From: Bryoerythrophyllum caledonicum | Taxonomy: Eukaryota > Streptophyta > Bryopsida > Pottiales > Pottiaceae | Length of the DNA stretch: 64,000 bases | Reading direction: 5' to 3' | Assembly (NCBI GenBank): GCA_963971425.1 | Contig: OZ020522.1 | Location: 4,934,168-4,998,167, forward strand | Part shown: positions 1-64,000 of the stretch, one piece after another | Layout of the letters: every line of letters begins with the position of its first letter | Numbering within the stretch: position 1 is the first letter of the stretch | The notes under the pieces: generated by a model | Databases searched by the model: none | The model's input: only the letters and a program-made list of their open reading frames with translations | What the model was told of the DNA's origin: nothing | Translations under genes and position numbers: made by a program

Positions 1-1440
1 CTCAAACTCATAGCGAATATGGAGATAGAGTCATTCACATAGTCAAGAAGTCGAAAAGTTGAAAAAATTTAGAAAACCACGTACCGAATTTTTTTTTAAA
101 CTCTCAAGAAACTTAGAAAGGTGCCCAACAAGTGCGTCAAAAAGAAATAATCCATTCCACACCCAAGTGTCGAAAGCGACCACCGCATACGGTATAATAA
201 GTTATACCTCTATAAAGTTATAATGCCGCTAATTTATAACCCCAACTTACTTATAACCATTGTTAACGTAAGACATTTGCGAAGTTATATTGCTTCACTT
301 ATGCGGTACTTGCGCTTCACTAGCACGTGCTTGCAAGTGAAATCCGGCGGAACTTACCAAACCCTAAACCTCCACTAAACCCTCAACTAACTTCAACCGA
401 TACTAAGTTCTTACCACCTCTGTCCACATGTGCTACATATGGCAATAACTTATGGGAGGGATACATTTGTTTGTACAAAATGGAACGTCCCAACTTGCCA
501 TTTGTCTTGTTAAATTTTTTAATTCCTAGACGATGGTTTGCAAGTTGTTGGGGTTAACCCCCAAAAGCCCAAGGCATTTTCACACATCAAACATTTACAA
601 TGCTCTAGGGCTCTTACATTTGTACTTTTAGTACAATCATCCCTCCTATATGTTATACATTTGATAAGTTATAATGCCGCTAACTATAACCTCGACCAAA
701 TTATGATCATTGTTGACAACCTCACCACTGCTTTGCACATCATGTCAACCTTCAGCCTCCTCTGCAACCTCCTCTCCGACCTCCGTGTCAACCTTAGTGT
801 GCTTCTACAGTAATATGAGGGATACGCTTTTGAATGGTGTAGGTGGATGGAGGTGCACCAAGCTAAAGTTACCAAACCCTCTACTAAACCTACTACTAAC
901 TTTTGACCTCTACTAAGTTCTTACCACCTCCATCCACCGCTATAACTTCGAAGGTTCGGTGCCGGGTAGGGCGCTTCGGCAAAGTTTTGGCTGGCCGGGC
1001 ATAAGCACGAAATGTGGAGGGCCTCCGTGGGTTGCGGGGTGACCATACCCGCAGCAGTGGAGAGTGTATGATCCGTGGTTGATTATGGCGCCGGTATTCC
1101 AGCGCCATGAAGGCTTAGGTTTCGGACTGGCCGCGCCAAGTTCCAACTATCGTGACATGTGGTCTGTCAGTGGCGCCTCGTCGAATCCGACACCAAAAAG
1201 TGTATCAGTTTCCTGGCCGGTCCTCCTTCGGCGAACGCGCAGCAGGTGATGAACACCTGAGATGGAGAGGAAGGAATTGCTATATTTGATGGCATATTCC
1301 ATTTTCAGGAGAGGCTCCAGGGTGAGTGTTCTATTCATGAATGCGCACGCGCTTCGAGTTCGAATCGGGGGGAAATCTCAGCAGCTTGCTACACGTCCGC
1401 ATTTCTATCTTCTGTATCTGGAGATGTTTCTGCTGAATAA
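1..1440. other. Gene-free repeat-rich flank
   Basis: No convincing coding region is visible. The stretch is AT-rich, apart from a GC-richer patch at about 945-1250. It holds degenerate repeats of a phrase like AAGTTATAATGCCGCTAA (near 212 and 666, with a relative near 2818) and of the module described in the next entry. The short open frames here have no recognisable domains and overlap each other on both strands, so I treat them as chance. Confidence 0.5.
361..930 (+). repeat. Dispersed repeat module, copies 1 and 2
   Basis: A module ending in TACTAAGTTCTTACCACCTC is seen at 361-420 and again at about 874-930. A third copy at about 3771-4056 is split by the miniature element at 3800-4015. 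Each copy has a run of CTACTAAACC-like phrases before that ending. The family is not recognised. Copy 2 is useful because it shows the unoccupied form of the site where the 3800-4015 element sits in copy 3. Confidence 0.6.
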
Positions 1441-2368
1441 CCCCTAAAGGACCACGACCACTTTCGCTCTAAAACCAGTCCAAAACTGCCACTGCCAAAA
1501 AGAGACATGAAAATCACATTTCAAAGTGAATTTTGGATTTTCAACCGTAAGATCTTAAAATAGAATTATATGTAAACATGCCATACAAATTTGATTGCAA
1601 TCCACCGCACGGATTTATAGATTTTAGTGTTTAAAGTCAAAACAATGGTTCATTTTCTTCCTTGCGTTGAGTAGATCAGCAGACTTTGACTTCACTTTGC
1701 ATCAAATTTTTGCATTGTACAAGGTCTAAATCTTTTTCCATTGTCTTAAGCATAATCTTATTTCCCAACACACCAATTTTTAGAGGTGAAAAGGGGGTGT
1801 AGCATATTTAAAACAAGTGTGCAAGGAGTGGAGGTTCAAAAATTGCCATTTCACGTTTTATTTTGTTGTGAATTAAGCATGTATTCGAATGATAATCCAA
1901 ATGGTCAATAATAGGTTTTCACCACATGTTGTTGTTGAAAAAATATAAAGTGAAAAATATGAAGATCTCTAGGTTTTATGTAGAAAAGATGAATTATTTT
2001 TCCCCTCTTGCTTGACAATGTGTGAAAATGTTTGACTTGGAATAAAATGCCTTTTTACACTAAAGCCAAGAATTTTTTTTGAAAATTTCCAAAGAAGGAA
2101 ATATTCTTCATATGTGTGAAAAATCTCAATGTCAATAGAAACTTTTGTCAAAAAATTTGGAGGTGCCTGGAGTCCCCGCTTTTGGCTCGAAGTGGTACTA
2201 ACTTTCAAACCTCAATTTAATCCAAAAAATAAAATAAAAATACCTACACAAAGCTCTTATTAGAGGCTATCTTGTGTAAAAATTTCAATTAAAAAGGATT
2301 TTTTTCGAATTATAGGTACATGCCCAAAATCCAATTTGACCCCGGGGGGACGTTTGGTCCTTTAGGGG
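1441..2368 (+). mobile_element. piggyBac-type miniature element, family A, copy A1
   Basis: A 928-bp element has perfect 13-bp terminal inverted repeats: CCCCTAAAGGACC at 1441-1453 and its complement at 2356-2368. ATAA stands directly outside both ends, which reads as a variant of the TTAA target duplication. The interior has no transposase; the 79-codon minus-strand frame inside it has no domain. Family relatives lie at 3800-4015, 4131-9013, 9018-9720, 23600-24104 and 24109-24628. TTAA targets plus a CCC start are the hallmark of the piggyBac superfamily, so this is probably a non-autonomous derivative moved in trans. The mobilising transposase is not known; the one at 4471-7209 belongs to an element with somewhat different ends. 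Confidence 0.85.
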
Positions 2369-2372
2369 ATAA

Positions 2373-2910
2373 ACGAGGAAAAGTGGCCGTGAATTTAACT
2401 CATCCCTCCCACAAGGGCGAATCACCGTGTAATGCCCGACCCGAATTATCATTGTAGCTTCCCTACTTGTAGAATGTAGGGAAGAAAATGTAGGACCACT
2501 TCCATGCATCACACCCGTCAATTATTATAATCAACCCAAGATTTTAGGTGCTTCCAAGTTGTACCCCAATTACCTTTATTAAGTGAATTTGATAGGTCCC
2601 ACCTTAAAGTTTCCCATGCGTCATTGCTCTGATTAGTATGTTGGGAGGAATGGAGAAGTTGACGGGCTTGGAAAGCGGCTCCATTATCCCCGAGATAATT
2701 AGCTACACCCGACCTTCTTTTTCCTGGTAGGGTGAGAAGCTAGCCACATGGAAGTTACCGGACCCTATCAGAGATGACGGATCGGGCATTACATGGAACC
2801 AGGCTCTACGTTTTACCTCTCATAATGCCACTAACTTATGACCTCGGCTAACTATAACCTCAACTAATTTCTAATCACGCTCACTCACAACCACTTCATG
2901 ATGTGTCCTA
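2373..2910. other. Non-coding spacer
   Basis: No gene is seen. Around 2818-2880 there is another degenerate copy of the TAATGCCACTAACTTATGACC-like repeat found near 212 and 666. A chance minus-strand frame at 2285-2521 has no recognisable domain. Confidence 0.4.
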
Positions 2911-3458
2911 GGGCCACTTCACACTATGCCCAAGTCGAGTGACCGTCCGTCAAAATGAGTGGCCAAACTATGGCGAGGGGCCAAACTTTTTTGCCAAAAA
3001 AATACATTAAATAATATAGATTGAAGGTTTGGCCGGTCGTGGTGTGAAGCCCCAAGGCCAAGTCCAAAGTCCAAACCCATATCATTACGCCAAAAAAAAT
3101 TAGCCCAAAAAAATTAGACAATTAAAATGAGCCAAAAAAATGAGCCATAAAAAATGAGCCAAAAAATTCGGCCTCTTTCATCTAACGGTCTAGATCTTAT
3201 GAGTTTTTTATTATTTTATTAAAATATTCGACAGACTCTCGATTGTAGTTTCGGTCTGCTATAATGGGCGACCCAAGTTTTGCTCGAGAGGCTGTCGCTT
3301 TGGCACCAAAATAGCCCAAAAGTGTTGCTATGTAGGACGACGGCCTTTGGAGTTTGGGCAGAGGTGTGAAGGCCCAAAGTCCGGACTTTGGCCAATCTAG
3401 CAATCTCATTGGTGGAAATCGACGGCCACTCGACTTGGCCACCAAGTGTGAAGCGCCC
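2911..3458. mobile_element. Unclassified element with ~40-bp inverted termini
   Basis: The left end (2911-2951) and the complement of the right end (3419-3458) share long runs: GGGC, then CTTCACACT, then CCAAGTCGAGTG and CCGTC, with a few substitutions and a two-base gap. The element is about 548 bp and carries no recognisable protein; the 157-codon minus-strand frame at 3197-3670 runs past its right border and looks like chance. I could not find a matching target duplication, so the superfamily is open. The GGGCC-type ends would suit a PIF/Harbinger-like miniature element. Confidence 0.5.
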
Positions 3459-3799
3459 TCAACATCACTTCTCCATTTTAAGCTTTCCAACGCAAGGAAC
3501 ACCTTTGTTGATGTCACAGTTCTGTGAAGGTGATGCCTGATGGGTCGTGCAGGTGCTTTTGTTAGCTGATTTGGCCTATGGCCTATGGCAACGTGTACTG
3601 CATTGTATATTGTGGATACTCTAGCGCTCAATGTGTGGATATTGTGGCGCTTTGAGTGCAACACGAGCATGTAGCAGCGCCATACTGTGGCATTTTTTTA
3701 ATTTTTAATTTTTAATTTTGGCACATTGAGTGGCACTTTTGGAGCAGTAAACTTAAGCAAAAGGAACCAAATCTCTACTAAATCCATCAATAACTTTAA

Positions 3800-4015
3800 C
3801 CCCTAAAGTTCCTTGACAATTTCCCTCAAAAACTATAAGTGGTTACTAACTTTCAAACCACAAATCCAAAAAATAAAATAAAAATATGTCCACGAAGCTC
3901 TTATCAAAGGCAATCTAGAATAAAAATTTCAGAGAAAATTGATTTTTTTCCGAATTTTAGGAACCTGCCCAAAAATCAAGGAATCCCCCCGAAGGAGACT
4001 CTGGTCCTTTAGGGG
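3800..4015 (+). mobile_element. piggyBac-type miniature element A2, deletion derivative
   Basis: This 216-bp element begins CCCCTAAAGTTCC at 3800 and ends GGTCCTTTAGGGG at 4015, with TTAA on both sides (3796-3799 and 4016-4019). Its right ~180 bp match the right end of the 928-bp copy A1, so it is an internally deleted form of the same family. It sits inside a copy of the dispersed module ending TACTAAGYTCTTACCACC. The unoccupied module copy at 874-930 reads AACTTTTGACCTCTAC at the matching point, so one TTAA-like tetranucleotide became two on insertion. Confidence 0.9.
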
Positions 4016-4420
4016 TTAAACCTCTACTAAGCTCTTACCACCTCCATCCCACCAGCGCTATTTTTGACTATAATTTATGGGAGGTTTGAGTATATTCTCT
4101 CTCATTGTACGTAAATTAAACGAACTTTAATCCATAAAGGACCGTGATAATTTCACTTTAACCCTTAAACGACATTTTAGTGCCTGGCCGGGCAGCCCGG
4201 GGTATCTGGCTTTAGATTCTGCAGGTCGGGCAGTGGAGTGCGAAAATGGGCTGTCTGGGCCGGGCAGCGGTTTAGAACTGTGCGTTTTCAGTGCGTGGTT
4301 TCGTTTCTGTTCACCTGCCAGCCCGGGAGTTGAACCCGGCAGACCACCCAGTTGTAGACTGGCACCCCCCGCCCCCCCGGCTTTGCCCTCCCTCAGTACA
4401 TAGCAATACACTACGTCAAT

Positions 4421-4470
4421 ACACAGGAATTCACAGGAATATACAGGAATACACAGGAATGCACAGGAAT
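4421..4470 (-). repeat. Five tandem 10-mers downstream of the transposase stop
   Basis: Five consecutive 10-bp units of the form NNACAGGAAT or NNCACAGGAAT (acacaggaat, tcacaggaat, atacaggaat, acacaggaat, gcacaggaat) end exactly at the base before the transposase stop codon at 4471-4473. They lie in the 3' subterminal part of the piggyBac element. Subterminal direct repeats are often transposase binding sites; that role here is inference. Confidence 0.8.
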
Positions 4471-7209
4471 TCAGCTCCTCGTTGGACGTTTGATTGGCCT
4501 CCCTCCACGAGACCTCGGTAGGTCCTGTACCTCAATATTTTGGTGCTCAGGCAGATTACTGTGGTGCTTCACATAACACTTGCCAAGGCACATTGCTTCT
4601 TGGCATATTGGGCAATAAAACTGTTGCACTTTTCTACACACTACGCAAGCCCTACGCTTTCTAGTTCCATGTCCGGACCATGCCATACTATAATGCAAAG
4701 CACCTGGATTGCGTATCTTAGCCTTTTGCAAACATGTGCGCTTCACCTTTGACACTTTTGTTAGAGCATAGGCAACACTGAGATTGAAACCGAGGTGTGA
4801 TAGTGGTTTTATACCTCGTTCGTTCATTGCGGTAACATAGAGAGTGTAAGAATTGAGAAAGGTTTGATCAACCACGTGCCAAAGGATTTTATGCCACCAC
4901 TTGTGGTCTCTCCTTTGCACTGAGTAATAGCTGCGGAGTTGATCTTGCACATCAACTCCGTGCATATGTTTCTGGTAATGTACGAGAACAGGAGACGAAG
5001 GAATTTCAATTCTACTAGTCTCATGCCATCGGTCAACAAACAATGACTTAGAGCAATCAGTAGGGCTACATGCAGTGGAGAGCAAAGAGACAGGTTTATT
5101 GTCATACCAGGTCACCGCACACATCCGATTCGAAGCGTGCACACGATACCACAGTTGGCCTCTTTCCCCACCTGCCGCTGCCATCGTCAAAGCGTCGGGC
5201 CAGCCCTTACGGTTTGTGCGTATTGTTCCCGTTGCAAAGATGTTATTCTTCATCAACTCCCAAAATAATGAAGGACTGGTAAAGAAGTTATCACAAGTCA
5301 CAATGTGACCCTTACCTTCGTAACCTTCCAACAACGACAACACCGTTCTTGTGCCTACATTCCCTGATTTATCCTAGGTGTCACTCGCACCACAGTAAAT
5401 CTGAATCTTCTACACATACTTAGAGATGTTGTTAGCAAGACAAAAAAATTTAATTCTATACTGAGTGGATTTCGCTTTCATATACTGACGTATGGATGAG
5501 TATTTTCCAGTATACTTTATCATCATCTCGTCTACACACAAGTTCTGTTCAGCATTCCAAAAGTGGGCACAGAAGTCATTCAATGCATTCACAAGCCATG
5601 CCGTCTTTGCTATTTTACTGAATTCTGGATGAGCTCTATCGGTTACTACTTCTTTGTTGTCAACAAGATGTATGCAGCGAATTATGCTTTCAAAACGTGT
5701 TCGTGACATTGCATCTGAGATTGCACGGGTTCGAAATAAATTAGAGTCCTTCGACCAATGCAATCGTTGATGCGGTATTCGTTTCAAAGACATCAGCATC
5801 AAAACACCCAAAAAAATCAACAGTTCCGGGACAACAAGAGGTGACCATTTTGGGCTGCCTTTCGTTCCTCCTTCACCGTCACAAGAAGCAGCATACATGT
5901 TGGTCATCCTAATGATCTAAACCAGAATACTCGACGGCCAAAACAACATAAAGAAATGGACAGGGTCGGTGCAATGAGGCAAATCCTCCCTCAGTCCTGA
6001 CTGCTCACCTGTCCAACTCACATGAGGAAGTTGAGTCACTGGAGAATTCCACATCTTTGGAGCAAATCTTCTCTCCGGAGGAAGCTCACTGAAGTCCTCG
6101 AAAGACATATCGCAGTCCAGGCCGAGCTCACGAGTTGCCGTTTCGGGAGTGAGGAACCACTTCTTGCTGTTCGGAGTGAGTTCCAAGCTCTCCAGCTTGT
6201 CACCGCTGCATGCCTGCGAAGCGGACAACCCCGGTAAATAGTCCGAGTCTTCTCCACTGGCAGTTTGGTCGCTGCAAGCAGGTGCCGGCAATTCTTGACC
6301 CCACAGTTGCAAGTCGTTTACCGTCCTCGTGTCTCCCTCGTCAACAAACTCGACAACCGCCTCTGGCACATCAAAGCAACCCCACGGCCCATACAACAAA
6401 ATCGACAGCTTATCGATAGCTTTGTGGGGGTCATAGAATTCCGCAACAATAGTGCCCCATAAGGACTCCAAACACATCGCAGCACTTGACGCATCAATGA
6501 TCAAAGTTGACAACTCAACACGGGGTACAATGCACACTCTCCCACGCAATCCCAAGTCATACAAAGGTACGTGCAATCTTTTCCTTTCATCAGATCTCAA
6601 CGTTATATTTCTCGAGTTGAGATTTCTAGAATTCCAAATCCTCTCAAACTGGGCTTCTCCATAACCTGACAATTCGCAAACATCTGAGCAGTTGAGTGCA
6701 CCTAACAATTCATCTACCTCGGTACGTGACGAAATTTCAGGTGCATGTGCATGTTCAATGAAATGTTCGTGAGATTGGTCTGGAATTGAGATCTCTTGTG
6801 CAACTAAGGGATTGCTACAATTTTCAGATGCATTAGTCTCACCTGAGCCGGAGGCAGCGGTCGATGACTTGCGCTTTCGCCCTTGGCCCTGCACCTCCTG
6901 ACTGTCACGCACCGCACCCTTGGGAGGCCGGCCCCTCTTCCGCGCCCGTGCGGAATTGTTGTGAACTCTTGCACGCAGGCTCTGGTTGACAGTATTCGCC
7001 AAGCCCTGCCCAAAATTTACCGTCTGTCTGACTTCCTACACCTCCTGAGATTCGGAGAAGGAAACGATTTGCTGAACCGAAATGGTCTGTGCATGCCGAG
7101 GTGGACTACCAGCACCCTTGTAGGTGACATTCGCACTGCGCAGAGGTCGGAAGGGCCGAAATTCATGAACTCCGCTGAAATCAAAATCGTCCCCTACATC
7201 GACATCCAT
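4471..7209 (-). CDS. piggyBac transposase (DDE_Tnp_1_7) with four in-frame TAG codons
   Basis: This is a cut-and-paste DNA transposase of the piggyBac superfamily, acting at TTAA sites. Taking the ATG at 7207-7209, one frame runs 912 codons to a TGA at 4471-4473. The catalytic acidic residues are visible: D560 in CVDEMMIKYTG, D640 in VTCDNFFTSP, and D753/D756 in HGVDVQDQ. An AT-hook-like RKRGRPPKG lies near residues 90-98. A C-terminal Cys/His-rich domain (CVVC, CPIC, CLGKC, HH) lies near 850-885, as in other family members. The frame is never shifted, but TAG occurs at 7036-7038, 5917-5919, 5410-5412 and 5374-5376 (codons 58, 431, 600, 612), with no TAA or TGA inside. It is either a young pseudogene made by CAG-to-TAG changes or a gene in a genome that reads UAG. 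No intron removes the TAGs. Confidence 0.88.
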
Positions 7210-8047
7210 ACCCAAACGTCATCCTCCGGAAGAGGAAGACAAGCGTACAGGTTGCGAAGGAAGGAATTCGGGACATGTACCTGGGCTGTTGCTGGAGAAG
7301 AGGGCTGAGGCTGCGGCGCTCAATCCTTGGCTCCTCATCTGGCCACCAACAAAAGCGTAGTCCTTGATTGACAGCAAAAGAGAACCCGAAAGCCTCACCT
7401 TCCACACGCCGCTCCGTCCAACTCAGCAGATGCGCAACTTGACGTCGGAAGAGGAAGCGGAAATTCTTTGCAGCAAGCTGCGAAGGCCACTGCACTACCT
7501 TCGGCACGGGCAACGACAACAGGTGAGCTTCGTCAAGGCACCAAAACACCTCCGCAACCATGAGATCTCCTTGCCCCTGGTCTACTCGCAACCACTCTTC
7601 CAAGTCGCGCTTGAACTCATCTTTCTGCTCCTCTTTTGCTCTTTGCACCCGCATGCTCGTCATATCCTCCACGCCCCTGTTTTCAAAGAATACTCGTTGC
7701 CAACGTCCCTCTTCCAACGTCCATTTCTCCACACCAACGACTTCACTTCCACTCAGGCGGACTGGAAGCCCGTGCACAGAAAGGCTCAAACGTCCATAAA
7801 AAAAACCCAAACCCTGAGATTTAGGTGAACAACCTGACAAAGAAACGGAGCTTCTAATGGTGCTCTAAACCGCATAGAACAAGGCCTCTCCAACGGGCAA
7901 CCAAACGGGCAAACACAAAAAACAAGACCCCTCCTTGCCGAAACACCTAAACCGAACTCGCAGATTGTGCGCGGCGATATCTAAACTGACAGCAATCTCA
8001 TTGGAACCCCCGAACCACCCTGCGCCGAACGCTACCACTCTCGTCAA
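7181..8047 (-). CDS. Second ORF of the piggyBac element, unknown function
   Basis: An open frame of about 288 codons runs from near 8047 to a TGA at 7181-7183, upstream of and slightly overlapping the transposase start on the same strand in another frame. It is interrupted once, by TAG at 7865-7867. No known domain is recognised. The translated text is rich in charged residues in its middle (a QRAKEEQKDEFKRDLEEWL stretch) and has RFLFRRQVAHLLSW after it, which looks protein-like rather than random. No clear in-frame ATG marks the start, so it may begin earlier or be a spliced 5' exon of the transposase. Many piggyBac elements carry only the transposase, so an accessory protein would be notable. 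Confidence 0.45.
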
Positions 8048-9017
8048 CAGCGGTTGACGATTCTTCCCGCACGAAGGAAAATACTTGCAAAACCCAGCCC
8101 CTGGGGCAAGGGTTGACGTTTAAGGGTTAAAAACACTTCAAAATTGTTGATTGTAGTGCAATGAGTAAAAAAGGAAACAAAAACTTGCATCTATAAGTTT
8201 GACCATAGGATCTCAATTAAAACTTATTAATTAACATATTCACAAAATTTCATAAACTTTGATTGCACAGATTGAAAGATTATAGAGTTTGAAGTAGAGA
8301 AAACGGTTTATTTTCTTCTTTATGTTGAGTGGATCAGCAAACTTTGTCTTCACTTGGTGTCAAATTTTTGCACTACATAAGGCTAAGTTCATTACCATCA
8401 TGTTAAGCATGATGTAGTTTTTGTGTACACCTATTTTTAGAAGTAGAGAAGGGATGTAGCATATTCAAAACAATTTTGAAAAGAGTAGAGGTTCAAAAAT
8501 TGCCAATTGTTCATGTTTTATTTATTTGCAAACTTCTTATGTTTTAAGTTATTGGTAATTCAAATGGTCAGAAAGAAGGGTAACACCACATAATGTTGTT
8601 GGAAAAGTAAAATGTAAAAAAATTTGAAGACCACCAAGTTTAGGGTGGAAAACATAAGTTTTTTGTACCTTGCCTAACAATGTGTGAAACTATAATATGA
8701 AAAAAAAAATTACTTGGATAAATATGTTATTTTCCATATTTCTAGACAATGTAAAAGAAATTAATATTACTTGCTAGTATTGATAATCTCACATTTAATA
8801 GAGTGCTATAGCAAAAGTTTTTGGAGTTGCCTGACTTGCCCACTTTCCCCATTTGAAAATAAAAAAACCAGTAATTTTTTAATTAAATGTTGGATTTAGC
8901 AAAAAATTATACTCCGACTAAGGTTTTAGTGATGCTCATCTAGAGTAAATATTTCAAAAAAGAATGTTATAAGTTGATACGGTAGGAACCTGACCAGACC
9001 TTCAAAAAGCCATTTAA

Positions 9018-9720
9018 CCCCTAAAGGACCAAAGTCCCCTCGGGGGACATTTTGAGTTTGGGTAAGGTACCACGTTCTCAATTCTAGGCATTATTTTCTG
9101 AGATTTTTATTGAATGGACAACTTTTATTAGCTGTGCGTAGACACAAATTTCGTAGAATTCCAACTTACGGTTCAAAAGTTACAATTTATTTTCACTTAC
9201 ATATATAAATAATGCAGCACTTTAGTGTGACATATCACAAATACTGTCACTAAACTATAATAACTTCTAAATTCAATAGAAATTTGAGTTTTTGTCCATT
9301 TAACCCTTGAGGTACCAAGTGTCAAAAATGGGCTTTTTGAAAGTTCGGTCAGGATCCTATGGTGTCAATTTCCAACATTCTTCTTTGAAATTTTTATTAT
9401 AGAAAGACATTACCAAGACCTTAGTGGAAAAACAATATTTTCCTAAATTGGACATTTGATGAAAAAGTTATAGGGTTTTGAATTTTAAATGGGGAGGGCG
9501 GGCACCTCGGGCACCTCCAAAAACTTTTGATAGGATACTCTATTGAAAGTGAGATTTTCAGTACTCGCAAACAATATTATTTCCCTTCATGTTGTCAAAA
9601 AAAGTTCTTGTCTTTAGTGAAAAATAGCATACCAACCCAAGTCAAACATTTTCACACATTGTCACTCATTGTCCGGCAAGGTACCAAAAAAACTTCTTTG
9701 TTTCCACATAAAACCTAGAG
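9018..9720 (-). mobile_element. Cluster of reversed, truncated family A pieces
   Basis: TTAA at 9014-9017 is followed by CCCCTAAAGGACC at 9018, the family A right terminus in reverse orientation. A second start, TTAA then CCCTTGAGGTACC, lies at 9300-9316 and leads into sequence matching the interior of A1 (the AACTTTTGATAG and GTCAAACATTTTCACAC stretches) up to about 9720. At least two insertions and truncations are superimposed, and I cannot resolve their order. No coding capacity was seen. Confidence 0.6.
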
Positions 9721-9753
9721 ATCTTCATATTTTTCACTTTTTATTTTTTCCAC

Positions 9754-9905
9754 AAGAAGAAGAAGAAGAAGAAGAACGCCGGTCCTCGAAGGGGGCCGGC
9801 GTGAATAAAGTGTCTGTTCATTCCACCACTAAGTCCATGTCCACCGGGCGTGGGTTAGTAGCATGGAACTACTTCCCCCTTTCGAGGGTAGACACTATGT
9901 ACCCA
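9754..9905 (-). mobile_element. SINE copy S4, partial
   Basis: An (AAG)n run followed by GCCGGTCCTCGAAGGGGGCC and a GAACTACTTCCCCCTTTCGAG phrase matches the 3' part of the SINE at 24705-25055 and the copies at 38291-38559 and 40301-40568. Similarity fades near 9905. The tRNA-like head is absent. The border with the LINE downstream is not defined. Confidence 0.65.
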
Positions 9906-10169
9906 ATAACAAGTAGCCAAGAACAAAGGACCAAGGTCCCAGAAGTCTCCACAAGAGGGAGGGCGTGTTCATTGAAATGCATATGTTAGTCTATGTAGGG
10001 GGGTTCGAAGTGTCAGGAAGGGGTTGGTTATTTTCCAGTTTTCGTTTATGCAGGATTATCGACATAGCATGTTGAATTGCAATGATGTTAATATTTGGAA
10101 AGGTGGTTTTGATTTAAGTGATGGGGATTTTAAATGTGTCTTCAAGGGTAGTCATTGAGGGAATGAAGG

Positions 10170-10911
10170 TGGTGGCTCTACGGTGATGACAATGAGGGGA
10201 TCAACTTTCCATCCTAGTGCTTGAATATCATCAAGTAGTGGTTGGTGTTTGTTTGTTTTGTTTGCAGTAGTGTCTGGAGAGAATCTATCATTGCAATATG
10301 TGAATTCTATAAACTGAATAGTGAGACTAGGGTCAATGTGGTTTGGTGGGGGGTCTTTGTATGATAGTCCTCTAACACATAGTAGGTCCGGTTTGAATCT
10401 AGCACTACAATGGCATCTTTGAGTGCAACATATGCATGGTAATAGCCAAGGAGGGACCGTACTTTCTTATGGGTTGTCATTAAAGGTTCCGGCATTCATT
10501 AGAATGAAGCACCGGGATTTGGTTGATGATATTGTCAAGTAGTTTACGAATAGCCCATACGGCTTTGTTGTGTCTTTTGACAATTAGTGAGTGTATGTGG
10601 GGGTTTTGGCACATGAATAAGACATGTAGCCATGTGTCCGGGTCCGTGGTGTTGCAAATTGGACATGTTATTGTAGGAAATCTTTCTATTCCGAAGAAGA
10701 GTTGTTTGCGGGCATTTCCCATGTATTGTCCGGTGCAGAATTTGATTAGGCATGTGATTTGTGAGTCCGTAATTATGGGGTTTTTCCAAAAATTGTTGGA
10801 CAGTGCGTTGTGGATATCTGGGTTGCCGGTCCATTTATCAATATTGGGGAAATTTTCTGTAAGTTTTTCCAGGTTATTTATAAGATCATGTTTTTTGAGG
10901 TATTTGTCCAA
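10170..10911 (-). pseudogene. LINE ORF2 C-terminus: zinc knuckle and PD-(D/E)XK-like region
   Basis: After a frameshift near 10911-10950 the LINE protein resumes as KKHDLINNLEKL and contains CPIC...HVLFMC...H, the Cys/His cluster common near the C-terminus of LINE ORF2 proteins. Further down, at about 10405-10180, a frame reads KPDLLCVRG, IQFIEFTYCNDRF, KHQPLLDDIQALGW and VDPLIVIT. That series (PD, then a hydrophobic strand with E, then K) resembles the restriction-like C-terminal domain of several LINE lineages. Calling it nuclease-like is based on pattern only. Confidence 0.6.
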
Positions 10912-12614
10912 GAATCGTATGGGCCTTTATCGGGAGTTTCGCCCATAGAGGGCCATTCATATCTATGAAAGTAATATGGGGTGGCATGGGCGTGTTTGTA
11001 TGGGTGTTCGGCATTCTTGTGGGTTTTTTCTCTTCCTTCCTTTGCTAGTTTGTCGGCTTGTTCATTGCCGTCGATATTAGCATGAGCTCGAACTTTGTGG
11101 AGTATAGTAATTTGTGTGCAATTTTGGAGCATTTCAACCATAGATGTGAGGATAGTTTTGTCCGGGTGACTGTTGTGTACAGTGGGATGTTTAATGTGTG
11201 TATTTAGAAGATATAGTACATTTATGCAATCTGTAAAAATGTGAGCCGATTCGTTTGGGTATTGAGTGGTGATAATCTTAAGGGTTTTGTGTGTAGCCAT
11301 CATTTCGGCTCTTAGAATATTTTGGAGTCCATGTAGTCTTTTGCCTAATCTTATTTGTTTGGTTGAATTGTATACCCCATAACCGGCTTTTTCTTGGTGC
11401 CAATGTCCCGGGCTTACTTCGGTTGGTTCTTTAAAGGAGCCGTCAATATAGTAGCTAAAGTTGGGGACAAATTTAAGGACAATATTAATTTGGTAGTTGG
11501 GGAGTGGGAGGCTCAATTCGGTAACTAGTAGTGCGGAGGTGTTTGTATGGGGGGTTTTAGACCATTTTTTGTTACGGTTTACATGGATTGAGATAGGTGT
11601 GGGTGGGGCAATTGCGGTGTATACCTTGTTAATGTTTAGATTTTTTGCTATCAAAGTGAGATGAGTGAGGTTTTCTAGAGTACCTATCTCTCGAGTTTGG
11701 TGATGTATACATAGAATTTGTAGGGTTGCTGGTTCAAGGCGGGGTGTTTGTATTTGCGGTGGTATAGTCGGTTCTTTGTATGTCATAGAGTCCGCTTCAA
11801 ATAGAACTATGATGTGAGAGTCCAGGAATGGGCCTCAATGTGGGTAGGAGTTGTGGTACCAATGCATGCCGGGAGTAATAATAATGGTGATGTTGTGGTT
11901 GGGATCATTGTTTGCCGCTAGGCGTGCCCAATGTGTTGCTTGTTGTGTTTCTTCTTCGTTGTGAAGGTGTGCAAGGCCTATTCCACTCCACTTACAATCA
12001 AAAGCTTTACCAAGAGAACCAAAGATCTTATCACGTTCGAATGGAGAGTAGAATTTTGAAATATTTATGGAGCATGTAACGGGGGATGAGAAGTAAGAAT
12101 GTGTGATATTCATAGATGTAATAAGGTAGTCTAAGATAGGATCGGATAATGTGTAGTGTGCATTTTTAAGGTGGTCATTTTTGGGTATTCGGTATTTATA
12201 TCTTTGATATAGCCAAACAATTTCAGTTTCAAATGTTTGGGGTATTGGTTCAATGTTAATGGGGGTTTGTAGTGCGTTGTGATATTGATTCCACAACCAT
12301 TGTAGTCTATCGAGTGGTATGGTTATTAGGTGTCTACCATTACCTTCGTATATGTCGGCATTATCTTGTTGTATTTTGATTGTATTTGTTTGTGCGAGGA
12401 TGTCAATTTCGGGGTTGCATTCGGTTGTAAAGATGTTGAGGAGGGGGATAATAAGAGGTGGCGTGACAAATCTTCTATCTTGAGGTTGTGCTTTGGGGTG
12501 GTGTAATTGTATGATATTCACGTAATAACTGTTTTGAGTTCTAAGGTAGTATTGTGTGAGGATTTCGGTGTTGTGTAAGGAAGCCTTTGGGTTGTGCCAA
12601 GGGAAAAGATTTAT
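10878..12614 (-). pseudogene. LINE ORF2 RNase H and linker
   Basis: A continuous minus-strand frame, broken by TAA at 12615-12617 and TGA at 11835-11837, contains a type I RNase H. All catalytic positions can be read: YIDGS, RAEMMA, FTDCIN, and HANIDGNEQADKLAK near the end. RNase H removes the RNA strand during retrotransposition. The domain itself (about 11480-10990) is uninterrupted, so it was lost late or is simply lucky. The upstream part is the linker after the RT thumb, with no domain recognised. The frame ends at TAA 10878 after a frameshift. Confidence 0.8.
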
Positions 12615-13655
12615 TTACGGGAGCCATTTGGTGTAGGTGGTGTTATTGTGGGGCCAATGGCATAGGTATGACGTATATTGTTTGCTTATGTTGTTGGAGT
12701 CATTGTACTTTCTATGTTTGTGTGCGGTTATTTTGTTTATTGGGTGCATGGAAGGATTTTTTAATATATGTGGTGGATGGGCGTATGGTCGTGAATGTGG
12801 CGGATTTAGAGGGATTAATGGGAGGTTGATGTTGGGGTGGATATCATTGTGGCCAACGATGTATGGGTCTTTAAGTGTGTAAGGTGGGGCGTGAGTGGTG
12901 CAAGGGTTCGGGCATATAGAGAGGCATGGAGGTTGACAAAATAATTGTTGAGCAATTTTTAGTGCACTTTTTATTAATTTCTGAGGGGTACCAATCAAAT
13001 GTTTTGTAGCTCTTGTCATCCATAAGTTGTGTTCCATTTGGTAGTGTAATTTGTTTTAGATCGGTAATGTTTGTGGAAAAAAGTTTTTGTAGGAGTTTGG
13101 CGGATAAGTGTCGGTCAAGTCTAGGGAGGTTATATATTTCATTTGCCCAATTTTGTTCAAGCGGTGCGGGGTCTAGTAGGAAGTCTTCTAGTGTACTTTT
13201 TAGAAATGTTTGGCCTTCTGTTTTGAGTAGAAAAAGTGTGTGGGTAATAGGAGACCGAAGGCAATCAGATTTTTTAAGTCTTTGGAGGTATTGTGCTCCT
13301 CCGTAAATGGCAAGGATGTGCCGAAGGAGTCCACTGTAAATTAGTCCTAGTCTTCCCTTGTCGTTAAGTGCATTTTGGAGTTGTTCTCCAATGCAACGTA
13401 GATAGGCATTTTTTAGGGAAAAAGTTCTAATCCGAATAGTTCGTGGGGGAGTTGTGTTATGACATTGGGCGTGCAATTAGGGAGTCCGTATACTCTCTTT
13501 GTATGGCTATGATTTTTTTATCAAGTTTGTTTATGGCGGGCATGGAATAAGGGACCGCATAGAAACTATATGAGATACCCGGTCGTATGACGGTATCTAT
13601 CATTTTTATTTTTTGTTGCAATGTGGCCGGTGTAGAAGTTGCAAATATATTTTGT
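12615..13655 (-). pseudogene. LINE ORF2 post-RT segment
   Basis: Minus-strand frames at 13650-13480 (VIRPGISYSFYAVPYSMP, then KLDKKIIAIQREY), 13476-12871 and 13037-12615 read as the region after the RT in LINE proteins, broken by a TAA and a frameshift near 12950-13030. The first motif series is typical of the thumb and connection region. The order and strand fit the flanking RT and RNase H parts. Confidence 0.65.
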
Positions 13656-14330
13656 GGTTAATCACTAGTTGAGTATTGGTAGTTTTGGGAACTAGGTTTA
13701 TGGTTAGTCAATTTAGTTGTTAATAGTAGGAACTTCGATGAACAAGTGGTTAAGGAACCAAAGGTTGTAAACCTTTGGTATCTGCCAGCCGATGTTCCAT
13801 TGTTTGGTAGGATAAAGAGTTTGAGGAAGATGAATTCGAGGCCAGACTGTGATAGTCGTAAGCCGGGGCAAGCTTGGTGCTACCTCTTTGTTTTCTTTGA
13901 ATTTTCTATTTTCTTTTGTAGGATTGTGTTTAAGATGAAGTATGAATGGAATTGGAGTTAAAAAAGTGTGATTGCGTGATTGGAGTTGAAGTTTATGAGC
14001 ATTGTGTGAGAATTGTGAAGATAGAAAAGTTAGAGAATGGAATTGTGAAAGTGAAGAGATTGTAATCTCTGTGAATGAATTGGTTATTGAAAGTGATTAC
14101 GGGAAGATAATCACGCATTATTGAGTATACTGTACTGTGATTACAGTGAAGAAAAGAGAAATTGACATGATTATGAGATCATGAAGGAAGAGAATTGGAA
14201 ATGTTAGGTTTAGAGTGATGCAAGAGAGAGTGATTGAGTGATAGAAATTGTTAAGAGAAGTTAGGAAGCAAGAGTGTAAGCAATCGTGACAATAACATAG
14301 TGGCATTCATATAAACAATCTTTCCCCGCG
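13656..14330. other. Insertion splitting the LINE RT from the post-RT part
   Basis: LINE coding similarity stops near 14400 and resumes near 13650, leaving about 0.7 kb of unrelated AT-rich DNA. It contains a 7-bp perfect stem with a 7-base loop (CCAAAGG TTGTAAA CCTTTGG near 13758-13778). It also has many GAATTG/GTGATT-like phrases on the plus strand between 13960 and 14290. No coding region or recognised family was found. It may be a solo LTR or a non-autonomous element. The exact borders and any target duplication could not be fixed. Confidence 0.4.
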
Positions 14331-15270
14331 AACGAATCCACCTATATTGATTTGGTGCTTTGGATTTATTTCCAATCTAACCAAAACGATAACTACAGCC
14401 GGGCATAGTGTAAGTTCATTGCATTGTTTAATAAGTTTTGAAATAGTAGCGTGAGTTTGAATTTTCCATTTTAACGATGGGACTAGGTTTATTCCAAGGT
14501 ATATGTAGGGTTGGTTTTGGTTTAGTACCGGAATTGGTTGGTTACGATAGTGGATATTGGTAGCTTGGATAAGGGCTTTGAAGGCGGTCGGATTTCTTTT
14601 GGATTTGTTTGGGCATCCAGTTACTGCACATTTGTGGACCCCAAGTTCCATCCCGGTCCATAGACAAAATTTGTCTATTTTGCCTAATTGAATTTGGAGT
14701 GATTTAAGACGTCCGGAAATGGTTGCTAGATCGTCGGCATATGCGGCCGAGTTTATGGTGACTTTTGAAGTCAATGTAGAGTATGTAAATGTCTTTATTA
14801 GTAAATTTGGCATCCTCAAGAGCGGCAATGAGGGTTTGTAGTTGCCGTGTGGTACTTCTCTCGGCTCTAAACCCTTCTTGGCTTTTGTGTAATATTTGGT
14901 GTATTTCCCCGTAGGCCGATAATATTGATGTAAGTGTACTAGTATATAATTTGTAAATGGTGTTAGCTAAGGCAATAGGTCGGTGGTTAGATAGCACGGA
15001 TGGGTTGCCTTTTTTGTATAATAAGATTGTTAAGCTTGTTTTCCAAGATGCTGGGATGGATTTTTGTTTGTAGCAATGAAGGAAGAATAATGATAGAAGG
15101 TCGTGGAATCTTGGGGGCATGTTTTTTAAAAGTGAGTTAGGTATATGGTCCGGGCCGGGGGCTTTGTTGGTTCCCAAATTTTTTAGGCACATGTTGTATG
15201 TGTCTCTGATATAATATGTGTGGAGAGGTGTTGTTGGTTCGCCTCTTTTATCAATAGTAAATCCGTCCAT
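14331..15270 (-). pseudogene. LINE reverse transcriptase, internally deleted
   Basis: The RT motifs appear in order: NKAPGPDHIPNSLLKNM, then SNHRPIALANTIYKL, then QEGFRAERSTTRQLQTL, then YILYIDFKS (motif A, catalytic D). Immediately afterwards, in another frame, comes AYADDLA (motif C), then GMELGVHKC and YLGINL. Motif B and the ~60-80 residues that normally separate A from C are missing. The junction near 14760 therefore marks an internal deletion with a frameshift, and the enzyme cannot be active. Confidence 0.85.
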
Positions 15271-17520
15271 ATCATGCCACGGGTATTGCCTAACTCCGCA
15301 CGTGCATGTTGGTGTATGTTGTGGTTGGAAGTGACATGGGGGGGTGGTTGGTCTATTGTTTATGGATTGTTGAAAATGTATTTCGTTTGCGATGTCATTT
15401 GGGCTGGTTAAAATGTTGTTGTTTTGATCTAGAATGCAATCCAGTGGCAGGTTTGTGTTATTTTTAAAGACTTGCCTATTAATATTTTTTGGGCTAGTTT
15501 TGTATAATTGACGATATTCAAAGATGGCTTTTTTGACACATCCTCTTGCATATTTTATAGTAATTTTCCGAGCTTCTTTGTTGGCAATTTTTGCAATGAT
15601 TGCAATGTCTTTTAGCCAGTCTTCGTGAGGGGTGTTGGGTAGTGGTACTTGTGGAATTTGAGGGTGTCGAAGGTTTTGTAGTTCTGAGAGTATGGGGTGG
15701 GTTCGCCAATTTTGGTTAGTTTTAGCAATATAAATTGTTTTACGAATAGTGTGATATGTGACAAGATGTTGTTTCCACTTTTTGGCTAGTTTTCTCAGGA
15801 GATACCCCCCTTGTTTCGAGGTTCTAGGTATGAGTTGTGGGATCGGGGGCGCTTTACAAGTCTTTTCTAGTGTAGTAGATATTTCATTAATAAGTTTATG
15901 AAGAGTTGTGCAAGCTTCTTGCCATTGTAGGTGTGTGAGGTGTTGGTGGTTAGAAAGAGTATCTGTAAGAGAGTCTATTATTAGTGAGTTTTTTTCAAAG
16001 AATATTGTATTAAAGTTAACAAGGTTTTCTTTTGGAATGGGGTTTATTATTTTAATATCATTTAAGTTGATGGTAGTGGGAGGTCTACTTATAAGGGTGT
16101 TGTGAGGTATATTGAGTTGGATTGGGAAGTGGTCCGAGTTTAGGTTGGTTGTGGTATTGGTGATAGATGTGTATCAAGTATGATTAGGTGTTTTAATGTA
16201 AAATCCGTCAATTAGGCTAGTGTGTGTGTAATTAAGTCCACCTTGACGAGAGTATTGTGTATCAGTTGGGATTAAATATAATTCTAGTTCATCCGTATAA
16301 TTTTGCTATTGATAGTCTATGTCGAATGGGGGGGTAAGAACCTCTCCGTTTTGTCGTCCAATAAGGGCGATATCTCGGTTAAAGTCTCCGCAAAATATTA
16401 TTGTATGGTTAGTGTGTGTATTTATTTGTGAAGTGATGGAATTTTGGATCTCTAGAATAAGCCTAGAGTCTTCTGTATGGGAAGGCATGTATAGATGAAG
16501 AATGAGCCATGGTTGGAGGGATCGGTTAGTAATTTCAATAATTTGAAGATATGGTGATATATTAGCCGGGGTAGGGATTTTAGTAATATTCCCGAGAAAA
16601 GCATACGATTGGTGTATGAGCATGAGTAGACCTCCTCTTGTCGGTGTATATGGCCTTCGTTGTTGGATACATCGTGTGAGAGAATGAGTGTTGTTGAATA
16701 TAAGTTTATGATCAGGGAATATTTTTTGGATGTATTTTGTGGATTTAGTAGCGATTAGTTTAGTTTCTTGTATGGCAATTATGGCGGGTGGTGTGTTGGT
16801 GTGGGCGGTTAGGTTGTGGATGCATGGTAAAGCAATGTTTAACGTTGAGGCGTTCCATGTAATTATATATGTGTTTCTATTGTCTGTATTGTCGTGGTTA
16901 CAAGTTGGAGGGGAAATGTAGGCGGGTGTCGGGGTGGGGTGCGTATAATCATGGATTGGTTCAAAGCATCTAAGAGCTTCAAGGATAAGATTGTGCGGGA
17001 AGTAGGAAAATTTTAGTTGTAGTTCATCGGGGGACGGGGGTGGGGTTTGGCTATGAATAAAGTTATATAGGTCATTGTGCAGATAGGTTTTGTGTTCAAG
17101 AAGGTGTTGATTTTCCTCTAGGAATTTGGTGTATGGGTGGTGTGTATCTATATGTCTTTCAAGGGAATTATGTAGAGAGGATAGGGTGTTTAGTAGTATA
17201 TTTGTCCAATGTGTTGGGTTTGCGTTGGTAGAATGTTGGTTGGTGATATTGTTGCATTCGTCTATTGAAGGGTGGAGGGTGGTAATTATGGCGAATAAGA
17301 TATGTGTGGATGGGTGGTTGTTTTTTTTATGTATGTAGCGAGAAATGTTGGGGTAGAGGGTGGAATAAGTTTGGTGAAGAATGTGATTATTTTTTAGAAG
17401 TGGTGCAAAAGAAGATGCTAAGTGTTGATATTCGGGGTGGAGTTTTATAGTATTTGGAATGAAATATATATTTGATAATCTTTTGTGTATATTTGGATGG
17501 TTGTGGAAGACATTTGGCAT
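15271..17520 (-). pseudogene. LINE ORF2 N-terminus and APE-type endonuclease
   Basis: The 404-codon frame at 16306-17520 starts with about 200 residues of Asn/His/Thr-rich sequence without a recognised domain. It continues into an exonuclease-endonuclease-phosphatase fold: TWNASTLN, AIIAIQETKL, FCGDFN. The frame stops at TAG 16306-16308 and then TGA near 16165, but the same frame continues to NSDHFPIQLN, the SDH motif. The endonuclease nicks target DNA to prime reverse transcription. From 16100 down to 15270 the linker to the RT is badly decayed. Confidence 0.8.
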
Positions 17521-17609
17521 TGGGCCGGGGTTAGTTTCTATGTCTCCGCAAAGTGTAATTAATAGTTTGTAATAAGTAATGTTTATGGTTACTAGTGGGA
17601 GGGATGTGG

Positions 17610-17831
<222 letters not shown>

Positions 17832-18185
17832 TTTGTTGTTGTTGTTATGTTTCATTTTGTATTTGTGTTTGTATTTTATTACATTTCTTGTTTTAAGTTT
17901 GTTTTTTATCTTGTTTTTGTTTTGGTTTTGTTTTCTTTTTGTTTTGTGTTGTAGTATATAGGTATATTATGGTATTTTGTTTTATTTGTAATTTTGAGTT
18001 TGTTTTTGTTACTATTATTTTATTATATTTTTTGTTTTTTCTTTGTTTTATTTTGTAGTATATAAATATACTATCATATAATTTTTTATTTTTTTGTATG
18101 TATATATTTTTTATTTTATTATTAATATGTGTTTTAGTATATATATATACTATGGTGTGTTTGGTTATAGCGTTGTTTGACGCTA

Positions 18186-19927
18186 TTAGTTTGACGTGTC
18201 CATCTTGCTTTCAATGACTCGTTGTTCTCGTTTCGATGCTTGTGTTTCCGCGGCCATGATGGTTGCAATGAGTTGAGACCTGAGAGTTGACATTTCCCCC
18301 CTTAGGGATTTTACTGTGTTTGCTTGTACCAAATCAGCATATTGTCTTGCTTCTTCAACGATTTCCCCTTTCATGACCTTCATTTCTTTTCGGAGTTGTT
18401 GTAGAGTGACACCGTTGCTCTTGTTTGGGCCATTTTCCATCGCAATTACTGCGTTTGCTACAGCCGAGTTTACATCTGTGAACCCTGGTTTTGTTAATTC
18501 ATCCACAGTTGATTTGTTGCTTCCATCCAAGCTTTTGGGATGGGGGTAAACATGATGTATTTACCATGGAGTTTTTTACTTTGTTTGACAAATTTTTTAT
18601 ACACCGCTGCGTTTAGGCATTCAATGTTGCAAGTTCCTACATGTCGTCCATGCTCGAGTTTGAAGAATGTATCAACCACATTCTCCTCTCCGAGTATAGA
18701 TTTTATTCCATCCACTAGTTCTTTTTCGCTTTTTGTTTTATTGAGGTTTTTTGCAATGAGAATCAGACAATTCTTTTTTGCAATCTCATCCTCATCCATC
18801 TTCCGGGTTGCAAAGACCGGTACAAAAATCTCATTGTCAAAGGAGATTTTGTAGTCCTTTACTTTGGCCGCTTGTATTGGGGATGGAGTTTTGACCCATG
18901 CAAACTCAAAGAATCCTTTCCCTTCGACCCCTATCACTTCAAAATCATAGCCTCTTGCAAAGCTATCTCTCACAACTTCGGCATGAAGGTCATATGATTC
19001 TTTGTTGACAAGACTAGGCCCGGATATTTTAACTGATAATAGATGAGAGAAGGCTAGGGCATCATATGACTTGCATATTTTCCCTTTGTGTGGGATTTCT
19101 TCATTCAAAGTGAGAATGAAGGGCCTCAATCCTTGCAACAATTCTTTATCATCTTTTTCAGGGTTTTTTAGGTGTAATTTGATAACCCCATTCCATTTTT
19201 TAGATTGGTGATAGCAAAAAATTGCAATTGGTTCACCAATTCTAGTACCAAGAAGGATCCCCATGTCTTTTAGCCTTGCTTTTGTCATGTCTAACACAAC
19301 CTCTTTTGTCCATATTTGATCACCAAGTTCAAAATGAATTGAAACTTGGTAATCTAAGGCAAATCCACTTTCATCTACCTCAACTTCACTTGGAAGTTGG
19401 GTGAGATTGAAGTGGTTACGAGCCTTCCCGTCGACCCTTTTTGTGGTCCATTGCTCTTGTGGAACAAATGGGAAAGAAGGAAGTGCTTCGAAGCATTCAG
19501 CTGCCTCTTTTTGACTTAGACCATCTTCTAGTAATTTTTCTATAGCAACTACAGGTACTTTTGGGCTGCCCCTCTTTCTTGCAAAGATATTCATTGTGTT
19601 GAATCCTAGCCAATATTCAGTGTAAGGCAAACTGGTTGCCTTCACCTTTTTTTGGGTGGTACTTGCAACTGTAAAAGCATTCTGAGGTTCATTCATAGCA
19701 TATGGACTTTCCTCAACTACTTCAACAAACAACCTCTTGGAGGGGGTGGTCGTGGTTTGAGCCATACTGTAGATAAAAGCAATAGTATTGCTGGGAGTAA
19801 TAAAGAGGTTTACTATAGCTTTACACCTTATCACCTTGTCTCTAGCTTCTTCCCCCAATATGTATTGGAGGCTTGGTGAAGCTAATAAGATCAAGGAGTA
19901 TAGAACAACTATATAGATATCATGCAA
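18186..19927 (-). CDS. LINE ORF1-like protein with RRM-like and coiled-coil parts
   Basis: A 477-codon uninterrupted frame (18494-19927) probably starts at the Met of MAQTTTTPSKRLFVEVVEE, near 19765. Its last third reads KNCLILIAKNLNKTKSEKEL and, ~40 residues later, GTCNIECLNAAVYKKFV, the beta-alpha-beta pattern of an RRM. It ends in TAA. A second frame (18186-18530) overlaps its tail and encodes a charged, coiled-coil-like stretch (QQLRKEMKVMKGEIVEEARQ). A one-base slip near 18500-18530 would join them. LINE ORF1 proteins are RNA-binding chaperones with an RRM and a coiled coil, though usually with the coiled coil N-terminal; here it is C-terminal. The intact frame contrasts with the wrecked ORF2. 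Confidence 0.65.
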
Positions 19928-21885
19928 ACATTGGACTTGACCAATGTTATCTAGAAATTCTAGTTGAAAGAGTTAAGGATTATGTTTTTTAGTGACTTTT
20001 ATGCACACACACACGTGAAAGGTGCCAAAAAGGTGGTCACCTCCCCAGATGGATAACTTTAATATTAAGGTATGTGTACAAGTTCCTAGGTTTGCATAAT
20101 AAACCCAATGGTGGCAAAGACTAACAATCTGTGAAGAAAGTGGTAGAGAATTATGACTTGGTTGTGTAGACTTTGCTTGTATGTGGTATTGCCAAGCGTT
20201 TCTTGTCTTCCTACTATTGTTGTTTGGGCAACATGTGTTGGCTAGGTGCAGCAGGGGCTTGTCCTTCGGGTCTCCAGGGGTTTCTGGGTTAGGCCGTTGT
20301 GGTAGGGTCTCTGGGCTTCGGCTGGTGCTGATACAAAGCTGCTACTGTGACCAGCTGTTGACCTTCTCGTTCGGTGGCTCTTGCTGCTAATGGTTCTAGG
20401 TCTTCTGTACTCGTAGCTTCGGCAGGTGCGTGGCTTCTTCACAGCTCCGGTATTCGAGCTCCTAGTGCAGCTCCGATATTCGTACCACTGCGTGAGACGG
20501 CCTCCCTTGAGCGCAGCACTTGCGGGCAATTGGTTTACGTCTATTTTAGTTGCCTCCTCTTGGGTCCCGGCTGTGTTCTTGGAGCCGTTGCTGGCTCCTA
20601 CGGCAGTATTTTTGGAGCCGTTGTTGGCTCCTCTGTTGTGAGCGTTTGTCTCTGGTCTTCTAAGCCTCGAGCCGTTGCTGGAGCCGTATCGTCTCTTGGG
20701 TGATTCGGGGTTGTGTCGTCTCTTGGGTGGTTCAGGGCGATCCCTCCTTGAGGGTTTCGGCGATGTGAGCGCGGGACTTGCTTCCTCCTGTTGTGCAGCC
20801 TCAGGACATGCGCCTCTGTGGATTGTGTGTAGGTGCGGCGAGCTCGTGCCACCGGTGTGCGCTGCAGATGCGAGTCTCCTTTTGCTGCTCTGCTGTGGCG
20901 TGGATGTGAGGGCGGTTTTGAAAAAGGTCGCTCTGACTGCACGCTGGGGCGACGCGCTACAATGCCTTCGACCTCCGATTCCAAGTGTTGGCACTGAGAA
21001 AAACGCCGACCAGAGTGCGGGTAGGGTTCAATGTTGCTGTCTTGTTTTGTATGCGTATCGCTGATCTCCGTATGCGAGCGTGTGGTCGCGTCTTCTCTTG
21101 GTCCTCAGCTGGTACGTTTGGGCCTCTTCTGATCTATGCAGCGTGACTTTTTGCAGATACCACGAGATCTGGGAGGATTGTGTCAACATCAAATGAGAAT
21201 TAATCAGTGTTGGAGCAATCAAAAAACAATACATTGAGATCTCCAAGAGAGGAGTAGATGAAACTTCACAAATGGGGGGCGTCCTTGGGGGATGTCGGCG
21301 CGACGATTTCTACTCTTGTCGTTCACTCTTCAGGTGCGTGTCCTCTTGAGGTGTGCGAGTGGAGAACTGATCGCGAGGAGCTGAGAGAGAGTATGCGTGC
21401 AGTGGTACGGAGTAAGAGGGTTTGATAGTGGGGTGTACGCGTATTATATACCTTGTTGTGTGTTGTCTCTTGGTGGATGTAGTTGATGAAAGTTTTCGTT
21501 GCTGAGCTTGTGGTAGTTTAGGGCTAGTTCTCACACTGCACCGTTTGCTGTGTCGACTAGGGTTTTGCTGTAGTGGCTCTTGGTAGCACCTTCTTGTGGC
21601 TTTCATGGTTTCTATGCTGCACCAATTTTCATTCAAAGAGGATTTACAGGGAAAGAGGGACAAAGATGTTAAAGTGGTTGGGGTTCTTACCTTAGTGTTC
21701 ACGTACCTGATTGTTGTATGGTGTAGTGATGTCTTGTGTTTGTGTTGGTGTTGGTGTACTTGGGATTGTAGGTGCTGGCGTTGTTTTGGTGCTTCTCCTA
21801 CTGCTGCTGCTATCATACTGGTTGCCTTTGCTGCTGCTCCTGCTCCTGTTGGCGTCCGATTTTCAGTTTCAGTTTCTTCCTTGTC
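19928..21885. other. GC-richer region without a secure gene
   Basis: From about 20180 the composition shifts to GC-richer, CT/GT-biased sequence with open frames on both strands (for example 250 codons at 20242-20994 minus and 129 at 20675-21064 plus). None has a domain, and both strands look equally open, as biased DNA tends to. This may be the 5' leader of the LINE or an unrelated insertion. A CA run lies at about 20005-20015. Confidence 0.4.
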
Positions 21886-22740
21886 TGCGGCTGGGGTCTC
21901 TTGATTTCCGATGCGGGATGTTGTTGTGAGAAATTGGTTGGCATCAGTTGGGGTCGTGTGGCTTCTGATCGTGTGGAGGTAAGTGGGCTTGCAGATCTGA
22001 TCCCATTTTCTTGCTGTCTTGGTAGTCTTGGATTCCGCTCTCGTCCCTGTTGTTGTTCATGATGTCATGTTTCCTGATGTCTCCGCAGCTGCAGGGGCGT
22101 CGTTTCTTCCTTGTCTGCGTCTGGGGCCTCTTGATTTTCGGTGCGGGATGTTGTGAGTAATTGGCTGGCATCAGCTGGGGTCGCGTGGCTCCTGATCGTG
22201 TGGAGGTAAGTGGGCTTGCAGATCTGATCCCATTTTCTTGCTGTCTTGGTAGTCTTGGATTCCACTCTCGACCCTGTTGTTGTTCCTAATGTCATGTTTC
22301 CTGATGTCTCCGCAGCTGCAGGGGTATCGTTGTTGTTCATGTGTTCGTTAGCCGATATGTGATCCACGCTCCAGGGGCGTTGTTTCTTCCTTGTTTGCGT
22401 GTTTCTTGATGTTTCCTGATGTCTCCTCAATTGCACGGGCGTCGTTTCTTCCTTGTCTGCGTCTGGGGCCTCTTGATTTTCGGTGCGGGATGTTGTGAGT
22501 AATTGGCTGGCATCAGCTGGGGTCGCGTGGCTCCTGATCGTGTGGAGGTAAGTAGGCTTACAGATATGATCGCATATTCTTGTTGTTTTGGTAGTTTTGG
22601 ATTCCACTCTCGTCCATGTTGTTGTTCCTGATGTCATGTTTTCTGATGTCTCTGCAACTCTAGGGGCGTCGTTGATGCTCATGTGCTCATCAGCCGATAT
22701 CAGATCCACGCTCCACTTTCCTAGTTGACTTTTCATGGCT
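21886..22740. repeat. Tandem repeats of ~230-340 bp upstream of the LINE
   Basis: The phrase GGCATCAGYTGGGGTCG recurs at about 21940, 22167 and 22509, each time followed by GTGGAGGTAAGT, then TTGCAGATCTGATC or a close variant, and then by TTCTTCCTTGTCTGCG. The last two starts are 342 bp apart, a multiple of three, so a 223-codon minus-strand frame stays open across them. Tandem monomers upstream of ORF1 are known as promoter units in some L1 LINEs; whether these serve that role is inference. Confidence 0.7.
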
Positions 22741-23599
22741 GCTCTAGGGACTTCAGCGCTTTGTTGTTGTAGCCAACTGCATCTTTCCTTGTGTTTGGGG
22801 CGCCGAGTGTTGTCGCAGCTACTGATACTGTGAAATTAGATGTATTCTCTCTTCGATTTGAACTTGTAGATTCCAATCTGTATGTGCCGTTGTTTTGCTT
22901 CTGTGATGGCTCGGATCTTGCTTTCGTTGTTGTAGATGTGTCCCATCTTGTTGTTACCAATGTTGAGTGTTGCGAGTCTTATCTTGGCATTATCCTATGC
23001 GCTTTCTTCTCTAGGGCTAGATATCCTAACATTCATTCTATGAAAGCAACTTTTAAGTAATGCAAAATAACAAATGGTCAAGTGAAACTTACCTGGCTTT
23101 GTGTCGCATCTGTCTCTCTGTCTCCGGCCCTTGCGTTGTATTCTCTGCATGTTGTTGCTGTTGTGCTTGCCTCCGGCCTGGGGGACTTGGGCGTTTAGTG
23201 GTATAGCATTGTCTGGTAACTAAGATTTAGATCTAGATCTGGTGTGGATAGGTGTTTGTCAAACTAGATCTAGGTTGTTCCAACACTGAGCCCACTCCAG
23301 ATCCTCGCCAGAGCTTTCTCAAGTTCAATGTGTCACCTATCCAACTGCAGATCAGCCAAATCTAAAGCTATGATCCCTTCCAACATTCTATACAATGCTT
23401 AAGTCCACTAGCAACAAAGAAGGTACACCAAGCGGGATCTACAATGAGGCCCAGCAACTCTCAAAGTTCTTGCAACCCGTGTTTGCACCTAACACCCAAG
23501 TCCCTCCTCACTAGAAAACGCGGAGCTACTCCTCACTCATCTCAACCCTGAATCCACCAAGTCTTTCCCAAAAAAAAAAAAAAAAAAAACAAACATTCT
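22741..23599. other. Spacer with a plus-strand poly(A) tract
   Basis: No gene is recognised. A run of about 20 A residues at about 23571-23590 could be the 3' tail of a short retroposed sequence on the plus strand that starts near 23230, but no head or target duplication was found. Several AGATCTAG phrases lie at 23225-23275. Confidence 0.4.
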
Positions 23600-24104
23600 C
23601 ATCTATTTCCACAATAATATGTAATGTAAACCTTCTTATTAACCATTCGGATTATCAATCAAAAACATATTATGTTCAAAAAAAATTAAAGTGTGAATTA
23701 ACAAATTTCGAGCGTCCACTCCTTGCACACTTGTTTTGAATATGCTACACCCCGTCTCTACCTCTAAAAATTGGTGTGTAAGGAGCTAACATCATGCTTA
23801 ACAAGATGGTAATAGATTTAGACCTTGTGTAGTGAAATTTTTGACACCAACTAAAGTCAAAGTCTATTGATCCACTAAACGCAAGAAGAAAATGAACCAT
23901 TTTCTTGACTTCAAACACTATAATATTTCAATCCGTGCGGTCAAAGTTTATGATATTTTGAACATGTATTATTTAATAAGCCTTTATTGAGATCCTACGG
24001 TCAGAACTAAAAATCAAAGTTTTTGTTACCCTCTTTATTCATTGCACTAGAATCCATTTAGTTTGAAGTGTTTTTGGTGTAAAACTGTCACGGTACCTTA
24101 GGGG
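23600..24104 (-). mobile_element. Family A element A6, reversed
   Basis: The sequence is the reverse complement of family A interior and ends GGTACCTTAGGGG at 24092-24104, followed by TTAA at 24105-24108. Shared phrases include GGATCTCAATAAAGGC and the AACATGTATTA region. The left end near 23600 runs into the poly(A) area and is not defined. No coding region. Confidence 0.65.
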
Positions 24105-24108
24105 TTAA

Positions 24109-24628
24109 AAGAAAGAAAATGTCCTCTTGGAAAGGAAATTGAGATCTTTGCATCTACCGTATAGATCTGTGAATTTCAAAAATCTGAGAAGGATATGATA
24201 TATGCAAAATATAAAGTGTATTGTTGATTCTCAACACATAGTTGCATTGCAGGATTTTTAAGGACATCTTCTACACCTCTTCTACTTCTAAAATTTGGTG
24301 CACATGTGCCTAATATGATCCTTTTCAAGTTAACATAATAAATTCACGGCCCATAGTGAAAAAAGTTGCCATAGAAGGTGGTCGACGTTTGTTGAAGGTG
24401 TATAGTATGACCTGAAAAAGAGATTATGCCTCACCTCATAGGCTGATATCTTTCAATTTGCGCGGTCAAACTTACCAAGATTTTCACCACACACTCTCAT
24501 ACAACTCTAGTACAAGATCCTACGGTTAAATTTTCAGAAAAAACATTTTTTATCATTTTGTGTTGAATGCACTGAAAATGGCAATTTTGGAGTGATTTTG
24601 AGGGGAAAATGTCTTGGTCCTTTAGGGG
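24109..24628 (-). mobile_element. Family A element A7, reversed, one clear end
   Basis: GGTCCTTTAGGGG at 24616-24628, followed by CTAA, is the family A terminus. The adjoining ~200 bp match the left part of family A (Ca CTCCAAAATTGCCATTTTC, then an ACCGTAGGATCTTG motif). The other end abuts A6 without a recognisable terminal repeat. Confidence 0.55.
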
Positions 24629-24704
24629 CTAAGGACAATTGATCCATTGGGGGTTAATATTTCTAAATATGCATAATCAATTTAAATGGGATAAAGGCAA
24701 TTAA

Positions 24705-25055
24705 AAAGAGGAACTCTTGTCTCCGAAGGAGACCGGTGTGAATATAGTGTTTGTTCATTCTCCTTCACCAAGCATATGGCCACAAGACATAAGCTAGTGT
24801 AATAGAACTACTCCCCCCTCTCAAGGGTAAACACTTTTCTACACTAAGTGCTTTCCTACACTAATTGCCTTAGAGACAACCGACATGTCATCTCCCCCAA
24901 GGGCTTTGTAGGTCCCTATACAACGAGGCCTTGGGACCCCCCACCATAATTGGGTGGACTATGGTGGTAGGCACCACGCTGGCAATAGGACTTGAACTCA
25001 CAACCACTTCACCAGTGTGTGATGCCCCAAACCACTACACCAAGGCCATAGTGCC
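24705..25055 (-). mobile_element. tRNA-derived SINE S1, full length, 351 bp
   Basis: The element is flanked by 13-bp direct repeats TAAAGGCAAYTAA (24692-24704 and 25056-25068). On the minus strand its head is tRNA-like: an A box TGGTGTAGTGG (25042-25032) and a B box GAGTTCAAGTCC (24999-24988), 33 bases apart, as in an RNA polymerase III internal promoter. The body contains GTGGTGCCTACCACCATAG and a GAGAGGGGGGAGTAGTTC stretch, and ends with CTTCGGAGACAAGAG. Other copies in the window lack the head. The LINE partner is unknown. Confidence 0.88.
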
Positions 25056-25163
25056 TAAAGGCAACTAAGACTCATGGTACAACATATCCTCTCCTTCTTT
25101 ATAAAATGCAACAAATCTACTTTGGACTTGAGTTTTGAAACCACCAAGCTCTTCCACATTTAA

Positions 25164-25675
25164 TCCTTTAACGCCAAAGTGGACAATAAGAGCTTGGGAG
25201 AATCTACTAGTATGACCCCTAAAGGCCCAAATGTATCTACGGGGTACAAATTTTTACACTTTGGCTGTAATTACCTTTCAATCCGTACAGTCAAAATTCA
25301 CAAAAGTTTAACCACACCATCTCATACAAGTTTAGAAGAAGATCCTACAGTTATATTCTCAAAAAGATAATCTTGGCAAATTATAATCTACAGAATAGAG
25401 GTTCCTCTAAAACGCCTTGGACTTCAAGGGGATAATATATTAGGCAGGTTATCATCTACATAGTGGATTTACTTCAGCACGACCCGACTTCACCAAAACT
25501 TTATGTATCTTGCTAATACCTACATAGATTAAAGATTTGAGAGATCCGTTGGAAAGCTAACAAGGACCTCAAAATGCGTTCATAAGACATGAGAGACAAT
25601 GGCTGATTGTGGAAAGAGTTTGAAGAGCAAAAGCACCAAAATTGACCGAGCCAAAGCCTTGTAGGCGTTAAAGGA
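25164..25675. mobile_element. piggyBac-type miniature element, family C, 512 bp
   Basis: The termini are perfect 12-bp inverted repeats (TCCTTTAACGCC at 25164-25175 and its complement at 25664-25675), with TTAA on both sides (25160-25163 and 25676-25679). No coding region. The interior has a GATCCTACAGTTA phrase akin to the AGGATC motif of family A, which hints at common ancestry. Confidence 0.88.
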
Positions 25676-25679
25676 TTAA

Positions 25680-26360
25680 AAACAAGTAAAATTGTAGTAG
25701 ACAATGTTTGAGAATGGATCAAGTAGTAACTCTACAACTTCGGTCAATAATTCTTCAAGAAAAGGTCATATATTAGAGTTTTCTTGAAAGTGCTTTCCAA
25801 AGGGAAAAGCCAATAGGAATATGGTGTAAGACAGGACAAAAACAATTTATGCACGAGAATAGACTTCCAAAAATCTCATACTCCGTCTACCTGCACCAAT
25901 GAGATGCATGGCAATCAATGCTCTTGGGCCCTATCTCATGCAAGCTAAAGCTCCCCCAAAGTACCCCAAGTTCCCAAAAAGTTAACCGGTGGTTCGTCAC
26001 ATCTTTTCCAAACTAAGTCACCATGTGCAAATGGTCCAAGTTGCTATCGTGAGTCCCTAAGATTTGAGGTGAAAGGTCCTTTACTTTCAGGGAAACTCTA
26101 TTAACCTGTAGAAAGTTGTGTCTTTTATATGTTTCATTTCACTCTATATATTGGGGGTGATTTGATTCGATATTACTACACTAATTGCAAACAAGTTGAC
26201 GAATAGTGTTAGCCATCCATGACATTCATGATACCCCAATCAACTTTCTTGTGCCAGTAAAAATTACATAAACTAAAAAGATATCCCCAATCAACCGCCT
26301 ACCAACCGTCATGTCTTAATTGCATAAAATAAAATAAAAAGATACCCCTAATCTCGCTCT
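25680..26360. other. Non-coding spacer
   Basis: No gene is seen. Near 26270-26350 the phrases AAAAAGATAYCCCYAATC recur about 67 bp apart, together with AAAATAAAATAAAAAGATA. Confidence 0.4.
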
Positions 26361-26367
26361 ATAATAG

Positions 26368-26870
26368 TTGTCAAAACTTACTTTATCAAAGTTTACTTTA
26401 TCAGAGTACACTTTATGGAAGTTTACTTTTATTAAAGTTCTCTTTTTCAAGAAATTACTTTTTCAAGTTTTATATTTCTTTAAATTTTTATTTTTTTTAA
26501 AGTTTACTTTTTCAAAACTTTACTTTTTCAAAAGAACATTTTTCCAAATATTTACTTTTTCAAAAGTATATTTTCCCTAAATTTTACTTTTTCAAAACTT
26601 TATTTTTTCAAAAGTGAACTTTTTCAAAAGTTTACTTTTTAAACGTTTACTTTTTCAAATGTTTACTTTCGGAAAAGCTTAATTTTACAAAAGTTTACCT
26701 TTTCTAAAGATAAATTGTCTTTTTTCCTCAAATTGATGTTTTTCCCTAGTTCTTGTTTTTTTCCGAAAATGTTGTTTTTTCCTAATTGTTGTTTTTCCTA
26801 ATTTTTTTCCTAATTGTTGTTTTTTCCCAATTGTTGATTTTTCCAATTTTTTCTTTGTAAGTTTCATTTT
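26368..26870. repeat. T-rich minisatellite-like tract
   Basis: Up to about 26700 the sequence is a degenerate tandem of AAGTTTACTTTTTC-like units of 13-17 bp. From about 26740 it shifts to TTGTTTTTTCCTAA-like units. The 70-codon plus-strand frame across it is a by-product of the repeat. Confidence 0.75.
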
Positions 26871-27206
26871 TTCTCTTCTTTACCTTCTTGTACACATAAT
26901 TCTCTTCTACTTTCAATACGCTAAACGCGCACAAGTAAAAAAGTTAATATTCCAATATTTACAAAAGTTCACAAATAGTGTAGTAGTTCACATTTAGTGT
27001 ACTATTCTATCACTACACTAATTGCATAGTTGACAATTAGTGTACAAGTCGTATTTAGTGTCCACTACACTAAATGAAACTTTTAGTGTAGTAAAGGAAC
27101 TTGGATGGATCTGTCAACTATTTGCGGGTGCTTTAAAGGTGAGTTTGTTGGTTGGGGCTTTTTGGGATACTGTACTATGTTACAAAAAGTGGGATTTGCC
27201 AAAATA

Positions 27207-27463
27207 CCCCGGTCGAGCGTTGCACCAAGCCTCAGGCTTGGAAGGGTGGGGGAGGGTAGGGACAAAATTGGCCCCTATTTTTATGTTGGAGGGGGGCCAT
27301 ATATGATATCTGATCCAAGGGGGGATCACCAAGGGTAATTTGGGGCTGCATGCCCCAATTTTGAAAATAAAAAACCAAAGAAAGCCTCTAGGACCCTAAA
27401 ATGGGCAGGGCGAGAAAAATGGACCAACCCGAGGCTGAGGTTTGGTGCAACACTCGACCAGGG
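27207..27463. mobile_element. Short element with ~35-bp inverted termini
   Basis: The left end CCCCGGTCGAGCGTTGCACC, continuing AAGCCTCAGGCTTGG, is matched by the complement of the right end CCCTGGTCGAGTGTTGCACC, continuing AAACCTCAGCCTCGG. About 30 of 35 bases agree. The element is ~257 bp with no coding region. A target duplication is not evident, so the superfamily is unknown. Confidence 0.6.
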
Positions 27464-27679
27464 TCAATAAAGAGATCCCAAAAAGTGTGGCATGTGTCAC
27501 CATTCACACGTATTTAGGCACGGTCATAGGCTGGTTGGTTAATTGGCTGCTTGCATTCTGCTAATGGCAGAGGATTTTTTCTCATTATTCTCTCTCATAA
27601 ATGAGAGTTTTGGCTCAGAGCATTACAGTTTGGGTTGAGTTAATCTCAGATTTTATAAGAGTTTTCTTTCACCCTTTAA

Positions 27680-28387
27680 CCCTTAAACGACGGAGCCATG
27701 ACCGTGGCGTCGATCTAAATTTTCAATCAATTGTATGCTCTAGTTTCTCATCAAATATAAGTGGAATTTTTTTTTAAAAAATTCAGAGATGAGATCATAT
27801 GTCTCAATTATGTTACAAAAACCATAGATTTTTTTGTGGAAAATTAAATTTATTGTGATTTTTTAAAGAAAAAGTGAAGAAAATTCATATTAAATACAAA
27901 TTATGCTAAAAAATTCTGAAAATTTCATCAGAGGTGGACATTATAGTGCCAAAACTTGTGGTGTAAATGAAAGTTCCGTGTTTGGCTAAAACTAGAACCA
28001 CGGTTATAGGTCCATATTCAAATTGCAATAACTTATTTATTTTTACGTATTTTTTAAATTTTCAAATGGTATGGAAACTAGACATCATTAGCTTCATTTA
28101 ATTAGTTGGACTCAAATTCAAAAAATATCATTTTGATGGCTTGAATTCAGATCTAGAGCTAAAGCTAGAAGTTTCTCAATTTCACTGTATTGAGATCCGT
28201 GTCACAAGCATTTTCTTTCTTAGATAAAACATGATTACCTCAATGAGGCCAGTTTCATCATCATCTAATGCTTGTACATACAAGGAACTCTCCTTAAAAT
28301 TTTGGATGAAAAACAATTGTTTACGTTGATTATCATCCAACAATGTCATCCAAGAAGCCAATTCCTAGCTGCTTCGGCGTTTAAGGA
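27680..28387. mobile_element. Non-autonomous piggyBac element, family E, 708 bp
   Basis: TTAA at 27676-27679 and 28388-28391 bracket termini CCCTTAAACGACGGAGC and, inward from 28387, TCCTTAAACGCCGAAGC (14 of 17 match). The ends share CCTTAAACG with the complete piggyBac element at 4162-8126, so that element's transposase is the best candidate for mobilising it. No coding region is present. Confidence 0.85.
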
Positions 28388-28391
28388 TTAA

Positions 28392-28463
28392 CCCCTAAAG
28401 GTGCCGAAAGGTGCAATGCAAACTAGGAAGAAGAAGCCGCACTTCCCTTGGGACCATCAAGGG
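28392..28463. mobile_element. 72-bp TTAA-bounded miniature element
   Basis: It is bounded by TTAA at 28388-28391 and 28464-28467. The ends CCCCTAAAGGTGCC and, inward from 28463, CCCTTGATGGTCCC match at about 10 of 14 positions. It abuts elements on both sides, sharing their TTAA. It could be a very short deletion derivative of family A. Confidence 0.6.
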
Positions 28464-28467
28464 TTAA

Positions 28468-28538
28468 CCCTTTAAGGCCGGGAGAGCCCAAAGAAGGTTG
28501 ATTCTGGGTGTATTTGGAGCAGGTCCGGCCTTAAAGGG
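28468..28538. mobile_element. 71-bp TTAA-bounded miniature element
   Basis: It has perfect 14-bp inverted termini CCCTTTAAGGCCGG (28468-28481) and the complement at 28525-28538, bounded by TTAA at 28464-28467 and 28539-28542. At 71 bp it is very small for a transposable element and is little more than two ends. Confidence 0.8.
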
Positions 28539-28634
28539 TTAAGGACAAAAAGCCCATTAGTGGTCACTTTTGCAGTAATTTGTGAGTCTAGTGGACCAAA
28601 ACTTCCTCTTTGTTTGCTTTGGAACCTAAATTAA

Positions 28635-28740
28635 CCCCTAAATTACCAAAAGTTCCGTCGGGGGACTTGTAAAGGTTCGAGCACGTTCGTTCTGTGTCAA
28701 TTTAAAACATTCTTTTTGAAAATTTTATTGTAGATGGACA
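28635..28740 (-). mobile_element. Family A terminus, reversed, extent unclear
   Basis: TTAA at 28631-28634 is followed by CCCCTAAATTACC and a TCGGGGGACTTG phrase, matching the reversed family A right end seen at 9018. Similarity is lost within about 100 bp (an ATTCTTTTTGAAAATTTT phrase near 28710 still matches). No second end was found. Confidence 0.5.
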
Positions 28741-29559
28741 TAACAGATATTTAACAAAATATGGGAATTTTTTTCTAGAAATCAGAGCCTGGATCTTCAG
28801 CTTTCTCAGCAGACCGCCGAGAGAAATTTTTGCAACTCTATATAATTGTAGATCCTTATAGCAATATGACGTTATGATGTTGTTTTTAAAGTGAATATAT
28901 ATTCTAGTGGAAACACAACAAAGATGCAGGAAGAGTACATGCACACATACATATTGATTAGAAGATAAATATAATGTCGGTTGCCCGCCGATTACAAAAT
29001 AGACCTGGTAGATAATACAACGTCTTTTTCTAATCCTCTAATAGTACCCAAAAAACTTGAATGTACACTACGGAATAAGTTCTAGAACCATGCCAATTAA
29101 AAAAACATTAGATATTGAAAGCGCTTGGGTTCTTAGTATGACGTCGGAAAGTTTGAAAGTCATATGCTAAACAAAAGACAGTTGGCGGGCCACTGATGAA
29201 GATAGACCTATCATTCAACTCCTAACCATCTGACTACGGATTGCCAGTACATGTGCCCCTGCGTAACTGCCCAATGCGCCTGCCCTGGGCGTTCCACTTG
29301 CGTCATATATTTAGGGACGGTTGAAAATCTGTGGAGGAGGTAGATGAGCGGAAGGATGTCAGTTGCCACATTAGGAATTGCTCCGTCTTTGGTAGAAGGG
29401 GTCATATGACCTTGGAACGGCCACAAGATATAACACATCCAGTTGGGGATATGTCTGTGCAATCTTAAGTCAACATTAACAAACAATACTTGTTGGGGCT
29501 TGCAGACTTGTCTAAATTGCTTCTTCTTACGGAAAGTGGGTAGCATTTTGTAACTTTAA

Positions 29560-29880
29560 AAAAATTTGGAACTATTAGCTAAGTCACTTCTGTTATACAC
29601 AATCGACAAACAATGAAAGACTCCTTCCGAAAGAATGTGCAACTAGAGCGGCTTTAACTTGCTCAAAGGCATCATTGTCCAGATCCCAATGTTGAAGCGG
29701 AAGAGTAACATTTTGTAAAAAAAAATTTAAAGCCCAGCCTTCGAACAACATTCAAATGAGGAAAACCAAAGGAAGTTGGCTTGCAAGGGTCTACAAAGCA
29801 AAGAAGACCATGACGCATAGTATAATACATTTTCAAAACGGTGATGGATGAGGGTGCAAGCATCTAAAATGGAAGGATGT
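29560..29880 (-). pseudogene. Possible Ty3-type RT/RNase H fragment
   Basis: One minus-strand frame reads QHWDLDNDAFEQVKAALVAH, resembling the F-x-W-x(4-6)-F-x-x-L-K-x-x-L stretch between RT and RNase H of Ty3/gypsy elements. It continues to LSLFVDC, which could be the first RNase H Asp. Surrounding frames are short and disrupted. The rest of 28740-30850 has no secure gene; 30290-30410 is a GT-rich low-complexity patch. Confidence 0.25.
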
Positions 29881-30857
29881 GCCTTGGAAAATGTAAAAAA
29901 ACGTTGTCATGATGTGAACTATGGCTGCAAGTGAGAAGTTTAACACGTAAGCGAGCCGCCGACAGAGAAGACTACAACAATTATAAGCATAAGAGAAAAA
30001 CTACTCAGATAGGATATGCAAGTATTATGAAATAGAAAAAAAGAGTCCAGCTAAATTTTGTTAAAAATAAATAAAGTTTAAAAAGTGAAAGGAAAAAATA
30101 AATTAACAAAGTATTAAACAAAGCAACGCACCATTTCCATGATTTTTTAAAAATGAATTTGATTTGTTATTCATCTACCGCAACCATTATGCAATGGATG
30201 ACATCCTTAGGGCGGTGAAGGGAAAATGAAGAGTTGAGGCCGACCTAGAACCGCTACCGCCATTTCAATCACTCCCGTTTTGATTCCGCTGTGAGTGTTT
30301 TGTATGCGGGTGTGTTCGTTCTTTTGTGTCTTTGTGTGTTTGAGTGTGTGAAGGTGTGCGCTCGAGTGAGTGTTTGTTTGTGAGTGCGTGTGTGTGTGCT
30401 CGCGTGCAAAACCAATGTTGTCATCTATGGTTGTGCTAGAGCATTGTGTGTCCAAGAGTTTTGATAGGGTTTTGTGAAGTCTCATTACAAATGTTTTTGT
30501 GTAGGAGTAGGTGACTAGGAATTCTAGGCTTAGGGTTTGATAAGGAACGGACTTTCTAAGCATTTTCAAGGTTTTCAAATTGCAAAGAGTTTTGCGAGGG
30601 TTTTGCGCGAGCTTGCAAAAAATTAGCTCATTGTGCGAGAGTTTTGCGAAGGTTTTACATAGCTTGATTCTGTGAGTGCTTTTAGAGTGTCTACAACGTT
30701 TTTCAAAGCATTGAGTGTCCTCTGAGTGACAAGGTTTCTAGATTGAGGTTCTTGTATGAGCGACAGGGTTTCTAGACCGGGTTATATATTTTGCCGGTGT
30801 GCTTCCAAGGAGCTCATCAACTGTTGATCTCTATATACTTCCAATAAGTATCACGAT

Positions 30858-31503
30858 TGACATTATTATTGCATGTATGTATGTATGAAAAAAAAATAAA
30901 AAAATAATAATAAGGTTTACATGTTTTAGAATGATTATTCAAATAGTCAATAATAAGGTTCACACCACATCTTGTAGTAAAAAAAATGTAAAAAATATGG
31001 AGATCTCTAAGTTTTATGTGGAAAAGAAGAAGTTTTTAGTACCTTGCACGACAATATGTGACAATGTGTAAAAATGTTTGACTTGGGTTAATGTGCTATT
31101 TTTCACTAAAGACAATAAAAAAATTTGACAATATGAAAAGGGAAAAAAATATTCATATCACGATTTCTGAATTAAGCTTTTGACATTATTATTGCATGTA
31201 TGTATGTATGAAAAAAAATAATAATAATAATAATAAGGTTTACATGTTTTAGAATGATTATTCAAATAGTCAATAATAAGGTTCACACCACATCTTGTAG
31301 TAAAAAAAATGTAAAAAATATGGAGATCTCTAAGTTTTATGTGGAAAAGAAGAAGTTTTTAGTACCTTGCACGACAATATGTGACAATGTGTAAAAATGT
31401 TTGACTTGGGTTAATGTGCTATTTTTCACTAAAGACAATAAAAAAATTTGACAATATGAAAAGGGAAAAAAATATTCATATCACGATTTCTGAATTAAGC
31501 TTT
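30858..31503. repeat. 323-bp direct tandem duplication
   Basis: The block beginning TGACATTATTATTGCATG at about 30858 is repeated almost identically from 31181 to 31503, and a third copy starts at 31504 but diverges within ~25 bp. The units differ mainly in a short A/TAA run. The sequence inside the unit is family A interior (ATTCAAATAGTCAATAATAAG, CACCACATCTTG), so an old miniature element fragment was duplicated in place. Confidence 0.9.
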
Positions 31504-31529
31504 TGACATTATTATTGCATGTATGTATA

Positions 31530-32717
31530 ATGTGTAAGTATGTGTTGGGTGTATGTACACTAAGGGGGATACAAAGTGGGCAAAAATAACATACTCCATA
31601 GTACATTGTTTGTTTTGAAGCCCTTTGTTAAACTGTTGTTGAATGCCAACCGTCCATTGATTAGGTGTGAAGAAATCATGGCCAACAAAATGTTAGGTGA
31701 ACAGAAAATCTCTTGAACAAAGTGCTGATTTTTGGGACTTTGTGTTGTCATAACACATGTTGCTCTATAAGTGGCCAAAACCTTTTCCAAGATGAGAAGA
31801 CTGCATACTACAGAGACTGAAAACGTACCAAACATACTATCCAGTATATATGTTTTTTCAAGGCATCAAAAACTAGGTTTTGAAGAAAATGATGAAAAAA
31901 AAAGGATTTTTGAAAACACTTAGTATTTTAAGATAGATTTTTGTATGCTAAAGAAGGTTCAATAAGAACTTGGAGCAAAAACCAACATTTAATTCCCATT
32001 TCAAGCATTTTTGAAAATTAGCCCATTTTTTGTTGTTACAAGCAAATTTAAGTCTCAGATCATAGTTTTTCATTTGGAATGACCGAAAAGAACATTTTGT
32101 GCATGTAATCCGAAAGTTTTGTTGAATTGTGAACTTCTGATCTCCCATTAGAAGTATATTTTAAAACTGTGACAAGTATATAGTAATTATAAATATACTT
32201 CTTCTCATTGAATTGTAGACCGGTTTGGTGAAAATTTACGATATGTGTGATGGCATCAAAGTCAGGACTCACATTTTGTAGACGAACATTTGAAATCAAA
32301 AGCAAATTGGAGATGTGACACGAAAGAGCAGTTTTGACATGGCAAAAAACGGTTTGTGAGAGTTTATTCGTACCACCTTAGTCGACTATCACCCTGTTTA
32401 TATACGTTTGTGTGGTCGATTGTGTGTGTACATTTGTGTGTCTGCGTCTGGATGTCTTATCGGCTCCTGATGGAACTAGGATTGACAATTCAACTTGCTT
32501 TTCAGGACACTTCAAAACGCAGTGCATTGTAAACAATATCAACAACATTGTTGGTGATACATAGGTGCGAATTTCTTCATTCCATAAATCTGTCTGTAGA
32601 TGGTCAGTGCTGAATGTATGATATTGTACATAATATGTAATCAAACAATTTTGGAGTGTCAAATGTAGAGTGTTAAGACATAGAGCACTGCCAAAAACAT
32701 CCATATATGAGCCGCTC
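31530..32717. other. No gene recognised
   Basis: AT-rich DNA with several short minus-strand frames (for example 31560-31835 and 32060-32305) that show no domain or splice context. It may include upstream exons or introns of gene Y, but I cannot support any. Confidence 0.35.
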
Positions 32718-35700
32718 TTTATCCTCGAGTTGAGGATAAACTCGATGTCTGATATTGTAAACAATATGTAATCCGGCTATTCTAGAGTGTCAGTTGTAGA
32801 TGGTGTCGACGTAAAGCCTGACAAACAAAACCATCTATTAGTCTCACATTATCCTTGAATCGAGGATAAATTCAATGTCTAATATTATGCAAAATCTGTA
32901 ATTCGGCAATTTTGGAGTGTAAGACGTAGAGTATTGACAAAAACGACTATGTATAATTCGCAAATTATCCTCAAGTCAAGAATAAACCATATATAGACCT
33001 ATAGTATTGAAATCAGAGTCTTTACAAAATCAAAGAGCGCTTAGTATCCCTTGTAATTCATAGAATACTAATGCAAGTTATCCTTGAGTCGAGGATAGAT
33101 CTCACCTTCAAGAACTGCACACCAAGATAAATCTTGTGAAGGAGAGAACATTGGAATCATACTACTCAAGTCATACTACTTAATATTATTCTACTTCATC
33201 ACCCGAATTCCTGCATATGTTATATACACATTTTCATGTATGAAAATTGTTGCCTTCGATCATTATTTTTATTTTGTAATATAAAAACTATACTAAAGCT
33301 ATGGAACTAATTTGTTTTAAAGCAAGAGCCAATCCCTAGTTGGATCTATAATAATCAACCATCAGCATCAACATCCACCTTCAATGAAAAACAATTCTTA
33401 TATTTGACGTTTGTACTAAAGTGTAGGAGTTCAGCTCCCTATGCAATGTGATTGCACAGGATTCATATGAATTTGCAAATTCTTGCTTAACCACTCAAGA
33501 AGGTATAGATTTAGAAGGTATCCTTGATTCAAGGATAAAAGTCTCCTAGGTTTTTTAAAGAGCATATAATTAATCTAATAGTTATTCTCAACTCGAGTAT
33601 AATGCTAAGAGTTTGCAGCTGATAAGTGCGTATTTCTCGATTTTGCAGTTGGCATCCACCTCTCTAGAAGATGAGGATAACTACAACTACTCAGCCTTCG
33701 AGATTTTCATCCAAAGGTTTGAAAATCCTTTGGCACCATCCCTGTCCATTGATGATGTTGTAGAAAACTTTGGGTCTCTATGGATGTTCAAAGATACCGT
33801 AAGGAGCTAGTCATTATCAAAGTTTGGGAAGTTTGTGCAAATAATTATAAAGGTAAACAATAAAGTCCCATTTGTGCCTCTCAACATAAACGAGCGGGTG
33901 GCATTTGTTGAGCAGGAGCGACGAGAATACATAGTTCTTGGCATTCAAGCATTTGACAAAGTTGGGGTTGATCAGCCACAAAGCCACTCCATTGTTGTGA
34001 AAGTGGGTACCATACTAGGTCAATTTGATTTCCCCGAATTGCTTGAAAGTGTCATGAGAAACGGGCATGGGTTGATGAGGGAGGCATTTGAAAAGTATAA
34101 GCCCTGGACGAATGATGATGCAGAGAAAGTGAACAAGCGATTGGTTCGAATTCACTAGTTGCGTTTGACATTTGAGGTTCGACTGGTTCCAATCAAAGCC
34201 AATCCACGACAACTACAACGGAGGAAAGCAACTGCCAAGCCTAATCCTTCAGGTTCGACCGCGCCCAAAACCTCAAGTTGTGCTCCTCCCATGCGGCCAT
34301 CGACAACGCTAGCGACACCAGGTGAACCTTTGACCAAGAAGAAGAAGTCCATTGTTGAAGGAAGCTCAACGTCCATTGTTACGAGGGCCACGACTCCAAA
34401 AAAATCACAAAATGACCCGCAGGTGGACTTCCAAAAGATCACGGAATCACAACGCCTGTTCTGGGAGGATTGTAGAGGATGCTTTACGTTTAAATCCTCT
34501 TATTCAATGCAAATCAAGCAGTGTATTGTTGCAAAGGCGCAATACGTGATCCGGGGAATGGAGGAAGTCATTGTATTCAGCACAATGAATTTCCTCGTGC
34601 AGCTTGGCGAAATTAACCAACGCCAAAAGATGTGTATTTGTCCAATTGATACGCATGGCAAGCTAATAAAGACAAAGTCCATTACATGGGATGCCATCAA
34701 GGATGGCAAGTTCATGCTCATCAACGGACAACATAGCGTCGAGGCATCGAAGAGACTTGAGGACAATGAGAATTGTAGGGAGAAGCGCAGGAAATACCTA
34801 TAGCATTGGGATGCATATATAGTTTGGTCAAGAGATCCTCTGAAGTTGTAGAGGATTTCAAAATTTTACAATGACACCAACTACCTTGACCATGCTCAAC
34901 CGACATGGGAGAACCAGATCTCAAGTTGCCGGAGGATTTGGCTTAACTCCGGACGTCCTAGTTACCAACAGGATGAGGGGATAACTCGGAAGAATGGTGT
35001 TGTATTTGATCAACAGAAATACATGGTAAGTTGTCCGTCAAAGATTTATTCTCGAGTCGCGGATACTCATTTGCAATCACATATATTTTTGAAGACCGGA
35101 TACATTCATTCATGTCTTAATGCGTCTTGAGTTGTAATGAGTGCAAGACTTAACAAAGCTCGTTTTTGTGTTTGCAGTTGTTTATGAAGCTCATTGTAAA
35201 CCGCTTCTAGAATATCGATCCCACTAAGGAAGGGAAGCATGTTAGCAAGTCATCAGACCTAACAAATGAGATCAAGGTTATTTCACTTCTTGGTGACATA
35301 TTTAAGTTGTGGAAGGATTTCCTTGAAATGCACACCAGAGGAGAGATTATCAACCTTGACACCATGTCTCCCTACAACAAAGCCACGGAGTGCAGAATCT
35401 CATCCATCCATTGTGAGTTCTTAAAGAGGTTAGGCCATCTTACCAATAATGACTTGAGGGATCTGTTCACCTATTTGGTAAACAACGATCGAGCGTATGG
35501 ATATCCTAAAGTCACTCTCCGTAAAAAGATTGTGGTTCATGGATCTTGCTACCATTACAAGGAATGGGGTGATCGCCAAAAGAAGAAGCGCATTGTCATG
35601 CAGGAATTGATTGCAATTGACCCGTTGTTAAAGTTTTTACTACCAAACGGGTATGTTGACGATGTGGTGTAGAAGTCCTGGAAAGAGGATCACCGCATGT

Positions 35701-36706
35701 CTTTTGCAACGTACAACATGCTTCTTTGTTGTCCTAACAAGGAGTTCTTCTCCTTGAGGCTGACAAATGAGGGGAAGTTAAAGCGAATTCTCACTTGGTG
35801 GAGAAGTTTTCCAATGTTCTTCCATTCTTTAAGAAGTTCTTGTACGTAAAGAGCCGATTCTCTCCACATGATGGTCCCTCTAAACATCGCGACTTTGACG
35901 GGGGAAGAATGGAGTTTGGTGAGTATTTTGAGCCACCAACTAAGGAACGACAGTGGCCTCTTGGTCTGCTTGACCTTCGTCAGGTCCATGGGTGGGCGTC
36001 CAAGGACGGCTTTGCAGAGGAGCCATACTTTTCTGCATTCATGAAGACATTGATGTCCCAAAAGAAGTTCGCCAACCTAAACACTCCAGCTGTTTGGGTT
36101 TGGATCACCTCTTGTTAGGATAGAGCAATGCAAACATTGAAGTATGCAAAGTGATGGATGAAGAAATTCGTATGCATTTCATTTGCATACATGCCATCAG
36201 CATACGAGTGGCTCAACCTAGTAGGAACCTCAAGGTCCAAGTGTTCTGAGGTTTACCTTCTCTTCCTCATTAGAAGTGACCATCCTCAAGCCTCTGTTCT
36301 AGTCAAAAAAGTGTTGCCGTATTACACTACCGTGGATACATCATATTACACGAAGAAGAACAAGTACTTAAAGGCATGCTTCGTTGTCCACAACTCTAAA
36401 TTGCGGATGGAGTTCTACATCAAACTTATTTTGCAGTTTTGCAGCCAAGAGGACAAGGTATTTAGAATTTACTTTGGCTTAAAAAAATTTCTCGCCAGTA
36501 AGGTAATTGTTTATGTTTTCTTTATTGAGTTTATCCTCGGTTCAAGGATAAATTCATTCCTATCGTACGCTATGGTCTCCTGTTGTTACGATTGTGTTTC
36601 TAGTCTACCATGTTCTGGCATGTTCAATATTTTAGTCATCTCTCCTCTTGCAACATTCAAACATACGTGGAAGATTATAAGTTTATCCTCGACCCAAAGA
36701 TAAACT
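32718..36706. repeat. Dispersed palindrome, consensus TATCCTCGAGTCGAGGATA
   Basis: Near-palindromic copies occur at 32718-32740, 32848-32871, 32965-32986, 33078-33099, 33519-33540, 33582-33603, 35045-35067, 36530-36552 and 36681-36706, with a tenth at 42909-42929. Each keeps TTATYCT on the left and a complementary AGGATAAA-like right half around a CTCGAG-like centre, while the DNA between copies is unrelated. All are outside the gene Y coding exons: six upstream, one in the intron at 35026-35177, two in the intron at 36458-36779. The tenth lies in an intron of the hAT relic. Spacing is irregular, so this is not a CRISPR-like array. Function is unknown. Confidence 0.85.
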
Positions 36707-37014
36707 CATGACCATCAACATTTATGTTCTATACTTGTTTCTATTGCTTTTTTAACTTGTTCTATCTTGAATTTTGTAGATGTTTGGAACCTCATTCTAC
36801 GGTGTGATCCACAAGGACTACTAGTTGTCATACAAGTTCAATTCCAAGAGGATTTATGAGTATGACATGAATGATTTCATTCATAAGGATTGTGCGTACG
36901 CTGGATCTTTGCGATCACTGATCGGAGCACTGCAATCTCACGCACCCCACAACACCACTACACCCCGGAGCATCTCAGTCTGCAGGACCTCCCAGACCGG
37001 AGCACGAACTGCCT
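33649..37014 (+). pseudogene. Gene Y: decayed ParB/DGQHR-like multi-exon gene
   Basis: Three exons are supported: 33649-35025 (acceptor TTTTGCAG, donor ATGGTAAGT), 35178-36457 (acceptor TTTGCAG, donor AAGGTATTT) and from 36780 (acceptor TTTTGTAG). The first holds a Lys/Pro/Ser-rich linker and then GKFMLINGQHSVEASKRL, the GQH signature of ParB/sulfiredoxin-like and DGQHR proteins. This is followed by a segment similar to gene X (X: VWTKPDP...LSRALN; Y: VWSRDP...ISKFYN). The rest, to about 36450, is an unrecognised well-formed protein. Interruptions are TAG at 33808, 34156, 34801, 34849, 35208, 35670, 36116 and 36822, one TGA at 36152, and a frameshift near 35790. Upstream exons may be missing. 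A hAT relic follows directly. Activity is unknown. Confidence 0.7.
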
Positions 37015-37796
37015 AGCCAATCGATCCAACAAGGTAGTGCCTTGAAAACCCGAAATGAGGAGAATACGCAATCTACAAATCCTCTAAGCCAAGCGACATC
37101 ATCAACGCCAAGAGTTGTACAACAACGGAGCTTCTCGGAGGCTTATCAACATGAAAAACAAAAAGAATTGGACAAGTATGAGCACAATTTCTTTATGAAG
37201 CAAACATTGCATTCAACGTGGTTAGACATCCTCCCTTTGTTAAGGCTACATAAGCAACGTCAAAGGCGGGTTTTGATTCTTCACGGCCATCGCACAATGC
37301 CATGAGGAGTACACACATTCAACCCCTTTAAAAAAGAGAAAGGACTTGTTGACAAGAAGGCCGGTGTAAATATTGCTAAGTTTGGGGCAACAATATGCTC
37401 GGATGGGTGGGACAATGTTACGCGTTGTCCTCTTACATATATCATGCTTGTATGTTCAATGGATGATATCTTCTTAGGGTCTATAGACACCACGGGTATG
37501 AAGAAATCTAAGGCATATATAGGGGCAGGGTTGTCATACTGGACGGACGTCCAGTTCGCCCGTCCGTCCGATTTGCCCGTCTGGTAGAGCTCTCGCCCGT
37601 CCGATACAGTCAACATAGGGTTGACTTACCTGCAAGGTAAAAAACAGGCGACGTGGCAGCCACGTTTGAACTAAAGTGCTGCCACGCAGGATTTAAACTA
37701 AAAAATGAATAGTTGACAATATAAAATAATATATTAGCCGCAAAGACGTATCCACCCCTAAATGGTAGGGGCGGAGACGTCCCCGCCCCTAAATGG

Positions 37797-38785
37797 CAGG
37801 GGCGGAGACGTCACCGCCCCTCCCCGCCAAATTTAGGAATCAGGATCTTTGAGAGGCCATATCTCACTCAAAAATAGTCCAAATTAAGCGTGTGATATGG
37901 TTTTTGGCATCTACAAAAAATTCGGATGTCAAATCACACCTCAAACGCTTGATTTGGGCTATTTTTGAGTGAGTTATACCCATTCAAACATTCTGACTCC
38001 AAATTTAGGCGGGGAAGAGGCGGGGACGTTAGGGGCGGAGACGTGAGGGCGAGGAATCAACCCTTTGAAGGTTGTAGAGGAAAAAAGTTGGGCAAACTCC
38101 ATTCTCGCCTTGGCAAAGGCCTTCCTCCTTCCCATGCGTTAGAAAAACGATATTTTTAATGTAAATTTAGTTTTCCTTCCAACTTCTAGGGAATGATATG
38201 ATTGCCGTGATGATTGAGGAATGCAAAAATCTTGTCGGAACCAAATATAGCGGCTTTTTGCTCTAAATGATTCTATTGAACTTGAATTAGGAGAAGAAGA
38301 AGAACTACGGTCTTCCAATGGGACCGGCGTGAATGTAGTGTTTGTTCATTCTCTTCACTAAGCATATGGCCACGGGAGATAGGCTAGTGTATAAAGAACT
38401 ACTTCCCCCTCTCGAGGGTAAACACTTTTCCACACTAAGTGCTTTTCTACACTAATTGCATTAAAGATAACCGACATGTCATCTCCCCCAAGGGCTTTGT
38501 GGGTCCCCATACAACGAGGCCGTGGGATCTCCCACCATAATTGGACGGACTATGGTGGTACTTGAATTAGAATGTTGTGTTACGCTATAAACAACAAATT
38601 CTTTTTGACATTTTCAAAGAAGGTAATATTCTTTGCACAAGTGAAACCTCCTTTATTATCAACGGACAAATACCATTGAGCAATGTAATTTTAATGTAAA
38701 GATGTGTTCTTAAATGACTCATCTTGAGGTCATATTCAAATTTATGAAGCATAATGTCGAATCATCCAATGTCCATATATCGCTT
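37797..38785 (+). repeat. Left arm of the fold-back element
   Basis: This block is matched in reverse by 40085-41060 with only scattered differences. It contains GGGGCGGAGACGT-type GC-rich repeats (37770-37830 and 38010-38050), a CTCAAAAATAG / TATTTTTGAG inverted pair near 37870-37970, and a SINE copy. The 64-codon frame at 37965-38159 is mirrored in the right arm (62 of 64 residues identical), which reflects DNA identity and not evidence of a gene. Confidence 0.9.
38291..38559 (-). mobile_element. SINE copy S2 in the left arm
   Basis: A 5'-truncated SINE (269 bp) matching S1 but lacking the tRNA-like head. Perfect 11-bp direct repeats ACTTGAATTAG flank it (38280-38290 and 38560-38570). Its (GAAGAA)n run marks the 3' tail on the minus strand. 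It inserted before the arms of the fold-back element were duplicated, because the other arm carries the same insertion. Confidence 0.88.
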
Positions 38786-38805
38786 GTGTAACAACCCTTT
38801 AACTT

Positions 38806-40074
38806 TACTTTACAAAGGAATTACGCAACTTAACTTTACAAACGAATTATTTAAACATGCAATGAGAGGGAAATATATATATCCTCAAACATAAGGGGTC
38901 ATGTAAACTTCTAACCACGGAGGAAATGTACAAGTTACCCAACAGTAAAATGTCGCATGAGTGCCCCACAATAAATACCCCCTTTTCATCCATTGAGAAA
39001 TAGTGAGAACCTAAATCAGTATAATCTACCATTCAAATTTTGTACCTATTTTTTCCATGATATTTTGTATGTATCAATTACATAGTTCTTTGACATTATA
39101 TCTAATTATATATTACTTATAACCATATTTCACACTTTTAAAGCAATGTATGTTTCATGTACTTTCTATATAAAATTTATCCTAAGTGAATACATTTGCC
39201 CCTATTTCTTTATCGTACGTCGTTTCTACAATTTATGCCAGTGGCCCCTTCGAGATTACTTTTTTTCCCAACTTCCCCAAAAAGTGTAAACGTGCTCTAC
39301 TTGGGATAAAATGTATTTTAACAACAAAGAAAATACTTTGTTTTTGGAATCTTAGAAGAAGGTAATACTCTTTAAATATAAGTATTCTACAATTGAATCC
39401 AATGTTAAGAAGGGGCATGGAAAGATAAACAAAAAAGTTAAGAAACATATAAATAGTTTGCACATGTTAGAGGAAATGTAATAGTTTCCATTTGAACATA
39501 AAGAAATTGACATTCCCAATTTATAAATACGGCATATGTATAGTACAAAACAACGTCAAAATTATATTTATTTAGGAAAAGAATTTCATGCAAACCATAC
39601 AAAGTTCTATCATTATTGTATATAGACATGAGATCAAGAAAGAAGTTAATAGTTATGTCCTATATTGCTAGAAATTTTACTAGAGCTTCTATTGACATTT
39701 ATATTTTTTGTACATCTATATGTATACTAAAAAACATTTGGTCGTGTGTCTCTCCCCTACATCCATAGCTTTTACAATAGACATGTTTAATGTGACCTTT
39801 TAAAGGTGTCACCCTTAGAAGCAAAGCCTTTTGGAGTTTCATCTAACCTTTGCAAAGTTTAATCAATTTAAAGTTAAATTGACACCATTTAGTAAGAAGT
39901 GTTGTGAGAGAACCACTTCGACTTTGGAACATTGTGGCCTTTATAGAATGCTTTTATTTGCATCATCTTTCTTTATGATTGAATAAAGTGATAAATAATC
40001 ATAACCCCAACAATTTAAAGATAGATATTTCATTGACCCTATGGTTATGAAGAGTAATTCGTGGATTGTTCCAA
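38806..40074. other. Loop of the fold-back element
   Basis: About 1.27 kb of AT-rich DNA between the two inverted arms. No open frame longer than about 76 codons and no recognisable domain. It may be remains of a once-autonomous element or captured host DNA. Confidence 0.6.
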
Positions 40075-40084
40075 AGGGGTTGTT

Positions 40085-41060
40085 ACACATTGGATGATTC
40101 GACATTATGCTTCATAAATTTGAATATGACCTCAAGATGAGTCATTTAAGAACACATCTTTACATTAAAATTACATTGCTCAATGGTATTTGTCCGTTGA
40201 CAATAAAGGAGGTTTCGCTTGTGCAAAGAATATTATCTTCTTTGAAAATGTCAAAAAGAATTTGTTGTTTGTAGCGTAACACAACATTCTAATTCAAGTG
40301 CCACCATAGTCCGTCCAATTATGGTGGGAGATCCCACGGCCTCGTTGTATGGGGACCCACAAAGCCCTTGGGGGAGATGACATGTCGGTTATCTTTAATG
40401 CAATTAGTGTAGAAAAGCACTTAGTGTGGAAAAGTGTTTACCCTCGAGAGGGGGAAGTAGTTCTTTATACACTAGCCTATCTCCCGTGGCCATATGCTTA
40501 GTGAAGAGAATGAACAAACACTACATTCACGCCGGTCCCATTGGAAGACCGTAGTTCTTCTTCTTCTCCTAATTCAAGTCCAATAGAATCATTTAGAGCA
40601 AAAAGCCGCTATATTTGGTTCCGACAAGATTTTTGCATTCCTCAATCATCACGGCAATCATATCATTCCCTAGAAGTTGGAAGGAAAACTAAATTTACAT
40701 TAAAAATATCGTTTTTCTAACGCATGGGAAGGAGGAAGGCCTTTGCCAAGGCGAGAATGGAGTTTGCCCAACTTTTTTCCTCTACAACCTTCAAAGGGTT
40801 GATTCCTCGCCCTCACGTCTCCGCCCCTAACGTCCCCGCCTCTTCCCCGCCTAAATTTGGATTCAGAATATTTGAATGGGTATAATTCACTCAAAAATAG
40901 CCCAAATCAAGCGTTTGAGGTGTGATTTGACATCCGAATTTTTTGTAGATGCCAAAAACCATATCACACGTTTAATTTGGACTATTTTTGAGTGAGATAT
41001 GGCCTCTCAAAGATCCTGATTCCAAAATTAGGCGGGGAGGGGCGGTGACGTCTCCGCCCT
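40085..41060 (-). repeat. Right arm of the fold-back element
   Basis: Reverse complement of 37797-38785 with high identity. Small differences (for example AATTTTGG versus AATTTAGG beside the GGGGCGGAGACGT repeats, and KYSESK versus KHSDSK in the mirrored frame) show that the arms have begun to diverge. Confidence 0.9.
40301..40568 (+). mobile_element. SINE copy S3 in the right arm
   Basis: Mirror copy of S2 flanked by CTAATTCAAGT (40290-40300 and 40569-40579), the complement of the S2 target duplication. It is therefore one insertion duplicated with the arm, not an independent event. Confidence 0.88.
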
Positions 41061-41749
41061 AGTGCCACGGTGGCGTGACACGTCCGAATGTGACTTGGCG
41101 ATTGCAGTAAAACTTTCTTACTTGCAAAAAATTACTGGGCGTACGTCGGGCAATCCGTCCGAACCGTCCGTCCGTGCGGTCCGGACCGCCCGTCCGGTTG
41201 TCCTGTCCGATCACCTCAACCCGTCCGTTATGACAACTTGTATAGGGGACCAATTGAAAAGTTTTGTTGAAAAGGTTTGACCATTCAATATGGTCCAAGT
41301 GTGCATCAATATTGCAACAAACATGTTGGAGGCAATGAAGGTCACCGAGGAGTACCCGCTCATATATACACAAGGATTTTGCATACATATTTTGGACCTA
41401 CTTCTTGAGGACTCAGGGAAGGAAGACATATTTGCAGACCTTGTTTTGAAGGCAAAGGAGGTTCCATTGTGTATCCGGAACTACCATGTGCCCATGGCTC
41501 TTTTTGGCCGATTTTCACCAAAATTGTTTCTTTTGTGGCCGGTAGCAACAAGGTTTGCATGCAATTAACAATGATCCATCGACTCTTGGAAGTGAAGAAT
41601 GCCTTCAAGATGGTTGTGACACTACCGGAATGGATAACCTATGTATCTTCTCTTTTCAATAGACAGAAGGGTGAAAGTCCATTAAGGTGGTATATTTATA
41701 GTCTTAGAAATGGTTTTGGAAAGAGTTAGGAATCTTCTATTGTTGCATA

Positions 41750-42365
41750 GTGTAAATGTGGAATTGATCTTGGAATTCTATTGAAGGAATGTGATATTTG
41801 CCTTGATTTGAAGTACAAGAACCTCAAAAATGTTGAGTTCTAACCTGAGTTGTTAGGACGCTCAACGTTGTCTACGTCCAGACGTCCAAACCGGGGACGT
41901 CTTCCGCCACCTGAGGACGTCCTGTGACATCTAGGTTTTAGATAGTTTATTCTTAGGTGAAATCTGAAAGGCCGTCCGCCTCGCCGTCTGCCCATTGCCG
42001 ACTGCCCAGCGATTGTCGTGACATCCGTAGGGCGGTCGCGAGGCTATGCGGTTGGCCGATCGCCCCGCCGACCGTACATCCGTCCGCCTTGCCCCGATCT
42101 TGCAACGGTCACTTACTTTTAAGTGGCAACGATTATTTTTGGTTCCTATGGCCCATGGGTATAAAGAAGACGGTAGAAAATGCCTTGGTTTACTTCTAAA
42201 CTTTCATTTTCCAAGGGCTTTGAGCTGCACTTTGCATCCATTGCTTGGTAATTATTGAATTTGGAAGTTGGAGGTGTCGGAGTTCCTTTAGAAACTTAAA
42301 GACACCTTCTTTTCCTCATACCGCATATCACATTCATTCATTGGAAGATACTTAACTCACCGAAA
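41750..42365. other. GC-rich spacer between the two hAT relics
   Basis: About 41860-42110 is rich in GACGTCC- and CCGTCCG-like phrases, similar in flavour to the subterminal zones of the fold-back element. It may contain the decayed right end of hAT relic 1 or the left end of relic 2. No coding region is supported. Confidence 0.45.
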
Positions 42366-44888
42366 TGGCTACAAAGCCTTGGTCTCCTTAGTACTCAAAA
42401 ATAATGGAAGTACTCGGGAGAAAAACCGATTTCCTTAAATGCAGTCTCTGTTCCCGCATTTTTGCAAGAAGGCTAGAACTCCAACTTAGTCATCTCGGTT
42501 ACGAAGAAGTCCCTCGCAAGCGCAACAGTGGTGTAGGCATTTGCACCAAATTGGCACCGCATATTCCTAGTCTTTTCAGAAATTGTGCTGGTCATTATCC
42601 TCGACATAACGGAGAGCTTTTCTCTGAACATTGTATCACCCCAACCATGAAAATTGTGTCTTCCGTATAGCATGACACACCTATCTCCACTGGTGAGGAT
42701 TCATGTGTAGGATCTACCCAAGTTCTCCTTGTAGTCTCTGAAACAAATAAGGTTGCATCAACCCCCACCTTTTCCACATCAATCAAATATGGAAGTATGG
42801 TAATATTCATTATTTTGAGACAATTGTAGAGTTTTGAGACTTTCTGCCTATGATTTCAGCAACTGTTTTGAGCTAATTCATGCATTTTATTGACTTTCTA
42901 ATTATAGATTATCCTCGAGTCAAAGATAACTTTCCCAATTATAATAAAAAAATTCAATTAAAAATATAATTTTAATTGAGAAATCGATGACAAATATAAG
43001 ATCAGTATTAAATTGAGAGTGTGAAAAGTCTCAATGTAATGAATATGGCGTTAAATATAGTTGGCACCCTTCCTCGATTGATGAGGAAATTTGTGCTCTC
43101 CAAGGGATTTCAAGAAGTGGAGCAACAAGAGCTAGATAAACTGTGGGCTCGGTTTTTTACGAGTCCAATGTTCCGTTTGCAGTCGCACGGAGTGCTGCAT
43201 TCAAGGAAGTTGTGATGAAGATGGCTGCTTTCAAAAAATCATATGTTCCACCGTCTTACCATGACATTTGAACAAGGTTGTTGGTACAAGCAAAGGCTGA
43301 TTTGGAGGCTGATCTAAATAGTAGAATGGAAGAGAGTGTTCAAAAGTTTGGAGGAACTCTAGTCCTGGATGGATGGAGCTCTATGACTAGTCGCCTTTTG
43401 TGCAAAGCAATGCTTGTTTCTTCTTTGGGAGAGCTTTTCTTGAGATAAGTAGATACCACCGAAAACAAAAAGACCACTGAGTACACATAATCTATTCTTC
43501 AGAAGTTCATTGATCGGGTTGGCCCCCGCAATATTGTTCAAGTGTGTACTGACAATGCGAGTGCAATGCTCAAGGCTGGACGATTAATCACAGAGAAATA
43601 TCCACACATATATGGTCAAGGATGTGCTGCACATGCCATGGGCTTATTGTTGGAGAATTGGCGGAAGATAAAATGGATAAAAGAAGCTCTGGGAAAGGCT
43701 ACGCAGTTGGTGAGGTTTGTGAAGAATTGACAATTGCCCCTTGCAGTGTTTCGTAAACACGAGGCAAAGTTCAGCTTGTTGTTGTCCGGGCCAACTCGAT
43801 TTGCATCCAATTTCATAATGGTGGATGGCTTATTGAAGGTCAAACAAGCGTTAGAGCAAAGTGTTGTTGATCTTGACTGGTTGGCGTATGTCACAAACTT
43901 CCGAGGTGAACGTAAAGTAAATGCACGGACCTTATCTCGGGACATCAAAAGAATTGTTTTAGATGAACGCTTTTGGGAACGATGTACAGACTTTGAGGAG
44001 ATGGTAGCACCTATAATATATGCTTTGAGAAAATTTGATTCCAAAGAATCATATATGGGGAAGGTTTTGGTCATCCTCCACAATCTCGAGAAGCATGTTC
44101 GAGCTCTACGTCGTGAAAAATTCAATCTTAATATCAATATAGCACACTTTGTTGAGCATCACTTCTACCGCCGAAAATGGATGATCACAACCGACTTACA
44201 CTCTGCCGGTGCATTCCTAAATCCCTATTTGCTCCATGACAAAGAATTTGCCGATGATCCAGATGCCATCACCAGGTGTAAACGAGTGCTAAGAAATCTT
44301 TGTACACTTAAGGAATATCCTGACGTGGTTAAGGAGTTCTTAGCTTTTTGAAACATGACTGTATCATTTCATGACATATTAGATCCCAAACTCGAGAAGT
44401 GTTCTCCATATGCTTGGTGGGATTTCAAAGGCGCTTGTGAAAAATTCCTTGTGCCACTTGCCAAGAAAATACTAGCGCAAACGCTATCATCTTCTTGTTG
44501 CGAACACAATTGGAGTAGCTATTCATTTGTGCATAACAAGAGACAAAATAGGTTACTACCTGGAAGGGCAAATGACTTGGTGTTTGTCTATACCAATTCA
44601 AGATTGCTCGCAAATGGAAAATTGACCGATGAGAAGAGGTGGTAAGCGAAAAACTTGGATTTAGAGAACCCCCAAGCCCATGAATCAGATAACTCCAAAG
44701 ACTCCGACAATGCAGATACCGATGTGGGTGCCAACTACAACAATGAATACCTAGACCATGACATTGATGGTGGTCCTCCAAATGCTACCACAAGTATTCA
44801 CCATGCCTTGGGCAATGAGTATGATTTCTCCGATGATGATATTGTTGGAGTAAAAGATGATGATTTGCTGCCATTGCACGATACTTGA
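42366..44888 (+). pseudogene. hAT transposase relic 2 with BED finger, DUF659 and dimerisation region
   Basis: It starts ATGGCTACAAAGCCTTGG. A BED-like finger (KCSLC...RRLELQLSHLG...ICTKLAP) lies in exon 1, then an intron from about 42797 to about 43020 that contains one palindrome. Exon 2 carries PFAVARSAAF, KFGGTLVLDGWSS (first Asp), VQVCTDNASAML (second Asp) and GCAAHAMGLLLE. The hAT dimerisation region follows: SSCCEHNWSSYSFVHNKRQN and LPGRANDLVFVYTNSRLL. An acidic tail (DNSKDSDNADTD) runs to 44888. Interruptions are TAG at about 42390 and 42667, TGA at about 43259, 43728 and 44349, TAA at about 43446, 43487 and 44643, and a frameshift near 43155. Lineage position within hAT is undetermined. 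Confidence 0.85.
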
Positions 44889-44993
44889 ACAGTGATCGCA
44901 TGGTCAATAATAAAAACATCCTTGGAAGTGGACCAACCGCAATTCTGGAACAAATACAAGATGCCAGTCCATGTGAAGGCAATGACATGAAGA

Positions 44994-45728
44994 ATGGAGT
45001 ACAAGGAGGTATCTCATCCTCACATGAAACAACCCTACATGGGCATCAAACTCAAGGGCAACAAAAGGAAGATGTTGTGGATCTCAACATCCATAGTCCC
45101 AGACTTGCCAAAGATCTCAAGAAAACAACAACGGCACCATTTGCGGAAGATACCACACTTCTCAACGGAAAGGCTGCATGATGATGCGTCGCAGTCTCTA
45201 TTTGGAAACTCTCCCACAAAGGTCACTAGAACCAATTTCAAATCTTCCCATGCTTTGGTGTTCTTTTCAAAGCAGATACAACCACGGACACCAGAACCCC
45301 AATGTGGAAATATTTCTAGTGATGGGAATATATCTCTTTCCATGGTCTTCAAAAACCATTCCGGAATTCCTCCTCGCCGAAATTTGTCATCTTCAAAAGC
45401 AAACGTTGCTCTAAAGATGAAATTATAGACTTTGGATGTCAATGTACCTTGTACGATATGACATAGAAATTCTCCACAATCAATAAAAAAACGACAAGTT
45501 TCCATGTAGCCATTTGCATGGTCGCCACGTCGTAATGACACGTTGGCTAGAAATCCCCTTCATGCCATCAAGACTTACAAGAGGTTCAATACCATTCAGT
45601 CCATGTTGAAAAAACGGAGAATCAAAGAGGAAGACCTCACAAATGATGAAGATGACCCCTCACGATCTAGAGGAGCTGAGGTCAAAAGAGATAGTCATTA
45701 TGAACTACCTGCTGATATCAATGAGTAG
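44994..45728. other. Overlapping open frames of uncertain strand
   Basis: A 144-codon plus frame (44994-45428) and a 168-codon minus frame (45035-45541) overlap. The minus one reads more like a protein (IPEWFLKTMERDIFPSLEI, LVLVTFVGEFPNRD), and minus-strand relics follow to the right. A plus frame at 45543-45728 is rich in Arg/Lys and Asp/Glu. No domain is recognised, and I do not call a gene. Confidence 0.3.
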
Positions 45729-46586
45729 CTAGACCATACACATGTATATCGTATGCTTCACTCGTACTTTCTTTCCATGGAATAGAAAGTGGCCTAAAGT
45801 TTATGTGTGTTCATAGATGCACTATTTCTAAGTTTTGAATCATTGTTGGCCTATCCATTACACTATGGATGGTTTAGGGTTGCTTTTCAATTGAAAAGCA
45901 CTCTTATATGTGTTAATAGAATATACAAGCTATGAATTAAAAAAATTGTTTTTATCTCCAAATTATTCTTTTTTGAAGTACTTTGTTTGCATATATTCCA
46001 TATTCGTTTGCTTCATCCGTTATTGTATTACTTCATTCATATTGTTGTCCCATTAGATATAGTCTTGGTACAAGAATCTCTTAACCATATCATAATCCAT
46101 CAATATTTCAACTTTCATTGCCTTCTACTCATTTCATCGCTTAGCAAGCACATCATGCTTGAAACTATTGCTAACATCACCACATAAGAAGATGAATTAA
46201 CAATGTAACATCACATAATACATTCTACAAAACCTCCATATGACTATTTCATTTCAAAATTGTAAATTCTTGTTTCACATAATAATGCACAAACTTCATA
46301 TTCCACTCGTATTGCACATCGACAAAAACTTTCATCCTTTCCATGACTAAAACTCCAACCATCCTCCATAATTAAATACATAAGGACTACAAAATTGCTA
46401 GGAGACCTAGTTATGTTTCCTAGCAGTGGCCATTCTATTAACTACACAATGCCATTCTAACCTATATTAGTCGAATTGAATTAGTTCCCCTAAAGTGGAA
46501 ACCTCATCCGTACGCTGCCTCCGAGTCTTGCTTCAAGTCTCCGGCCTCTGACTTGGCCTCGCAATTATGATTGGTTCTTTGTATTC
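45729..46586. other. No gene recognised
   Basis: AT-rich DNA with short frames only and no repeats that match other parts of the window. Confidence 0.4.
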
Positions 46587-47520
46587 TCAATCAATGGCAG
46601 CGATATCTCTTTGAAACTCTAATTGCCAATTGTCATCATTGTTTTTGCCATCCTTCCTCTTCTGCTTCCTAGTAGAATCCACCCTATTTGCCGCAAAGAT
46701 GTCCATGGCCTTCTCAACTCCCTGCAACACCTTATTCACAAAATCGTTATTATCTTGGAATGACACCAATAATTCCCCATTAGGCTTTTGCAGCTTATTT
46801 TTCCATTATTCAATGACATCACCAATTCTCCTATCAAATGTTTGCATTGCATCTCAAAAATTGCATCCAACGTCTCGAAAAGATGCTTCATCCATCGATA
46901 ATCTTAGTTTTGCTGCTTCTTCCAACTTTGCAAGGAATAAGGCCCAAACAAACCAAAGTATGGTTGTACTTTTTGTATTTTTCTTCCAAGACGATGTCAT
47001 CTTCCACCTCATGCCAAGAGCCATCTTCTCCCTTCTCAACTCTCTTTGGAGAAAATCGGAAAAAATGGTTTTAGTCCGTGTTTCAATGTCCTTCAAAGTT
47101 ACGGCAGAACAACTCTTGTTATTCACCATCTTCAATCTCTCGTGCCCTTGCCTCCACTTCTTAATCCTGTGTCATCCAAAAGAATGGATCACATTCCATC
47201 ACGTACTCTTCATACAATTGGTGACAACGGAACTCACTATTTTAATTAAGTGATTTTCACCAAATTTCTCGATAGTTCTGGAATTTCTTCGGAAGCAAAT
47301 CTAATGGGAGGTTCCATGGGTTGAACTCGTGCCCCAGTGGCATAACATCTCGTAAACCCGTCATTTCATATAACCTTGTGCTAATAAGAGAATGAGACAT
47401 AGGACACACCGATTGTCTCATAGAACTTTCAAAAATGTATGTTGTATGAAAGTTATGGCCACATTGCCTCAATGTATGTGCCCCCTCTGGACCAAATTGT
47501 TCCTAGCACAAGCTGCATTT
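46587..47520 (-). pseudogene. Decayed RING-finger and coiled-coil coding segment
   Basis: At about 47520-47260 one minus-strand frame reads DKCSLC, then TAG at 47503-47505, then EQFG and RQCGHNFH and SVCPMS. This is a RING-H2-like C-x2-C ... C-x-H-x2-F-H ... C-P pattern that has lost its last Cys. RING fingers bind E2 enzymes in ubiquitin transfer. Downstream, 47135-46587 encodes a charged helical stretch (FLQRELRREKMALGMRWK; LQGVEKAMDIFAANR) broken by one TGA and one TAA. It may belong to the coiled-coil frame at 47570-49482. No complete gene can be assembled. Confidence 0.4.
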
Positions 47521-47569
47521 GTCATTGAGGAACGTTGGTTTTGAATCGCATGTATGGATGACAGTTATC

Positions 47570-49482
47570 TTAGAATGCACAAAGTGTAAGGAGAAGATAT
47601 TGAAGCCCGACATCCATCCTTTCTTCCACTTCCAATGCCAAGTCAATGTCATTGCCCTTTCCGTTGTCTCGGTAATAGTTGGTGCAATCCATCATCTCCG
47701 TCACATCGCCCCAAATAGTGATCTTTGTAGGATCACGCCCAGCTTCTCCAACTATATTCTTAAATCTCTTTAATAAGGCCTCCACAAGTTCCCCTAATGC
47801 TTTTGATTCAGCAGCATAATTTTTAACATTATGTACTGCTTTTGGGACCATTGTTTCTTTGTCCTGAAGGCGATGAACCCTACCCAACCAAGGCATTGTG
47901 TTCTCATGGCATGGTGTATAATCCACCATTTTCAACGTCCTCCACAATGAATCCAATTCTGCTCGTGCCTCATCTCTCTCCCTATTTGCCACCTCCAACT
48001 TTTGTAACACCATTTCCATATCTTCCCCCTTGGCTTCCATGACCTGCTCATGTCCCTCCTTCTTTAACTGTCCTTGGCTGCAACCAATCTCCGCTGCCAG
48101 CTCAACACAAGAAGGTTGACATGGTCCTTCCCCAATCTTAGGCACATTATCCACTTTGTCATTTTGTGGACACTTGGAAAAAAAAATGTCCAAGGTACGA
48201 GTAGAACTATCAACCGTTACTACGTCCACCTCACATACCTCTACATCCGTTGTTTTCTTCCTTGTACCTTGGATTTTGGTCTGACGTTCAGATTCCCGGC
48301 ATTCGTCCTTCCTCTTGTACTCCTCCAATTCCATTACTAATCCTTCAATAATGGCGTGGTTTTGTTCGGCCTCAACTCTCAACTCCAGGATGATTTCTAG
48401 ACGTTCAACCATGTCTTCTAGAAATGGCTTTATAGTTGAAGTCATCTTCTCAAAATCAAGAGCGGCTACTAGCATACTTGGAGTGATACTTGCAAAGGCT
48501 TTACCCATTTCTACAAAATCTGGAGCCATAGGTAAAAAGATCATTGCCCCACGCTTCACAATGTCTGCATTATTGAGTACTTCAACTACATTGCTCAAAA
48601 TTGCATCAGCCCTTGACCTCACTCCTTCTTCATTCGTACGGGTATAAATTTCTTCTTCTACCTTTGCTTTAGCCCAGTCCATAGTGAAGTGGAGGCACTC
48701 CTTCAACTCATCCTTCTTTGGCATGGTTGTCAATATCCATGTGATGAAAGATATGATAATCTGCGCCGTCATGGAATCAACGAGGTGTGGTTCTAATCTT
48801 GTTGGCATTGCAGTACTTGGCCCAACACTAGTTGCCTCCTCGGTGATATACTCTCTAGCGTTTGAACATTTGCAATTGAAGGTTTCACACACCCAATTGT
48901 CTTAATTGGAAAAACTATGGACAATATGTTGGCCACCACGTTCTCTAATTTCTCTTGGGACTCCGATTCAACCGTCTCATCATCGAGATGTTTCTTTGAA
49001 CATTCAATGCCATCCGGTTGCTCTTTCGAACATTGAATGCCATCGTGCTTTGTTTGTGTTGTTGGAGGCACGTTTTGTATCTTAGGCTCTAGACACGGTA
49101 GACTACCCCCATGAGTTGTCTTCTTCAATTGTTCCAAAACGTTCTTTGTGGCAACTAGTTCTTGATTATATAAATCAAGAATATGCTTTTGTGTCATCCC
49201 AATCCTAAGTGGAAACTACGCAGTAGTTGGGAACGTGGTCCAAACCACCTTCTTCTTTAATATCAACTCGATATAAACCATTAATACCAAGTTGTAATTA
49301 AACAACCCCTTACTTCTTGGACGATCCCTGAATAAAGCCCGCCATACCTCCTCACCTCGATGAATGAAATGATCATCCTCGCACAGCCAGGGCCTACACG
49401 CAAAATCCCTGAAATGAATCTGGTGGCAATGTTTGGGCCACAGTTTATAAGTGTGATACATCTTTACGTAATTCTTGCACAT
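47570..49482 (-). pseudogene. Large coiled-coil protein relic, unknown family
   Basis: Two long minus-strand frames: 49482-48793 with TAG at 49216-49218, and a 440-codon frame 48892-47570 ending in TAA. They overlap out of phase near 48793-48892, so a frameshift or an unseen intron joins them. Charged helical segments are visible (VERLEIILELRVEAEQNHAI, VANRERDEARAELDSLWRTL). No catalytic motif is recognised. The strand and closeness to the RING segment suggest a single former gene, but that is inference. Confidence 0.45.
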
Positions 49483-49779
49483 TTTGAATGTTCAAAAATC
49501 CTCCATTTCCGCTTCCCTAATTCCTTTGCCTTGATGTCTTCATTACCCAAAATCTCCTACTCCAAAACGTGAGTAGATCCTTTCTATTAAATCCTCTTCC
49601 GCCAACATAGTAGCTATTGTATTCTAAAATACACACACAAGGTTTGCCTTGTTCTTGTATGAACACTGCAATCTAATGTAAATAGAGCCTGTCGTGTAGC
49701 ATAAGTGGACCCCCACCCCTTCACCAAGTAGGAGCAGTAAGTACAGATGCAATTGCAGCACATCCGACCTGGATAGTGA

Positions 49780-50792
49780 AGTATGAAAGTGAGAGAAGAG
49801 AGAGTGGCAGACCGGCAGTCGGCTTCTATAGGAGGAGGACGGCCAGACCTACAGCTGCGGCAATAGTACTAGTTCAACACATATCGGATGATCTTCCCAA
49901 ATCTGCGCTTTGGATACTCATCAGAAAAATTACGTGCTGGATAGTCTTTGAAATTGATTATCCCTTCGAATTTACGAAACAACTCATGAGGGGCTAGTAC
50001 AAGGTGCTTTGCCAAGAAAAATCCTGCTTGCTCAAGAGCTCAAACCTCTTACTGAGTAAGATTGGTGCCGACCTTGACTAGCCAAACCTCGGATACAAAC
50101 GGTTTCCCTACAACCCACTTCCGTCTTGTGCCTTTTACACAACGCTCGACATCATCATTGCAAAAGAAAAATTGCATCTGCTCCACCTTGTTCTTCTTAT
50201 AATTTGTCATCATCCATGTGAAGGTAGGCGTGGCGGTTGCCGTGTTGTATTGGAAAATCTTGGCTATGCACTTTTTCTTTGTAACAACTTGTTGAGCAAA
50301 ACAAGCTTTAGCTGATGTCTTCGAAAGCCGTGCAATGTGCCACTCCCTCTCGTTACAAGCAGTCTCTAAGATAGCCGTTTTACGCAGCGTTGTATGGGCG
50401 GTAGGTGCTCTTTCTCAAGGGGAAGAAACCTCGTTGATAGGTTCTGACGTAATTTCTGTTGTGAGATCAACGAGGTCACTACCACCATAGCGTGTTCTTT
50501 TAACACGCCGAGACATGCTAACCTTGTCAGGTCGATGGGAGTCATATTCTAATCCGATGAAAATGTTCCCCTTCCGTTTAAGAGATAAGAAAACCTCCTC
50601 ACCTTTCAAATGTGGATCTATTGTGCAAAATTCTGAAGTGCCCAGCATTTCCTCTGAAGCAGCATGCAATTTCTTAGGGTCTCCGATACTACTGGCATTT
50701 CGTTGGGCAAGGCGAAGACGGAGATCTACTTTACTAGGTCCTGAGCCTACTGTATTGCCATTAGAGTATTGATAATATGCAACGACCTGCAT
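49780..50792 (-). pseudogene. Unknown protein relic, 338 codons in one frame
   Basis: Reading down from 50792, one frame stays coherent to about 49780: KVDLRLRLAQRNASSIGDPK, DDVERCVKGTRRKWVVGKPF, HELFRKFEGIINFKDYPARN, KRRFGKIIRYVLN. It is broken by TGA (about 50415), TAA, TGA and TAG. No family is recognised. The last part looks like a basic DNA-associated segment, but this is only an impression from composition. Confidence 0.45.
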
Positions 50793-51125
50793 AAATTATT
50801 GGACATAGTTGTCTACTGTCGCCACGTACAAATCACCTTGGACGTGCACCACTTGCAAAAAAATATGTAAAAATGACCCACCTGATGAAATTGTGGCCTA
50901 GAGCCCAAACAAGAATATTTTTTCCGCGGCGGGAAGGTCTTGCCAGCAGTTGTCCAAGTTCTCATTTCACGCATGGCTATCATGAAGTCACAATTGTGGT
51001 TGGTGTACGCAATGCAAGGCCGGAGATAATGTTATATTCAAACATGGCTATGGTTTGGGCTGAAATTGTATTGCACATAGATGTGGATTGCCGCACCGTG
51101 GCCGGTTGTAACGTCGACCTCTTAA

Positions 51126-51755
51126 TTAGAGTGTAGCCAACATTTTATTTACACAACTTGGAATCAACCAAGTGATTGTTGGCCTCGTTGGTCAAACCGA
51201 CACTCTGGCGGGAACTTGGATGGAATACAACCACAACAACCACATGCAGAAGAGTTTCACGCCCATAACCATAGAGATTGTTCTTATGGCAACAATCCAA
51301 ATGCATCCCCCTTTACATTTGGTAATCCAAGCAAAGGCCATTACTACAAGAGCGGTCGATACAATACGAGAAGCTACACCCCTCCTACTTATACATATGC
51401 ATATACGAGGATTACATATGAGACGTACCAGAATCCCCGGAGGGAGGAGCCGCCACAAACCATACTAGATAATGTTCCTGCTACCTTCCATAAATATGGA
51501 AGAAGCATGCATGGAAATTATCATACCCCACCACTGTCCTGTCGAAGTTTTTGTGACCAAAAGGAGGATGATTTTGAGAGGCAAATGCGTGAAGCCATCA
51601 TCCAAAGCCAAGAAGAACACATCCGCAAACTTGAAGACGATTCCCGCTTCATGGAAATGCAATATAATTCAATGCGTGACATGTATTCGAGTGGGCCATA
51701 CTCGAGTGGTGCAGGGCCAAGTCGTAGATATGATAGCAACTCTAGTGAAGATTGA
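51126..51755 (+). CDS. Hypothetical protein, C-terminal exon
   Basis: An open frame of about 209 codons runs from just after a TAA at 51123 to a TGA at 51753-51755. It has a Tyr/Gly/Asn/Gln-rich low-complexity first part (QPQQPH, YGNNPNASPFTFGNPSKGHY) and a short helical charged segment (FERQMREAIIQSQEEHIRKL) before a Ser/Gly-rich tail. No domain is recognised. It could be the last exon of a gene whose upstream exons lie in 50800-51120, but no clear splice acceptor was identified. Confidence 0.4.
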   Translation, partial: LECSQHFIYTTWNQPSDCWPRWSNRHSGGNLDGIQPQQPHAEEFHAHNHRDCSYGNNPNASPFTFGNPSKGHYYKSGRYNTRSYTPPTYTYAYTRITYETYQNPRREEPPQTILDNVPATFHKYGRSMHGNYHTPPLSCRSFCDQKEDDFERQMREAIIQSQEEHIRKLEDDSRFMEMQYNSMRDMYSSGPYSSGAGPSRRYDSNSSED

Positions 51756-52527
51756 GTATGCATTAGCATACTTTAGGTATAGTCTAGATAAGTGATGTCG
51801 TAGTAGTTGGTTTCAATTTTTTATATCATAATCAATGTTTTAATGTTTTTTTCCAGTAGGATATATGTCAATATTGCGGCCATGACAATATATATACAGA
51901 ATGTATGTTACCTTATTTAGAAATTAAATGTTTTGATTTATTGTGAAATTTATATGAGATGTAAGAAGTGTCGACGAAGTGTGTTTGGTGTGAAATAGCC
52001 TTAAATGCTCAATTCAACTATTTCTGGACTATGAGGTGAATTCTGGACTAAGGACTAAAAGAAAGATCCGGAGATGTGCCTCATAAAAGAGAGTGAAGCG
52101 TAAAAGCCGAGGAGTTTCGAGTACTTTCCAAGCATTAAATGCATCACCAATGACACTTATGAAGGAAGAAATGGTTAGAGCGACCAAATTTGAATTTAGA
52201 CAATACGTGAGTCCGGAACATGCAACCGGATATCTCCGGGTGAATATCAAAGTGGAAACCAGAAGAAGAACCGAGTCCTGAAAACAAAAATTAATGGACA
52301 TACTGTACATCACAAATGTGTGGTTGGGAAACATGTGGTAGGGAAAAATGGGACAGAGATGCGGACAGAAATTACTCGCAATTGATAGAACATGCAACCG
52401 GATATCTCCGGATGAAATCAGAGTAAGAGTCCAGTACTAAACTGTTTCATTATAAGAAAGTGTCATACAAATTATGAAGGGTAGCCGTTGATAAGAGGCG
52501 CGTGTAATCTACGGAGAATCGAATCAA
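51756..52527. other. Spacer with two palindrome variants
   Basis: No gene is supported. Two copies of CCGGATATCTCCGG, a one-base variant of the gene X palindrome, lie at 52226-52239 and 52398-52411. Both follow the phrase CATGCAA (AACATGCAACCGGATATC in each case), so this pair is duplicated over more than the motif itself. Confidence 0.6.
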
Positions 52528-52980
52528 CTATTCTAATTTTAGTGCTTTACAGATGCCCTCTACCCGTCCTGTATGGTGTCTCCCATATGTTAGATAATGA
52601 ACTATAGCCTTTCTAGGATTCTTGAATGGATCTAGATCTGCAACAACAACAGATTTAGGCCACAAATAATGCCTTGTTCTAGGATTAAATGAGGCCTTCT
52701 TAAAGATGTGGAGAAACCTAACATAGCTGGGCCTTCGAGTCTGTTTGCTGGCATAGCAAAAAAGAATATCTGATAAGATGTCTGGGGGCAATAACACTTG
52801 GGCCGCCTCCGTGAGCCTATCTGGACGCATAGGAGACCAGATCCCGACATTGAAATACCGCAGTAGTATTCGAATAACATCTGCGGTGTCATCAAAGGAA
52901 AGCAGCTGCGCGGATCGAGACTTGGCCGAGTCAAGGACCTCGTCCGAGCAGAGAGGACCACGGAGAGATATGATTATGAC
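52528..52980 (-). CDS. Degenerate NIF/FCP1-like HAD domain exon
   Basis: An exon opens after the acceptor CTATTTCGCAG and runs 150 codons to a TAG at 52528-52530. It aligns by eye with the HAD domain at the end of gene X: IIISLRGPLC where X has VVFDLNGVLV, GIWSPMRPDRL where X has SFWSSVLEKNI, and VVVADLDPFKNP where X has VLLVDDTPLKNI. FCP1/NIF phosphatases need Asp-x-Asp in the first motif; here it is Ser-Leu-Arg, so no phosphatase activity is expected. It may be a separate gene, a duplicated tail of gene X, or a relic. The upstream exon was not found. The spacer 52981-53332 holds one palindrome (53072-53085). Confidence 0.5.
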   Translation of the reverse strand, partial: VIIISLRGPLCSDEVLDSAKSRSAQLLSFDDTADVIRILLRYFNVGIWSPMRPDRLTEAAQVLLPPDILSDILFCYASKQTRRPSYVRFLHIFKKASFNPRTRHYLWPKSVVVADLDPFKNPRKAIVHYLTYGRHHTGRVEGICKALKLE

Positions 52981-53332
52981 CTGCGAAATAGATGGCACGA
53001 CCATAGAATTAGAAATTGAACATTGAAAAGAAGAGAAAATATGGTAGGAGGAACTCAAGTCACATCCTGGACCGGAGATCTCCGGGTGCCCCTCTCAGAC
53101 CAACGTTCTGCAGTGGAAATGGTCAGGAGAATACTCAATAGAGTTCACAGATATTAAGGGTGAAGTTTGGGGGCGAGACACCAACAATAACAAATAAAAT
53201 GAAGGACCTCAACAAATAACGTTACTGACAAGAACATTTGTCTTCAAAATTGAAAGGTCAAAATCCGACAGACATTCATGACGAAACATTTACAAAGCAT
53301 AGAGTTAATACTATCCAGTATATTTCATTGTT

Positions 53333-56300
53333 CTAAGGCGCCGAAATTATGCCCTTCACCACGGAGCGAGCCTGAGTGGAATTTTTGTCTACTGGATCAC
53401 TGGCAAACTTCAATTGATTCCGTCTAACAAAGTCGGGAACATCCTCATTTGACGCTAGCAGTCCGGAGAGCCATGGGAGAAACATGGTGGTCAACCAGGC
53501 TTCACCCGAATTCCCAGTCCATGATGGCGGATGAACTGCGCTGAAGGGATTGTTAAGGATGTTCTTTAGTGGGGTATCGTCCACAAGCAAGACATCTTTA
53601 GGAGATGTGGGCGACGCTTTGCTATTATAAACTGTCACGTCCTTTAGGAAAATTGGCTTCTTTGGATGAGATGGAAGCATATATGATGTTTTTGTGCAAT
53701 CGGCCTGTGTCAGGATTCTGGCGCCTTCCGGAATGGTAGCACCTTTCTTGCGCAACTCCTTGATGATATCCACAATATTCTTTTCCAGTACACTGCTCCA
53801 GAATGAGACAGTAGCCTTCTCTCCCACGAAGTTCAGGATTTCAGTGGAACCAGGCCTTACTTTGATGTCTCTCGGTTGTCCCTGTTTAAATTCCCCCCTG
53901 TGCACAAGAACTCCATTTAAGTCAAACACGACATGATAAACCCGTTGTTGTGTTACCTGATCCTCGATTGGAGGCTCTCGGACGATCGTCGTAAACTTCT
54001 TCAGACCTGAACCCAAAATACGAGTACGTCGGCTGAGATGAGGAACTTGTACAGCCTAGAGAAATTGCAAAGATACATATAAAAGTGTCCCGCACTCAGA
54101 ACCCAGAAATTCTGGATGAAAGAATGAGCACTATATAGATGATGGCACGTAAGTATGAATGTCCATATTAGGCACCTGGGACAGTAGGTGTAGTATCCCT
54201 AGAAGTCTGAGCTACACCAGCGACTTCAGCAGTCTGTGCGAGGTTTCTGCCACCGACATCCTTCGACTGTGTTGATCCGGCCGACACCTGAATACCAGTA
54301 ATGTAGTGGTAAGAACACGGTCTGCAGAGAGTGCACTGTCTTGAGAACAATCAAGAAGGTTTGATGGACAAGTAACTGTTCACCTTATCTTTCTGGGCCC
54401 TTGTCCGAACTGTAGGCGGAGGAGGAGGAACTTGCGGCATAGGATTCTTCGCGATTGCCTTCTTCTTCTCTTTTTGAGCCAGCTGCCCGTGGCTCCGTGG
54501 CAGGCTGCGCGGAGGGCTCATAACCTGTAATTCACGCAATGTTTGTTGCGCCGATGCCTCATCCATCGTGTGATCAGTGTCACGCAAAGTCAGGTCCTCG
54601 GCAGTCTTAGACACAACTTCTACTTCAGGACGCGTCGTGAAAGGGTTGTCCAGCGGGAGATCTCCGGGTGCTCTGTGGGTGTGGTCGAACTCCAGGCGAT
54701 CGGACATTGCCGTGTCATCGTCCAGATCTGGCGGAGGAGAACGTTGCCTATCGGAATGCGAATTGGTTTCCATTTGAGAGGGACGCCGTCTACCGTCCAG
54801 AGTAGAGTCGCTTGTTGAACTAGGCGAGGCACGCCTGACTCCAAGATGTGGTTCATCATCGTTTACCTGCAATGGGTTGATTGGGGTGCCCGCACCGATG
54901 ATCCGAGCGGCTGTAGCCAAGGACTCGAGTCTAAAATTGGGAACCGCTGATGAACTTGGTTCATTCCGCACATCAACATCAAGCATCGTGGCATCAGTCG
55001 TCTGCGTCACATTGACAAAGTCAGTGTGGAATACATTAAAACGCAATACGAAATGAAACGGTATCATACACCCGGAGATCTCCGGTTCAAAGTTGTCCGA
55101 GTCTACCGGGGGAACTAAAAATAAACATGGCAATGATAAAGACAAGTCCTAAAGAATGGAGGGCATCCGAATGGAATAAACATCCGGAGATCTCCGGGTC
55201 AGGTAGTATTCGTAGGCGTTATACCTCGCCGGTGTAATTCATCCTCGACATAGCCCGTGTTTGAACCCCAGCGCCTTGGGTCGACTCAGTGATGTCAGTC
55301 TCCACTAACTCCTCAGGATCGGCGTCGGTAACGTCAGCTAAGATATTCAAGTGGAATTTGAATATTTGTTCTGCGCAGGATTCGGCATTTACTTTGGCAT
55401 CTTCGCTGTTCACAATCTCGAGGACCCGCGCGTCGTGAGTCTGCAAACCAAAAAAAACTTAGGACGGCAATATCCAATTCATATAACTGTATGCGGACCG
55501 GAAATCTTAGACATTGGATTGCTTGGGAAGGATGTCTTGCTTACCAAGCCGAGGTATGTAATATGTGGTCCTCCATGAACATTGACGACCACCATACCCT
55601 CTCTGATGTATCCCGTGAACAGCGAATCGCGGACCGAGATCCTCAGCTGTGGGACACCGGTTTGCTTCCAGCGCTGGATGGTTTCTTTATGTTGAGCGGC
55701 TGAAAAGAAGGCCGGCATTTTTTCGGGGTGGCCTTTGAAGAGCCTCTTGAATGACTGAGCAGGCGTCTCGCTTGAATCGTATTCATACAGGAATACGCAG
55801 TATACTGTCTCCTCGACCCCAATTACTGGAACCGGAAATCCATCACCAGGGTGGGGGAAGTAGTAGACGACATGCGTTGCCCACAATTTTACCTTGCCTC
55901 TGGACTCTCTCTGCCGAAGACTGATGTACCTCTTTAATTCAACGAATCCTGCGACGTCAGTGATAAGAACCGACGGTGATCTGACCCTCGTCCGCCCGTC
56001 CTTCGTGTCCACTTCGAGATGGTCGAAAATGGTTCTGAAGTCAAACACATCTAGCACCTGTGCACGGCATATGTCGTCTTTAACGCGGTAAAGGAAAAAG
56101 AAGTAAAAGTGAGGGTCAGTGACGTTACGCCACTGCTGAATGTCCGGCATGATAAGTACTTCGGCGATCTCGCCCCCTCTGTCAGGCATAATCCTGCAGG
56201 TGTATTTGGAGTCGAATAGGGACGTATCATCCGTGGGTGTGGCCTCGGCAGCATCTTCAATGATGTGTTGACTCCAAATGGACACGAGGAAGTCTGGAGT

Positions 56301-59300
56301 GGGGTCGGTATCCTTGTTTATCGCCTTCAGTCGACCCTCAAGCCAAGCTTTACCCTTGGCAGAGTGATTAGCGGCGTCGACCCGGGACTCGAGCTAGACC
56401 CTTCCAATATTCCTGTCTTCGGCAAATGCGTCCCACTGCTCCTTCGTGTATGGGACGAAGTTAGCAGACTTCGAGGGAAGGGGGTGCGACTTGTATTTAA
56501 GCATCAATTCATTCTTCATTGCACGAACTCTCTTCTCTCTGTTCGCCGCGTTTTCGAGAGTCTCCGCCTGCCCTTTCATAGTACCTTGGTTTGCCGCTTT
56601 GGAGGACTTCACACAGACCTTCTTCTCGAGCACTAATTCCGCGAGGTAGTCTAGGTCTTTAGCGCGCATTTTGTAAAGAGGCTTGAAGTCGTTCTGCACC
56701 AGAGGTTTCCGCTTCAGCTTAGTTGGGTCCCCCGTCTTCCCGTTGGAGTCTGGTAAGACTCCAGCGACGAACAGCCTGTCGATTCGGACCCACTTCTGGA
56801 CCACCGCATCATCCATCTCAAATAGAAGTGGGACCTTCGCGTCTTTGGGGTCTATTTTACCGAGGTGTGTAAAACCGTTGGCACCACTTGCCGTTGGAAC
56901 GTCTGCAATGAAAACAATTACAGGGTATAAGCAGCCGGAGATCTCCGGATGATTGGTTTGGTTGCTATAAGGATAGAGCACATCCACGGAATAAAAAATA
57001 TTTTCAGGTTAAGAATGGTTATTTACCGAGAATGCGTCAGATTGAGGACGACCATACAGTTGGGGGGCTGGTTTACCGAACTCAAACCACTTCACTCTGC
57101 ACGTCTGCAGCTGCTCAGTGAAACTCTGCTCCTTCCGCAAACCCGTCAGATCTTGGTTAAGAGCGCGCGAGAGCTGTAGCAGGGTCATGTCTTTGGGGTC
57201 CGGTTTTGTCCAAACCGGGATGATAGAGAAGTGGGAGATCTCTTCGAGCGTCCACGTTGCTGGCAATTCGTGTGACAGAACCTTGTGCGCCGCCACAGTA
57301 TGCTGACCTCCGATAATGTAAAAGTGTGTCGAGTCCCTCAGGCAGTCCTCCTTTGTCGGCTTGGTCGCGAAAAACTCTACCTTACTTCCTTCAGGTTTCT
57401 TCTTCAGTGGCAGGACTCGAATGTGAATCTCAGGTGCCGTGGCCTTCGAAGACGCGCAAACTGCGTTGATAATTCCTTCAAGCCGTTCTTTCTGGATGCC
57501 CCTATATACTAATCCTCCAGGGGGGGCCCGGTGCAGCTTATCGAAATGAACGAGCTTCACGACATCCTTCTTCGTGTCAGGGTCTTCTACTGTCAAAGGC
57601 TTATTATTGTGTATGTAAACGTTTTTGAACGCGTCGTCGAGTACCTTACCAATTGCTTCCACTTCAGTCCGCTTCATTTTGGTGAGGTCAGCCTGTGTGA
57701 AGTTCAGGCACCTTTCGATCGCGAGGCCAGGCTCATCGGCCTTCGCTTTCTTCCCCTTCTCTGCCCGCGATGAAGAACCTGGGGTCGAAGTCTTCAAGGT
57801 TGTCTTGCGTTTTCTTGCCAAGGTCGATGCTGGTGTCAGAGACAAATTGGGAGTTGCGTCTTGAACGGGCATTCGGGACTTCTCTTGTGCTTCAGCCATC
57901 CACTTCCACTGCTCATTCACGTACTCCGGATACCACGTATCACCCGTTGGAGGGGCAAATAAAAAGTTCTCACTCTGGCAGGTCTCCACCATCTCATCCG
58001 AAATCTTAGACGATTCAAGGATCAAGCCGTATATATGTGGCTCGGTGGAGGAGTCCACGTTCTCCTGGACGATAACGAGACTGACCTCGTCATCAAGACC
58101 CTACAACTCGAGAACCTGGAGACCAATGTCGGGGTGACCTCGTTTGCCAATCCGAAGCTGAGGGACGAATTCCCTGGCACCGTCACGGGTTTTAATGAGC
58201 TTGATGCCCCACTGGGTTATGCTCTTTCGGCAATTGTATACGTAGCCGACATTGTGTATCCCTCTGTAGACAAACTCAGGGAGCCAATACTCTACAAATG
58301 CCCCAAGTTTCCCGGGTCGACATTCAGTCGGAAGTGTGGTTGTCCACGAATCCCTGCAAGATGATTTTGAAAGAACAGGCAGGAAGTTTAGAATCGATGC
58401 AATTGTCTGGTCAATAACAAGAATCCGAAACAAAATCACCTGACAAGTTCCTAGATGTTGAAACCATGAATCGTGCTTCCAAATCTGTATCACAGTGCCA
58501 TCAGAGGACAGTACCCGGAGATCTCCGGCTGATTTGGGGAAGTCGAGTGCATCCGACAAGGAACAAATCCTGGCTGCTCTGACGGGTCTATTTCTGACCT
58601 GAATCGGAGATCTCCGGTTAATGACCCCTCAACGCGAATTTCCACTGTTTCGATACGTCCGAAGATCTCCGGCTGCTTTCGAGAATAACTAACGCCTGTA
58701 TAGGGAATACATATTCATCTGATCGCTACATCATCCGGAGAACTCCGGCTGATTACTGGAACTCCGTATTTTCAGCCGGAGATCTCCGGCAGAAGCACGT
58801 ACGGCACTTCGAAGCACTAATCGGATCATATCAGGACTCAAATATTTACATTCATTTACAGAGAGGTTTGACGTGTAACTCTTGAAGTTTGACATACTTA
58901 AATAACAAGTTACATAATTGAGAACATAAATATATGTATCAAATGAGCTCACACAATTCTGTTACAGCTCGACCTTACACACTAGAAGAAGAATCCGCTA
59001 ATGTTTCGATGGAACGCCAAATTTGACGACTCTACATGAATTTAACTATATACATTGAATCGAACCAGACTCGACAGACTCAGTGAGGAAAAACACATTC
59101 AAACATTCCTGGAATTCCAAAATCATTCGCATATTCATGAATAGATATACAAATATGTTCACGGGACAACAAAAAACCAATCGACTATAGCCAAACAGAC
59201 AGCTGAATTCTAGTACGCAATTTTTGAGGTTTTTCAAAATCATTCAAGTGTTCGTCCACTCCGAAATTAGAACTAATTCGGAACTCACTCAAAAAAAGGA

Positions 59301-59452
59301 AACCCACCTAGTCGCCCGGACTGAGCATAAACAGTTCGATTGTGTATACTTACCGGTTTCCATCCCACGCAGTCTCATCCGACGTCGCTGTTGTAGTCGC
59401 CATTTCGCAATCTCCTCCAGTAACTGCTCTGGATTAAAGCGTATACACAACT
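53333..59452 (-). CDS. Gene X: ParB/DGQHR-like protein with C-terminal NIF-type HAD domain
   Basis: Coding exons by eye: 59403-59354 (ATG in CGAAATGGCG), 58353-57053, 56902-55545, 55440-55225, 55001-54384, 54287-54176 and 54006-53333. All phases agree, giving 1442 residues. A leader exon probably ends at 59801 and is spliced to 59452. Residues ~250-420 resemble the ParB/sulfiredoxin fold: IIGGQHTVAAHKVL (GQH 366-368), then SIIPVW and LLQLSRALNQD. A basic linker (RKRK, KGKKAK) precedes it, and a Ser/Pro/Asp-rich region lies in exon 5. Residues ~1240-1440 are a FCP1/NIF HAD domain with DLNGVLVHR (Asp-x-Asn instead of Asp-x-Asp), SFWSS and LVDDTPLKN. TAG interrupts codons 101 (58101) and 620 (56394); the terminal codon is also TAG. 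Exon 2 could alternatively use the stronger donor GTAAAT at 57026, but that breaks the frame. Biological role unknown. Confidence 0.7.
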
Positions 59453-59620
59453 CTGCAGTACATAAGCATTCAACAACTCAGAACGACAAACTATACAATC
59501 TCTCAAATGCCCTAGAATGTATGGTCCAGTTCTAACATACAGGAATTCGGTGGAATAAATTTCAACATTGCATAAATTGCTCAATTACGGCCCTTCGAAA
59601 CTGAATGCACAGAACACTAG

Positions 59621-59640
59621 AACCCTAAACCCTAAACCCT
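59621..59640 (+). repeat. Short telomere-type tract
   Basis: AACCCTAAACCCTAAACCCT lies within the proposed leader intron of gene X. CCCTAAA is the plant-type telomere unit, also known as a telo-box when short and near promoters of highly expressed plant genes. Either reading is possible. Confidence 0.7.
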
Positions 59641-59800
59641 TCTATTTCGCTCAAACGGTTATCAACATCAGTACTATTTGACTCTCTCGAACCCTAATGA
59701 AGCTTACCGAACCCTACACCTGCTCCAGTGACAATTCTATGAAGTCCTGTGCAAATTCAACTGAAATTTCACTGAAAGCCATTTTTGAGACTTTACATAC

Positions 59801-59950
59801 CTCTTCACTTGCCGAATCGGCGCACCCGTACGTCGTGGTCGTTCGTGTTGACGCCACCCTCAACCGCAACGTCGTTCACTCTTGGCTGCTGAACCTAGGC
59901 GCTCTTCAACTCTCTTCCTAACGCATTCGCTCTCTTTCAGCCCTACTCTC
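59801..59950 (-). promoter_or_regulatory. Probable 5' leader exon of gene X
   Basis: The minus strand ends at a strong donor GAAGAG/GTATGTAAA (boundary 59801), and an acceptor CTGCAG/AGTTG at 59452 lies before the ATG at 59403. A 5'-UTR intron of about 348 bp is therefore likely. The transcription start and core promoter were not identified; the upstream end is arbitrary. CT-rich sequence at 59930-60010 might be part of the promoter. Confidence 0.4.
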
Positions 59951-60469
59951 TGACCTTCAGTCCATATCCAGTTAACAACCTCTCCACGGCACGCTCAACG
60001 TCCCTCACATAAATCAACACTCACCTCGCACACCAACGGCCTCTCACAGCGCATACGAAACTAACCTAATGCATCGACGCCGACTCCGCAAACCAAGAAA
60101 GAAAACCCCTCCCGCCACTTCCGCTCACTACCTTCGACATTACGAAGACAAAAGCCAAAAAAATCAAGAAATGGTTCATTCTTGGAGTTCCCAAAACCCA
60201 AAGAGGACAAGCTGGACGGCTCAAGGGTGTGACGGCTCATGATGACAGTGGGTGAAGTTAAAAATCAGTTGAAATGACATACATGTACAACGTGTCCATT
60301 TCACAATCATGACATTGTCAATGTCGTGAGCATGCGTGAGAAGACGTATTGATACCCGGTTTCATAGGTATTAGATATGACTATAATAGATACTCGGGTT
60401 CACCGGGTATTAGAGTAATAATTATACTTGAATTTAAAACGACATTAGTGGAAAAGCTGAATCTCCCTT

Positions 60470-62160
60470 TCCGTTACTCTCCCTCCCTTCTTTCCCTCAC
60501 TTGTTTTTCTTATTTTTGTTCTACTCTCCCCTCCTTCTCCATCTCCATCTCTTTTTTAATCTTGATTCTAATATTTTTTAGACTCCCCGTGAGTTCAATA
60601 ATTACACATTCTTAAATTAACTTACCACTCTAAAAAAATCCCTTACTCTCCCTCTCTTACTCTTCCTCTCTCTTACTCTCCCTCCCCATCTCTTTTTTAC
60701 ATTTGATTTTATTTTTAAATTCTCCTTATTACATATTCTAAAAATATAAACTACTCTAAAAGTAAATCCCTCAAGTCTCTCTCTCTCTTACTCTCCCTCC
60801 CTTACTCTCCCTCCTACATGTTTATTTATTCATTTTAGTTTTACTCTCCCCTCTTTCTCAATCTCCATCCTTAGTTAATAATATTGAACTATTGTAATAG
60901 TATTTTTCTACTATCCTATTCTTTCCCTCACTTGTTTTTCTTATTTTTGTTTTACTCTCCCCTCCTTCTCCATCTCCATCTCTTTTTTAATCTTGATTCT
61001 AATATTTTTTAGACTCCCCGTGATTTCAATAATTACACATTCTATAATTAACTTACTACTCTAAAAGAATCCCTTACTCTCCCTATTTTACTCTTCCTCG
61101 CCCTTACTCTCCCTCCCCATCTCTTTTTTACATTTGATTTTCTTTTTAGATTCCCCTTATTACATATTCTAAAAATATAAACTACTCTAAAAATAAATCC
61201 CTCAAGTCTCTCTCTCTCTTACTGTCCTTTATGTCCCTTCTTTACTCTCCCTCCTACTTATTTTTTACTTATTTTAGTTTTACTCTCCCCACCTTCTCCA
61301 TCTTCATCTCTATTTTACTTTTGAATTTTTAAATTTTTGGATTTCTCCTTATTTCAATAAATTCACATTCTAAAAATAATGAACTACTCTTTAAAACAAT
61401 CCCGCACTCTTCCTCGCCTACTCTCCCTAGTATCCCTTACTTTCCCTATCCCTTACTCTCCCTCCCTTACTCTCCCTATCCCTTACTCTCCCTCTCCATC
61501 TCTTTTTTACATTTTATTTTATTTTTAGATTCCTCTTATTACATATTCTAAAAATATAAACCACTCTAAAAGTAAATCCCTCAAGTCTCTCTCTCTCTTA
61601 CTCTCCCTTCCTTACTCTCCCTCCTACATGTTTATTTATTCATTTTAGTTTTACTCTCCCCTCCTTCTCAATCTCCATCCTTAGTTAATAATATTGAACT
61701 ATTGTAATAGTATTTTTCTACTATCCTATTCTTTCCCTCACTTGTTTTTCTTATTTTTGTTTTACTCTCCCCTCCTTCTCCATCTCCATCTTTTTTTTAA
61801 TCTTGATTCTAATATTTTTTAGACTCCTCGTGATTTCAATACTTACACATTCTATAATTAACTTACTACTCTAAAAGAATCCCTTACTCTCCCTATTTTA
61901 CTCTTCCTCTCCCTTACTCTCCCTCCCCATCTCTTTTTTACATTTGATTTTCTTTTTAGATTCCCCTTATTACATATTCTAAAAATATAAACTACTCTAA
62001 AAATAAATCCCTCAAGTCTCTCCCTCCCTCCCTAACTCTCCCTCATACTTGTTTATTTATTTATTTTAGTTTTACTCTCCTTATTTTATCTCAATCTCCA
62101 TCCTTAGTTAATAATATTGAACTATTGTAATAGTATTTTTTTTTCTATCCCATTGTATTA
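60470..62160. repeat. Pyrimidine-rich satellite-like array
   Basis: Blocks of TTACTCTCCCTCC-like sequence alternate with fixed phrases. TTAGTTAATAATATTGAACT begins at 60871, 61681 and 62104. The phrase CTCACTTGTTTTTCTTATTT occurs near 60495, 60927 and 61738. The TTTTAGTTTTACTCTCC phrase recurs near 60834, 61275, 61644 and 62066. The spacing gives monomers of about 370-440 bp and a higher-order step of about 810 bp. One strand is strongly C/T rich. No coding potential. Confidence 0.8.
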
Positions 62161-62244
62161 CATTATTCAAATTAATGCATAGGTTTCAAATATATATTCA
62201 TATTTTATGTAGATTGTTGTTACCTTTTTTCTTAAATACTTTGT

Positions 62245-62517
62245 GATATAAAAACTACATGAAAATGGTTGATTTAATGTGTTGCAAACCAAGCGCCAAC
62301 TCCTAGTCATACTACTAAAATCATAATTTGCGCAGTAAACCACAGAGTGAACTATCACGTGATCAACCATGCAGTGAACTACAAAAACGCTACAATCAAC
62401 TGCGTTGTCAACAATGTAGTGAACCATTCCACCTTTTACTTTTTAATACTTTTTAATATTATAAATACATAAAAATGGTTGGGCTAATGCATTGCAAAGC
62501 AAGCGCCAACAGCTAGT
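62245..62517 (+). repeat. Pair of direct repeats, ~55 bp, 217 bp apart
   Basis: AAAATGGTTGATTTAATGTG followed by TTGCAAACCAAGCGCCAACTCC near 62260-62302 is repeated with changes as AAAATGGTTGGGCTAATGC and TTGCAAAGCAAGCGCCAAC near 62474-62512. Between them are several GTGAACTA-like phrases. No family is recognised. Confidence 0.6.
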
Positions 62518-62793
62518 CTACTCTAAAATTAAATCCATTACCCTCCTTCTCTTCTTTATTCTATCTCTAAATAAATTATAATGTATCAAAATAAATAGTT
62601 ATTGTTCAATTCTCGCTAAATTTCCTTACACTCTATAGTATCCAGGATTTTTTTAAAAGTTATGGTTATCGATAAACTTAAGGTTATAGTTCATAGTTAT
62701 AAAATATTTTTAATTTATACATTTATAGGTGATATAAGCCCTCAACCTTCATGAACTCAGACCCCTCCACGGTGAACCGTGAACCCTGAATCC

Positions 62794-62911
62794 TTAACCC
62801 TAAACCCTAAAACCGTGAACTAGAAACCGTGAACTCTAAACCCTACACCGTGAAAACCATGAACCCTAAAACCTAAACCCTAAAACCCTAAACCCTAAAC
62901 CCTAAAACCCT
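62794..62911 (+). repeat. Degenerate interstitial telomere-like repeats
   Basis: About 118 bp of CCCTAAA, CCCTAAAA and related units are mixed with ACCGTGAA phrases, purest at 62870-62905. This is the plant-type telomere unit. The degeneracy shows an old interstitial tract, not a chromosome end. Confidence 0.8.
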
Positions 62912-62919
62912 GATGCACA

Positions 62920-64000
62920 ATCCAGCCTGAACACGGAAGCTGTACCCGAATTCATAGGACCGGGTTGTTGTACTTCTAAAAGCATCTGCTCAGTTATTTG
63001 TGCACGTTTCTTCTCAAGCATGCATATAACTTCTGTCGAACTAGGAAATATTGGAGATTATTCTAATTGGTAACGAACGCCGATGTTCTACTTGAGTCTT
63101 GTATTGCCTGATGAACAATACTAGTAGGCAACAGAGGGCCGTCTCCTTTCCTTGGGAAGGGTATAATTTAATTAACAAAGGTGAGTACGAGAAGTCCTGT
63201 ACGATTACAATTTACTGTGATTTAGTCTAAGACGTGATACGGCCCTAGTATATTCAAAGATACATCATGGGGCATACTTCATCATCCGTTTTCAAATTTG
63301 CAGCACTCTAGGAACTAGATGGTATCCTTACAATACGGTCATCCCATGAGTACGAGCCTTTCATTATCATGAGTGGAATGTGGCCTCGGTCGTGGGCACG
63401 TCGAAGAATGTGCACAATCATGATGGTGTACAACAGTTAGTTTGAAGGAGCATGCATGCCCAAGATTCGTTTCAAATTTGAGCGCCTGAATTTTCCCTCC
63501 ACGAGCTGATGGAAAGGTGGATAAGAGTATCCTTCAACTCAGCTCTCATCCTTTTTTGCTCTGGATGTTTGAGATACTATGGGAGCTGAGCGAGTCAGTG
63601 ATAGTGTTCGCTTGCGCGACATCGTGCTAGATAACTGTAGGGAAACGAATCGACATTATTCCAGGAATGTTAAGTATGTTCCCTCGTATAATTCCGTATT
63701 CGCTGTCTGTCTGTGAGGATTGGTGTAGATTGTGTTGCATTCTGTCCTCTGAGTCGATCGGGAGCTCTCGTGTAGAGATTTTTAAACTAATTCGTCTCCG
63801 AAGATACAGTCATAGCCCTGAAGCAGTAAATTTAGTCGACTCGAGTATATAGATGACGTAATTGCTTGGCGTGTGAATCCGAACTGTTAACCGGGTTTTG
63901 CAACTGTATCACACCGCCATACCCGCGAATATTCCGTACGGCTGTTGATTCGATCAAGGCCAAAAAACTCAACCGGAGATCTCCGGCTGTTCATGCCGTA
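62920..64000. other. Right edge without a secure gene
   Basis: Composition resembles the gene X neighbourhood, and one perfect CCGGAGATCTCCGG followed by CTG lies at 63973-63986. A possible acceptor TTTGCAG occurs at about 63297-63303. The frame at 63667-63852 has no domain. Another gene of the X type may begin beyond the window. Confidence 0.35.

What the first reader, a model, noticed from the sequence alone, without database searches (positions are those of the whole stretch)
32718..63986. A ParB/DGQHR-like gene family in which each copy is surrounded by its own palindrome
Genes Y (33.6-37.0 kb) and X (53.3-59.4 kb) share a GQH[ST]V-x-A signature and similar flanking text (VWTKPDP/VWSRDP, then LSRALN/ISKFYN). 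Each lies in DNA seeded with a private palindrome: ten copies of TATCCTCGAGTCGAGGATA-type around Y, thirteen of CCGGAGATCTCCGG-type around X. In bacteria, ParB proteins bind palindromic parS sites. A eukaryotic protein of similar fold, each paralogue beside a different set of palindromes in its introns and flanks, suggests a protein-site pair that diverged together. It could be a selfish element, a homing-like system or a genome-marking system. The homology and palindromes are seen; the binding relation is inference.
Basis: partly seen in the sequence, partly recalled or inferred. Interest (0 to 1): 0.88.

Follow-up and report, generated by a model that had tools for sequence, protein, structure and literature searches.

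The report
Jumping genes with private palindrome sets
Two related mobile DNA elements in this genome each carry a transposase-like gene, an unnamed companion gene and their own many-times-repeated palindrome, which suggests that each companion protein recognises only its own kind of element, but nobody has yet shown the binding.

The parts
52001..52004 (.). TTAA target-site duplication at the element end inside the window
   Evidence: ttaa on both sides of the W copy
52005..64000 (-). part of the X transposon (whole copy about C10:4986172-5003887, computed from the alignment)
52005..52029 (-). terminal inverted repeat, ATGC....CAACTATTTCTGGAC
59354..59403 (-). gene X first exon (ATG to donor GTAAGT), by eye
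57027..58353 (-). gene X exon with GQH domain; one TAG at 58103-58101 where the copy at C1:42222329 has a sense codon; donor uncertain (57027 or 57053)
57294..57308 (-). GQHTV motif of gene X
55560..56892 (-). gene X further exon (approximate), one TAG at 56396-56394 (sense in the copy)
54354..55148 (-). open frame, probably gene X exon(s)
53336..54055 (-). open frame with NIF phosphatase-like domain (DLNGV at the catalytic motif); same gene or third gene, not settled
   Evidence: PF03031 E=2e-12
52531..52979 (-). open frame at the 3' end of the X transcription unit (approximate)
52226..52239 (.). X palindrome CCGGATATCTCCGG
52398..52411 (.). X palindrome CCGGATATCTCCGG
53072..53085 (.). X palindrome, exact
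54654..54667 (.). X palindrome-like site inside coding sequence
55072..55085 (.). X palindrome, exact
55184..55197 (.). X palindrome, exact
56935..56948 (.). X palindrome, exact, intron
58515..58528 (.). X palindrome, exact, first intron
58604..58617 (.). X palindrome, 1 mismatch, first intron
58659..58672 (.). X palindrome, 1 mismatch, first intron
58735..58748 (.). X palindrome, 1 mismatch, first intron
58776..58789 (.). X palindrome, exact, first intron
63973..63986 (.). X palindrome, exact, transposase side of the element
33652..35025 (+). gene Y first exon (start approximate), decayed, four in-frame TAG
34726..34740 (+). GQHSV motif of gene Y
35179..36460 (+). gene Y second exon (approximate), decayed, frameshifted
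32720..32738 (.). Y palindrome
32850..32868 (.). Y palindrome
32966..32984 (.). Y palindrome, decayed
33079..33097 (.). Y palindrome
33519..33537 (.). Y palindrome
33583..33601 (.). Y palindrome, decayed
35047..35065 (.). Y palindrome, intron 1
36532..36550 (.). Y palindrome, later intron
36684..36702 (.). Y palindrome, later intron, decayed
42910..42928 (.). Y palindrome amid hAT debris

Best explanation
X and Y are clades of one kind of two-gene DNA transposon. One gene encodes a DUF7869 protein, the likely transposase. The other, usually divergently transcribed, encodes a GQH-motif protein. The GQH protein of each clade recognises that clade's palindrome, which is scattered through promoters, introns and intergenic DNA but is not part of the terminal repeats. 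Bound there it probably acts on its own family's chromatin and promoters to keep both genes expressed (anti-silencing or trans-activation). Protein and site diverge together so that each family frees only itself. Shown: elements, copy number, ends, gene pairing, purifying selection on the GQH coding sequence, private palindromes and their conservation. Inferred: binding, by this protein rather than the transposase, and the effect on silencing.
For: X element: matching ends and 4-bp duplications in 8 of 8 copies; 7 of 9 other copies match c1_42 or are matched by it at about 96-99% DNA identity over most of the element (W, c12_12, c1_55, c14_22, c2_85, c11_20, c1_15; c873 is 86%, the listing for c7_13 was cut to its repeats); 150 scored of 1314 candidate X copies at 87-100%. 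Divergent DUF7869 gene, E=2.6e-44 (one copy tested); a Y element's homologous partner, 28-34% identical, E=2e-23 and 1e-20. Palindrome counts 2718 vs 3 and 867 vs 0 in reversed controls; among the first 50 listed sites of each on contig C1, 27 and 26 lie within 12 kb of a listed gene copy (expected about 1 each), and the other 23 X sites show spacings like the element's. No crossover: exact X motif in 18 of 20 stretches fetched at X loci and 0 of 11 at Y loci; exact Y motif in 10 of 11 Y stretches and 0 of 20 X stretches; neither in 4 others, L160-L163 (L157 also holds a Z copy). 8 of 8 Y loci at 69-79% aa carry the Y palindrome, as does L164 from another sample. Conservation: X palindromes 112/112 vs flanks 314/463; omega 0.07 for X GQH codons, Y synonymous sites near saturation in 20 of 21 pairs with dN 0.02-0.22 over all 21. 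Sites mainly non-coding. CAG/CTG at 0.32-0.57 of expectation in four of eight 8-kb blocks but 0.84-0.98 in the two blocks that hold X, as CHG-methylation decay elsewhere would leave.
Confidence: 0.5

Rival explanations
1. The palindromes are binding sites of the DUF7869 transposase, used as internal or subterminal sites for transposition; the GQH protein does something else.
For: The transposase is present and diverged in the same two clades; two X sites lie 221 and 393 bp from the right end, and a half-site (ATCTCCGG) lies about 70 bp inside the right end in the 8 copies printed.
Against: The inverted terminal repeats themselves lack the full motif. In the copy c1_42 the first exact site is about 1.6 kb from the left end. 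Most sites lie in introns and upstream DNA of the GQH gene.
Confidence: 0.2
2. The GQH protein is a self-limiting repressor or copy-number sensor that binds the palindromes and shuts the element down.
For: Sites sit upstream of and within introns of the GQH gene and near the transposase gene.
Against: Large families of near-identical copies do not suggest strong self-limitation.
Confidence: 0.15
3. Palindromes are bound by a host factor captured by each element as promoter or enhancer sites.
For: Non-coding location.
Against: Two unrelated words serve homologous elements, and the words are far above their reversed controls; the 50 listed X sites are near X copies (27) or show X-like spacing (23). 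Sites beyond the listed ones were not placed.
Confidence: 0.1
4. The palindromes are passive hairpin or tandem-repeat debris without function.
For: Some upstream Y sites lie in tandem-like repeats (by eye).
Against: 112/112 conserved bases against 68% in flanks at dS 0.41; kept in Y loci at near-saturated synonymous divergence.
Confidence: 0.05

Closest known systems
VANDAL transposons with VANC anti-silencing proteins (Arabidopsis; PMC5735166, passages; PMC10398659, start of abstract and passages)
   Same: Transposon-encoded companion protein; short motif repeated in introns, intergenic and other non-coding DNA; different motif in each family; protein and motif evolve together.
   Different: VANC21 motifs are 9-base words arrayed in one orientation, often in tandem repeats; here 14-19-bp palindromes, many in unrelated flanks. 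Transposase-like gene is DUF7869, and the GQH protein matched no Pfam family. Anti-silencing is shown for VANC, not here.
ParB-parS and DGQHR/sulfiredoxin-fold proteins (PMC12704722, passages)
   Same: GQH where ParB has GERR, a following A-rich helix-like stretch and a later invariant N (my reading); palindromic sites near the gene. The GERR and DGQHR motifs are recalled.
   Different: No arginine of the GxxR P-motif; no profile hit; eukaryotic transposon. Fold not tested.
Spm/En TnpA (recalled; no call read its biology)
   Same: Second transposon protein that binds repeated short sites in its own element.
   Different: Recalled: sites are subterminal and not palindromic; a CACTA element.
Sola and other DNA transposons with 4-bp duplications (superfamily list in PMC4455052, passages; the 4-bp length is recalled)
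   Same: 4-bp target-site duplication, inverted ends.
   Different: Homology of DUF7869 to any named transposase superfamily was not tested; the word DUF7869 is in no paper of the library.

Membership tests
VANDAL/VANC anti-silencing system | Mutator-like transposase and VANC protein family (features recalled) | tested here: not met
   DUF7869 instead, E=2.6e-44; X and Y GQH frames gave no significant Pfam match
VANDAL/VANC anti-silencing system | family-private short motif repeated in non-coding DNA of the element | tested here: met
VANDAL/VANC anti-silencing system | protein binds motif and removes DNA methylation | not testable with these tools
   no binding or methylation data
ParB/DGQHR (ParB-CTPase fold) | sequence-profile match to the family | tested here: not met
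   hhalign probability 0.2%, E 0.37, 2 of 30 shuffles with lower E
ParB/DGQHR (ParB-CTPase fold) | conserved GxxR P-motif | tested here: not met
   GQH[STI]V in 10 of 10 aligned sequences, no R
ParB/DGQHR (ParB-CTPase fold) | the fold itself | not tested
   Structure prediction busy at 27 of 27 attempts
TIR DNA transposon | inverted ends and fixed-length target duplication | tested here: met
   8 of 8 copies with 4-bp duplications (by eye), X element only; Y, Z ends not tested this way
TIR DNA transposon | demonstrated DDE transposase | tested here: inconclusive
   DUF7869; acidic motifs read by eye only; no PDB sequence match

The most novel reading that the evidence does not exclude
A ParB-like eukaryotic transposon protein loads at its own palindromes and spreads along the element as a clamp, shielding it from methylation; clades evolve private parS-like sites, a second and independent invention of sequence-specific anti-silencing.
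Probability: 0.12. Interest if true: 0.95.

Novelty: new variant of a known kind. Interest (0 to 1): 0.72.

Why it matters
VANC/VANDAL is the closest case my searches found of transposons with a private protein-motif pair that escapes silencing. A second one, in a different transposon type with an apparently unrelated protein and with palindromic sites, would show the strategy arose more than once. It would also give naturally diverged protein-site pairs with many intact-looking copies for testing how recognition evolves.

Tried and rejected
Third palindrome: L162, beside a DUF7869 gene, holds a 24-bp palindrome. Its 18-bp core occurs 369 times against 0, but the listed sites come mostly in pairs, repeated at the ends of 5-15-kb units or in tandem, as in LTR elements, so I did not count it as a third clade.

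hAT pieces after gene Y as Y's transposase: rejected; another Y element carries a homologue of the X DUF7869 gene. No Y-type or X-type transposase was found in the window by tblastn.

TAG as a sense codon: considered because in-frame stops in X and Y are mostly TAG; rejected because another X copy has sense codons at both X positions and CAG/CTG are depleted in half of the window's blocks. One Y TAG is shared with another Y locus, unexplained.

Viral relatives of the protein: none. Weak Pfam and PHROG matches of neighbouring pieces, all below curated cut-offs where one exists (DUF3944 E=0.0012 on Y's second exon, phrog_14271 E=0.005 on Y's first), were set aside. The 89.5% vs 41.5% palindrome figure is partly circular, as sites were defined by matching; one search is the fairer test.

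Full report
What is there. The window is part of a 437-Mb eukaryotic genome (C10:4934168-4998167), rich in mobile elements. Genes X and Y are homologous over about 100 residues (E=1.2e-4).

X is a transposon. Nine further X copies were fetched. In the eight copies with both ends in hand, the window's included, the element begins ATGC (ATGT in one), ends GCAT (TCAT in the same one), and lies between identical 4-bp words: TTAA, AAAT, ATGA, CAAA, TTGG, CAAT, TTGT, CCTA (read by eye). The other two (c7_13, c873) lacked an end in the fetched stretch. The c1_42 copy is about 16.95 kb (my slice took three bases too many). An internal repeat of about 424 bp varies in number. On the left, on the minus strand, is a 650-aa frame with DUF7869 (E=2.6e-44), likely the transposase; on the right is gene X with large frames of 590 and 479 aa and a NIF-type phosphatase-like domain whose catalytic motif reads DLNGV. 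The window holds 52005-64000 of a copy ending near C10:5003887.

Y is the same kind of element. The genome search with Y gave 150 scored of 1597 candidates at 68-99%, among them stop-free frames of 488-682 aa. I fetched eight; all eight have the Y palindrome upstream of the gene, with one to six exact copies in each 2.6-kb stretch. Upstream of another Y copy is a divergent 392-aa frame (L159) homologous to the X element's DUF7869 gene, 28% (E=2e-23) and 34% (E=1e-20); the stretch ended before the DUF7869 core, and Pfam found no DUF7869 in this piece. Three Y copies (C6, C361, C845) have a DUF7869 match about 7 kb away in convergent orientation, so the layout varies. No DNA similarity between that Y stretch and X was found.

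Private palindromes. Exact X words: 2718 against 3 for the reversed word; exact Y words: 867 against 0. The tool lists only the first 50 sites of each, all on C1: 27 of 50 X sites and 26 of 50 Y sites lie within 12 kb of a listed copy; about one each is expected. The other 23 X sites show the element's spacings or much of them; 24 Y sites remain unassigned. In fetched stretches neither exact word occurs in the other family. A diverged X copy (93.5% aa, dS 0.41, omega 0.07) keeps 112 of 112 palindrome bases at eight sites where bases within 40 of the sites are 67.8% identical; from the other side it is 112 of 126 against 51%. Y copies differ at nearly saturated synonymous sites in 20 of 21 pairs (pS 0.68-0.86; one close pair 0.39) with dN 0.02-0.22, and keep the palindrome. 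A 4.2-kb contig filed under a cyanobacterial assembly (L164, title names AVDCRST_MAG81) holds an intact-looking Y gene and five Y-type palindromes, three exact; I take it for eukaryotic contamination. Its copy is 73-80% identical to six Y copies compared.

What it probably does. Sites lie in introns, upstream and intergenic DNA; the inverted terminal repeats lack the full word, though a half-site lies about 70 bp inside the right end. VANC proteins of VANDAL transposons bind short motifs in such places, differ in motif between families and remove methylation (PMC5735166, PMC10398659; passages). By analogy the GQH protein is the likeliest reader of the palindromes, and keeping the element expressed its likeliest task. 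The symmetry of the sites suggests a dimeric reader; which protein it is remains open.

Noticed in passing
L162:2525-2667 and genome-wide: 24-bp palindrome GAGGGGTCGAGGCCTCGACCCCTC; 18-bp core 369 times vs 0 in the control; listed sites mostly in close pairs (often 57-61 bp) repeated at ends of 5-15-kb units or in tandem, LTR-like.
   Followed up: partly
L160:6628-6645 and C11 locus (yelem 15305-15322): Single perfect 18-bp palindrome TGCACTTGGCCAAGTGCA about 23 bp from where two Z copies lose similarity; possible end hairpin.
   Followed up: no
   Followed up: partly
10480-17844, minus: LINE-like element with a weak reverse transcriptase match and a GDIETNPGP 2A-like peptide after a long polyglutamine stretch.
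   Followed up: no
4474-5916, minus: piggyBac-type transposase (DDE_Tnp_1_7) split by TAG codons.
   Followed up: no
37306-44642: hAT transposase remains (DUF659, Dimer_Tnp_hAT) with an insert that has 973-nt inverted arms at 37800-38772 and 40087-41059.
   Followed up: no
whole window: CAG/CTG at 0.32-0.57 of expectation in four of eight 8-kb blocks but 0.84-0.98 in the two blocks with X, as CHG-methylation decay would leave.
   Followed up: partly
53336-54055, minus: NIF/SCP-type phosphatase-like domain within the X element, open in the copy c1_42 too; not seen by eye in Y.
   Followed up: partly
window 1531-2373, 8129-9758, 23606-24109, 30920-31471; L159:5205-6773; L161+L160 353-2534: Repeat family shared by window, Y and Z loci.
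   Followed up: no
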